A program made the position numbers and the translations under genes. Shown in pieces: positions 1 through 29,597 of a stretch of 29,597 nt of DNA. This DNA comes from a virus. The stretch spans positions 1 through 29,597 of the IMG/VR virus record IMGVR_UViG_3300048061_000193. One strand, 5' to 3'. The notes under the pieces are model-generated. The model was given only the letters and a program-made list of their open reading frames with translations. It made no database searches and had not been told where the DNA came from. Positions within the stretch are counted from its first letter, which is position 1. Each line of letters starts with the position of its first letter.

Positions 1-127
1 AAAATATCCAGCTCAAACAAAGTATCGCTGGTGTCGGTCTTGCGCGCCCTGCGCTTCTTCACTTTGCCCTTGCCTCGCGCCTGGTCGCACAGCGCATCGA
101 CGAAAAGCTGCATCGCTTGCTGCTGTG
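1..127. repeat. terminal direct repeat, left copy (circular overlap)
   Basis: Bases 1-127 are identical to 29471-29597. The reading frame of the phosphoesterase gene continues without interruption across the join, which shows that the contig closes into a circle. The length 127 equals a commonly used assembler k-mer, so this is probably assembly overlap, not a physical terminal repeat. Confidence 0.95.
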
Positions 128-368
128 GCTGTTGCCGGCGCCATTCTTGTATCACATGACCTTCAGCATTTAGCTGCACTGTGCTTTTGCCGTAGCTTAA
201 ATGTTCCGGTCGCGGTGCTGCGCTATTCCATGGAGCTTCGCCCCTTGCTTCAAGCAGACGTATTGTGCGCTTCAGATTGGCGCGGTCGCAATTTAATTCC
301 CTTGCCGCTCCTGTGATTGATCCCGCCTTAAGATAGGCTCGGACAATCGCCTCTTGCTTCTCGGTCAT
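1..368 (-). CDS. HTH-metallophosphoesterase, N-terminal part (continues at 29470)
   Basis: This is the 5' part of the gene whose 3' part lies at 28711-29470. Joined across the circle it is 1128 nt, or 375 aa. I chose ATG at 368 because it adds 85 in-frame residues before the first methionine visible at the right edge. Residues 1-45 look like a helix-turn-helix (an alanine/glycine turn followed by ELNCDRANLKRTI), followed by a Q-rich linker near residues 75-85. A TTGACA-N17-TAAATA promoter ends 6 nt before this ATG, and an AGGA also lies just upstream. The HTH suggests that the enzyme is delivered to DNA; that is inference. Confidence 0.8.
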   Translation of the reverse strand, partial: MTEKQEAIVRAYLKAGSITGAARELNCDRANLKRTIRLLEARGEAPWNSAAPRPEHLSYGKSTVQLNAEGHVIQEWRRQQPQQQAMQLFVDALCDQARGKGKVKKRRARKTDTSDTLFELDI

Positions 369-374
369 GCTTCC

Positions 375-403
375 TATTTATGCGCATCGCAATTTACTGT
401 CAA
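375..403 (-). promoter_or_regulatory. sigma70-like promoter for the phosphoesterase gene, leaderless geometry
   Basis: TTGACA (398-403), a 17-bp spacer and TAAATA (375-380), which ends 6 nt before the ATG at 368. An AGGA lies within those bases, so weak Shine-Dalgarno use cannot be excluded if transcription starts further up. Confidence 0.55.
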
Positions 404-424
404 TACGCTAACAGTCAGATCTAA

Positions 425-823
425 TTACTTTACTTGAGAAGATCCGAAATAAAATCCGACGATGGCGAGTGCAGTCTGGCGGATCTCTGGCAGGATAACG
501 AATCCCTGCACAGTTTCCCATCTGACGCTCTTAAATAGCCCTAGAAAGCCGTTTGATTGATTTTGGATACTTACCCCTACGTCAGTGAATGCAAAGACGA
601 ATGGGGCTACTACAATCGCAAACATTGTGCATACGACTAGAAAACGGCGAACCAGTACTCCACCCTCACGTTGAGCAGCCCGGTCAGCGGAGTCATCCGC
701 AGTTGCCTGCTTCGCCAGCATTCTCTCGAACATAGCGGTCTGGCTCTGCATTTGCGCGGCGATCAGTTTCATTACGAATCCTGACAAGCCTCCACCGAGC
801 ATAGCTAGCAGTTCAGTTGTCAT
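425..823 (-). CDS. membrane protein, lysis-associated candidate
   Basis: Protein of 132 aa. The N-terminus is a hydrophobic or amphipathic helix (LLAMLGGGLSGFVMKLIAA), the middle is polar, residues 58-79 form a membrane helix (VRRFLVVCTMFAIVVAPFVFAF), and the C-terminus has another hydrophobic stretch (LAIVGFYFGSS). It is the last gene of the tail module. Similar proteins occur in aquatic phages after fibre genes, without known function. A holin-like or membrane-scaffold role is possible. Confidence 0.6.
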   Translation of the reverse strand: MTTELLAMLGGGLSGFVMKLIAAQMQSQTAMFERMLAKQATADDSADRAAQREGGVLVRRFLVVCTMFAIVVAPFVFAFTDVGVSIQNQSNGFLGLFKSVRWETVQGFVILPEIRQTALAIVGFYFGSSQVK

Positions 824-983
824 TCTTAAGCTCTTTGATTACCTTGACTGCTGAGGCAGTCATATAGACTAGGGTAGCGATACCCACAATAAAACCCAGT
901 ACTTCATTGATCGGTGTAAGACTCAACGTAGCCAAGAATCCTCCTGTCCCAAGGGTTGATTTGTAAATAATATCTTCCATCAT
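813..983 (-). CDS. small membrane protein, holin candidate
   Basis: Protein of 56 aa, with ATG at 983 overlapping the previous stop (ATGA) and the stop overlapping the next gene by 11 nt. Residues about 28-47 form one membrane helix (EVLGFIVGIATLVYMTASAV) followed by a basic end (KVIKELKN). Size and position between the fibre gene and a second membrane protein fit a small holin or accessory lysis protein. Confidence 0.6.
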   Translation of the reverse strand: MMEDIIYKSTLGTGGFLATLSLTPINEVLGFIVGIATLVYMTASAVKVIKELKNDN

Positions 984-1210
984 ACTTCGTCACTTTCTAA
1001 TGGAGCATAGCTTTCAAACACTGCGTTCTCCTCGTAGTCATCGAGGTCATATTCCCGTACGTCCAATGCCCACTTGCCGTCAGCCGTAGGCACTGGAGCA
1101 GTCAGCCAGCGTGTGCCTTTGCCTTCAGTCCAGTAAGAGAAGTTCAGGTACTTGCCCTCCTCGTCAGCGCGGTCAATGGCTCCTTGTTCGGTTTCGTAGA
1201 TTAGGTACAT
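980..1210 (-). CDS. small protein downstream of the fibre
   Basis: Protein of 76 aa, acidic, with several aromatic residues (MYLIYETEQ; LNFSYWTEGKGTRWL; YDLDDYEE). Short proteins of this style follow fibre genes in other aquatic phages; the role may be fibre assembly. It starts 2 nt after the fibre stop and its own stop overlaps the next ATG. Confidence 0.65.
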   Translation of the reverse strand: MYLIYETEQGAIDRADEEGKYLNFSYWTEGKGTRWLTAPVPTADGKWALDVREYDLDDYEENAVFESYAPLESDEV

Positions 1211-1212
1211 AA

Positions 1213-4200
1213 TTAAGATAGGGTAATGCCGTACTGGTTGGCGATGTTTGCTTCGATGGCAGGACGATTGGGGGACTGGTCGGAGTTGTAGATAATCATC
1301 TCCTTGGCCGTACCAGCAAACGCGTTGGCTGGTCGTCCGAACACATACGCAATAGTATTAGATGTATTCCCAGCGTCACCAGAAACAATACTTGTTCCGT
1401 TGCTAAAGATTTCGCTGCTTGCTCCGTTTGCGAGATATGTAGCAAGTATTTCTGTGCTAGGATGCGTTCCTCCTGCTAAAGAAACACCGTGGCTCATTAC
1501 ATATTGACCAGTGCCACGTCTACCAGCTGCAGGTAGTGAGCTTCCGCTATAAATAAAGCTTGAATTTACAGTAGCAGAATAAACGGAAAATGTGTTGTAT
1601 GGTTGCGTTGTTAGGCTTGTTGTTAAGACAAAAAAGTCATTAGTACCATCAAAATCAATAGCACCCAAGAACGCGTGAGGCTGACCAGATGTCACCTCGC
1701 CAACAATCTTAGGCTGATTCGCAGCAGTCGTCTGCTCCGCGTCATTGCCACTACCGCTCTGGTCGTACCAAGTCTGCACGAATCCGTTGACTGTATCGTT
1801 AGCAGCAGGGATGTCAGTAATGCTGTAGGTCTCACCGATGTTAGCCTCAATGGCTGTACGGTTGGCTGTTTGGTCGGAGTTGTAGTGAATTAACTCAGAA
1901 ATGTAACCTCTAGTATTATGAGTTGATACTACTACCTTACTGCCAATATAATACTGCGTAGCTGTCACCGTTGAAGCGTCTCCACTTCCATCAATCTCAT
2001 TGGTTCCGTTTCCGAAATAGTTAATATCCGCTGAACCCTCAATAATAGTGTGAAGGTTTAGGCTCTTCTGGAAGTCTATTCCAGCGGAATAAGAATCTGT
2101 GCCCGCTCCCGACTTGTAGCCATTTGTAAAGTCAGAGTTAATGCCAGCAATATAAAGAGATCCTAAGCCGTACAGAAGGGTAGAATTTCTCTTTTGAGCC
2201 GCATTACTACCTGCCGTAACATCATCTGCAAGCGGTTGCCAAGATGCGAAAAATGAAAACGAAGAACCTATATCCGCTGGTGATGTTAGGTATCTTTCGT
2301 CGCTTGAATCATCTGCGAATTTTATAGATGGCTTGTTACGTTTCTGGACAAGGCTGCCATTCACGACAATCTTAGGCTGCTTCGTAGGGTCAGTCTGAGT
2401 TGCGTCATTGGCTGGTGTACTGCCACTCTGGTCGTACCAAGTACTGACTGTACCATCCCGCGAGAAGGCTGCTAGAGAAATGTCGTAGTGATTAGCGATG
2501 TTCTCCTCAATGGCTCTGCGCTTTGTTGACTGGTCGGAGTCGTAGATGATTAGTTCTTGCAACCTCCCGTTAAATTGTCTTCCCGGGGTATCTTGGTCAT
2601 AACCAATCGTTGACTTACTTAGGGTGTTCGAGCCTGCGGTAGTCCAAGTATTTGTTACTGTCTCATTTAGGCTACCATTAACGTGAGTGGTTGAAGCTCC
2701 AGTCTTAATAACTAACGAATACAGAGACTTAGATGATGTTAGATTGTTACCACCAGAAAATACGTTTACAGCAGTATCATCACCATCATACCAAAGCGGG
2801 GTGAGCTTACTCGCAGTATTCCCATAGGCTACCGCAAAACCTCCATTTGTTGAATCAGATGAGTCAAATATAGTTCTAAGATTTGATGCGGTATTATCAT
2901 CAATGGAGGCAACTGTAAAGGCTCCGTATGTTAATGAGACTGGGCTAAAGCCAGTTATGTCAAGCTGTGTAGTTGAACCATCAAAATCAATACCACCAGT
3001 AACCAGATTCCCATCCTCAACAATCTTAGGCTGCTTTGCAGTATCCGTCTGCACCGCGTGATTGTCGCTGCCTGATTGGTCGTACCAAGTCCGAACGTGT
3101 CCGTCTGCTGAGGTCTGTGTCAGCGTGATGTTTGTGATAGATACATCGGCAACTGCTGTTCCTCCTGTGCGGAAGTAGATGCCCGATGTTTCGTCTGGAT
3201 TTAAAGTTACGGAATTAGAACCAAGAACTAACGATGTTTGCGCAAACGGGAGTGAGCTAGCCAGAGTTATACCAGAAAGACTGCCAGAAGTTAATACAAC
3301 ATCAAAGGTTGCAACATAAGTGCCTGCCCCTACGTCAGCTGGTGCTGCAAGGCGCTTAAACCCCGTAGAACCTTCATTATTAACCGAGAAGTCAAAGCTT
3401 GTTGCTGTCTCGTTACTAACATTGCCAGCGAGACCTCCAGACTCTGCCTGTAAATCCAGCCTATCAACATCCTCATTCACCCAATCCTCCAGCGTACCAT
3501 CAGCAACCTCGGATGCAGTAAAGGATTGGACTGCGTCATCGCTTGAACGGCGTGTCTGTACTACGTACTTGCCAGATGGAAGATATTCGGTGTCCCCAAG
3601 GCTTTCGTAGATTTTGATGTTGGATATATTCCCTTCCCACGGACCTTGTGCCCACAAAAGTAAAGTGCTACCACTGCCAGTACCCCACTCTCCAATAACA
3701 TCAATAGTCCCACTCCCACTTAGTTCCTGCTGGTAGACAATGTCCCCTCCCGCAGCAGACGTAGAAGACTGTGTGCCGAGAGCTATTACAAACACACCAC
3801 TTACATTTGTATCATAGGTCAGGGTTAAACGGCACTGTGCCCCATCGGGTATATCAGGTAATGACTTACCTGCGGTGAAAGCTGTCGCACCAGAACAATT
3901 CAGAAACCCATCAACTACAGACCATCCTGCGTTCAAGCTCCACCCATCAGTCCCAGCACTGAAGTCGGACTCATACTCAAGGGTATCACCAGCGTATTCC
4001 CACTGATTGGTTCCTAAGCTACGCAAGGAGTAAGCCGCTGCTGCTCCTGTAGCTTGGTCAAGAGGAAGCTCGTTCTCAGCGTATGAGATTACCTTTACGT
4101 TGCGGATGTAGATTACGTCGCCAGATGTTCCAGTGAACGAGACACTACTTCCATCTGCGTGTTGTATCCATAGCCTATCATTACGTGCTACCCCACTGGC

Positions 4201-4959
4201 GGAGTGTGACTCCCAAACATCGGGCGTTGGTGTAATTATTCCAGTGGATATACCTTCATACCCGCTTAAAACTCTAAACCCGTCTGTGCTTGTATTGGTT
4301 GAAGGAATTTTAACCTCAAATTCAACCGTATATGTTTTACCAATCACAAATGATGAACTCCTACTGGTATCGTGTGGACCAGTTGTTGCGTCACTGGTAA
4401 TAACAAGTTCACTAGATACAGCAGAAGTTGTGCTACCCCGCAGCCCAGTAAACCCATCAACCCCCTCACTGAAGTCACTTTCGTATATGACCTCCTCGCC
4501 CTTAACAAAACCCTCCAGCGTACCGTCAGTAACCTCGTCAGCGGTAAAGCCCTCGGTCTCTCCGTCCACGTTGCGGCGTACCTCTACAACGTCACCAGTG
4601 AAGTCCTCCTTCAGTTTACGCAGGGAGTAAGCGGCGGCTGCTTCAATCAAAGCACCATCGCGCTCACCTGTATTCGTGTCCAGTTCCCGAAGGTCAAGCG
4701 GCAGCGTAGGCTGCTCATTGACCCAGCGAGCCATCGTTCCGTCACTGACTTCAACAGATGAAAAGTCGCGCTCTGTATTGTCGCTCTCGCGGCGAACGCG
4801 AACAACTCTGCTCCCATCATCCCAGCTTTTAAGCCTGCGCAGCGAATAAGCTGCTGCTGCGCCCTCAAATTGATTGAGAAGCGGCGTCTTAACGCCAGAC
4901 AGCGCGACCGGAGTCACAACGCTGCTGACTACGTTGGAAACTTGATTGGAGCCAGTCAT
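1213..4959 (-). CDS. large repeat tail fibre / receptor-binding protein with LamG-like domains
   Basis: Protein of 1248 aa. Three copies of an AAAAYSLRxL module lie near residues 34, 108 and 306, each leading to a (V)RR-(S/N)-D and a DGT-(M/L) strand. Two beta-sandwich domains, each starting YESDFS, are inserted at about 158-300 and within the third copy (about 330-475). Then come three long repeats, each opening TWYDQSGS (about residues 625, 838, 1062), passing through QPKIV and FDG, and closing with (I/H)Y(D/N)SDQ...AIE-NI. The latter resemble LamG/concanavalin-like sugar-binding domains of phage adhesins. It probably binds host glycans. Confidence 0.8.
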   Translation of the reverse strand: MTGSNQVSNVVSSVVTPVALSGVKTPLLNQFEGAAAAYSLRRLKSWDDGSRVVRVRRESDNTERDFSSVEVSDGTMARWVNEQPTLPLDLRELDTNTGERDGALIEAAAAYSLRKLKEDFTGDVVEVRRNVDGETEGFTADEVTDGTLEGFVKGEEVIYESDFSEGVDGFTGLRGSTTSAVSSELVITSDATTGPHDTSRSSSFVIGKTYTVEFEVKIPSTNTSTDGFRVLSGYEGISTGIITPTPDVWESHSASGVARNDRLWIQHADGSSVSFTGTSGDVIYIRNVKVISYAENELPLDQATGAAAAYSLRSLGTNQWEYAGDTLEYESDFSAGTDGWSLNAGWSVVDGFLNCSGATAFTAGKSLPDIPDGAQCRLTLTYDTNVSGVFVIALGTQSSTSAAGGDIVYQQELSGSGTIDVIGEWGTGSGSTLLLWAQGPWEGNISNIKIYESLGDTEYLPSGKYVVQTRRSSDDAVQSFTASEVADGTLEDWVNEDVDRLDLQAESGGLAGNVSNETATSFDFSVNNEGSTGFKRLAAPADVGAGTYVATFDVVLTSGSLSGITLASSLPFAQTSLVLGSNSVTLNPDETSGIYFRTGGTAVADVSITNITLTQTSADGHVRTWYDQSGSDNHAVQTDTAKQPKIVEDGNLVTGGIDFDGSTTQLDITGFSPVSLTYGAFTVASIDDNTASNLRTIFDSSDSTNGGFAVAYGNTASKLTPLWYDGDDTAVNVFSGGNNLTSSKSLYSLVIKTGASTTHVNGSLNETVTNTWTTAGSNTLSKSTIGYDQDTPGRQFNGRLQELIIYDSDQSTKRRAIEENIANHYDISLAAFSRDGTVSTWYDQSGSTPANDATQTDPTKQPKIVVNGSLVQKRNKPSIKFADDSSDERYLTSPADIGSSFSFFASWQPLADDVTAGSNAAQKRNSTLLYGLGSLYIAGINSDFTNGYKSGAGTDSYSAGIDFQKSLNLHTIIEGSADINYFGNGTNEIDGSGDASTVTATQYYIGSKVVVSTHNTRGYISELIHYNSDQTANRTAIEANIGETYSITDIPAANDTVNGFVQTWYDQSGSGNDAEQTTAANQPKIVGEVTSGQPHAFLGAIDFDGTNDFFVLTTSLTTQPYNTFSVYSATVNSSFIYSGSSLPAAGRRGTGQYVMSHGVSLAGGTHPSTEILATYLANGASSEIFSNGTSIVSGDAGNTSNTIAYVFGRPANAFAGTAKEMIIYNSDQSPNRPAIEANIANQYGITLS

Positions 4960-4965
4960 TGGGCC

Positions 4966-5271
4966 TTACTGGAGCTTGGATGTCTTGAGGATGCCAGTGA
5001 TGACAATGTTAATGTCTGGAGAAGTCGCGCCAGATAGCGTTAAACGCAAATCCGCTTTTCCGACTTCAACATTAAGCGCACCATCTGCGGTGATTGTCGC
5101 TGCATCTCCAAGTGCATTGGTAGCGGCGAACCATGTAGTGCCGTTATCGTAGCTTAATTCAAACGCCAGGCTGCCACCGCCGAAGGTTCCGAATGCGCCA
5201 ACATTCAATTTTCCTTTAATTGGTAGCGTACCAGTCGAGCCGTTACTTGTGAGATTGTATGTTTGAGCCAT
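4966..5271 (-). CDS. small beta-rich virion protein, possible decoration
   Basis: Protein of 101 aa, Gly/Thr/Ala-rich and beta-predicted, without signal peptide. The pattern (FELSYDNGTTWFAATNALGDA) is that of a small virion decoration or fibre-associated domain. It has its own TTGACA promoter directly ahead of the largest fibre gene. Confidence 0.55.
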   Translation of the reverse strand: MAQTYNLTSNGSTGTLPIKGKLNVGAFGTFGGGSLAFELSYDNGTTWFAATNALGDAATITADGALNVEVGKADLRLTLSGATSPDINIVITGILKTSKLQ

Positions 5272-5278
5272 GTTGATA

Positions 5279-5307
5279 TTTTTATGTGATTGCTGTTAAA
5301 TTGTCAA
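5279..5307 (-). promoter_or_regulatory. sigma70-like promoter for the 5271 gene, near-leaderless
   Basis: TTGACA (5302-5307), a 17-bp spacer and TAAAAA (5279-5284), which ends 7 nt before the ATG at 5271. Confidence 0.5.
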
Positions 5308-5322
5308 TGCAAAGCATTGTCA
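5302..5322 (-). repeat. inverted repeat overlapping the -35 of the 5271 promoter
   Basis: TGTCAATGC-AAA-GCATTGTCA: 9-bp arms with one mismatch and a 3-nt loop, lying just after the fibre gene stop and covering the TTGACA of the next promoter. It could act as an operator or as a weak terminator. Confidence 0.5.
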
Positions 5323-5326
5323 GTTA

Positions 5327-6433
5327 TTAGTGCTGATTGGTTGCGTACCAATTAAATCCGTCACAAGCAAGCAGCCAGCCGCCATATTCATTTTGATGGA
5401 TATTTTCATCTGAATTGCTATTTAAGTGAATGTTTTGATTTGGCGTACCTTCTGCGTTCTCGATTGTTAATCTGTTTGATGTCGATGTTTTTACTACACT
5501 GAGCAACTGACCCTCGACGCCGCCAACTAGACCTCCGATTGTTATATCGTTGCTGGATGTGTCGCACAGCAGAATGCTCTTGCCTGCAACATTCAGATTG
5601 TCGATAGGGCCAGTCGCAGTTACATCTAATGCTGTGCGATGCTTTGCGACTGTAACGCCCAGATCAGACGTTGTGAGCGCTTGTGGCACTTGTGCTGCTG
5701 CTGCCGCGAATGCTGTACTGGCGCTCGCATATAATTGTACATCCTGCTGCGCAACAACTACATCATTGATCTTAATTTCAAGATATGCCGCCAGACTGCT
5801 TTTATCGCCAAGCGCCTGGATAACTCTGGAGTTATTTGCGCTGAGTGTTCCGCCCCAGCCGTTGGCGATTTGAATCCATGTGTCCTGGAAAATGAGTGGC
5901 TGCGCCGAAAGCTCGATTACTTGCTGCTCGCGCGATGTAGTGCTGCCAGCGATTAGCTCTGAGCCAATAACTGACGATTCCGGCGACAGATCGATGCTTG
6001 TGCCAGATAGCGTTGTTTGATTGCCGGTAAATGTATATGCGACGACATAACAGCCCTCGCCTTTCTTTGTAACCTCGACCAGCGTGCCGTTTGGCCCCGT
6101 GTTGCTGTTCAGCGCATTCAGCGCAGCTTCAACAGTCGCCGAGCTTGCATCGTATGCGATCGCTGCGGTGGTATCAGTGCCGTCGGTCAGCGTGAATGTG
6201 CCCTGCGTTGGCTTCGCGTTGCGCGCTGATAGCGAAACTTTTACAGATACGCCAGCAGAGCCACTGCGAACGTCATAAGTTCCATCTGGATCGATTAAAT
6301 ACAGATTAAAGTTCTGCTCTGCGCCCTGCACAAATTCGCGCACCTGTGCTGGAGTTTGCGGCTGATTAAGTCCTGCGACGATTGCTTTGGTGATGCTTTG
6401 CGGCTCGCTGTTTACATAAATGTGAATGCTCAT
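5327..6433 (-). CDS. tail fibre or baseplate protein
   Basis: Protein of 368 aa. Residues 75-150 contain a GTFTLTDGTDTTAAIAYDAS-type beta domain found in phage structural proteins. The C-terminal 100 residues (LTIENAEGTPNQNIHLN..., ending GWLLACDGFNWYATNQH) resemble a fibre tip or chaperone-like end. It lies between tail-tip genes and the large repeat fibre, so host attachment is likely. Confidence 0.65.
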   Translation of the reverse strand: MSIHIYVNSEPQSITKAIVAGLNQPQTPAQVREFVQGAEQNFNLYLIDPDGTYDVRSGSAGVSVKVSLSARNAKPTQGTFTLTDGTDTTAAIAYDASSATVEAALNALNSNTGPNGTLVEVTKKGEGCYVVAYTFTGNQTTLSGTSIDLSPESSVIGSELIAGSTTSREQQVIELSAQPLIFQDTWIQIANGWGGTLSANNSRVIQALGDKSSLAAYLEIKINDVVVAQQDVQLYASASTAFAAAAAQVPQALTTSDLGVTVAKHRTALDVTATGPIDNLNVAGKSILLCDTSSNDITIGGLVGGVEGQLLSVVKTSTSNRLTIENAEGTPNQNIHLNSNSDENIHQNEYGGWLLACDGFNWYATNQH

Positions 6434-6452
6434 GATGTTTTATTTGTTAAAT

Positions 6453-6671
6453 TTATCCTCCTAGCGCTCTTACTCTGGCTTCAAGTTGCTGAATCCGATC
6501 ATTATAGTCTGGCACGTTTATTGTCATGCCATCAGAGGATTTTTCAATATATGGCGAAGAGTCTGGCACGTTGGTCATTCTTATTCTGCTCAAAGTGTTT
6601 ACCTTGTCGATTAGTTGATTTATAATCGACAATCTTTTCGCCCATCCTGCTTTTGTTAATTTGCTAATCAT
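6453..6671 (-). CDS. small tail-associated protein
   Basis: Protein of 72 aa. Helical N-terminus (LSIINQLIDKVNTLSRI), and a C-terminal coiled coil (NDRIQQLEARVRAL). Probably a trimerising or connector element near the tail tip. The ATGA overlap with the previous gene supports it. Confidence 0.6.
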   Translation of the reverse strand: MISKLTKAGWAKRLSIINQLIDKVNTLSRIRMTNVPDSSPYIEKSSDGMTINVPDYNDRIQQLEARVRALGG

Positions 6672-7450
6672 TGTGCTTTTACTCTTATGGTTTTTTTCTC
6701 AAAAATATTTCCTTTGTAATGCCTAACATTACTCTCAACGATCAATTCTGTGCCGTTTGCAACGTAATTCATATAAGTAACACGACTTGGATCTGTTCCG
6801 GGAAAGTATATATAATTATAATAAGTATCACTCACATAATTTGCTTTACCTCCTACGAAGCCGGCTGATCCTAAATCGTAATAATATGTGCTTGGTGCTA
6901 TATACACTGAACCCCATTCGCCCAAAAGGGTAATGCTAAAAACAGTATCTGGATTTACATCAGTGCCGTTACTTGTGCTGATGTGGTAACTGTAACTAAC
7001 TTTAGATGTTACTGTTTTTGCCATAGATTTTCTGTAAACATTTGGCGCTTGATAATATTTTATATTTTCATCAAAGTTGTAATACCATCCTCTGTATTCT
7101 GGGAAGGTGTATGTGTATGAACTTTCCATGTATGTCACATTGGCTGGCTTTGTACCAAATGCCCGAGTAAATGTAATAAGTTCACCTTCATCTGATGAAA
7201 AGTTTTCGTCGCCCAAAAAATAAGCATTTGCATTTGCCGTAAATGGCAACTCAGTCAATCCTGCATTTGCTGCCGTATCCATTACTGCTGTAAATGCTGG
7301 CGCAGAATAATTCTCGCGCTTGCAACTGCATTTTATCTTGTACTCGACTGTTACATTATCCAATCGCTCTGAAAATGGATATTCAACCCATGCGTCTGTT
7401 GGCACGATTGCGGCAGCAGCCGTTGTATCTGATTCGTATGGAATGCTCAT
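6668..7450 (-). CDS. tail-tip protein, paralogue 2
   Basis: Protein of 260 aa, tandem paralogue of the 8247 protein. It has the same DAWVEYPF, CxC (IKCSCK), LPFTANANAYFLGDENFSS and HYKGNIFEKK blocks. The centre (residues 125-190) differs most, so the two may form a hetero-oligomer or bind different ligands. It is linked to both neighbours by ATGA overlaps. Confidence 0.6.
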   Translation of the reverse strand: MSIPYESDTTAAAAIVPTDAWVEYPFSERLDNVTVEYKIKCSCKRENYSAPAFTAVMDTAANAGLTELPFTANANAYFLGDENFSSDEGELITFTRAFGTKPANVTYMESSYTYTFPEYRGWYYNFDENIKYYQAPNVYRKSMAKTVTSKVSYSYHISTSNGTDVNPDTVFSITLLGEWGSVYIAPSTYYYDLGSAGFVGGKANYVSDTYYNYIYFPGTDPSRVTYMNYVANGTELIVESNVRHYKGNIFEKKTIRVKAQ

Positions 7451-8247
7451 TGCGCTTTAACGTAAATGTTCTTTTTTACAAAAATATTTCCCTTGTAATG
7501 CTCAACATCACTTTCTGCCAAAAGAAAAGTCCCACTGTTTACATATCCTAGATACGTTGAGAAAGTGGGATTTGTACCATAAAAATTAGCAGTTCCGATT
7601 CCCAAGTGATCTGATACATAATCAACATTATCAACGTATGGAATAGATGGATAATAAGTTGTATTAAATATACTATAAGCCCCACTTGATGCATATTGAT
7701 TTATTTTGAAAACTTGATCTGGCGATAATCCCAATCCTTTATCTGTTCTGTAATAATAGTTGTAAACAAATTTAGCTGCGGCTGCTTTTGTTTGTGGCGG
7801 TCTAATATTATGAACAGGCTTTGAGCTTCTTAAATTTATAAGGAATAAAATATCCCAAGAAACACCACCTCCTGAATGCCAAAAACCGCGATAGCCAGGA
7901 AACGTGTAATCGTAGCTCTGTTCGGCTAAAGTCCTAGTCTGCGGAACTGCTCCAAAGGTGCGCAAAAATGTAGTTGTGCCGCCCTCTCCGGAAGAAAAAT
8001 TAGAATCGCCGAGAAAGTATGCATTTGAATCAGCAGTAAATGGCAAATCGATCAATTTAGCTGCTGATGCGCTGCTCATTGTGTCGCTGTATGCTGGCGA
8101 CTCGTAATCTTCATTCCTACAGTTGCATCGGATCTTGTATTCTTTCGTCACAAGATCGTTTTGATCCTCAAATGGATATTCAACCCAGGCATCGATTGCT
8201 CTGATGTCTGCCCATTTGGTTGCGTCTGAATAATAAGGTAAAGTCAT
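7447..8247 (-). CDS. tail-tip protein, paralogue 1
   Basis: Protein of 266 aa, paralogous to the next gene. Shared blocks include DAWVEYPF near residue 20, a CxC pair (IRCNCR), LPFTADSNAYFLGDSNFSS near 70-90, TFPGYRG, and the C-terminal HYKGNIF-KK-I-VKAQ. I know of no family. Position after the tape measure suggests a tail tip or baseplate role. The pair is a tandem duplication. Confidence 0.6.
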   Translation of the reverse strand: MTLPYYSDATKWADIRAIDAWVEYPFEDQNDLVTKEYKIRCNCRNEDYESPAYSDTMSSASAAKLIDLPFTADSNAYFLGDSNFSSGEGGTTTFLRTFGAVPQTRTLAEQSYDYTFPGYRGFWHSGGGVSWDILFLINLRSSKPVHNIRPPQTKAAAAKFVYNYYYRTDKGLGLSPDQVFKINQYASSGAYSIFNTTYYPSIPYVDNVDYVSDHLGIGTANFYGTNPTFSTYLGYVNSGTFLLAESDVEHYKGNIFVKKNIYVKAQ

Positions 8248-9695
8248 CGAGTCATTTCTCTTTCAATGCTTTTGAGTGATCCGTTCATTTGATTCAGTAC
8301 ATCAAGCTGCTGATTCTTTATTGCCTCCTTGCCTGTAGCGGTTGGCGTAGCTGCAACAGTTGGCTGAAAGTCTTTTATAAAGTCGTAATATTTACTAGTA
8401 GCTGGAGTAAGACCAGCAGCAACGGCTGCCATATACGCCGGATCGGAGCTTGGATCTGCGTTGGCAGTTGCGCCAGTTGCTGCTTTCTTTTTCGATTCTT
8501 CAGATTCTTTTGCAGCCTCTTTGGTTTTCTTCTTTTGCGAATCAACTGCTTTAGTTGTCTTTTTAACTTCACCAGTAAGTTGCCCGGCTAGCTCAATTTG
8601 CTCCTTAAGACTTTGCAAATATTCATTTGCTGCATTCGCTCTTGTCGGATCTGCAACTGCATCAGTGACTTGACTTTCAGCATCAGCCAGTTGATTAGCT
8701 GCATCGCGCGCCTCTTGATTTGCTGCAACTCTTGCATCAACACTCGCCTTGAGTAACTTTGCTTCTTCTTCGATTTGCTTTTTGCGACCAAAGAATTGAA
8801 GTCTGCCTTCGCGTCTTAGTTTCTGCTCTGCTGCTTCTCGGAACCCGCCAAGCTCATCCTCCTCTGGCCGTCCAAAAACTGCTGCGCCAACTTCAGTGCC
8901 GACAATATCCATTCGCTTTTGCGTGAACTTCAAAAGCAACGCCATTGCTTTAACTAGCCTCACAACAGCAGGCAGCGATGTTTCGCCAATCTCTGCTCCG
9001 AGATCCTTCAATTCAGCAATTAAAAATTTGATGCTGTTTGCTGCACTGTCTGCTGTAGCGGCTGCATCTCCATTCGCAACGCCCATCTGCTTAATAAGCA
9101 AACTCTGCACCGCAATCGCTTTTTGAGATGCGTTCAGTTTTTCAGTGCCATCTGCGATTCCTAAATTGAATGCTTCTTGCTCAACCATTGCCTGGTTTAA
9201 GACAATGCCAAGCTGCTTCATTGGCTCAAACTCGCCACTGATAGCAGAGCGTAATTTAAGGAACGCTTCCTCTGGCTTTAGGTTGTGAAAACTAGCAATG
9301 TCTCCAGCAATCTTCACCATGTTAACCGAGAACTCACCAGCGGCCTCAGAATTAAGCCCAAATGATTGAGCCATTTGACCAAATGTTGCCAGCGCATTCT
9401 GCATCTCTTTAGTTGATGCAGGAATTGTTTCTTTAAGCTGATTTAGCTTCTCATTCATCTGATCGGTTGCCGGGCCGAATACTGCTTGAAACTTTGACGC
9501 TGTTTCTGCTGCCGATGTGCCAAGTGAGATGATGTTTTTTACAAGACCAATGCTGGCAAAAGTTGCGCCAAGTTTTAAAAATTGACTTGTTGCGCCATCA
9601 ACAAAGTTTTTTACAGAGTGCTGCGATTTTTTAATGCCCTTGCGGAATCCGCTTGAGTCGAGATCAATGTCTGCCTGAATGTCTGCTCTAGCCAT
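8244..9695 (-). CDS. tape measure protein (short)
   Basis: Protein of 483 aa. The N-terminus (IQADIDLDSSGFRKGIKKS) and the region with QAVFGPATDQMNEKLNQLKE, FHNLKPEEAFLKLRSAISGE and AIAVQSLLIKQMG are typical of phage tape measures. The second half is a long Ala/Lys/Gln-rich helix. Length is at the low end of the family, predicting a short tail of roughly 70 nm at 0.15 nm per residue. The stop overlaps the next start as ATGA. Confidence 0.85.
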   Translation of the reverse strand: MARADIQADIDLDSSGFRKGIKKSQHSVKNFVDGATSQFLKLGATFASIGLVKNIISLGTSAAETASKFQAVFGPATDQMNEKLNQLKETIPASTKEMQNALATFGQMAQSFGLNSEAAGEFSVNMVKIAGDIASFHNLKPEEAFLKLRSAISGEFEPMKQLGIVLNQAMVEQEAFNLGIADGTEKLNASQKAIAVQSLLIKQMGVANGDAAATADSAANSIKFLIAELKDLGAEIGETSLPAVVRLVKAMALLLKFTQKRMDIVGTEVGAAVFGRPEEDELGGFREAAEQKLRREGRLQFFGRKKQIEEEAKLLKASVDARVAANQEARDAANQLADAESQVTDAVADPTRANAANEYLQSLKEQIELAGQLTGEVKKTTKAVDSQKKKTKEAAKESEESKKKAATGATANADPSSDPAYMAAVAAGLTPATSKYYDFIKDFQPTVAATPTATGKEAIKNQQLDVLNQMNGSLKSIEREMTR

Positions 9696-10296
9696 TTGCT
9701 TCTGCCTTTGCTCTTAAATGTTTACTCTTTATGTCCCGCAGCACTTTTGGCTCAAGGATCTTGTAATTTGGAATTGTAGAAAGTCGGATTGATTTTTGCA
9801 ACGCGAAGATTTGACGCATTGGCATTTTTGCCACCATTTGCGGATGCATGCCGTAGCGAGCGCCAATCTCATCAAGCGCTGTCACAATGCCCTCGACTTC
9901 TGCGATCTTAAAGTTTCTCGTATTGCTCCCATTTGCAGCCTCTGGCATCTCGTCAAAAGCACATTCAATGTGCGCCAGGATCGCATGGATTAGCTGTGCG
10001 CTCTTGTTGCTGGATTTGAATGCTGTCCATAGCTTAAACTCCAAAGCGGCTTTCTGGAGCATATTGAGCGGGAATTTGACGCTCACACGTTGCAGATACT
10101 GGAGTATTGCATCGTAGCTCGGACTGCCGTTCAGCATGCCGTTGTTCTTACAGCGCAAATCAATCCACGCCTCTGCGGTCAGATGGTAAACTTTTATGCC
10201 GCAGATATTCGCAAAAAGACCCTGACTCGAAAACGCCCAAAGCCGAGCTTCCTCGATCTCGGCTTTCTTTTTCTGATACTGGTCAAAATAACTCAT
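9688..10296 (-). CDS. tail assembly chaperone candidate
   Basis: Protein of 202 aa, mostly helical, directly before the tape measure, the place of lambda gpG/GT-type chaperones that coat the tape measure during tube growth. No clear second frameshift product is visible. It overlaps the tape measure start by 8 nt, so translation is coupled. Confidence 0.45.
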   Translation of the reverse strand: MSYFDQYQKKKAEIEEARLWAFSSQGLFANICGIKVYHLTAEAWIDLRCKNNGMLNGSPSYDAILQYLQRVSVKFPLNMLQKAALEFKLWTAFKSSNKSAQLIHAILAHIECAFDEMPEAANGSNTRNFKIAEVEGIVTALDEIGARYGMHPQMVAKMPMRQIFALQKSIRLSTIPNYKILEPKVLRDIKSKHLRAKAEANG

Positions 10297-10301
10297 TTAC
10301 G

Positions 10302-10335
10302 AAAAAGCCCCACCCGCTTGGGGCAGGTGAGGCTT
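10302..10335 (-). terminator. intrinsic terminator between tail tube and chaperone genes
   Basis: AAGCCTCACC pairs with GGTGGGGCTT in the minus-strand RNA (10 bp with one G-U), followed by TTT and CG. The T-run ends about 6 nt before the ATG at 10296, so read-through is needed for the chaperone and tape measure, a simple way to lower their dose. Confidence 0.8.
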
Positions 10336-10361
10336 AACTATGTTAGAACAATATACTACAA

Positions 10362-10517
10362 CTAAACGGATTTTTTCTTTGAAACTTTCTTTTCTACAGG
10401 CTCCGCAAATTGATTATCAATAAGCCATTGAGCGCAGAGATCGCCGACATCCACAGTGTCGCCAGCTTTTGCTGGTTCGCCGCGTATGGATTTATCGACT
10501 GTTAAAATGACTTTCAT
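10362..10517 (-). CDS. small tail-module protein
   Basis: Protein of 51 aa (MKVILTVDKSIRGEPAKAGD... then a Lys-rich end). Similar short proteins with an 'AGD-VDV' beta hairpin and a helix occur near tail genes in many phages; I know of no function. The start overlaps the tail tube stop (TAATG), and an intrinsic terminator follows. Confidence 0.65.
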   Translation of the reverse strand: MKVILTVDKSIRGEPAKAGDTVDVGDLCAQWLIDNQFAEPVEKKVSKKKSV

Positions 10518-10894
10518 TAACCTTGATAGGTCTTAAGCACTGCGCGCATCGAGAAAGTTGTCATCTCGTCAACGCTGCGATTTGCGGCAGTGTCGAGAAC
10601 GACCAAAGTACTCGCTGTACCGCTTTGATCGTAATCGTATGTAAACTCATCGCCGTCTGGTGGATTGACAGTCGTAATTGCTTCTTTCTGAAGTTCAAAC
10701 TCGACGATCACTTGATCGCTGCCTTTGCGGATCATGAAGTCGCTGCGATCGCCGGTGCTAGTCGTGCGGCTGATAACGCGGTTCTCGGTCGCTGTTGCGT
10801 TGCTGATCGAGTTGACGACATATGTAACCGAGTTAATAGTTACATCAGTAAAGCCTTGTGGCTGGTTTGCTACGGAATTGTATGGAAGTGACAT
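10517..10894 (-). CDS. probable tail tube protein
   Basis: Protein of 125 aa, beta-rich, small for a tube monomer but in the right place: after the terminator candidate and before a small protein, the chaperone candidate and the tape measure. It has its own TTGACA/TGATAA promoter and a strong downstream terminator, which fits a high-copy product. Its start MSLPYNS resembles those of the 7450 and 8247 proteins (MSIPYES, MTLPYYS), which may be incidental. The stop overlaps the next start as TAATG. Confidence 0.5.
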   Translation of the reverse strand: MSLPYNSVANQPQGFTDVTINSVTYVVNSISNATATENRVISRTTSTGDRSDFMIRKGSDQVIVEFELQKEAITTVNPPDGDEFTYDYDQSGTASTLVVLDTAANRSVDEMTTFSMRAVLKTYQG

Positions 10895-10926
10895 TGTAAG
10901 TAAAAATTAGAGATTGCCTTGTTCTT

Positions 10927-10956
10927 TTATCATGACGCTGGGAACGCATTTGTCAA
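10927..10956 (-). promoter_or_regulatory. promoter for the probable tail tube gene
   Basis: TTGACA (10951-10956), an 18-bp spacer and TGATAA (10927-10932), 32 nt before the ATG at 10894. Unlike the other TTGACA sites, this one would give a normal leader. It lies in the 3' end of the upstream gene. Confidence 0.5.
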
Positions 10957-11430
10957 TATATCAAATTGACCTGTGTATGTCAGAGTTGTCTCGTCATAAT
11001 CGCTGTCATTGTCACTAACTTCTCGCCGAGTGCCTGCTGGAGTCAGTGTATTGATTTCATAAAATGGCAAATAACTATCCATTGCGCCCTTTGCATTGCC
11101 AACTGATAACCAGCGCCGGCACATCGCAACAATCTCCTGATGGCGAGTTTTTATGTCAGCATTTTGACTCGCCTCGCCATCGCGCTCTGTGCGAATTACG
11201 AAATCAACACTGAAATCATACTGGCTGTACTCAGATGCTCCGCTTGGTTTATGGATCGCCTTATCTGTAGCGGCGCCAAGCTCCACCATAACTGAAATGA
11301 AATCTTCAGGCAAAGTCTGCGGCTCATTCGCGCTTTGTAGCTCCAATATCTTAGCAGCAAAGAACTGCTGCCACCCGGACTCCAGATTTCCTTCAAAATT
11401 AAATACTTGTTCTTCGCTGTTTGCTGCCAT
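10930..11430 (-). CDS. tail terminator candidate (gpU position)
   Basis: Protein of 166 aa with an alpha/beta pattern: an N-terminal helix (GWQQFFAAKI), a central helix (EIVAMCRRWL), and a beta C-terminus ending in a strand (TLTYTGQFDIL). The layout of such proteins, and its place just before the likely tail tube gene, fit a tail terminator that caps the tube. No strong motif, so confidence is moderate. Confidence 0.5.
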   Translation of the reverse strand: MAANSEEQVFNFEGNLESGWQQFFAAKILELQSANEPQTLPEDFISVMVELGAATDKAIHKPSGASEYSQYDFSVDFVIRTERDGEASQNADIKTRHQEIVAMCRRWLSVGNAKGAMDSYLPFYEINTLTPAGTRREVSDNDSDYDETTLTYTGQFDILTNAFPAS

Positions 11431-11436
11431 GATTCC

Positions 11437-11465
11437 GATTCAATAGTTTTTATGTTAATTGTCAA
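11437..11465 (-). promoter_or_regulatory. TTGACA promoter-like element for the 11430 gene, leaderless geometry
   Basis: TTGACA (11460-11465), a 17-bp spacer and TGAATC (11437-11442), which ends 6 nt before the ATG at 11430. The -10 is a poor match; the -35 position is exactly that of the other members. Confidence 0.45.
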
Positions 11466-12235
11466 CGTACCCTAAATCCCGATTTCTTTGCATTGGCTCG
11501 CACCATTGCTTTCATGCGCTTCTCCATGGCGACCAATCTAAAGCGCTGCAAAAAGTTGAGTTTACTAAAAACATGCTGCAAGCCTGCTGCGCTGGCGCGA
11601 ATGACAGCGCGCGGACCTTTACTTGTGCGCATCATGTGTCCGGATGACGATGCCTTGCCCATGTTTCTGCTTATCCAGCCAGGCACTTTTTGTCTCGGAT
11701 TGATGCCAACCATTGCTTTTGCGATCGATGCTTTAGCGCTGCCAACATTCTTTTTTTCTTCTTTGAAATATTTAGCCAGGATCTTCTCGGACACCCACAA
11801 GCGATCTTCATATTTCAGCGATCGCGTTCTGCCATTGTTGCGCATGTTCAAAAGATGAAATCTACGGATCTCATTTATTGATAATGCAATGCCGGCGCCT
11901 GTCTGCGTTCTGCCCTTGTAAATTTTGCCTCTGCCAAATGTAGCGAATGCCCATTGTATGACCTGCGGCTCTTGTATGACAAATATTTGACGCAAATCAT
12001 TCCACATCGCCCATTCACCCTGCTTCCGATCAGCAACGCTGCCGATAGATGCTTTTCTCAGATTGATTTTACCGCCAACCATCGGCGGCGTAGCTTTTGC
12101 AATGTCGCGAGCATACAAAGCGCCCTGCTCTTTAATAAATTCGTATTCATCAATCTTGGCGCGCTTTGCCATCTTGCGCATTTTTGACTGAAACACGCCA
12201 TCATCAATTTTTACAGTTTTTGATTTATTCGCCAC
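11462..12235 (-). CDS. tail completion or neck protein, HK97 gp10-like candidate
   Basis: Protein of 257 aa, very basic, with an N-terminal region (ALYARDIAKATPP) that fits the gp10/gpZ type of head-tail connector that binds the tail terminator. It is longer than typical family members (about 120-190 aa). The position between the joining protein and the tail terminator candidate supports it. Its stop codon overlaps the TTGACA of the next gene's promoter. Confidence 0.5.
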   Translation of the reverse strand: MANKSKTVKIDDGVFQSKMRKMAKRAKIDEYEFIKEQGALYARDIAKATPPMVGGKINLRKASIGSVADRKQGEWAMWNDLRQIFVIQEPQVIQWAFATFGRGKIYKGRTQTGAGIALSINEIRRFHLLNMRNNGRTRSLKYEDRLWVSEKILAKYFKEEKKNVGSAKASIAKAMVGINPRQKVPGWISRNMGKASSSGHMMRTSKGPRAVIRASAAGLQHVFSKLNFLQRFRLVAMEKRMKAMVRANAKKSGFRVR

Positions 12236-12551
12236 GGCTTTCCTTGCCCATGCGCTTTACTTTGAATGTGTAGTGCTTGGTGCTTGAATCGAATGATAAT
12301 ATCTTAAAGCGCGCTCCATCGCTGATGCGCTTAATTTTAATGCCTGTATAAATCTTGTTTGGCAAATCGTCGGACGGGAAAACGACTTCAGCAGTCGCCT
12401 CTTCAGTGTCGCCGTAAATAGCGCGAGCGACATCCATCTCAAGCTCCTCCATAATGCCATTAACTGTGGAGCCTAGAATCAAAAATGGCTCTCCGATAAT
12501 GCCAGCAGTTTTTTCGATCGATCGCGCAATAAATGAATCAAAGTTACTCAT
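12225..12551 (-). CDS. head-tail joining protein candidate
   Basis: Protein of 108 aa, with ATG at 12551 (MSNFDSF) preferred over a TTG 42 nt upstream. Position after the capsid and before the gp10-like gene corresponds to the head-closure or FII-like joining proteins. The C-terminus is beta-rich (YTGIKIKRISDGARFKILSF), compatible with that small beta-barrel family. Assignment is mostly positional. It overlaps the next gene by 11 nt. Confidence 0.5.
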   Translation of the reverse strand: MSNFDSFIARSIEKTAGIIGEPFLILGSTVNGIMEELEMDVARAIYGDTEEATAEVVFPSDDLPNKIYTGIKIKRISDGARFKILSFDSSTKHYTFKVKRMGKESRGE

Positions 12552-12557
12552 GCTGTG

Positions 12558-12586
12558 ATATTGTCTTGTTTTGTATGTATTTGCAA
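12558..12586 (-). promoter_or_regulatory. weak promoter-like element before the 12551 gene
   Basis: TTGCAA (12581-12586), a 17-bp spacer and CAATAT (12558-12563), which ends 6 nt before the ATG at 12551. It has the same geometry as the TTGACA set and lies just after a terminator, but the -35 matches only 4 of 6 bases. Confidence 0.35.
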
Positions 12587-12591
12587 TACGC

Positions 12592-12623
12592 AAAAAGCGC
12601 CACAGCCTAGACCATGACGCTTT
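12592..12623 (-). terminator. intrinsic terminator after the 12645 gene
   Basis: AAAGCGTCA pairs with TGGCGCTTT in the minus-strand RNA (9 bp, including one G-U) around a 14-nt loop, followed by TT and GCG. The stem ends in the T-run TTTTT. Confidence 0.75.
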
Positions 12624-12644
12624 AGTGTTACTCGGAAATCAATG

Positions 12645-12884
12645 TTAATTGATCGCCTTTTTCTTCGCTGCTTTCTTAGCGACCTTTTTGACCGGCTCTT
12701 TTGGCTGGTCTTGCTTGATTACTTTTTTTCGCTTATCGAGAAAGCCTTTGCGAATGTAAATGACCTCGCCTGGCTCAGTGCATCCCTTATAAGCGATTAA
12801 ACACTCGTTGGCATCTTCTGAGCATACAAGAACCTTTAATTCGCCCTCTGGGCTTTTATGGATCGTGACTGATGGTTTTAGCAT
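12645..12884 (-). CDS. small basic-tailed head protein
   Basis: Protein of 79 aa. I chose ATG at 12884 because the longer in-frame start lies inside the terminator hairpin. The N-terminal 50 residues look like a compact beta domain; the C-terminus is a lysine/alanine-rich tail (VKKVAKKAAKKKAIN) able to bind DNA. It lies between two terminators, so it forms its own short unit after the capsid gene. It could be a head decoration or head-completion protein. Confidence 0.55.
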   Translation of the reverse strand: MLKPSVTIHKSPEGELKVLVCSEDANECLIAYKGCTEPGEVIYIRKGFLDKRKKVIKQDQPKEPVKKVAKKAAKKKAIN

Positions 12885-12927
12885 AATAAATAAAAAGTAA
12901 AGGCAGCCACCCATAAGGATGGCTGCC
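12885..12927 (-). terminator. intrinsic terminator after the major capsid gene
   Basis: GGCAGCCATCC-TTAT-GGGTGGCTGCC forms an 11-bp stem in the minus-strand RNA (one G-U pair, which would be a C-A mismatch on the other strand), followed by TTTACTTTTTATTT. This orientation test supports minus-strand use. Confidence 0.85.
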
Positions 12928-12935
12928 AGTTAAGA

Positions 12936-13820
12936 TTAAGCGGATGTAACGCGAACACCGAAGTCTTGTCCTGCGGCTACGCCGTAGAGCAGACCAAGTG
13001 AGTATTTAAGCTCACCGGCGTTCTTGTCGTACCAGCGGCGCCATTGAAGTGGCAGACCAAGGCCTGGAACTTCGATGTCAACGATTTCGCCACCATTTTC
13101 AACGAAGCCTTCAGCATCCACGCGACGACCTGCGAACAGGAGCGAACTGCGGTGGAAAGCAAATGCAGCGAGATCTTCGCTGTTTGCATCGCACTGATCG
13201 GATTCGAACAGGTCGAACTTGTTGACGCGAGGCGCGATGCCTTCGGTCTTTTCGCTGATAACACCAGGCATTTCTGCGTCATTCAGAGTCTTGAGGATCG
13301 AACCATAGTAGGTTGGATTCATGAACACTGCGCGGCCGCTCTTTGGTGCGCCCTTGGTGGCTGTAAGCGTTGCACCCAGATCGATCAGATCATCGCGGTC
13401 AAAGTTGGCCGCAGTGATTGTGCTGCTGGTTGCAAAGTTTGCAGCGGTTACGAGATTCCAAACGTCACCGAAGATCTTGTCGCCAATTGCATTAAGCGCA
13501 GGCTCCAGGAACAGGTCGTTAAGACGGATGGATGATTTAGAACGCTCAACGTCTTTGAAGCCGTAAACGAAGCCGTAGAAAGTATCCAAGGTTACGGTCT
13601 TTGCAGTCATTGCTGTATTCTGCGAAGTGTAGCCGCTGGACAAGTCAACAGCAGTTGGCTTGGTGGCGTAGCGTGTGGTTACTGATGCACCCTCTGAGGA
13701 CACTTCACTGGAAAAGTCAGTGACAAGTGCCGACAATGGCTGCAACAACGATGTCAGCGCAGGAAGTGATTCCTCCGCGATTTGTGCTAGGTTAGCACCG
13801 GCGATGGTATTTGTTGCCAT
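12936..13820 (-). CDS. major capsid protein (HK97 fold)
   Basis: Protein of 294 aa, identified by its place after the protease-scaffold and by the sequence style of HK97-fold coat proteins: an N-terminal helical arm, central FMNPTYYGSILKTL, and C-terminal beta-rich GLPLQWRRWYDKNAGELKYSLGLLYG. No Shine-Dalgarno is seen; the leader AAAATAAAATAATATGGC is A-rich and identical over 18 nt to the SSB-like gene start region. A strong terminator follows directly, as expected for the most abundant virion protein. Confidence 0.8.
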   Translation of the reverse strand: MATNTIAGANLAQIAEESLPALTSLLQPLSALVTDFSSEVSSEGASVTTRYATKPTAVDLSSGYTSQNTAMTAKTVTLDTFYGFVYGFKDVERSKSSIRLNDLFLEPALNAIGDKIFGDVWNLVTAANFATSSTITAANFDRDDLIDLGATLTATKGAPKSGRAVFMNPTYYGSILKTLNDAEMPGVISEKTEGIAPRVNKFDLFESDQCDANSEDLAAFAFHRSSLLFAGRRVDAEGFVENGGEIVDIEVPGLGLPLQWRRWYDKNAGELKYSLGLLYGVAAGQDFGVRVTSA

Positions 13821-13852
13821 ATTATTTTATTTTTGGTTGTTGATGTTGGAGG

Positions 13853-14905
13853 TTAAACTGGAAGTCGATGCTTGTTAGCGATGTGCCATGCATGCTTTTC
13901 GCCCGGCTCCTGGCTGTTGTATTCCTGCCAGTAGGCTTCGGTCGATGAGAACACTTCAACATGGTTCTCGTTATCAGTCGCAACAGGATTGACAGTGTTT
14001 TGCATCATGATTTCAGCCGCTTTGGCTGCAATCAGATCCGCACCTGCCATCTTGGCTTCTGCAAGTTCCTTGTCATGAGTCTCGCTCATTTGCTCAATTT
14101 GCACGTTAAGCGCTTGATTGTCAGATTGCAATGCGGAGATCTCGACTGCGTTTTCAGCAAGCTGATTCGCGCTCGATTCGATCTCTGAGTTCAACTCTTT
14201 AATCTCGCATTCAAAGCCTTCTTTCATTTCGCCAAGCTCTTTGTCGTATTTAGCAGAAATGCTGGCGACGATTTTCTCGACCGGAAGTGCTTTATCAATT
14301 TTCTCAAGCGCTGCATTCATGTCACCGATAGATGCTGCGGCTGCAATGCCACCTTCGATCTCATCGATAAATTCTGCTGCAAGTGCTTCCTCAGCAGTCA
14401 GCCATGTTTCTGCGTCCATAAGCTGAACAAGCTCCTCGCCGGAGTATCCGCTGCGGCCGTAAGCATTTACGATGTTGAGCTTCATCTTGTCCATCAGATC
14501 TGCGTCCTTGCGAAGCTGATCGCTGTCGCCGACTGATACAGTCCATGGATTGTGAATCATTAGAAACGCATTTGCTGCCATGCGAATTTCATCGCCTGCC
14601 ATTGCGATTACAGATGCCATCGATGCCGCGATGCCGTCGATGTGAGTAACCACTTTAGCGCCATGGCGCTTTAGCACGTTATAAATTACATTTCCCTCGA
14701 TTATTGATCCACCTGGCGAGTTGATGCGCAGGTTGATTTGCTCGATTTCTCCGAGCGAGTCGAGTTCATCGATGAAGGATTGTGCGCTGACGCCAAATCC
14801 TCCGATTTCATCGTAAATGAAAACATCCGCAGAAGCGGTCGCATTGCCCTCGGCGTCCTTGGTTGTTTCCATTGCATACCAGTTATTCTCCGGTTTGTGT
14901 TTCAT
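13853..14905 (-). CDS. ClpP-type head maturation protease fused to scaffold
   Basis: Protein of 350 aa. Residues 25-190 are a ClpP/S14 protease: INSPGGSIIEG at 61-71, GIAASMAS at 91-98 with Ser95 as nucleophile, and FLMIHNPW with His118. Residues 205-310 form a long coiled coil (KELNSEIESSANQLAENAVE) expected of an internal scaffold. Such fusions assemble inside the prohead, then cut themselves and other head proteins. It lies between the portal and capsid genes, as in lambda-like head modules. Confidence 0.85.
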   Translation of the reverse strand: MKHKPENNWYAMETTKDAEGNATASADVFIYDEIGGFGVSAQSFIDELDSLGEIEQINLRINSPGGSIIEGNVIYNVLKRHGAKVVTHIDGIAASMASVIAMAGDEIRMAANAFLMIHNPWTVSVGDSDQLRKDADLMDKMKLNIVNAYGRSGYSGEELVQLMDAETWLTAEEALAAEFIDEIEGGIAAAASIGDMNAALEKIDKALPVEKIVASISAKYDKELGEMKEGFECEIKELNSEIESSANQLAENAVEISALQSDNQALNVQIEQMSETHDKELAEAKMAGADLIAAKAAEIMMQNTVNPVATDNENHVEVFSSTEAYWQEYNSQEPGEKHAWHIANKHRLPV

Positions 14906-16394
14906 CTTCAGTTTCTGTTTCTGTTTGTATTAGTACTTCCGAATCGCCCGGTTTTGATATGGTTCCCAGTTCGATCGGATCGATTTCAAATTCTGCTGCA
15001 ATTTCTTTCTTCAGCTTAATATTTGCAGCGCGCGTTCTCAAAACAGTCTCGTAGTCTGCTCCGCGCGCCTGCACAATAGCATCCTCTGTAATTAGACCAG
15101 CCCGCAGATCGTTAAGATCAGCAGCGCGGACTCGGCCCTCATCGACTGTAAAGTGAGGCGGCTTTGTGAATGATATTTTATACCAGTCCTCTGGTAAATC
15201 ATAAGTTCCCATCTTGGCGCGCTTTGCGATCACATAAAGCGCTGCGCGATGCCATGCTGTGTAAATGTCCTCACAGCGAGCTTGTATTGATTTGTTGACA
15301 TCAGACACAACAGCGCGAACGCCGGCGCCTCCAATGGCTGACGAATCAAGCATCTCGCGTCTCCAGCCCAATGCGTAAAACGCAGATGACTCAATCATCT
15401 TTGTAAAGTTGAGCCACTGATCGGATGGACGCGCAGAAGTATGCGCCTGCAAGCTGCCACCGTTTTTGATGTAGCGAATAAGCCCGGAATCAAAAAGTTG
15501 AGTCTGCAATCTTCCATCGCCTCCAGGATTAGGATTCACAACGAAGTTGCCAGAGTCAACTGTACCAGTCTCATTGGATTCAATAAGCGAAAGCGCGCTG
15601 TTCACTTTCTGACTGATCTTCTCGCTATCGCGCGTCTCGCTCAGATCGTACCAATCGAGAATGCCAGCAGCAACTGTGGGCTGGCCGCGAGTTTGACTGA
15701 ACCATTCAATGTTTGCCACATGAATGACGCCATTTGCTGGCACATCCTGATAGCCTCGCTCTTTTGATTCGTCTTTGATGCGAAACGCAACTGGCTGCAT
15801 CAGCGGATCGACGATTACACCTGCGTAAATGCGGCGCCCACTGTAAGGGCCGTCTGTAATTAAATTGTCTTGATTGAGCTTTTCGTCGCAGTTGCCAATT
15901 CTATGCGATTCGATGAATTGTAACTTTGGAAAGCCCGTTTCTTTATCTTCTGTCAGAAGAATTAAAAAGTCACCATCGACATCAATCGTTTTTGATGCAA
16001 GCCATACATTTTTGCGAAATGAAAAACCTCGCCCGCGGGTATCAAGCATGCGGTCGATTTTCTGAAAGTCTTCCTCGACGGCTTTGGCAAATTCTTTATC
16101 TACTGAATGACTCTTTAAGCGCCATGAGTTTCCGAAAACATAATTCGCTTTCTGGTTTACCGCTCCAGATACAGTCGAGAATGCTTGATAGATGTAACGA
16201 GAATCTCCCAGCAGCATCTTGTGCCGATTCTCTTTCATAATCTCTGCAATATCGCGAGCAAGTTTACCACGGCCGAATCTGCGCTGATCGTCAGCGCCAC
16301 CTGGATAAAACTCGTTAGTGCCGCCGCGACTCCAGAAAGAGCGCCAGCCATCTTTCACTTTCTTCGGAAATAAATTGATCGAACTGACTGCCAT
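14883..16394 (-). CDS. portal protein (lambda gpB-like)
   Basis: Protein of 503 aa. The N-terminus has the GRGKLARDIAEIMKENRHKML and SGAVNQKANYVFGN segments of lambda-type portals, followed by DGDFLILL and a C-terminal region ending in an acidic Glu/Thr-rich tail. Twelve copies form the ring through which DNA enters and to which the tail attaches. I chose ATG at 16394 over an upstream TTG; AGGAGG lies 11 nt upstream. The 3' end overlaps the protease gene by 23 nt. Confidence 0.85.
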   Translation of the reverse strand: MAVSSINLFPKKVKDGWRSFWSRGGTNEFYPGGADDQRRFGRGKLARDIAEIMKENRHKMLLGDSRYIYQAFSTVSGAVNQKANYVFGNSWRLKSHSVDKEFAKAVEEDFQKIDRMLDTRGRGFSFRKNVWLASKTIDVDGDFLILLTEDKETGFPKLQFIESHRIGNCDEKLNQDNLITDGPYSGRRIYAGVIVDPLMQPVAFRIKDESKERGYQDVPANGVIHVANIEWFSQTRGQPTVAAGILDWYDLSETRDSEKISQKVNSALSLIESNETGTVDSGNFVVNPNPGGDGRLQTQLFDSGLIRYIKNGGSLQAHTSARPSDQWLNFTKMIESSAFYALGWRREMLDSSAIGGAGVRAVVSDVNKSIQARCEDIYTAWHRAALYVIAKRAKMGTYDLPEDWYKISFTKPPHFTVDEGRVRAADLNDLRAGLITEDAIVQARGADYETVLRTRAANIKLKKEIAAEFEIDPIELGTISKPGDSEVLIQTETETEDETQTGE

Positions 16395-16395
16395 A

Positions 16396-17091
16396 TTAGT
16401 ATCTGCCTCCTGCTGTGTGAGCAAAGCGAGCTTTGACTGTATTTGTCACTTGGTTGTCTGAATCTAAAATGTAACTTTCTAATTCTTCATCGGACATTTT
16501 ATTTGTCGTGCAGCAATTTTTTGCGGATACATTTTCAAAAATTGGAGAACCTGTAGCGCTTCCTAATAAAGTCCAACTGCCAACATTCCATGGAAGAATT
16601 GCCTTTGTATCTTCCAATGTTCTAAAAGTTGAATCTCTGAAATATGTTTCGCCAGCAGTTTCGTTGTAAATAGACCAAGCATAATCATCCGTATCATAGC
16701 CCGCTATTGATATTTTAATTGTTCCCGTTGATGTATCAGATAAAATCCATCCTGATGCGCCTAATACATTATTTGATCTATTGTAATCACCATCGCCTTT
16801 GCTAATACCGCTGACGCTGAATGATGAATATGAACTTACAATTTCTTTAGTCGCGCCTCCAGTCATCAATTGCTTGTAGCAAAGACGCAATGTTGACATG
16901 AAATCAGTGACGCTCCAGTTGTCTGGCAATTCGTATTGAAACGTCTTACCCGCAACAGTGGCCTGCACCATTCTGGCGCCGCCCTCGCTGACTGTTTCAA
17001 ATTGAGCAACGACAAGCGATTCCACAAGCTCAATGGTCTTGGAAATATCCTTGCCGGCTTTTAGCCAAATTACAAAAAGAAGATCGCGCAT
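16396..17091 (-). CDS. connector-like (gpW-position) protein with inserted beta domain
   Basis: Protein of 231 aa between the large terminase and portal, the place of lambda gpW. Residues 1-78 are compatible with a small head-tail joining domain (VAGKTFQYELPDNWSVTDF). Residues about 85-190 look like a separate beta-sandwich or decoration domain (GDGDYNRSNNVLG...WSIYNETAGETYF). The C-terminus returns to helix (SDEELESYIL). The gpW link is by position and weak resemblance only. Its end contains AGGAGG, 11 nt before the portal ATG. Confidence 0.45.
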   Translation of the reverse strand: MRDLLFVIWLKAGKDISKTIELVESLVVAQFETVSEGGARMVQATVAGKTFQYELPDNWSVTDFMSTLRLCYKQLMTGGATKEIVSSYSSFSVSGISKGDGDYNRSNNVLGASGWILSDTSTGTIKISIAGYDTDDYAWSIYNETAGETYFRDSTFRTLEDTKAILPWNVGSWTLLGSATGSPIFENVSAKNCCTTNKMSDEELESYILDSDNQVTNTVKARFAHTAGGRY

Positions 17092-17126
17092 CTAGTAAGT
17101 TTTACAATGCACACGATATGCTTTTA

Positions 17127-17132
17127 TGTCAA
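17127..17132 (-). promoter_or_regulatory. TTGACA -35-like element upstream of the 17091 gene
   Basis: An exact TTGACA whose first base lies 41 nt before the ATG at 17091. CATTGT follows after 17 bp as a weak -10. Spacing to the ATG is longer than in the leaderless set. Confidence 0.35.
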
Positions 17133-17134
17133 TA

Positions 17135-18922
17135 TTAGCTTTTATCAGTATTATCTTGATTAGTAACACCGACTAGCCCTGCCATCGACGCGCAAACGAC
17201 TTGCATAAATTCACAGTCAGCCAAGTGATCGTCATGTGGCGATCGATTGATCCAATCATAAAACTCACTGCCGTCTGTTTTGCGCTGCCGCACAATCCGC
17301 GCCCAGGCATTGATCTGCTTTTCGTAAACCGGGCCAGCATCGTCCTCGTATGTCCACGCAGGTTCTGGATCTCGTATTGATCGAATCAGCGCGAGCGCAT
17401 TTTTCGCTTCCAGTTTGGAGAACCAGAATTGCCCCACAAATAGCTGATTGCCTGCGCCAGTGCCTTCCCATGCGTCAACGTACTGGATCGGAGAATACAT
17501 GCGATACAGCCCATCCTTGTGCCTGAATTGCTTCTTTTCGTCACCGCGCAGCATCATCCAGCCATTCTCGGCGCAAATGCGTCTGACTTGAGCAGTGTTG
17601 TAATTACCATCAAGAAACACCCGGCAGCCAACTTCTCGATCTAGACCGCCCTGCGGTATATTCCACTTGTCGCAAACATCTTTGATCTCTCCGGTCGATA
17701 GTGCCTTGCCCCAGTCAATGCCTCGCGTCTGTAGCTTGCCGTCAATCATTGCCCATGCGCGTATGCGCCAGTAGTAATGATCTTGCTGCACGTCAACTGT
17801 GCAGAACAGGAACTTGGCGTCCGGCCATGAGTCGCCTCGCTTGTATCCTCCGCATGCTTCTGGCACTTTGTCAGTGCTGACGTACTTTTTCTCATCCCAC
17901 GGCTCTGCGAGACGTTTACGAATAAAGTTCTCGATCCCGGTCAAGCTGCCGCGCTGGCGCTCTGCGCTCGCATCTTTCCAAAGCATGACAAGATCAGGCC
18001 ATGGGAAATGCGCAATCGCATTGTAATTGTAAAAATCAATCTTAGGATCGCCGTCTTTGTTTTGCTGAACATAGCGACCATCAATGTTGCGCTTTGCGAC
18101 TCGACCCGCGCTCCATGGCATCTTGCCATGGCATTTTTGACATTCGTAATAAATCGAATCAGTCAGTCGCTCTTTGTTAATCGTGCCGTCATCGTTGCGA
18201 ATTGATTCATCATCGCCCCAGCGCATACCACCGCGAGGAATCTGCCCGTCTTTCGTTGGCAGGCTCCAGACGTATGGGATCTCCTCGCCACAGCAGTCGC
18301 ACTTGATGTGCCAGACCTTCTGCGTCGACTTCTTCCAAAGCACGTCAAGCTCGCTGCCCTCGGTCTGCCCGGATGATGGCAGGAACATTGACCAGCTCCA
18401 AGGATAGGATGCCTGGCGGTCATGCACCTGCTCAATCCAGCCCTCGCCTTCCTCGTATGCCCAGGACTCGTCCATCGAGATGAACTTTAGCGTTTTCGAG
18501 TTACGATTAGCGAGAATCCGAGCTGACAGTAGACGGATGAATCCGTATGGCATGCCGGTGTAGAACTTGCCTCGACGATAGCCCTGCTCTGGAATCAGTC
18601 GAGTGATGGCCGTGGTATTGTCGATCAGTGGTGTAAATTTATCGTCAGAGAACTCTGCGATCGCCTCCTTGGTTAAATCGTAGTGCGCTGCGCGGCATGG
18701 CGATGTCTGCGCTTTGTACAGATGCAAAAGCTGCGCGGTCAACGTCTTGATGTGCTGCACTGATCCGATCAGTCCGACTGTGCCACCACGAATCTTTGCT
18801 GCTGCGCGCATCGGCTCAATCATCAGCGGATGATTGTTGCGATCGAATTGCCCATAATCCAGTGTGACGTTGCGCTCGCACCATGCGACTGGATCTTGAA
18901 TCTCTAACTCAAGTAGATTCAC
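17135..18922 (-). CDS. terminase large subunit (lambda GpA-type)
   Basis: Protein of 595 aa from GTG at 18922, which overlaps the small-subunit stop as GTGA; an upstream TTG would run into the small-subunit gene. Features include an N-terminal ATPase with the degenerate P-loop-like IGSVQHIKT, SMDESWAYEEGEG, a zinc-binding-like set (HIKCDCCGEEI ... YYECQKCHGKMPW), the nuclease strand LFCTVDVQQDHYY, and the C-terminal SPHDDHLADCEFMQ. It cuts concatemeric DNA and drives it into the prohead. The head gene order that follows is lambda-like. Confidence 0.9.
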   Translation of the reverse strand: MNLLELEIQDPVAWCERNVTLDYGQFDRNNHPLMIEPMRAAAKIRGGTVGLIGSVQHIKTLTAQLLHLYKAQTSPCRAAHYDLTKEAIAEFSDDKFTPLIDNTTAITRLIPEQGYRRGKFYTGMPYGFIRLLSARILANRNSKTLKFISMDESWAYEEGEGWIEQVHDRQASYPWSWSMFLPSSGQTEGSELDVLWKKSTQKVWHIKCDCCGEEIPYVWSLPTKDGQIPRGGMRWGDDESIRNDDGTINKERLTDSIYYECQKCHGKMPWSAGRVAKRNIDGRYVQQNKDGDPKIDFYNYNAIAHFPWPDLVMLWKDASAERQRGSLTGIENFIRKRLAEPWDEKKYVSTDKVPEACGGYKRGDSWPDAKFLFCTVDVQQDHYYWRIRAWAMIDGKLQTRGIDWGKALSTGEIKDVCDKWNIPQGGLDREVGCRVFLDGNYNTAQVRRICAENGWMMLRGDEKKQFRHKDGLYRMYSPIQYVDAWEGTGAGNQLFVGQFWFSKLEAKNALALIRSIRDPEPAWTYEDDAGPVYEKQINAWARIVRQRKTDGSEFYDWINRSPHDDHLADCEFMQVVCASMAGLVGVTNQDNTDKS

Positions 18923-19590
18923 AACTGGGCACCCTTTAAGTAATCGTCGGCAGAATCCTGCCAGGTGTCGCACATCCAATCCGGCACATTGATCTCGCCT
19001 GGTGTCTTGCGGACCTTGCTGAATCCGGCGAACAGTCTGCCGCCGAGAATGATTGGCTTTAAGAAGTTGTAAACCTGCTCTGGCGTATCCATGGCGCTGA
19101 TCTTCTCGCTCACCTGCTCGAGTATGCCTTCAATGCACGCATTGCCTGCATACGTTGATGCGCGAATGATCCGACAAACCTCGTCTCGCGAAAGCATCTC
19201 GCCGCGGTCCAGCCCGAGCTTCTTTGCATGGGCCTCAGCTTCGCGGATCTGCTTGTCGATCTTCAGATACGCATTAAGCGCGACCTTCTCGCGCTCCTCA
19301 TCCATCGCATCTTTTGCGGTCTGCAATTCTGCAAAATATTCATCGCGCAACTCCTCAGCCGTTTTGGCTTTTGACTTGTCTCGCTTTTTGAGCGGTGCAG
19401 GACTGTTTTCTTTTTTCCACTCGGCCACAAGGATCTTTGATTTAGTCGGCAGCTTGGCGCGACTTGAAAGCCACTCCATTGCAGCTTCATGGTTGTCATC
19501 CGGAAAACCCTCAGACAGCCAGTTGCGCATCGTGGGCACACTGCACCCATAAATCTTTGCGCGGCTTCCTAATGTTTTGCGATCTGGCAT
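18919..19590 (-). CDS. terminase small subunit (Nu1-like)
   Basis: Protein of 223 aa. Residues 5-30 form a helix-turn-helix (LGSRAKIYGCSVPTMRNWLS) that would recognise the packaging site. The middle is a charged helical region and the C-terminus probably contacts the large subunit. The position immediately before the large terminase, with a GTGA overlap, supports the call. The upstream region carries TTGAAT at -35 and several TGTAAA half-sites that may be operators of the RHH protein. Confidence 0.75.
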   Translation of the reverse strand: MPDRKTLGSRAKIYGCSVPTMRNWLSEGFPDDNHEAAMEWLSSRAKLPTKSKILVAEWKKENSPAPLKKRDKSKAKTAEELRDEYFAELQTAKDAMDEEREKVALNAYLKIDKQIREAEAHAKKLGLDRGEMLSRDEVCRIIRASTYAGNACIEGILEQVSEKISAMDTPEQVYNFLKPIILGGRLFAGFSKVRKTPGEINVPDWMCDTWQDSADDYLKGAQL

Positions 19591-19685
19591 TTAGTAAAAC
19601 TTATATGGCTAATTGTAAAATTCAAAATTCGATTTTTTTACACGAAGTCGCTACACCCAAAATTGACGATTGTAAAAAAGATTCC

Positions 19686-19889
19686 TTATGTCCCGCGTTC
19701 ATACTGGTCGGCCCTGGCATGCGATGAACTGATGCTTTCAACAGCGCGAACGATCACATCTGCTCGCGTTGTCTTGTCTCGCTTCGCAGCAGCTTCGATC
19801 TGTTCAATCGTAATGATTGGCAGACGAAAGGTTGTCATCTTGCGTCTGCCTCGATGTGGATCTGAGTAATGTGGCGTTTCCTTGTCCAT
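19686..19889 (-). CDS. ribbon-helix-helix (CopG/Arc-type) transcriptional regulator
   Basis: Protein of 67 aa. RKMTTFRLPIITIEQIEAAA (residues 16-35) gives the beta strand and first helix, and KRDKTTRADVIVRAVESI (36-53) the second helix, of a ribbon-helix-helix DNA-binding dimer. I chose ATG at 19889 over the upstream TTG because the TTG is part of the -35 hexamer. Repression of its own promoter through the palindrome at 19891-19903 is likely. Half-sites TGTAAA/TTTACA at 19614, 19637 and 19671 suggest that it also acts on the packaging operon. Confidence 0.75.
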   Translation of the reverse strand: MDKETPHYSDPHRGRRKMTTFRLPIITIEQIEAAAKRDKTTRADVIVRAVESISSSHARADQYERGT

Positions 19890-19895
19890 GTTTAC

Positions 19896-19925
19896 ACTGT
19901 AAATGCGAATGACTGTCGCTGTCAA
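19896..19925 (-). promoter_or_regulatory. promoter of the RHH gene, leaderless, with operator over the -10
   Basis: TTGACA (19920-19925), an 18-bp spacer and TACAGT (19896-19901), which ends 6 nt before the ATG at 19889. The perfect palindrome TTTACA-C-TGTAAA (19891-19903) covers the -10 and the predicted start site, so a bound dimer would block RNA polymerase. Confidence 0.65.
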
Positions 19926-20122
19926 CTTTCAGAAGATTTGTCTCCATGCTGTATCAACCCCAGCCCCTCTAATTTTTTGAATCCCTTGGTCTTGCACTCA
20001 TGCAGGAATCTGTTGCGAGATACCATTGCCCGGAATTCTGCGTCAGTCTGTCTGGACTCCAAGAAATCTAAAACTGATGTGGACTCTGGCGGTCTGCTCA
20101 GATAACTGGCTTCCTCAATCAT
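19922..20122 (-). CDS. paralogue of the HTH regulator's N-terminal module (no DNA-binding part)
   Basis: Protein of 66 aa. Residues 18-62 align without gaps to residues 13-57 of the 173-aa HTH protein (24 identical of 45, including TxAEF, RN, ECK, KGF). The two helix-turn-helix domains of the longer protein are absent. If the shared module mediates self-association, this protein could bind the full-length regulator and block or retune it, as short dominant-negative forms do; that is inference. It has its own promoter and lies beside another small regulator. Confidence 0.65.
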   Translation of the reverse strand: MIEEASYLSRPPESTSVLDFLESRQTDAEFRAMVSRNRFLHECKTKGFKKLEGLGLIQHGDKSSES

Positions 20123-20129
20123 TGATATT

Positions 20130-20159
20130 TCTTTAATTACAAAAGCCCCGAATTGTCAA
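20130..20159 (-). promoter_or_regulatory. sigma70-like promoter for the 20122 gene, near-leaderless
   Basis: TTGACA (20154-20159), an 18-bp spacer and TAAAGA (20130-20135), which ends 7 nt before the ATG at 20122. The -10 is weak, but the -35 is exact and its distance from the ATG (37 nt) matches the set. Confidence 0.5.
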
Positions 20160-20260
20160 TGCACTTGCGACTCTTCTTTTTAAGTCACAAGCGACGACAC
20201 CCCACCTTGTCTTTGGATGACGACACCCGCCCTTGGTGGCGGTGTCGGCAGACAAAGATG

Positions 20261-20290
20261 GCGACGACATCTCTATATAGGTGTCGTCGC
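20261..20290. repeat. perfect 9-bp inverted repeat (hairpin) in the candidate origin
   Basis: GCGACGACA at 20261-20269 pairs perfectly with TGTCGTCGC at 20282-20290 across a 12-nt loop. The arms contain the GACGACA unit that is repeated nearby. No T-tract follows on the minus strand, so it is probably not a terminator. Confidence 0.6.
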
Positions 20291-20531
20291 TTTGTCGCTT
20301 ATTGCGTAACCCTTTGACTAGTAAACTATTGCGAAACATTTTGCTGCTTATTTTTTAAAATCGTGTCGTTTATTTTGTAAAGTGCTGACAGTTAAAGACT
20401 TTCGCAGTTATTAACAGACTCCTTTTTACATTTGTAAAATTCTTTTACATTCAGCGACACGACATGTCGCGACACATGTCGTTTTTTTTGTAAGTATTTG
20501 ATGTTTAATAATTTGCACGGCGACATGACTT

Positions 20532-22553
20532 TTATTTGTCCTTAATTACAGCAAAGATGTTTCCGGCAGTGATTCTGACCCTTTTTGCGTCCTTCAGCTC
20601 CTTAATGTAACGCTGAACAGTGCGCACAGTTACACCATGCTCATCCGAAAACTCGGCGTTAAAATCGGATGGATTTGCCCCTTCAGGTAGCCTCCGAACC
20701 AGTGCTTTATAGACCGTAGAAGCGCTCACTTTTTGCCCATGTTTGCGCAAACGATTTGCATCAAGATCGCCCCTGGATCTGAACAGTGGGAAGTCCCACT
20801 CGACTACAAATGGCTCGATGCCGCCAAAGTTTCTCAGCGCAGCATGCACAGTAAAACAGTTGTCCTCCTCGTGCGCAGTCAGACCCATAATGGTGTCTGG
20901 ATCGCGAGCAAAGACGCCAGATCCACTGATGCGATCGAGTGGGTCTTTCTCTGATTGATTGCCTTTTGAGTAGTGCGCGCCAAACGCTGCTGCCGCTCCT
21001 GTGCGCTCAACAAGCGCCTCAACTTCATTCATAAGCAGGCCCATATCGCCTGCGCTGTTTTCGTCGCGATCGCCGAGTGCTTTATATATAGGATCGATGC
21101 AAATGAGCGCCAGATTGTCATCTGCGACCTTTTCCTCCAGCGCAGCCAGAATCACCCGTAAATCGTTGCAAACGCCTCTGAGCGACCAAATACAAAGATT
21201 ACTCGGCACTTCAATGCCCATGGCATCGCATACACTTTTGACTCGCTGTAAGAAAAACTCATGCGGAACTTCAAAGTTAAGAAAGATGACGTCCTTGCCT
21301 GTATGTACACATTCGCGGCCGAACCATGGCGTTCCAGACGCAACGCATGCTGCAAGATTCAGCAACGTCCAGGTCTTGTATGACTTACTGCCGCCACCAA
21401 GCACCATCTTCGTCCCTCGGTGCAGCAGACCATCAATTAGCACAGGATAGCGCTGCATGATTCGCTTGCTCAAATCTGCCGGAATCTCATGCCCTCGCGT
21501 CCATTCTGGCAGCTTGCTAATCATCGCAGCTTTGCGCTCCTCGATTGGCGCATCATCTGGCACACTCGGATCTTGGAATGGATCTTTGCCATAAAAGTCG
21601 CGACCGCTCATTGTTGGCTCATTGTCGCCAAATTCTTCTGCGAGCGCGATTGTGGCGTTCTTAAAATCTCCACTGTATTCAAGTGTAGTTAGCAGCGAAA
21701 ATGCTGAATAGTTTTCTGAAGGCTCTAGCGGCGGCGCATTGTCGGTAAAGCAATAAAAACTGCCGTCAGTGCGAAGTGTCCCAGAAACTCCCCGCTCTTT
21801 GCCAGGTCGCGTGCAATGCGTCTCGCTGCTGTTGCCGTTGCCTATTTTCCATCCTGCTTGTGCGAGAATAGCAGCCGATCGCTCTCGGATGTCTGGCGCT
21901 GCCATGTAGCGATCTCCGATGCGATCTGAATCACCTGGAGCTTTGTGATGCTTTGGCTCATTAACAACTGGCGCGATTGGTAGCTCAATAGCATCTGGCC
22001 AGTAATGTGCCTCGCCGTCCATGCTCAAAAAGCATAAGCGCGCGATGTCCTTGCCGCTGTCATCTGCTTCGATGCCGTACATGTCATACATGTAAGCCTT
22101 GGCTGCTTGGAATGCTCGCAGATGATTTTCCGGATCTTGCGGTATCGCCAATATGACTTTTAATCCATTCCCAGATGGCGAAACAAATGCAGCGATGATG
22201 TAAAGATCGTCGCGCAGTCGATCAATAATGCCAGAAGCGTTTTCTACGCCGTCAAAGTCCATGCAGATCATCCCGGATGCTTCAATAAGCTCGGATGATC
22301 TGCGCTTGTTAAACGTACCGCAAAACAGCACGCCTGGCAGTCTGCGCTTTAGGTCGCTGGCTCGATCTTTGTCTCCTGCTGCGACTGCGACTCTGACTTC
22401 ATTGATGACGCTGGAGAATCTGCCTTCTCCTGTGCGAATCCACTTGATGATTTTTTCAAGCTCGTAGTGGTCTGTTTTGGTGTCCTGCGCGGAGGAGACC
22501 ACGCTGATGAGCCTAGATCCATATCCATTTGTTTCTCTCGTTCTAACTGGCAT
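20532..22553 (-). CDS. primase-helicase fusion (BT4734/VirE-type N-terminus, RepA-like AAA)
   Basis: Protein of 673 aa. Residues 15-140 resemble the BT4734/VirE-type primase-associated domain, with MICMDFDGV at 95-103 and FVSPSGNGLKVIL at 123-135. Residues 360-590 are a RepA-like hexameric helicase with Walker A GGGSKSYKT (386-394) and Walker B LALICIDP (481-488), then GAHYSKGNQSEKDPLDRISG. Residues 605-655 are a winged-helix-like DNA-binding end. It should unwind and prime DNA at the phage origin. The start is upstream of the VSSAQDTK core, so ATG at 22553 is the likely one. The repeat-rich region directly downstream is the natural candidate target. Confidence 0.85.
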   Translation of the reverse strand: MPVRTRETNGYGSRLISVVSSAQDTKTDHYELEKIIKWIRTGEGRFSSVINEVRVAVAAGDKDRASDLKRRLPGVLFCGTFNKRRSSELIEASGMICMDFDGVENASGIIDRLRDDLYIIAAFVSPSGNGLKVILAIPQDPENHLRAFQAAKAYMYDMYGIEADDSGKDIARLCFLSMDGEAHYWPDAIELPIAPVVNEPKHHKAPGDSDRIGDRYMAAPDIRERSAAILAQAGWKIGNGNSSETHCTRPGKERGVSGTLRTDGSFYCFTDNAPPLEPSENYSAFSLLTTLEYSGDFKNATIALAEEFGDNEPTMSGRDFYGKDPFQDPSVPDDAPIEERKAAMISKLPEWTRGHEIPADLSKRIMQRYPVLIDGLLHRGTKMVLGGGSKSYKTWTLLNLAACVASGTPWFGRECVHTGKDVIFLNFEVPHEFFLQRVKSVCDAMGIEVPSNLCIWSLRGVCNDLRVILAALEEKVADDNLALICIDPIYKALGDRDENSAGDMGLLMNEVEALVERTGAAAAFGAHYSKGNQSEKDPLDRISGSGVFARDPDTIMGLTAHEEDNCFTVHAALRNFGGIEPFVVEWDFPLFRSRGDLDANRLRKHGQKVSASTVYKALVRRLPEGANPSDFNAEFSDEHGVTVRTVQRYIKELKDAKRVRITAGNIFAVIKDK

Positions 22554-22603
22554 AGTAGTTCTTCGTTTAGTTTTTGTAGTTTATTTTTTAATTCCTCGTT
22601 CAT
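22349..22603 (-). CDS. ORF overlapping the primase start in another frame
   Basis: This ORF encodes 84 aa: a coiled-coil N-terminus (LKNKLQKLNEELLCQLERE) and a Ser/Lys/Gln-rich tail. Its ATG overlaps the zinc-finger stop as ATGA, the coupling used by real genes here. But 205 nt lie inside the primase-helicase gene in another frame. It may be a genuine overprinted gene, or only its first part may matter, as a leader that delivers ribosomes to the primase start at 22553. Confidence 0.4.
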   Translation of the reverse strand: MNEELKNKLQKLNEELLCQLEREKQMDMDLGSSAWSPPRRTPKQTTTSLKKSSSGFAQEKADSPASSMKSESQSQQETKIEPAT

Positions 22604-22749
22604 TGTTCGATCCCGGTTCCGTTACATGCTTCGCACAATTCCCACATTGAGCTGTAGCTAAAACCTGCAAACTCTCCCCATCCTCCACAGTGCGGGCAGT
22701 CAACTTCAGTTGGCTCAGTGTCGTCTTCATTAAATACTTGTTCCGTCAT
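22600..22749 (-). CDS. small zinc-finger protein (DnaJ-type CxxCxGxG pair)
   Basis: Protein of 49 aa. CPHCGGWG and CEACNGTG form two half-sites for one zinc ion, like a single DnaJ zinc-finger module or rubredoxin-type knuckle. It probably mediates protein or nucleic-acid contacts for the replication genes that follow. Its TGA overlaps the ATG at 22603. Too short for a standard ORF cut-off, but the motif makes it convincing. Confidence 0.7.
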   Translation of the reverse strand: MTEQVFNEDDTEPTEVDCPHCGGWGEFAGFSYSSMWELCEACNGTGIEQ

Positions 22750-22963
22750 GATGATTTAATGCTGTGTATGAGTTGTTGATTCTTTCGATGATTTGATCCA
22801 GTACCCAATTGTGAGTGATGGTCGTCTGGTGCAGTGTATCAATGACGCGCTGCTGGTACACGATGATCTCTTTCATATTCTGAACATCTCGATACAAGAC
22901 CGCGATGGCTGCGCCAAATGCTATGGCTGTGATTAGTTTTATGGTTTTTATTAGTCGCATCAT
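22730..22963 (-). CDS. membrane-anchored helical protein
   Basis: Protein of 77 aa with one N-terminal membrane helix (residues 8-24, IKLITAIAFGAAIAVLY) followed by a hydrophilic helical region. The topology resembles an inner-membrane spanin (Rz-like), but no partner outer-membrane lipoprotein is visible and the gene lies in the early module, so I leave the role open. It starts with an ATGA overlap and ends 20 nt inside the next gene. Confidence 0.55.
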   Translation of the reverse strand: MMRLIKTIKLITAIAFGAAIAVLYRDVQNMKEIIVYQQRVIDTLHQTTITHNWVLDQIIERINNSYTALNHHDGTSI

Positions 22964-23265
22964 AAAGCTTTTATTACGTCCTTAAGCGCGTCCCGGCAGT
23001 TGCTTGCTTGGCGTTCGAGTACTTTCATTATCCGCTTCTGGGGAATGATTGCTTGCATGAACTGGTCGTAGTGCAAGTCCATCCACTCAGCCACAGCTTC
23101 CCGCCATGTTAGCTGCCTGCCTCTCTCAGCTTCGATCCACTTGTGCGAGCGGATCTCGTCCTTTACTAGCCTGCACATATTAAAGTGCAGCTTGTTATGC
23201 TTACTGGAGTCGAATGGGACGTAGCCCTCGGACTCCAGGAGATAGTCAATTACTGGTATTTTCAT
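22960..23265 (-). CDS. conserved-looking hypothetical phage protein
   Basis: Protein of 101 aa, helical and basic, without a domain I can name. It contains an HFNMCRLVKDEIRSHKWIEA segment followed by GRQLTWREAVAEWMDLHY, a style seen in uncharacterised phage proteins. It is the first gene after the repeat-containing control region, and its stop overlaps the next start as ATGA. Confidence 0.6.
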   Translation of the reverse strand: MKIPVIDYLLESEGYVPFDSSKHNKLHFNMCRLVKDEIRSHKWIEAERGRQLTWREAVAEWMDLHYDQFMQAIIPQKRIMKVLERQASNCRDALKDVIKAL

Positions 23266-23283
23266 AGTGTTTGGATTGTTACT

Positions 23284-23415
23284 TGAGAGATTAACTCTCG
23301 GTTGATTTCGGCTGTAGTTTTGTCACAAGTTGAGGGGGGTAATTTTTGACAAATTTGGGTAGTTGACTGGCTAGTTTTGAAACAAATTTGGATGCTTTTT
23401 TGTCCCAAATTTAGG
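23284..23415. promoter_or_regulatory. repeat-containing control region upstream of the 23265 gene
   Basis: This non-coding stretch carries CAAATTTGG at 23350 and 23383, and CAAATTTAGG at 23406. Each is centred on a near-palindrome, with spacings of 33 and 23 bp, close to whole helical turns. Nearer the gene is an inverted repeat, GAGAG-ATTAA-CTCTC at 23285-23299. It looks like an operator or iteron array for the operon starting at 23265. Confidence 0.45.
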
Positions 23416-23788
23416 TCATTTTGGGTGTACTATTGTCACTAAATGTCCTCCAGTGACGTTGGTTAATTGGTGTTAAAATAAGAGACACCCCAGCGGCGAT
23501 CAACTCCGCTGCTCCCTGTTGTTTCAGGCGAGTAACCGTCACTTGCATTACTGGTTCGCTGTGCAGGCGAACGGGCCTACGTGGTGCAGCATATCCGATA
23601 AGAGGCAAGGATAGGATATAGGGTGAAGTGAAGCAGGAACGGACAGCGCTATCCTTTTCAGAGTACGGGTTCCCAAGGTTGCGAGTCTTTTGTGAAGTTG
23701 ACTCCCCGACCTCGCCTAAATGCCCGACCGCGAATCCGCAATCCTGCACACATTTAAGCCGTGTATCTACTCTGCCTGCTAAATTCAT
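23411..23788 (-). CDS. orphan 125-aa ORF, possibly overlying a structured RNA
   Basis: I do not recognise this ORF. It has 125 codons, a basic product, no visible domain or membrane segment, and no coupling to its neighbours. The DNA under it is rich in perfect short hairpins: GTTCGC/GCGAAC near 23555-23575, CAGCGG/CCGCTG at 23492-23512, GGTGT/ACACC at 23470-23490, and GAGTC/GACTC near 23682-23705. This could be a true gene or a non-coding structured element on either strand. Gene confidence is only moderate. Confidence 0.35.
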   Translation of the reverse strand: MNLAGRVDTRLKCVQDCGFAVGHLGEVGESTSQKTRNLGNPYSEKDSAVRSCFTSPYILSLPLIGYAAPRRPVRLHSEPVMQVTVTRLKQQGAAELIAAGVSLILTPINQRHWRTFSDNSTPKMT

Positions 23789-23809
23789 ATTTCTATAAGT
23801 CGTGGTTAA

Positions 23810-23949
23810 TCAGGAATTCTGCAATTCAGCTATCTCCTTGTGCAGCTCGGCATTTGCCTCGTGCATTTCGGCGAGCATCTTGCGCAGTTCAGCAAGCTGT
23901 CCCTTAGCTCCGCTATCTCGTCGTAGTTAGTTACTAGTGCTTCACTCAT
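23810..23949 (-). pseudogene. frameshifted coiled-coil ORF (or programmed -1 frameshift)
   Basis: ATG at 23949 overlaps the upstream stop and opens a 39-aa frame (MSEALVTNYDEIAELRDS...) that degenerates into Cys/Arg-rich sequence and stops at 23830. Moving one base back near the AGGGAC site (about 23895-23905) opens a frame that reads on to 23810 as a good heptad repeat (QLAELRKMLAEMHEANAE). The natural protein would be about 46 aa of continuous coiled coil. Either a G is missing from a G-run (mutation or sequencing error), or ribosomes shift. Confidence 0.5.
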
Positions 23950-24170
23950 AGTTCTGCTCTCCATAAATTAAAAACATCGCGATTGCTTTTGGTATCTTCG
24001 CCCCAGAACGCCTGCCGGAATATAATATCAGTCTCAGTGCTGTTAAAGTGCTGGCCGTTGTCATAGTGTTCCGTATCGACGATAAAGCGTAGAATCTTGT
24101 TCTCGCTGCGTAGTCTGCTGTTTTCCTCGGTCAATTTATCGACCAGATCTTGCTGTGTATGTTTTCCCAT
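23946..24170 (-). CDS. hypothetical protein with N-terminal coiled coil
   Basis: Protein of 74 aa. Residues 8-30 form a short coiled coil (LVDKLTEENSRLRSENKIL), followed by an aromatic-rich C-terminal part. Not recognised. It is in the small-ORF operon; its stop overlaps the next ATG (ATGA). Confidence 0.6.
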   Translation of the reverse strand: MGKHTQQDLVDKLTEENSRLRSENKILRFIVDTEHYDNGQHFNSTETDIIFRQAFWGEDTKSNRDVFNLWRAEL

Positions 24171-24339
24171 AGTTTATCTCGTTATCAATTTCGAGTCTGC
24201 TTGAATATTGGCACTGCATCGATGGAGCATCGTCCAATAAATAATCCAAGCGCTTTCTGTCTTTCCATAGTTCAAATATTAGCTGGCGCTGGTGAGTGTT
24301 TAACTCAATCAACTGCTGCTTTGTCAACTCAGCGCTCAT
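24136..24339 (-). CDS. hypothetical small helical protein
   Basis: Protein of 67 aa. The N-terminal half is helical and charged (KQQLIELNTHQRQLIFELWKDRKRL). No recognised family. It starts with an ATGA overlap on the HTH gene and overlaps the next gene by 35 nt, so it sits in a tightly packed set of small early ORFs. Confidence 0.6.
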   Translation of the reverse strand: MSAELTKQQLIELNTHQRQLIFELWKDRKRLDYLLDDAPSMQCQYSSRLEIDNEINYGKTYTARSGR

Positions 24340-24857
24340 TGCTTAATCAGTTTATGAGTCTTGTATGAGTATTTGTAACCAATCTCGGCGAGTCGCCTCT
24401 TGATCGCGCATGTTGTACACTTCATGCGATCCGCGACCTGGTTTATCGTCATATCCTTTTCGCTAATCATTTTTACAGCTTTAGCAACATTTACCTTGGT
24501 GGATCGTTTTGGATCGAGCTTGATGCCCTCTTTTTTCATCCAGTCGGAAATGCTTTTGTAAGATATGTTTCCAAGCGCTGCCCTGATGGCGTCCATTTTC
24601 ATCCCCTTCTCGATCATCTTAGCAGCCTTGTGCGCCATCTCTTTCTTTTGCTCGCTTGTGTAACGAGCGCCAGTGTTTCTTTTCTGCTTATCATTGCTGG
24701 CAATAATCCCCAGCTTTTTCATGCGCTCAAATCCTTTGCTTTTGCATTCAGCAAGTAATTTGTTGCGCGCGATCATTGCATCAAATTCTGCTTCAGTTTG
24801 ATGCTTCTGGAGCATATCCAGAATGCGCGTTGCTTCATTTTTATCAACTTCTGTCAT
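24336..24857 (-). CDS. helix-turn-helix regulator with duplicated N-terminal module
   Basis: Protein of 173 aa. Residues 13-57 form a module shared with the separate 66-aa protein at 19922-20122 (24 of 45 aligned residues identical by eye). Residues 66-112 and 122-160 each look like a helix-turn-helix of the homeodomain/recombinase type (MKMDAIRAALGNISYKSISDWM; MTINQVADRMKCTTCAIKRRL). It is probably a DNA-binding regulator of early or late transcription. It is coupled by ATGA overlaps on both sides. Confidence 0.65.
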   Translation of the reverse strand: MTEVDKNEATRILDMLQKHQTEAEFDAMIARNKLLAECKSKGFERMKKLGIIASNDKQKRNTGARYTSEQKKEMAHKAAKMIEKGMKMDAIRAALGNISYKSISDWMKKEGIKLDPKRSTKVNVAKAVKMISEKDMTINQVADRMKCTTCAIKRRLAEIGYKYSYKTHKLIKQ

Positions 24858-25339
24858 ATATTGTTTCTCCTTCCGTATTCAGCGAGCAGTGCCGCATCGA
24901 CAAATCCGTCAAATGCTATTTTGCAGCGCTCATTTCGTCGCCAGTCCTCGTCTGGCCAGATTTGAGTGGCAGCTTTCAGTGCTGCCGCTTTAGTGTCGTA
25001 CTTACCGCTTGGCCGCGACCAAAAAGCAGATTGCCACTTTCTGGCCGCGACTGTGTGGTAGGGTAAACGATTAACAATGGTCAGCGTTTTAATAACAGCG
25101 AACGAATAGGTCATTGACCGCAGACCGGCAGCGCTCGGAGCATGCCCGCCAGGATCTTCAATGACTAGCACACAATCGAGCAAACCCCATGACTCGAAAA
25201 TGCTGCTTAGTTTATCGATGTCGATTTCCCTGCGCTTTCCATTGCTGATTGTTGGCATGGCAATCTTATCCTCAATTTTTCGATCACTCATGCGCACAAT
25301 CGCGCCGTCCAGCCCGCAGTCAATTCCTATGTATTCCAT
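24854..25339 (-). CDS. RuvC-like Holliday junction resolvase
   Basis: Protein of 161 aa with an RNase H-like fold. IGIDCGLDGAI gives Asp7, VLVIEDPGG gives Glu61, and DGFVDAALLAEY gives Asp144 and Asp148, together the four acidic residues of RuvC-type resolvases. The enzyme cuts branched DNA, resolving recombination intermediates and clearing branches before packaging. It lies in the replication operon, with its stop overlapping the start of the HTH gene by 4 nt. Confidence 0.85.
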   Translation of the reverse strand: MEYIGIDCGLDGAIVRMSDRKIEDKIAMPTISNGKRREIDIDKLSSIFESWGLLDCVLVIEDPGGHAPSAAGLRSMTYSFAVIKTLTIVNRLPYHTVAARKWQSAFWSRPSGKYDTKAAALKAATQIWPDEDWRRNERCKIAFDGFVDAALLAEYGRRNNI

Positions 25340-25341
25340 TA

Positions 25342-25416
25342 TTATTTGGGAAAATTTATCACAATCATGGCGCCCATAAAAAACGCCAGAATCAGTAGTG
25401 CTAGTGTTTCAAACAT
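25342..25416 (-). CDS. 24-aa hydrophobic membrane peptide
   Basis: The start overlaps the coiled-coil gene stop (TAATG), and the stop lies 2 nt before the resolvase ATG, so it fills the gap exactly. Residues 5-21 are one hydrophobic helix (LALLILAFFMGAMIVI). Function unknown. It may be a membrane anchor, a small regulator, or a spacer ORF that couples translation. Confidence 0.5.
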   Translation of the reverse strand: MFETLALLILAFFMGAMIVINFPK

Positions 25417-25598
25417 TACTCGCGCTCCTCCTGCTGTATTAAAACTTTGTCCTGGATGCGAGCGATCTTTGCTTTCAATTTCTCAATATCTGAATTGAGA
25501 ATTTCATTCTGCTTAGTGAGCGCATCACACGCCTTGGTCATTGCTTTGAGGCCCCTGTTTAGAACCTGCTCCGAGTCAGCTTTATATACTGATGACAT
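25416..25598 (-). CDS. small coiled-coil protein
   Basis: Protein of 60 aa, of which residues 25-60 are a heptad-like coiled coil (LTKQNEILNSDIEKLKAKI). I placed the start at 25598 because a clear Shine-Dalgarno, GGAGGA at 25604-25609, lies about 5 nt upstream; the longer in-frame option would overlap the previous gene. It is one of the best canonical ribosome-binding sites in the genome. Function unknown. The stop overlaps the next start as TAATG. Confidence 0.7.
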   Translation of the reverse strand: MSSVYKADSEQVLNRGLKAMTKACDALTKQNEILNSDIEKLKAKIARIQDKVLIQQEERE

Positions 25599-25617
25599 TA
25601 TTTCCTCCATTTTGATG

Positions 25618-25911
25618 TTAATCAATAAGACCAGCCTCTTTGCCAATCTTATTGTAAATATTGCGATAAAAACGATCTCGCTCGATGCGCTTGTAATGGC
25701 GCTTCATTGCATGCGTAATCGTTGATCGTTCTCTGCCAAATTCTTCACTAATTGAAGCATCGGTTCTCGACATGAATTGCTTTGCCAAAGCATAGCATGC
25801 GTCCCGCACAACAACCAGTTCAGCCTTGCGGCATGAGCTTGATAGCTTTAATCGATCGCAGCCAGTTACTTCAGCCGCTACGTCGAGTAATTCTTTAATT
25901 GTGACAATCAT
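25618..25911 (-). CDS. stand-alone DnaA domain IV (DnaA-box-binding) protein
   Basis: Protein of 97 aa covering only the C-terminal DNA-binding domain of DnaA. The segment FGRERSTITHAMKR (about residues 58-71) corresponds to the DnaA signature GRDHTTVLHA, preceded by the helix containing RKAELVVVRDACYALAKQF. No AAA+ domain is present. In DnaA this domain reads 9-bp DnaA boxes, so the phage protein probably binds such boxes in its own genome (27900-27928) or competes with host DnaA. It is coupled by overlap to the nuclease gene. Confidence 0.8.
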   Translation of the reverse strand: MIVTIKELLDVAAEVTGCDRLKLSSSCRKAELVVVRDACYALAKQFMSRTDASISEEFGRERSTITHAMKRHYKRIERDRFYRNIYNKIGKEAGLID

Positions 25912-26696
25912 GATCTTGGATCAAAGTTTTTGATGTAACGCCATAATGCGCACATTGACAAGAACGCATCATACTCTTTCAGCAATTGGTCTGGCTTATA
26001 AACAGCCGTTTCAATCCGTCCGGGCTCAGTCGTGCTGATGTACACGTTGGCTCCGTAGCATCGATCCAATGCGCCAAAAGCTGCATGACCATAAGCTGCA
26101 ATCTGCATCGGCTGAAAGTCGTATGGTGTAACTTTTTCGCCTTCGCGCGTTTTGCGTGTTTTGAAGTCGATAATGATGTTGCCAGATCCGTAGTTCGCCA
26201 GAAGATCCACGCGGCCTGCATAGCCCTCTGATCTGTTCACAACAACGTCCTCGCGTCTGATGTTTTGCAGATTCAAGCTGTGCAGATACTCCATTGTTGG
26301 CTGCACATATTGCTGCAAGTCTGGATGGCAGTCCGCGCCATCAAATGCTGCATCGATTGAATCGTGAATGCGCGTTCCTAAGTCTGCGGCCTCTGTAACC
26401 TCAGATCGACTGCGCTGCAAGATCCTGTCGTGGTATCGATCATCTGATTCGCCATCGTTGCGCGCTGTAGTTAGCGCTGCCTCAATAGCCTTGTTAAGTT
26501 TCCACTTATCCAGTCCGGGCTTTGCCATGATGCCGAAGATGGTTGTTACTGACGGCAGCAGCGTATGCTTTCGCGCATCGCGAAGCGTTGTGCTGCGCTG
26601 CCCTCCATCTTTTTTTAGCATGGTGTATGCAGGCTTGCCGTCTAACGTGTACCAGTGACTGTCAGACAAGTTTGATTCTTTTTCTAATATTGCCAC
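25908..26696 (-). CDS. PD-(D/E)XK-family exonuclease
   Basis: Protein of 262 aa starting with GTG, with a GGAG about 9 nt upstream acting as ribosome-binding site. The nuclease core is visible as GYAGRVDLL around residues 160-166, followed by IIIDFKTRK around 175-183, giving the D...D-x-K metal site. A downstream QIAAYGHAA helix is typical of the RecB/Cas4/lambda-exonuclease group. Such phage enzymes resect DNA ends for recombination. It follows the SSB-like gene, and its stop overlaps the start of the DnaA-like gene (ATGA), forming a replication-recombination operon. Confidence 0.8.
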   Translation of the reverse strand: MAILEKESNLSDSHWYTLDGKPAYTMLKKDGGQRSTTLRDARKHTLLPSVTTIFGIMAKPGLDKWKLNKAIEAALTTARNDGESDDRYHDRILQRSRSEVTEAADLGTRIHDSIDAAFDGADCHPDLQQYVQPTMEYLHSLNLQNIRREDVVVNRSEGYAGRVDLLANYGSGNIIIDFKTRKTREGEKVTPYDFQPMQIAAYGHAAFGALDRCYGANVYISTTEPGRIETAVYKPDQLLKEYDAFLSMCALWRYIKNFDPRS

Positions 26697-26726
26697 AATA
26701 AAAACTCCATTAAGTGTTGGTGTTTA

Positions 26727-26765
26727 ATCTGGATGCGCTGCGCAGCGCGCAACGCAGAGCCAGAT
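26727..26765 (-). other. GC-rich hairpin between the SSB-like and nuclease genes
   Basis: An outer stem ATCTGG/CCAGAT (26727-26732 with 26760-26765) encloses the perfect 14-bp palindrome GCGCTGCGCAGCGC (26735-26748). No T-tract follows on the minus strand, so it is not a standard intrinsic terminator. It may stabilise or process the mRNA upstream of the nuclease gene. Confidence 0.45.
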
Positions 26766-26783
26766 AACAATCGATTTTTAGTA

Positions 26784-27383
26784 TTAGAATGGGCAATCTG
26801 CGTCACTATCAACGCCTGGGCTCCATGCTGGTGGTGCAGATGCTGGTGCTGCTGCTGCTGGCGCTGCTGCTGCTGGCGCTGTTGGCGCTACGGGCGCTGC
26901 TGGCATTGCAGGAGCTGCTGGCTGCGAAAACTGCTCCGCAGGAATTACTTGAGATGTGTAATCAGCAAGCGATGTCTTAGGAGGAGCAATGCGCACAATC
27001 TTGTTGTACAATTTGCCCATCTGGGAAGTCACCTGCTCAATGCTGACAACAGCGCCCTTGCCTTTAAGCTCACAGTAATCCCAGCCCATCTTTGGTGGCT
27101 GACCCAGCCATGAGCTTAGGAATTTTACAAGCGCGCTTTTAGGGCTTCCGCTGATCTTCATCTCAAAAGTCTGCACTTTGTAGAGCCGACCATCTTGAGC
27201 TTTGAAGCCAAAGAGAAATCGAGTGACATCGATCTGCTCAGTTTCTTCGGATTGATACTTGCGACGAGTCACTCCGAACTCGTCTGCGACATCTAAGCAG
27301 GTCGCGATATATTCGCCTGCTGGTGCAACATCCTCAATATCAAAGCCGGAGGATGAGTCGGCTGGTGCTGTTAGTGTAGCCAT
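26784..27383 (-). CDS. single-stranded DNA-binding protein, SSB-like
   Basis: Protein of 199 aa. Residues 1-135 form a compact beta-rich domain with an alternating hydrophobic pattern. Residues 150-187 are a low-complexity Ala/Pro linker, and the protein ends DSDADCPF, an acidic tip with a terminal Pro-Phe like the protein-interaction tail of bacterial SSBs. I do not see a textbook OB-fold signature, so the assignment rests on the tail, the linker, and the position beside the nuclease and replication genes. The start codon is 1 nt after the endolysin stop. Its start region shares an 18-nt identical stretch with that of the major capsid gene. Confidence 0.6.
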   Translation of the reverse strand: MATLTAPADSSSGFDIEDVAPAGEYIATCLDVADEFGVTRRKYQSEETEQIDVTRFLFGFKAQDGRLYKVQTFEMKISGSPKSALVKFLSSWLGQPPKMGWDYCELKGKGAVVSIEQVTSQMGKLYNKIVRIAPPKTSLADYTSQVIPAEQFSQPAAPAMPAAPVAPTAPAAAAPAAAAPASAPPAWSPGVDSDADCPF

Positions 27384-27384
27384 A

Positions 27385-27786
27385 TTATTTTATTTTATGT
27401 TTTATCGTTTTGCCATTGGCGAGATCAGTCGCGCCCATGGCGAGAAGTTGTTGTTTTACTTTTGCCCAATAAGCATCAGTGCTGCTGCGCTTGTAACCAT
27501 TCGGCCCGCCGTTATGGATGCGAGCTATGTCCTCGGCTGTGACATCTCTGCCAAGTCGTTGAGTTGTTGCATAGCGTTGCATATATGCTTCAAACATCTG
27601 AATGGCTGCCACTGAGTCAAATGCTTCGCGATGGCTCCAGTCATGATGTGATTGTTCGCTGGCATCTTTACAGTATGCTTCGCGGATCTGCAAGCACCCA
27701 TAAGCTTGCTCTTTTTTATTAAGCGCAAACTCGTTGCCGCTGGATTCGATCATTATGATCGCGAGTATGAGTTGAAATGGGATCAT
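27385..27786 (-). CDS. lytic transglycosylase-like endolysin (SLT family)
   Basis: Protein of 133 aa resembling the soluble lytic transglycosylase fold. It has a hydrophobic first helix, ESSGNEFAL with the likely catalytic Glu14, then QAYGCLQIR (the counterpart of GAxGLMQ), and a C-terminal RIHNGGPNGYKRS that matches the NGG segment of this family. The family cleaves the glycan strands of peptidoglycan and forms 1,6-anhydro-muramic ends. The N-terminus is helix 1 of the domain rather than an export signal, so a holin is expected. It lies between the membrane peptide and the SSB-like gene, away from the tail module. Confidence 0.8.
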   Translation of the reverse strand: MIPFQLILAIIMIESSGNEFALNKKEQAYGCLQIREAYCKDASEQSHHDWSHREAFDSVAAIQMFEAYMQRYATTQRLGRDVTAEDIARIHNGGPNGYKRSSTDAYWAKVKQQLLAMGATDLANGKTIKHKIK

Positions 27787-27866
27787 AGCGCGCAGTAAAA
27801 AAGGATGCCGACAAGAGCGCCAGCAATGATGCAGATGGGTAGTTGTAGGTATAGGTATTTATTCAT
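27783..27866 (-). CDS. 27-aa single-pass membrane peptide, candidate holin or lysis accessory
   Basis: A very short ORF. After a polar start (MNKYLYLQLP), residues 11-27 are one hydrophobic helix ending at the stop codon. The stop overlaps the start of the lytic transglycosylase as ATGA, the coupling style used throughout this genome, which is the main reason to believe the ORF. Its position directly before a muralytic enzyme without a signal peptide suggests help with lysis, for example as a pinholin-sized peptide. It is smaller than characterised holins, so the role is tentative. Confidence 0.55.
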   Translation of the reverse strand: MNKYLYLQLPICIIAGALVGILFYCAL

Positions 27867-27899
27867 ATTGTATCTGGTTTAGTTTCGCTCTCATGAGCT

Positions 27900-27967
27900 T
27901 GTGGATAACAATGCACACGTTATTCACCCGTACAAGTAAAAAGATGAAAAACTTTTTTCACTCATCC
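27900..27967. other. DnaA-box pair with AT-rich flank, candidate replication origin or DnaA-responsive regulatory site
   Basis: TGTGGATAA at 27900-27908 is a perfect DnaA box (TTATCCACA) on the minus strand. TTATTCACC at 27920-27928 on the plus strand matches TTATNCACA except at the last base. The boxes face each other with centres 20 bp apart and are followed by an A/T-rich tract to about 27960, which overlaps the end of the 27958 gene. The phage also encodes a DnaA domain IV protein (25618-25911). The box matches are visible in the sequence; origin function is inference. The site could instead regulate the lysis genes immediately downstream. Confidence 0.5.
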
Positions 27968-28179
27968 CAGTCCAGATCCACGTCAACATCAGCATCGAGC
28001 CATTCGCGCTCATCCTCAATCATTGTAAGCGCCTCCTGGTACAGCGCCCGCTCGACGATCTCGTTGTTTCCGTCGTGAAAAACGCTGCCATCGTCGTATT
28101 GCACGACGATGGCGTAGTTTTCAAACATTTCGCCCAGAATGGCTTTTGCCTTTTGCAGTGCTTCCCATTCTGCTGTCAT
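27958..28179 (-). CDS. small acidic hypothetical protein
   Basis: Protein of 73 aa that I do not recognise. It is helical and acidic, and ends in a run dominated by aspartate and tryptophan (DADVDVDLDWDE). Strongly acidic small phage proteins can be DNA mimics or host-protein inhibitors, but nothing here proves that. It has its own TTGACA/TATAGT promoter, so it can be expressed separately from the kinase, and it lies next to the DnaA-box region. It is the last gene before a non-coding gap of about 90 bp. Confidence 0.7.
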   Translation of the reverse strand: MTAEWEALQKAKAILGEMFENYAIVVQYDDGSVFHDGNNEIVERALYQEALTMIEDEREWLDADVDVDLDWDE

Positions 28180-28185
28180 GTCTCA

Positions 28186-28215
28186 ACTATAGATTATCAA
28201 GCGCCATGATGTCAA
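28186..28215 (-). promoter_or_regulatory. sigma70-like promoter for the 28179 gene, leaderless geometry
   Basis: TTGACA (28210-28215), an 18-bp spacer, then TATAGT (28186-28191). The -10 ends 6 nt before the ATG at 28179, so transcription would begin at or within a base or two of the start codon. The -35 is embedded in the 3' end of the dNMP kinase gene. Confidence 0.6.
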
Positions 28216-28714
28216 TCGCTGCCGTCTCGATGTCCTCTGCGTCAATAATGTGGCAAGGAGATTCAATGCCATATTCGCTGGCATGCTCCTGGCTGTAGTC
28301 AAAGCCCTCGCGCTTCAGCTCAATAACGCTGCCACCCATCTCTTTGATCATCGCGACTTCATTCTCAAAGCGGCAGTCATCAATAATGATCTTGTTATAT
28401 GGCGACATCTCAATGCGCTTCACCATTGTTTTGATCCAGATCTCGTCGTGAATCGTGTTCCTGCCCCAGTCAGTACCAAGCGATTGCATCATCTCTCGCG
28501 GCGTCTTTCCCAGCCAATCGATCGGCTCATCTTTGAGATGAGGCTCGACCAAATATTTAAGATCAACGCCCATGCCCTGCATCATGTTGCGAATTGGCGC
28601 TGCAAACGATAAGACCTCAAGATCGTGCATCTTTCTGTTGATGGCGTTTGCGATTGATGTCTTGCCGACGCCTTTCGGCCCGGCTAGTGCGATGATTTTT
28701 CTTTCTTCTCTCAT
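28187..28714 (-). CDS. deoxynucleoside monophosphate kinase (T4 gp1-like)
   Basis: Protein of 175 aa with a Walker A motif GPKGVGKTS at residues 12-20. A mid-protein segment (IIIDDCRFENEV) resembles the nucleotide-binding and lid region of phage dNMP kinases. These enzymes phosphorylate dNMPs to dNDPs, feeding the dNTP pool during phage replication and recycling host DNA. The start overlaps the phosphoesterase stop (ATGA), so the two genes are translationally coupled. Its last codons contain a TTGACA that forms part of the promoter for the next gene. Confidence 0.85.
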   Translation of the reverse strand: MREERKIIALAGPKGVGKTSIANAINRKMHDLEVLSFAAPIRNMMQGMGVDLKYLVEPHLKDEPIDWLGKTPREMMQSLGTDWGRNTIHDEIWIKTMVKRIEMSPYNKIIIDDCRFENEVAMIKEMGGSVIELKREGFDYSQEHASEYGIESPCHIIDAEDIETAAIDIMALDNL

Positions 28715-29597
28715 TGTGATATATGGTAATGGCGTGTTTTTAGACCTTTGTTGAAATCATACTCAAATGCGCTGGCGCCTTTCTGGCTGCCAATAAATCC
28801 TGCGCCTGCGTGCCAAGCATCAGTAGGACATAATGCCTCCAAATATTCAACCACAAGACCGCTCTGCTCGTCGATTGTTACCGGCGCGATGACTTTCTTA
28901 TGATGAACATGGCCGCATTTCAAGTGCCTGAACTTTGTCTGTCCCCATTCTTTCGCAAACTCGGCAGCAATAATCATCGGCCATTTTTGCGCAGCGATGC
29001 GATCGCCGTGTGACCATGCTAGGAAGTTGTTGCCCCAGACCATGGATTTGCGAGGAGATGGCGACTGCTTAATCGTCACATGGTCAACACTGCTGTAATA
29101 CGCCTCAAGCACGCGAGACAGCCAGACCTCTGAGTGCCATGAGTGATTGCCTTCCAAGACGACGACCTCGACGTTCTCGGCAATCTGAGACGCCACAGCT
29201 ACAGCATCCACGCAGGCAGCGACCAGATAATCGACGACCCTGTGATAGCGAGTGTCAACGTCGAGGACGTGTCCGCTGTGTTCTGTTCGGTTGCTGCGAT
29301 TGTCTGAGTGCATCATATCGCCACCGAACACCAGAACGGCTTTCTGTGGTCGATTTGCCTTGCTCGCCAGATCCTCGACGGCTTCGATCATGCGCTGCGC
29401 TGCAATGTCGCAGTCGTAGTTTGTATCAAGCGTCTCCTTCTCGTCTGCGTACATGCCGACATGGGCATCAAAAATATCCAGCTCAAACAAAGTATCGCTG
29501 GTGTCGGTCTTGCGCGCCCTGCGCTTCTTCACTTTGCCCTTGCCTCGCGCCTGGTCGCACAGCGCATCGACGAAAAGCTGCATCGCTTGCTGCTGTG
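28711..29597 (-). CDS. HTH-metallophosphoesterase, catalytic part
   Basis: This is a calcineurin-like metallophosphoesterase, cut here by the contig end; the full protein starts at 368 through the circular join. The metal-site motifs appear in the expected order: DAH near residues 124-126 of the joined 375-aa protein, then GGDMMHSD, EGNHSWHSE, SHGD, and GHVHHKK near the C-terminus. The family hydrolyses phosphodiesters or phosphomonoesters in the cytoplasm; here the substrate may be DNA ends, a nucleotide or a nucleotide signal. It lies directly upstream of the dNMP kinase with an ATGA overlap, so a role in nucleotide or DNA metabolism is likely. The fold is well supported; the substrate is unknown. 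Confidence 0.85.
   Translation of the reverse strand, partial: QQQAMQLFVDALCDQARGKGKVKKRRARKTDTSDTLFELDIFDAHVGMYADEKETLDTNYDCDIAAQRMIEAVEDLASKANRPQKAVLVFGGDMMHSDNRSNRTEHSGHVLDVDTRYHRVVDYLVAACVDAVAVASQIAENVEVVVLEGNHSWHSEVWLSRVLEAYYSSVDHVTIKQSPSPRKSMVWGNNFLAWSHGDRIAAQKWPMIIAAEFAKEWGQTKFRHLKCGHVHHKKVIAPVTIDEQSGLVVEYLEALCPTDAWHAGAGFIGSQKGASAFEYDFNKGLKTRHYHISQ
29471..29597. repeat. terminal direct repeat, right copy (circular overlap)
   Basis: Exact second copy of bases 1-127. Removing one copy gives a unique circle of 29,470 bp. Confidence 0.95.

What the first reader, a model, noticed from the sequence alone, without database searches (positions are those of the whole stretch)
368..28215. A genome-wide set of leaderless promoters: TTGACA 35-37 nt before ATG
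Exact TTGACA hexamers lie at 398-403, 5302-5307, 11460-11465, 19920-19925, 20154-20159 and 28210-28215. The first T is 35, 36, 35, 36, 37 and 36 nt before the start codons at 368, 5271, 11430, 19889, 20122 and 28179. A -10-like hexamer (TAAATA, TAAAAA, TGAATC, TACAGT, TAAAGA, TATAGT) follows after 17-18 bp and ends 6-7 nt before ATG. Since transcription begins about 7 nt after a -10, these mRNAs would start at or next to AUG. Weaker members (TTGCAA, TTGAAT) hold the same position before 12551 and 19590. One hexamer can arise by chance; six at one position cannot easily.
Basis: partly seen in the sequence, partly recalled or inferred. Interest (0 to 1): 0.85.

Follow-up and report, generated by a model that had tools for sequence, protein, structure and literature searches.

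The report
Leaderless promoters in a Verrucomicrobia phage
This phage, a relative of one that infects marine Verrucomicrobia, has ordinary bacterial-type promoters placed so close to several genes that the messenger RNA should begin right at the start codon; the layout is conserved in related phages and fits what is known of their host group.

Summary
All six TTGACA hexamers lie 35-37 nt before ATG, and among all hexamers at all distances TTGACA at 35-37 is the strongest signal. The window is a circularly closed phage related to Verrucomicrobia phage P8625 (terminase 58% identical). P8625 has TTGACA exactly 36 nt before four annotated ATGs and 35 before a likely mis-annotated one. In about 130 related loci the hexamer stays 34-38 nt (some 39-42 nt) before orthologous ATGs although the spacer has diverged. 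Three unrelated phages have none in 217 gene starts. Promoter genes lack Shine-Dalgarno sites, have an A/T-only position at -12 (28 of 28), and have C at -1 (15 of 28 against 51 of 311), as expected if transcription starts at the A of ATG. Host-class genomes show the same geometry about twofold above control leader lengths. Akkermansia, also Verrucomicrobia, has about 10% leaderless start sites by experiment (PMC4782308). I conclude that these are host-sigma70 leaderless promoters heading operons: a new case of a known kind. The -10 boxes are degenerate, some relatives imply a leader of about 5 nt, and no start site has been mapped.

The parts
369..403 (-). Leaderless promoter of the gene starting at 368 (metallophosphoesterase/exonuclease that runs across the contig junction): TTGACA 403-398, spacer 17, TAAATA 380-375 (or CATAAA, spacer 15), 6 nt, ATG
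   Evidence: C at -1
5272..5307 (-). Leaderless promoter of gene 5271-4966: TTGACA 5307-5302, spacer 17-18, TAAAAA/AAAAAT 5284-5278, ATG
   Evidence: an orthologue in L094 has TTGACA at 39 nt; C at -1
11431..11465 (-). Leaderless promoter of gene 11430-10930 (gp15 orthologue): TTGACA 11465-11460, which contains the TGA stop of the upstream gene; degenerate -10 (TGAATC or TTGAAT); ATG
   Evidence: conserved in P8625, L022, L031, L032, L049, L113, L131, L134, L139, L143, L158 and others; lost in L003-L010
19890..19925 (-). Leaderless promoter of gene 19889-19686 (weak match to transcriptional-regulator families): TTGACA 19925-19920 containing the upstream TGA stop, spacer 18, TACAGT 19901-19896, 6 nt, ATG
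   Evidence: C at -1
20123..20159 (-). Leaderless promoter of gene 20122-19922: TTGACA 20159-20154, spacer 18, TAAAGA 20135-20130, 7 nt, ATG; overlaps the end of the gene ending at 20133
   Evidence: also in the near-identical L002
28180..28215 (-). Leaderless promoter of gene 28179-27958: TTGACA 28215-28210, spacer 18, TATAGT 28191-28186, 6 nt, ATG; overlaps the end of the dNMP-kinase gene. In P8625 gp31 the promoter lies at the same place in gene order, just after the dNMP kinase
   Evidence: best sigma70 match in its half of the window, 11 of 12
17092..17132 (-). Near-leaderless promoter of gene 17091-16396 (gp08 orthologue, upstream of the portal gene): TTGACA 17132-17127, 41 nt before ATG, -10 CATTGT; predicted leader about 5 nt
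   Evidence: TTGAC kept 34-42 nt before ATG in nearly all 35 orthologues with diverged spacers
12552..12586 (-). Weaker candidate promoter of gene 12551-12225: TTGCAA 35 nt before ATG, CAATAT, C at -1; preceded by a hairpin and T run
   Evidence: absent from the nearest relatives, but an L125 orthologue has TTGACA-N16-TACTAT-N6-ATG
19591..19625 (-). Weak candidate promoter of gene 19590-18919 (upstream of the large terminase): TTGAAT 35 nt before ATG
   Evidence: only; not supported further

Best explanation
The TTGACA boxes are the -35 elements of promoters read by the host's housekeeping sigma factor. With a -10 element at about -13 to -8 from the start codon, RNA polymerase should start on the A of the ATG, or 1-2 nt from it, giving messages without a 5' leader for the first gene of several operons. 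Such messages need no Shine-Dalgarno site and would be translated by ribosomes that bind a 5'-terminal AUG with initiator tRNA. The arrangement follows the host group: Verrucomicrobia use Shine-Dalgarno sites sparingly and make leaderless transcripts. It also lets the phage pack a promoter into a gap of about 35 nt, where the upstream gene's TGA stop can lie inside TTGACA. Shown: position, conservation, -10 and -1 composition, absence of Shine-Dalgarno sites. Inferred: start-site position, sigma factor, mode of translation.
For: Position: 6 of 42 starts at 35-37 nt, P 2.4e-11, top of all hexamers. P8625: TTGACA at 36 nt for gp08, gp15, gp22, gp31, and 35 nt before an in-frame ATG eleven codons upstream of the annotated gp07 start. 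Relatives: of 351 dereplicated orthologous starts, 28 have TTGACA at 34-38 nt and 12 at 39-42, against about 0.3 per position elsewhere. Gene starts at these ATGs are fixed by conserved N-termini. Initiation signals in the 28: W at -12 in 28 of 28 (0.57 elsewhere), W at -13 in 25 and at -11 in 24; C at -1 in 15 of 28 against 51 of 311, P 2.4e-5; Shine-Dalgarno 0 of 28. Controls: lambda, Flavobacterium phage FCV-1 and Paenibacillus phage Lily have 0 of 217 starts at 34-42 nt. Host class: TTGACA-N16-18-TANNNT followed by ATG after 5-8 nt 530 times, 11-14 nt 292, 25-28 nt 274, in 76 genomes; 53 genomes favour the near spacing and 12 the far. In genome G073, 12 of 109 genes have a near-TTGACA at 34-38 nt against 1-4 in control bands, and no Shine-Dalgarno excess. 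Literature: Akkermansia muciniphila about 10% leaderless start sites against 0.4% in E. coli (PMC4782308); Akkermansia and Verrucomicrobia bacterium IMCC26134 are Shine-Dalgarno-scarce (PMC10783764).
Against: The -10 hexamers are degenerate and often lack the final T; a plain sigma70 scan finds no more promoter-like sites than shuffled sequence. Orthologues of 17091 often have the -35 at 39-42 nt, pointing to a leader of about 5 nt. In the genome that carries a P8625-like phage contig (G001) the host leaderless signal is weak, and in its family the near pattern (91) is above the far one (40) but little above the reversed-pattern control (71). The orthologous promoters are not fully independent. 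No transcript data exist.
Confidence: 0.82

Rival explanations
1. These are sigma70 promoters with very short leaders (3-12 nt): transcription starts a few bases before the AUG, and translation begins as on other Shine-Dalgarno-less short-leader messages.
For: Twelve of 40 dereplicated promoters have TTGACA at 39-42 nt, with the best -10 about 10-12 nt from ATG. The -10 placement is loose.
Against: The main peak is at 35-37, the best -10 gap is mostly 5-8 nt, and C at -1 is specific to the 34-38 nt group (15 of 28, against 2 of 12 in the 39-42 group).
Confidence: 0.12
2. TTGACA is a binding site for a phage or host regulator at a fixed distance from the start codon, not a -35 element; the real promoters lie elsewhere.
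For: P8625 and some relatives carry a 19-bp palindrome, GTATCCA-N5-TGGATAC, between TTGACA and ATG, so regulators probably do act here. -10 boxes are weak.
Against: The hexamer is exactly the sigma70 -35 consensus, the A/T block 23 nt downstream is where a -10 belongs, and host-class chromosomes show the same pairing. The palindrome is absent from the window and most relatives while TTGACA stays.
Confidence: 0.04
3. Chance, or a by-product of gene layout: TTGACA contains TGA, and short fixed gaps after an upstream stop would place it at a constant distance.
For: In 7 of 40 promoters the upstream gene's TGA lies inside TTGACA, and in others the stop directly precedes it.
Against: 33 of 40 have no such overlap. 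No other TGA-containing hexamer shows an independent effect in an all-hexamer scan, three control phages have none, and the hexamer outlives spacer divergence.
Confidence: 0.02

Closest known systems
Leaderless genes with a -10 box about 12 nt before the start codon in Actinobacteria, Deinococcus-Thermus and others (PMC3160421, PMC12340547)
   Same: Sigma70-type -10 just before ATG, no Shine-Dalgarno site, predicted start at the AUG
   Different: There the -10 is the main signal and a -35 is often absent; here the exact TTGACA -35 is the strong part and the -10 is degenerate
Leaderless transcripts of Akkermansia muciniphila, a Verrucomicrobium, about 10% of mapped start sites (PMC4782308)
   Same: Same bacterial phylum as the likely host; -35 and -10 elements seen
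   Different: Host chromosome genes with mapped starts; the phage has no start-site data
Thermus phage phiYS40 (review PMC3594737)
   Same: A phage whose middle and late messages are largely leaderless
   Different: Unrelated host; phiYS40 is reported to raise IF2 and lower IF3, nothing of which can be seen here; here only operon heads carry the signal
Verrucomicrobia phage P8625 (NC_029047, PMC4642752)
   Same: Homologous terminase, portal, capsid and gene order; the same TTGACA-36-ATG promoters
   Different: Adds a GTATCCA-N5-TGGATAC palindrome in several of them; the genome paper does not mention promoters

Membership tests
Sigma70-type leaderless promoters | -35 element at a fixed distance of about 35-36 nt before the start codon | tested here: met
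Sigma70-type leaderless promoters | -10 element 16-18 nt after the -35 and 6-7 nt before the start codon | tested here: inconclusive
   A/T block at -13 to -11 and W at -7, but hexamers are degenerate and some gaps are 10-12 nt
Sigma70-type leaderless promoters | Pyrimidine-purine initiator at the AUG (C at -1, A at +1) | tested here: met
   C at -1 in 15 of 28 against 51 of 311, P 2.4e-5; C or T together only P 0.07
Sigma70-type leaderless promoters | No Shine-Dalgarno site | tested here: met
   0 of 28 promoter genes; window 4 of 42 against 2 control, lambda 43 of 71
Sigma70-type leaderless promoters | 5' end of the transcript at the AUG | not testable with these tools
   Needs RNA from infected cells
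P8625-like verrucophages | Homologous terminase, portal, protease and capsid in shared order | tested here: met
   Terminase 58% identity; shared order of orthologues
phiYS40-like leaderless expression programme | Most middle and late messages leaderless | tested here: inconclusive
   Signal at about 7 of 42 starts; these look like operon heads, but transcript boundaries are unknown, so the leaderless share of messages cannot be counted
phiYS40-like leaderless expression programme | Phage shifts the IF2/IF3 balance | not testable with these tools
   Needs infection experiments

The most novel reading that the evidence does not exclude
A whole clade of verrucophages drives its structural operons from leaderless promoters with near-consensus -35 and weak -10 boxes, which in part of the clade are switched by a phage regulator binding a palindrome (GTATCCA-N5-TGGATAC) between -35 and AUG, so that late expression is tied to leaderless translation.
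Probability: 0.25. Interest if true: 0.55.

Novelty: new member of a known kind. Interest (0 to 1): 0.4.

Why it matters
Leaderless transcription is known in several bacterial phyla and a few phages, but I found no report of it for phages of Verrucomicrobia, a phylum abundant in the sea and gut with very few phage systems. A conserved set of about 30 such promoters gives a ready panel for testing how leaderless messages are initiated and translated in a Shine-Dalgarno-poor lineage. It also helps annotation: the P8625 gp07 start is probably eleven codons too far downstream, and promoter position can fix start codons in related contigs.

Tried and rejected
Generic sigma70 promoter scan: no excess over shuffles, so position relative to ATG is the informative signal, not consensus alone. 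Counting ATGs after every TTGACA in relatives without gene starts gave a noisy peak, because coding stretches such as the capsid TTGACATCGAAGTTCCAGG...ATGGCG mimic the spacing; replaced by orthologue-anchored counts. Genome-wide E. coli pattern counts could not be run because that genome is not held; a 50-kb stretch and three phages served as controls. The host-genome test in G001, whose assembly includes a P8625-like contig, was weak, and in its family the reversed-pattern control is nearly as high as the signal, so the host argument rests on the class-wide counts, G073 and the published Akkermansia data. A search for the P8625 palindrome in the window found none.

Full report
What the window is. 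The 29,597-base window is a whole virus record whose first 127 bases repeat at its end, so it is a circularly closed or terminally redundant phage genome. Nearly all plausible genes lie on the minus strand. The large terminase is 58% identical to that of Verrucomicrobia phage P8625, a lytic siphovirus of a marine strain near Coraliomargarita akajimensis (PMC4642752). Three searches of viral contigs brought in about 130 related loci.

Noticed in passing
1-127 and 29471-29597: Perfect 127-bp direct repeat of the contig ends: a circularly closed assembly. The ORF starting at 368 continues across the junction into the ORF listed as 29583-28711 (exonuclease/metallophosphoesterase), so the 29583 start is an artefact.
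   Followed up: yes
L047 (P8625) 5426, 10750, 15573, and L036, L130, L131: 19-bp palindrome GTATCCA-N5-TGGATAC or variants between TTGACA and ATG of late-gene promoters; similar palindromes also occur inside P8625 genes (plus strand 8089; minus-strand hits at reverse-complement positions 22127 and 24788). It may be an operator of a phage regulator. Absent from the window.
   Followed up: partly
L047 4637-4705: P8625 gp07 is probably annotated eleven codons too short: TTGACA lies 35 nt before an in-frame ATG at 4672.
   Followed up: yes
12902-12927 and 10307-10327, minus strand: Terminator-like hairpins with T runs directly before or across start codons (ATG 12914 lies inside the hairpin; ATG 10296 follows the T run). 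P8625 gp18 has the same layout.
   Followed up: no
L042, L048 (and L021) upstream of the gp08 orthologue: Inverted repeat CCCCGC ... GCGGGG spans the promoter and start codon (CCCCGCTTGC...GTAGCATGCGGGG in L048 and L021), so a leaderless message would lack the upstream arm while a leadered one would fold over its own start codon.
   Followed up: no
19922-20122 and 24336-24857: The 66-aa protein and the N-terminus of the 173-aa protein look paralogous (QTDAEFRAMVSRNRFLHECKTKGFKKLEGLG against QTEAEFDAMIARNKLLAECKSKGFERMKKLG).
   Followed up: no
19686-19925: The 67-aa gene matches transcriptional-regulator families weakly (PHROG 3887, E 8e-5), and its own promoter holds the dyad TTTACAGTGTAAA; possible autoregulation.
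   Followed up: no
L048: A P8625-like phage contig sits in an assembly labelled Planctomycetaceae; either wider host range or mis-binning.
   Followed up: no

Follow-up and report, generated by a model that had tools for sequence, protein, structure and literature searches.

A CGACA repeat array behind the primase-helicase gene as a putative replication origin of a marine tailed phage

To our knowledge, the replication origins of most metagenomic phages are unknown. Among the described initiators that come closest to the locus treated here, SaPI Rep and SCCmec Cch2 are helicases of the AAA+/SF3-MCM kind, P4 alpha is an SF3 helicase, and RSF1010 carries iterons in the form of longer direct repeats. 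SaPI Rep and SCCmec Cch2 are reported to recognise iterons lying directly downstream of their own genes, and for Cch2 the role of the C-terminal domain in this recognition has been shown (PMC7581432). The origin repeats of P4 are bound by the winged helix of alpha, a single protein that binds, unwinds and primes, and that carries a Toprim primase (PMC4234260). The same source describes pRN1, which depends on a stem-loop of 100 nt situated 3′ of the gene for its primase-helicase, unconserved in sequence but kept in its fold; its authors find no specific binding of the initiator to the stem-loop, and a similar 3′ stem-loop has also been proposed for phage BIP-1 (PMC4234260). For AEP primase-helicases, including those fused to a RepA or a DnaB helicase, a C-terminal WH domain has been predicted to serve origin recognition (PMC5862659). 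In PLE, which are satellites in Vibrio cholerae, initiator-origin pairs are described as cognate modules whose iterons diversify under origin-directed nuclease attack between PLE and ICP1 (PMC8263062), and PLE RepA is characterised as a RepA_N initiator for which neither helicase nor primase activity is predicted (PMC7145576). Initiator helicases whose iterons follow immediately on their own gene are therefore already known, with functional precedents in SaPI, SCCmec, P4 and pRN1, and our searches of the open-licence literature, on iterons beside phage primase-helicases and on Sfi21, found these precedents and no report on the phages considered below.

The stretch analysed here, referred to as the window, is a virus record of 29,597 bases whose two ends have a 127-base direct repeat in common, so that it is probably a complete circular assembly. 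Its assigned genes are on the − strand. We propose that the gap at 20123..20531, which follows directly 3′ of the primase-helicase gene (20532-22553, −), is quite probably the replication origin of this 29.5-kb marine tailed phage, and that it would be recognised by the primase-helicase encoded directly upstream in the reading direction. The first ORF downstream of the gap encodes 66 aa (19922-20122, −) and is followed by an RHH-like ORF (19686-19889, −; RHH by eye, with weak PHROG regulator matches), a probable small terminase subunit named from its position and without a Pfam match (18919-19590, −), and the large terminase subunit of GpA type (17135-18979, −). Neither nucleotide relatives among named phages nor a host or prophage could be found, the search in the GTDB genome collection giving 64 pattern-matching stretches with no relative among them.

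Several features of the surrounding genes were recorded along the way. The 66-aa ORF is like the N-terminal part of a 173-aa HTH protein (24336-24857, −), as judged by eye, and in the locus L034 a small similar ORF lies just upstream of the helicase (4797-4994). The RHH-like gene has a sigma-70-like promoter (19889-19925 in the window, − strand; 620-665 in L018) whose −10 box is very near the ATG, so that the transcript may be leaderless, and which in the window is overlapped by the palindrome TTTACACTGTAAA (19891-19903). The roughly 1 kb that separates the HTH gene from the small gene preceding the helicase (23266-24335) holds one ORF only (125 aa, 23411-23788). A 97-aa protein (25618-25911, −) consists of DnaA domain IV only (Bac_DnaA_C, E 3.6e-9) and may act on host DnaA as a decoy or a regulator; a single DnaA-box match occurs in the window, at 27900, which is at chance level or fewer, and no cluster of such boxes was found. 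Among the structural genes, two neighbouring ORFs (260 and 266 aa; 6668-7450 and 7447-8247, −) begin alike and look like a tandem duplication, and a 1248-aa protein (1213-4959, −), probably a receptor-binding or tail protein, has several ‘WYDQSG’ repeats, which we take to be LamG-like.

The gap itself holds 13 copies of CGACA on both strands within 409 bp. Its 2000 dinucleotide shuffles gave 1.07 copies on average and 7 at most, and in none of them did a 5-mer with more than two letters reach 13. Outside the gap, no window of this size in the genome exceeds 4 CGACA. Scored by exact words, the gap is the strongest 7-mer cluster of the genome by a narrow difference (13.6 vs 13.3) and stands out more clearly for 6-mers (21.3 vs 13.3). 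Twelve units read [AG]CGACA (7 with A, 5 with G) and one reads CCGACA; because A and G first letters are mixed (7/5), the array is less uniform than those of the relatives. The original prediction had placed the repeats in a 350-bp gap at 20180-20530, which does bear the features, although the true intergenic gap runs from 20123 to 20531 because the 66-aa − strand ORF begins at 20122. It had also named GACGACACC-type units in both orientations; these occur exactly, at 20193 and 20219 (+) and at 20280-20288 (−), but the unit that is enriched is the shorter CGACA.

Two long stems anticipated at 20221-20247 and 20261-20290 were located exactly there. The first is a hairpin of the form CGACACC-CGCC / GGCG-GTGTCG, that is, an iteron, a GC stem and an inverted iteron, and a similar hairpin plan is found in the relatives L128, L124 and L011, whose hairpin in a reverse search returned those three contigs only; the second pairs two inverted units, GCGACGACA and TGTCGTCGC. 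Both lie, together with five CGACA units, in an imperfect stem-loop block of ~104 nt (20189..20292) closed by the arms AAGCGACGACACC and GGTGTCGTCGCTT, which are 13 nt long, 100% complementary and 78 bases apart. The AT-rich stretch, likewise foreseen, covers 60 bp from 20322 (20322..20381) with 75% AT, within the top 0.24% of 60-bp windows, and is a candidate unwinding element between two iteron blocks. The second block (20454..20482) comprises the palindromic ACGACATGTCGCGACACATGTCGT and its flank, with five overlapping or abutting CGACA units and a T-tract on the + strand, and an outlying unit GCGACA (20520..20525, +) adjoins the helicase stop codon. Folded as ssDNA, positions 20185-20310 reach z = −5.18 and the whole gap z = −4.52. 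GC skew and GC3 skew have no switch at the gap and give no signal for or against an origin, on which they cannot decide because the genes lie on one strand.

The good folding energy of the stem-loops would also suit a transcription terminator, attenuator or structured RNA placed after the helicase gene, all the more as one stem does carry a T-tract: contrary to the original prediction that no T-tracts follow the stems, the palindrome at 20459-20482 runs into TTTTTTTT (eight T) on the + strand. As the assigned genes run on the − strand, this palindrome is unlikely to act as the terminator for a phage gene. With the T-tract on the gene-free strand, no family found in an Rfam scan of the window, and same-word direct repeats that are kept alike within each phage and that RNA pairing would leave unexplained, we hold such an RNA function to be highly improbable.

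The primase-helicase combines domains that would fit an initiator. Its residues 68-184 match BT4734-like_N (PF08800) with 83.3 bits against a curated Pfam cut-off of 22.4, and residues 370-532 match AAA_25 (5.9e-27, above the Pfam cut-off); residues 20-199 also resemble the NCBIfam CRISPR-associated primase-polymerase type B (E 2.7e-18), at 66 bits far below its 200-bit cut-off. By sequence, no solved relative of the helicase was found at E 0.001. The best solved match of the family profile is RSF1010 RepA (1g8y, E = 0.0067), in agreement with the RepA-like helicase first suggested for this gene, and the corresponding protein of Roseobacter phage CRP-823 matches RSF1010 RepA at 1.2e-4. The last 74 residues (600-673; 20532..20756, −) are confidently predicted to form a winged helix (pLDDT 87.9, in a model built on a 12-member alignment), which we propose as the reader of CGACA. 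Its best structural matches, among many winged helices, are SarX (Z 9.6) and the archaeal MCM C-terminal domain (Z 8.9), and since they are at the level of the general fold only, they weaken the role of a DNA reader; the P4 winged helix is absent among the structural matches listed for this domain, which excludes nothing, and the relative L128 has an HTH_11 match just under its cut-off. The model of the full-length protein is poor (mean pLDDT 58.3), its Foldseek matches being general RecA-fold proteins and noise. We know of no biochemical datum for any protein of this primase-helicase family.

The family of the window's helicase was scanned in 18 contigs, comprising the window and a further 17 whose best segments are 55-65% identical. 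Between the window and its 99% relative L001, 6 positions of the gap differ, none of them within the 65 bases of the CGACA units, so that the repeats, whose loss in relatives would have spoken against the original prediction, are kept. An array is visible in 13 of the 18 contigs, 12 of these with a GACA-core word, and is absent in the other five up to the contig end, 1.1-3.5 kb downstream. In the window, L128, L124 and L125 the GACA-core array follows immediately on the 3′ end of the helicase gene; in L114, L116, L117, L119, L121, L122, L123 and L127 it is found 1.2-4 kb further downstream. A general rule that the array lies directly behind every relative's helicase was rejected, as it fails for L002-L010, where a TGTCA array lies further off or the contig ends too early. 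The first letter of the unit varies between phages, with ACGACA/GCGACA counts of 6/0 in L128, 0/5 in L124, 0/5 in L125, 10/0 in L121 and 10/0 in L127, against 7/5 in the window; L128 and L124 share their hairpin plan with the changed letter present on both arms, and the iteron copies within one phage change in concert. The one exception among the 13 arrays is L126, with the word TTTCCCG directly 3′ of its helicase gene and the most diverged C-terminal domain (23% identity to the window and 15% to L125, with a core at 58% to the window, the same as L125). Most members are 23-39% identical to the window in the C-terminal domain vs 58-66% in the core, the near-identical L001 aside, and L128 shows no extra C-terminal divergence (66/66). 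Judged from these alignments, the repeat word goes with the helicase family, the outlier word belonging to the member with the most diverged C-terminal domain, and the relatives apparently keep the arrangement of the array and respell its repeats in step with the DNA-reading end of the protein.

An array of this kind might instead be an operator, in which CGACA binds a transcription regulator, either the RHH-like protein (19686-19889) or the helicase winged helix acting as a repressor, and controls the downstream late genes. RHH-like genes, recognised by eye, do come next after the array in the window, L018, L034, L036 and L041, inspection by eye shows sigma-70-like promoters behind the arrays in L011, L124 and L128, and winged helices, which also have roles in transcription and in protein contacts, are common repressors. 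However, L011, L124, L126, L128, L007 and L010 have no RHH gene next to the array but one shared 89-aa ORF, and in the named phages the gene in this place is annotated as resolvase, RusA or hypothetical, the primase-helicase being what all have in common. The array word does not follow the next gene either, because L126 with its TTTCCCG has the same 89-aa neighbour ORF, and in the window a promoter-like site belonging to the RHH gene itself is found about 200 bp off (19925-19896). Taken together, the operator seems to us an unlikely account of the array, and an origin read by the helicase the better one.

Similar arrays of other words occur directly 3′ of primase-helicase genes in further families: CTATCGG x10 (L043), GTGTATG x10 (L108), CTACAAA x11 (Roseobacter phage CRP-823, L131), GGCACCT x8 (L103), ACGAAAA x8 (L139), GTGAATA x7 (L030), and AGGGACA x6 in Streptococcus phage Javan406 (L134). 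Within the L034 family, L034 and L054 have three direct copies, of differing words, at intervals of ~78-83 bases, and in a thirteen-member alignment the register is conserved, with a GC hairpin in between. The 3′-end position holds across the architectures BT4734+AAA_25, PriCT_2+AAA_25, Zn-ribbon DnaG+AAA_25 and BT4734+PriCT_2+DUF5906. A short GC palindrome of the form CCC-nnn-GGG was also noticed near the last iteron in the L034 family, L131, L128, L124 and L043, the iteron words of which are unrelated.

How special this position is was counted in 31 groups, non-redundant at 80% helicase identity and represented by the member with the longest downstream flank, after exclusion of loci with a truncated helicase (L012, L090, L093, L105, L109, L129, L130) and contig duplicates, and with L003-L011 swapped for larger copies. 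A 350-bp window at the primase-helicase 3′ end beats all distant windows of its locus in 16 of the 31 groups, with 2 ties and 0.81 expected, whereas in the control the strongest repeat site falls at other ORF ends in 3/282 cases. Because the groups depend in part on one another, no binomial figure is used for this count. In a ranking of ORF ends alone, that of the helicase comes first in 19/31 loci, one of them trivially (L101, without other ends). In the remaining 15 groups the helicase end is not strictly first; these include the 2 ties and 2 with an array kilobases away, the array of L125 ranks behind a run of ACTACTA, and no array is seen in L144, L145, L146 and others. The score uses exact 7-mers, so that diverged repeats are missed, as in L136, which fails with visible repeats. 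Group representatives may also miss what other members have: L036 fails for the 22-member L034 group, yet 11 of the 22 have their top cluster at the helicase end in the redundant scan, and the groups of L046/L106 and L124/L125 contain passing members in other scans; that earlier redundant scan placed the top cluster at the helicase end in 27/50 loci. Of named phages, 70 records had a match and 16, spread over organisms and chosen before their arrays were viewed, were taken; they form 14 groups, of which 7 pass, 2 tie and 5 fail.

With terminase genes nearby, the array could also be thought of as a packaging signal (pac/cos) recognised by the terminase, whose genes are 0.5-1.4 kb further downstream. 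Terminase ends, however, are the top repeat site in 0/34 cases (1 tie), and the terminase relatives L018 and L020, whose TerL is 87% identical to that of the window, with ~73% DNA identity over the gene before it, do without the window's array; in the corresponding position they have repeats of different words, TTGAATGTTATACATGCC and ATTCATA. In the L018 record the helicase, which is also BT4734-like and has its AAA_25 match below the cut-off, is encoded at another place. An 87% identical terminase accompanied by another helicase and other repeats counts for an origin read by the helicase, and packaging is, of all the alternatives, the one we find least probable.

A further possibility is that the hairpins serve for priming or strand conversion, as ssiA/ssiB do in RSF1010, with initiation taking place elsewhere in the genome. 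The fusion of a RepA-like helicase to a primase domain and the stable stem-loops speak for it, as does the comparison of pRN1 with RSF1010 drawn in PMC4234260. Yet L043 has mostly direct iterons and folds poorly (z = −0.41), from which it follows that the shared feature is the repeats and not the hairpins, and the window has neither a DnaA-box cluster nor a second repeat cluster as strong. Priming sites apart from the origin are thus, in our estimate, quite unlikely.

As in the original prediction, the comparisons are best fitted by an origin that the neighbouring fusion protein with its RepA-like helicase would recognise, in view of the persisting arrays, their 3′ position and a RepA-like helicase with a predicted winged helix. 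We infer that the C-terminal winged helix would bind CGACA units in both orientations, in two blocks flanking the AT-rich stretch, and that the bound protein would assemble the RepA-like helicase ring as the AT-rich DNA opens. The exposed strands could then fold into the iteron stem-loops, at or near which the N-terminal BT4734-like primase domain would lay the first primers, and the fused winged helix would replace a separate iteron-binding RepC of the RSF1010 type. Whether many tailed phages carry such an origin as a plug-in cassette, in which a winged-helix reader and its array are respelled into mutually blind pairs, with the RepA-like (SF4) helicase of the window recognising its own origin, is in our judgement an evenly balanced matter. 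If the rule holds, finding the repeat array that follows a phage's primase-helicase gene would amount to finding its origin, and the array word would predict the specificity of the adjoining winged helix. The pair of L128 (ACGACA) and L124 (GCGACA) makes both DNA recognition and the concerted respelling of multi-copy sites testable. Given the iteron diversification under nuclease attack described for PLE and ICP1, the same pressure may act on these phages (PMC8263062).

The known precedents temper the significance of the locus and also show where it differs. A helicase domain, a predicted winged-helix fold and an array directly downstream, which characterise the functional class of SaPI, SCCmec and P4, are all present in the window. 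With SaPI and SCCmec, as described in PMC7581432, it shares an initiator helicase, a C-terminal DNA-binding domain, here a putative one, and short iterons directly 3′ of the gene, but its helicase is of the RecA-fold RepA-like (AAA_25) type, fused to a BT4734-type primase, and belongs to a tailed phage. It differs from P4 alpha in its BT4734-like primase, its RepA-like helicase and its iteron word. The likeness to pRN1 ORF904, as that plasmid is presented in PMC4234260, extends to an AEP-type primase, a helicase, a C-terminal winged helix and a stem-loop of ~100 nt 3′ of the gene, whereas pRN1 is described there with an SF3 helicase and no iteron structure, and the window has repeated CGACA units and a RepA-like helicase. 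As its helicase is AAA_25, RecA-fold and RepA-like, we do not file it in the families of P4 alpha, SaPI Rep or pRN1 ORF904. RSF1010 resembles it in the RepA-like helicase, the iterons and the hairpins, but its RepA, RepB′ and RepC are given as three separate proteins (PMC4234260), in contrast to the one fusion of the window, and the modules of PLE sit in satellites and not, as here, in a phage. What appears to be new, against the open-licence literature searched, is the class of the helicase, its fusion to a primase, the 5-base unit that recurs within stem-loops, and the way in which reader and array are respelled in parallel from one phage family to another.

Follow-up and report, generated by a model that had tools for sequence, protein, structure and literature searches.

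On the minus strand at positions 25618-25911, an ORF starting with ATG encodes a stand-alone DnaA domain IV protein of 97 aa, recognized by profile, structure and alignment. The first-pass annotation had placed a 97-aa ORF here, which was borne out to the exact coordinates. The window, that is the whole 29,597-nt stretch that was analysed, is the IMG/VR virus record IMGVR_UViG_3300048061_000193. Its positions 1-127 recur exactly at 29471-29597, and this 127-nt direct terminal repeat suggests that the genome is complete at 29,470 bp, being either circular or terminally redundant. The minus strand encodes nearly all of the larger genes of this phage, and tRNA and Rfam searches returned nothing. 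A ClpP-type protease encoded at 13853-14905, adjoining a lambda-type portal gene, is a capsid maturation protease candidate.

The 97-aa protein matched PF08299 (Bac_DnaA_C) with 37.0 bits, above the cut-off of 31.5 (E 3.6e-9). The TIGR00362 model, which covers full-length DnaA including the AAA+ part, scored 39.1 bits against a cut-off of 343.9 and was aligned only at positions 346-434 of its 437, at the C-terminal part. The protein is DnaA domain IV alone, without domains I-III and their AAA+ part, as had been read from the sequence at first sight. It is neither a chance ORF nor a fragment, because three sister phages in IMG/VR encode the same full-length 97-aa protein with 89-91% identity. 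The structure prediction against domain IV that had been put forward as a check was run as well. AlphaFold2 modelling from a shallow alignment gave five models, of which only the top one (mean pLDDT 83.9; 42-61 for the other four) is used here. Its best structural match was E. coli DnaA domain IV with DnaA-box DNA (1J1V, TM 0.86/0.89), with a VIA Z of 15.7 and an rmsd of 1.6 over 93 residues. Other DnaA structures came next, and the first non-DnaA match had a Z of 6.3. The fold of the protein, as modelled, is that of DnaA domain IV.

The gene is surrounded by genes of DNA metabolism, all on the minus strand. A PD-(D/E)XK exonuclease is encoded at 25908-26696; the last 4 nt of its gene are also the first of the DnaA-IV gene, an overlap suggestive of translational coupling. 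Also found were a Holliday junction resolvase at 24854-25339 (PHROG 1770), a deoxynucleoside monophosphate kinase at 28187-28714, a DNA repair exonuclease at 28711-29583 (PHROG 704), and a 199-aa protein at 26784-27383 whose acidic C-terminal tail DSDADCPF is its only SSB-like trait and for which no Pfam match was obtained. The phage primase-helicase that had been noted in the same genome lies at 20532-22553, with a BT4734-like N-terminal domain, an AAA_25 domain and a weak C-terminal HTH. A lysozyme-like (destabilase/SLT) gene at 27385-27786 was observed within the replication block of this phage and its relatives. In this lineage the genes follow each other as exonuclease, dNMP kinase, a 73-aa protein, lysozyme-like protein, SSB-like 199-aa protein, PD-(D/E)XK exonuclease, DnaA-IV, a 76-aa protein, resolvase and primase-helicase, and the order is common to relatives with small losses. 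Among twelve related contigs beyond this phage's own species, collected by helicase or exonuclease identity, the DnaA-IV homologue always comes after the PD-(D/E)XK exonuclease, and wherever a related contig extends over both loci, the 199-aa protein accompanies DnaA-IV. In relatives with a divergent helicase, the genes for the 199-aa protein, the PD-(D/E)XK exonuclease and DnaA-IV are absent together. The DnaA-IV gene sits in an operon for replication and recombination that is conserved among the related phages. A phage DNA polymerase was considered as a difference between relatives with and without DnaA-IV and was rejected: the relatives examined that lack DnaA-IV carry RecT-like and DEAD-helicase genes and no polymerase.

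Annotated phage records contained no close relative matching the 97-aa protein at E 0.01, and a genome_contigs search for host or prophage copies found no close relative. Distant helicases were found in Verrucomicrobiota and Bacteroidota MAGs. A host or prophage copy of the stand-alone protein was also sought in three such genomes, in which only full-length or contig-truncated canonical DnaA was present.

In DnaA, Arg399 reads TTA in the minor groove and the helix 434-451 reads TnCACA in the major groove (PMC5742627). The contact residues are R399, P423, D433, H434, T435 and H439 (PMC7561715), and base-specific positions have been given as 399, 423, 432-435 and 438-439, with a highly conserved dyad at 433-434 (PMC5043019). 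In the alignment to E. coli DnaA, the phage protein keeps R399 (R28), R407 (R36), K415 (K44), R432 (R60), T436 (T64) and H439 (H67). D433 and T435 are conservatively changed to E61 and S63, and H434, L438 and P423 are replaced by R62, T66 and A52. The DnaA-box-reading signature ascribed to the protein in the first-pass annotation therefore stands in part, for R399, R432 and H439 and in conservative form for D433 and T435, and fails at H434, L438 and P423. The base-contact residues R399, D433, H434 and T435 have a bearing on which box is read, whereas the domain IV fold family does not demand them. Position 433 is Glu in this phage and Asp in the three sister phages. Arg434 and Ser435, by comparison, are invariant in an eleven-sequence subfamily alignment of this phage lineage, and the more distant lineage L147 has them too. 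His434 was found in each of the ten DnaA-IV proteins from other phages used for comparison, in E. coli, in Thermotoga and in three Verrucomicrobiota/Limisphaerales genomes. From these alignments, the lineage-wide Arg-Ser in place of His434-Thr435 is apparently new here, and the predicted reading surface differs from that of canonical DnaA at His434.

Matching DnaA boxes had also been claimed for this genome, and here the claim did not hold. Only one TTWTNCACA site was found where 3.0 were expected, and TTATNCACA with at most one mismatch occurred 18 times against 27 expected. Of the three sister phages, two have the sole perfect box in mutated form, as TTATCTACA and TTACCTACA, and almost no DnaA boxes were found in the relatives. 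Three near-DnaA boxes, TTATTCATA, TTATCCACA and TTATTCACC, lie at 27859-27928 in the intergenic gap 27787-27957, a clustering reached in 0.7-5% of shuffles. This cluster, to which the perfect box belongs, is not conserved and is probably not the target of the DnaA-IV protein. With a genome total below chance, canonical DnaA boxes were rejected as the target, and the cluster of TTATNCACA boxes that would mark a DnaA-box-based phage origin is lacking in this genome.

Could the protein then bind the DnaA boxes of the host, or compete with host DnaA, and so block or divert chromosome initiation? In E. coli, DnaA boxes can be bound by domain IV alone (PMC4588119). Clusters of DnaA boxes were also absent from eight phage genomes that encode a His434-type DnaA-IV, so that a host target is possible and binding to an array of its own is not general for phage DnaA-IV. 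Nevertheless, we hold such a host-directed role to be quite improbable for this phage: the highly conserved base-contact His434 is Arg throughout the lineage, and the equivalents of P423 and L438 are changed as well. Among the three roles offered in the first-pass annotation, takeover of host sites and blocking of host initiation are less likely because the predicted reading surface departs at His434. The best fit is with marking of the phage origin, given the operon in which the gene lies and a repeat array beside the helicase-primase.

This noncoding array, listed on the minus strand at 20153-20526, contains 17 GACA-core sites, mostly CGACA and in both orientations, between the helicase-primase and TerS/TerL; a 66-aa ORF at 19922-20122 comes after it. 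It is a candidate phage origin or control region and the proposed target. The repeats were first noticed in relatives, and a blind k-mer cluster scan was then run. In this genome CGACA was the most clustered 5-mer, directly after the helicase stop; 8 copies fall within 200 bp (Poisson 2.5e-5, uncorrected for the roughly 500 k-mers). The same scan ranked TGACA at the top in L018, L020, L021, L023 and L024 (4e-9 to 1e-5), and GCGACA was the top 6-mer in L025 (1.2e-4) and the fifth in L134 (8.7e-5). The GACA cluster was absent from nine related contigs with a divergent helicase, and those of them that span the operon also lack the DnaA-IV protein. L147, a new lineage fetched after the prediction by protein alignment alone, had the array directly after the helicase as predicted, with AACGAC and ACGACA as top 6-mers (3e-6 to 5e-6). 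Altogether the array was present between the helicase-primase and the packaging genes in nine of the nine contigs that reach the region, from five lineages; protein, helicase and array are inherited together, and these counts are not independent events. The contig of L143 ends before the region and has no bearing on the count. Short repeats packed closely by a replication gene and conserved in relatives, as expected of an iteron-type origin, are found here.

The clade-B repeat consensus YTWTTGACA equals TTATNCACA except for a change of C6 to G. The repeats of this phage, L025, L134 and L147 are unlike the DnaA box in their 5' half, and the common part is GACA preceded by C. Inverted GACA..TGTC pairs recur in the arrays. 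As single-stranded DNA, the region 20180-20310 is predicted to form a strong nested stem-loop (z -5.8); the arrays of L025 and L134 gave z about -4.4, and those of L018 and L021 folded more weakly. A hairpin CGACAT-CCCC-NNN-GGGG-AGN-ATGTCG is common to the arrays of L025, L134 and L147. The minimum of the detrended GC skew was weak and lay about 1 kb away from the array. In four relatives lacking DnaA-IV (L092, L103, L129 and L135), the helicase is followed by a different noncoding region with hairpins, marked by CCCACAC-type inverted repeats; ATGATA is clustered in that of L129, and an RHH-like gene was seen in L092 and L047. An RHH-like small protein was rejected as binder of the array, no such gene lying by the arrays of L021, L023, L024 and L025 and no Pfam match for one being found in this phage.

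The array and the DnaA-IV protein co-occur at the lineage level only and the helicase differs too (identity to that of this phage about 60% in the array group versus 21% in the divergent group), so that DnaA-IV is not picked out by this association. An equally placed candidate binder is the C-terminal HTH of the helicase. As an iteron-type initiator, the primase-helicase could bind the GACA array through this winged helix-turn-helix and leave to DnaA-IV another task, for example accessory binding or contact with a host replication protein. An HTH_11 match was obtained at the helicase C-terminus (4.1e-5 in L147, 0.0024 in this phage), every lineage with an array has the HTH, with a recognition helix that varies with the array type, and the array begins right after the helicase stop codon in this phage, L025, L134 and L147. 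We consider this explanation rather doubtful, as it accounts neither for the retained DNA-binding residues of DnaA-IV and its consistent Arg434/Ser435 nor for the DnaA-box-like repeat of clade B.

DnaA also acts as a transcription factor. DnaA-IV may accordingly be imagined as a phage transcription regulator at an array that would be an early/late control region and not an origin, and it is consistent with this that in every lineage the array separates the replication block from the packaging genes. Such a role seems unlikely, since a promoter search of 19550-20600 gave no good enrichment (2 found versus 1.8 expected) and the DnaA-IV gene stands amid replication genes.

The reading that we tentatively prefer, and to which we give a fair hearing at somewhat less than an even chance, is that DnaA-IV is an origin- or control-region-binding protein of the phage with altered specificity, acting on its own genome. 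From the observed fold, residues, synteny and arrays, we infer binding, origin function and helicase recruitment along the following lines. The phage would use the free-standing domain IV to bind specific sequences in its own DNA. Its altered recognition helix would bind the GACA array, where Arg62 would read the G that GACA has at the place of C6 in CACA; box position 6 would in this way be paired with Arg434. The array so bound would be the origin of the phage or its control region, and DnaA-IV may help to place the primase-helicase there. Without an AAA+ domain the protein cannot form an ATP-dependent DnaA oligomer by itself, so that opening and loading would fall to the helicase-primase of the phage or to factors of the host. 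It is conceivable, and in our view rather unlikely, that the lineage has turned domain IV into a dedicated initiator, in which H434R and T435S together with the change of the box from CACA to GACA would make a host-DnaA-independent origin-recognition pair that directs the primase-helicase.

Stand-alone domain IV proteins of phages are already known, widespread and annotated, and the novelty earlier attached to this kind of protein was overstated. A search with E. coli domain IV found small DnaA-C proteins in many phages, for instance of Pelagibacter, Polaribacter, Cellulophaga, Rhizobium, Microcystis and Flavobacterium, with 107-191 aa and often among replication/recombination genes. BFVD contains dozens of entries named 'Chromosomal replication initiator, DnaA C-terminal' and many stand-alone proteins of this kind under 'uncultured Caudovirales phage', and DnaA is listed in all HTVC010P-type genomes of freshwater SAR11 phages (PMC6811365). 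No functional study of such proteins was found in the literature searched. The present lineage offers a testable pair, a small protein and a candidate array, with a predicted specificity-changing residue and natural variants of both.

The closest known counterparts are the proteins of Pelagibacter phages HTVC010P and Greip, Flavobacterium phage tooticki and Polaribacter phage P12002L, which are likewise small domain proteins without AAA+ and often near replication genes. However, the ten compared have the canonical His434, many carry an extra N-terminal stretch, and no comparable GACA array was seen in the eight genomes of this type that were scanned. With iteron origins of plasmids and phages, the array shares dense short repeats by a replication gene and AT-rich stretches; it differs in being a putative origin only and in that the candidate binder is a DnaA domain IV and not a Rep protein. 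DnaA domain IV itself (PF08299; PDB 1J1V, 3PVP) is matched over the whole modelled fold (TM 0.86-0.89) and at the equivalents of Arg399, Arg407, Lys415, Thr436 and His439, while the phage protein departs from it by having no domains I-III and by the changes His434 to Arg, Thr435 to Ser, Pro423 to Ala and Leu438 to Thr.
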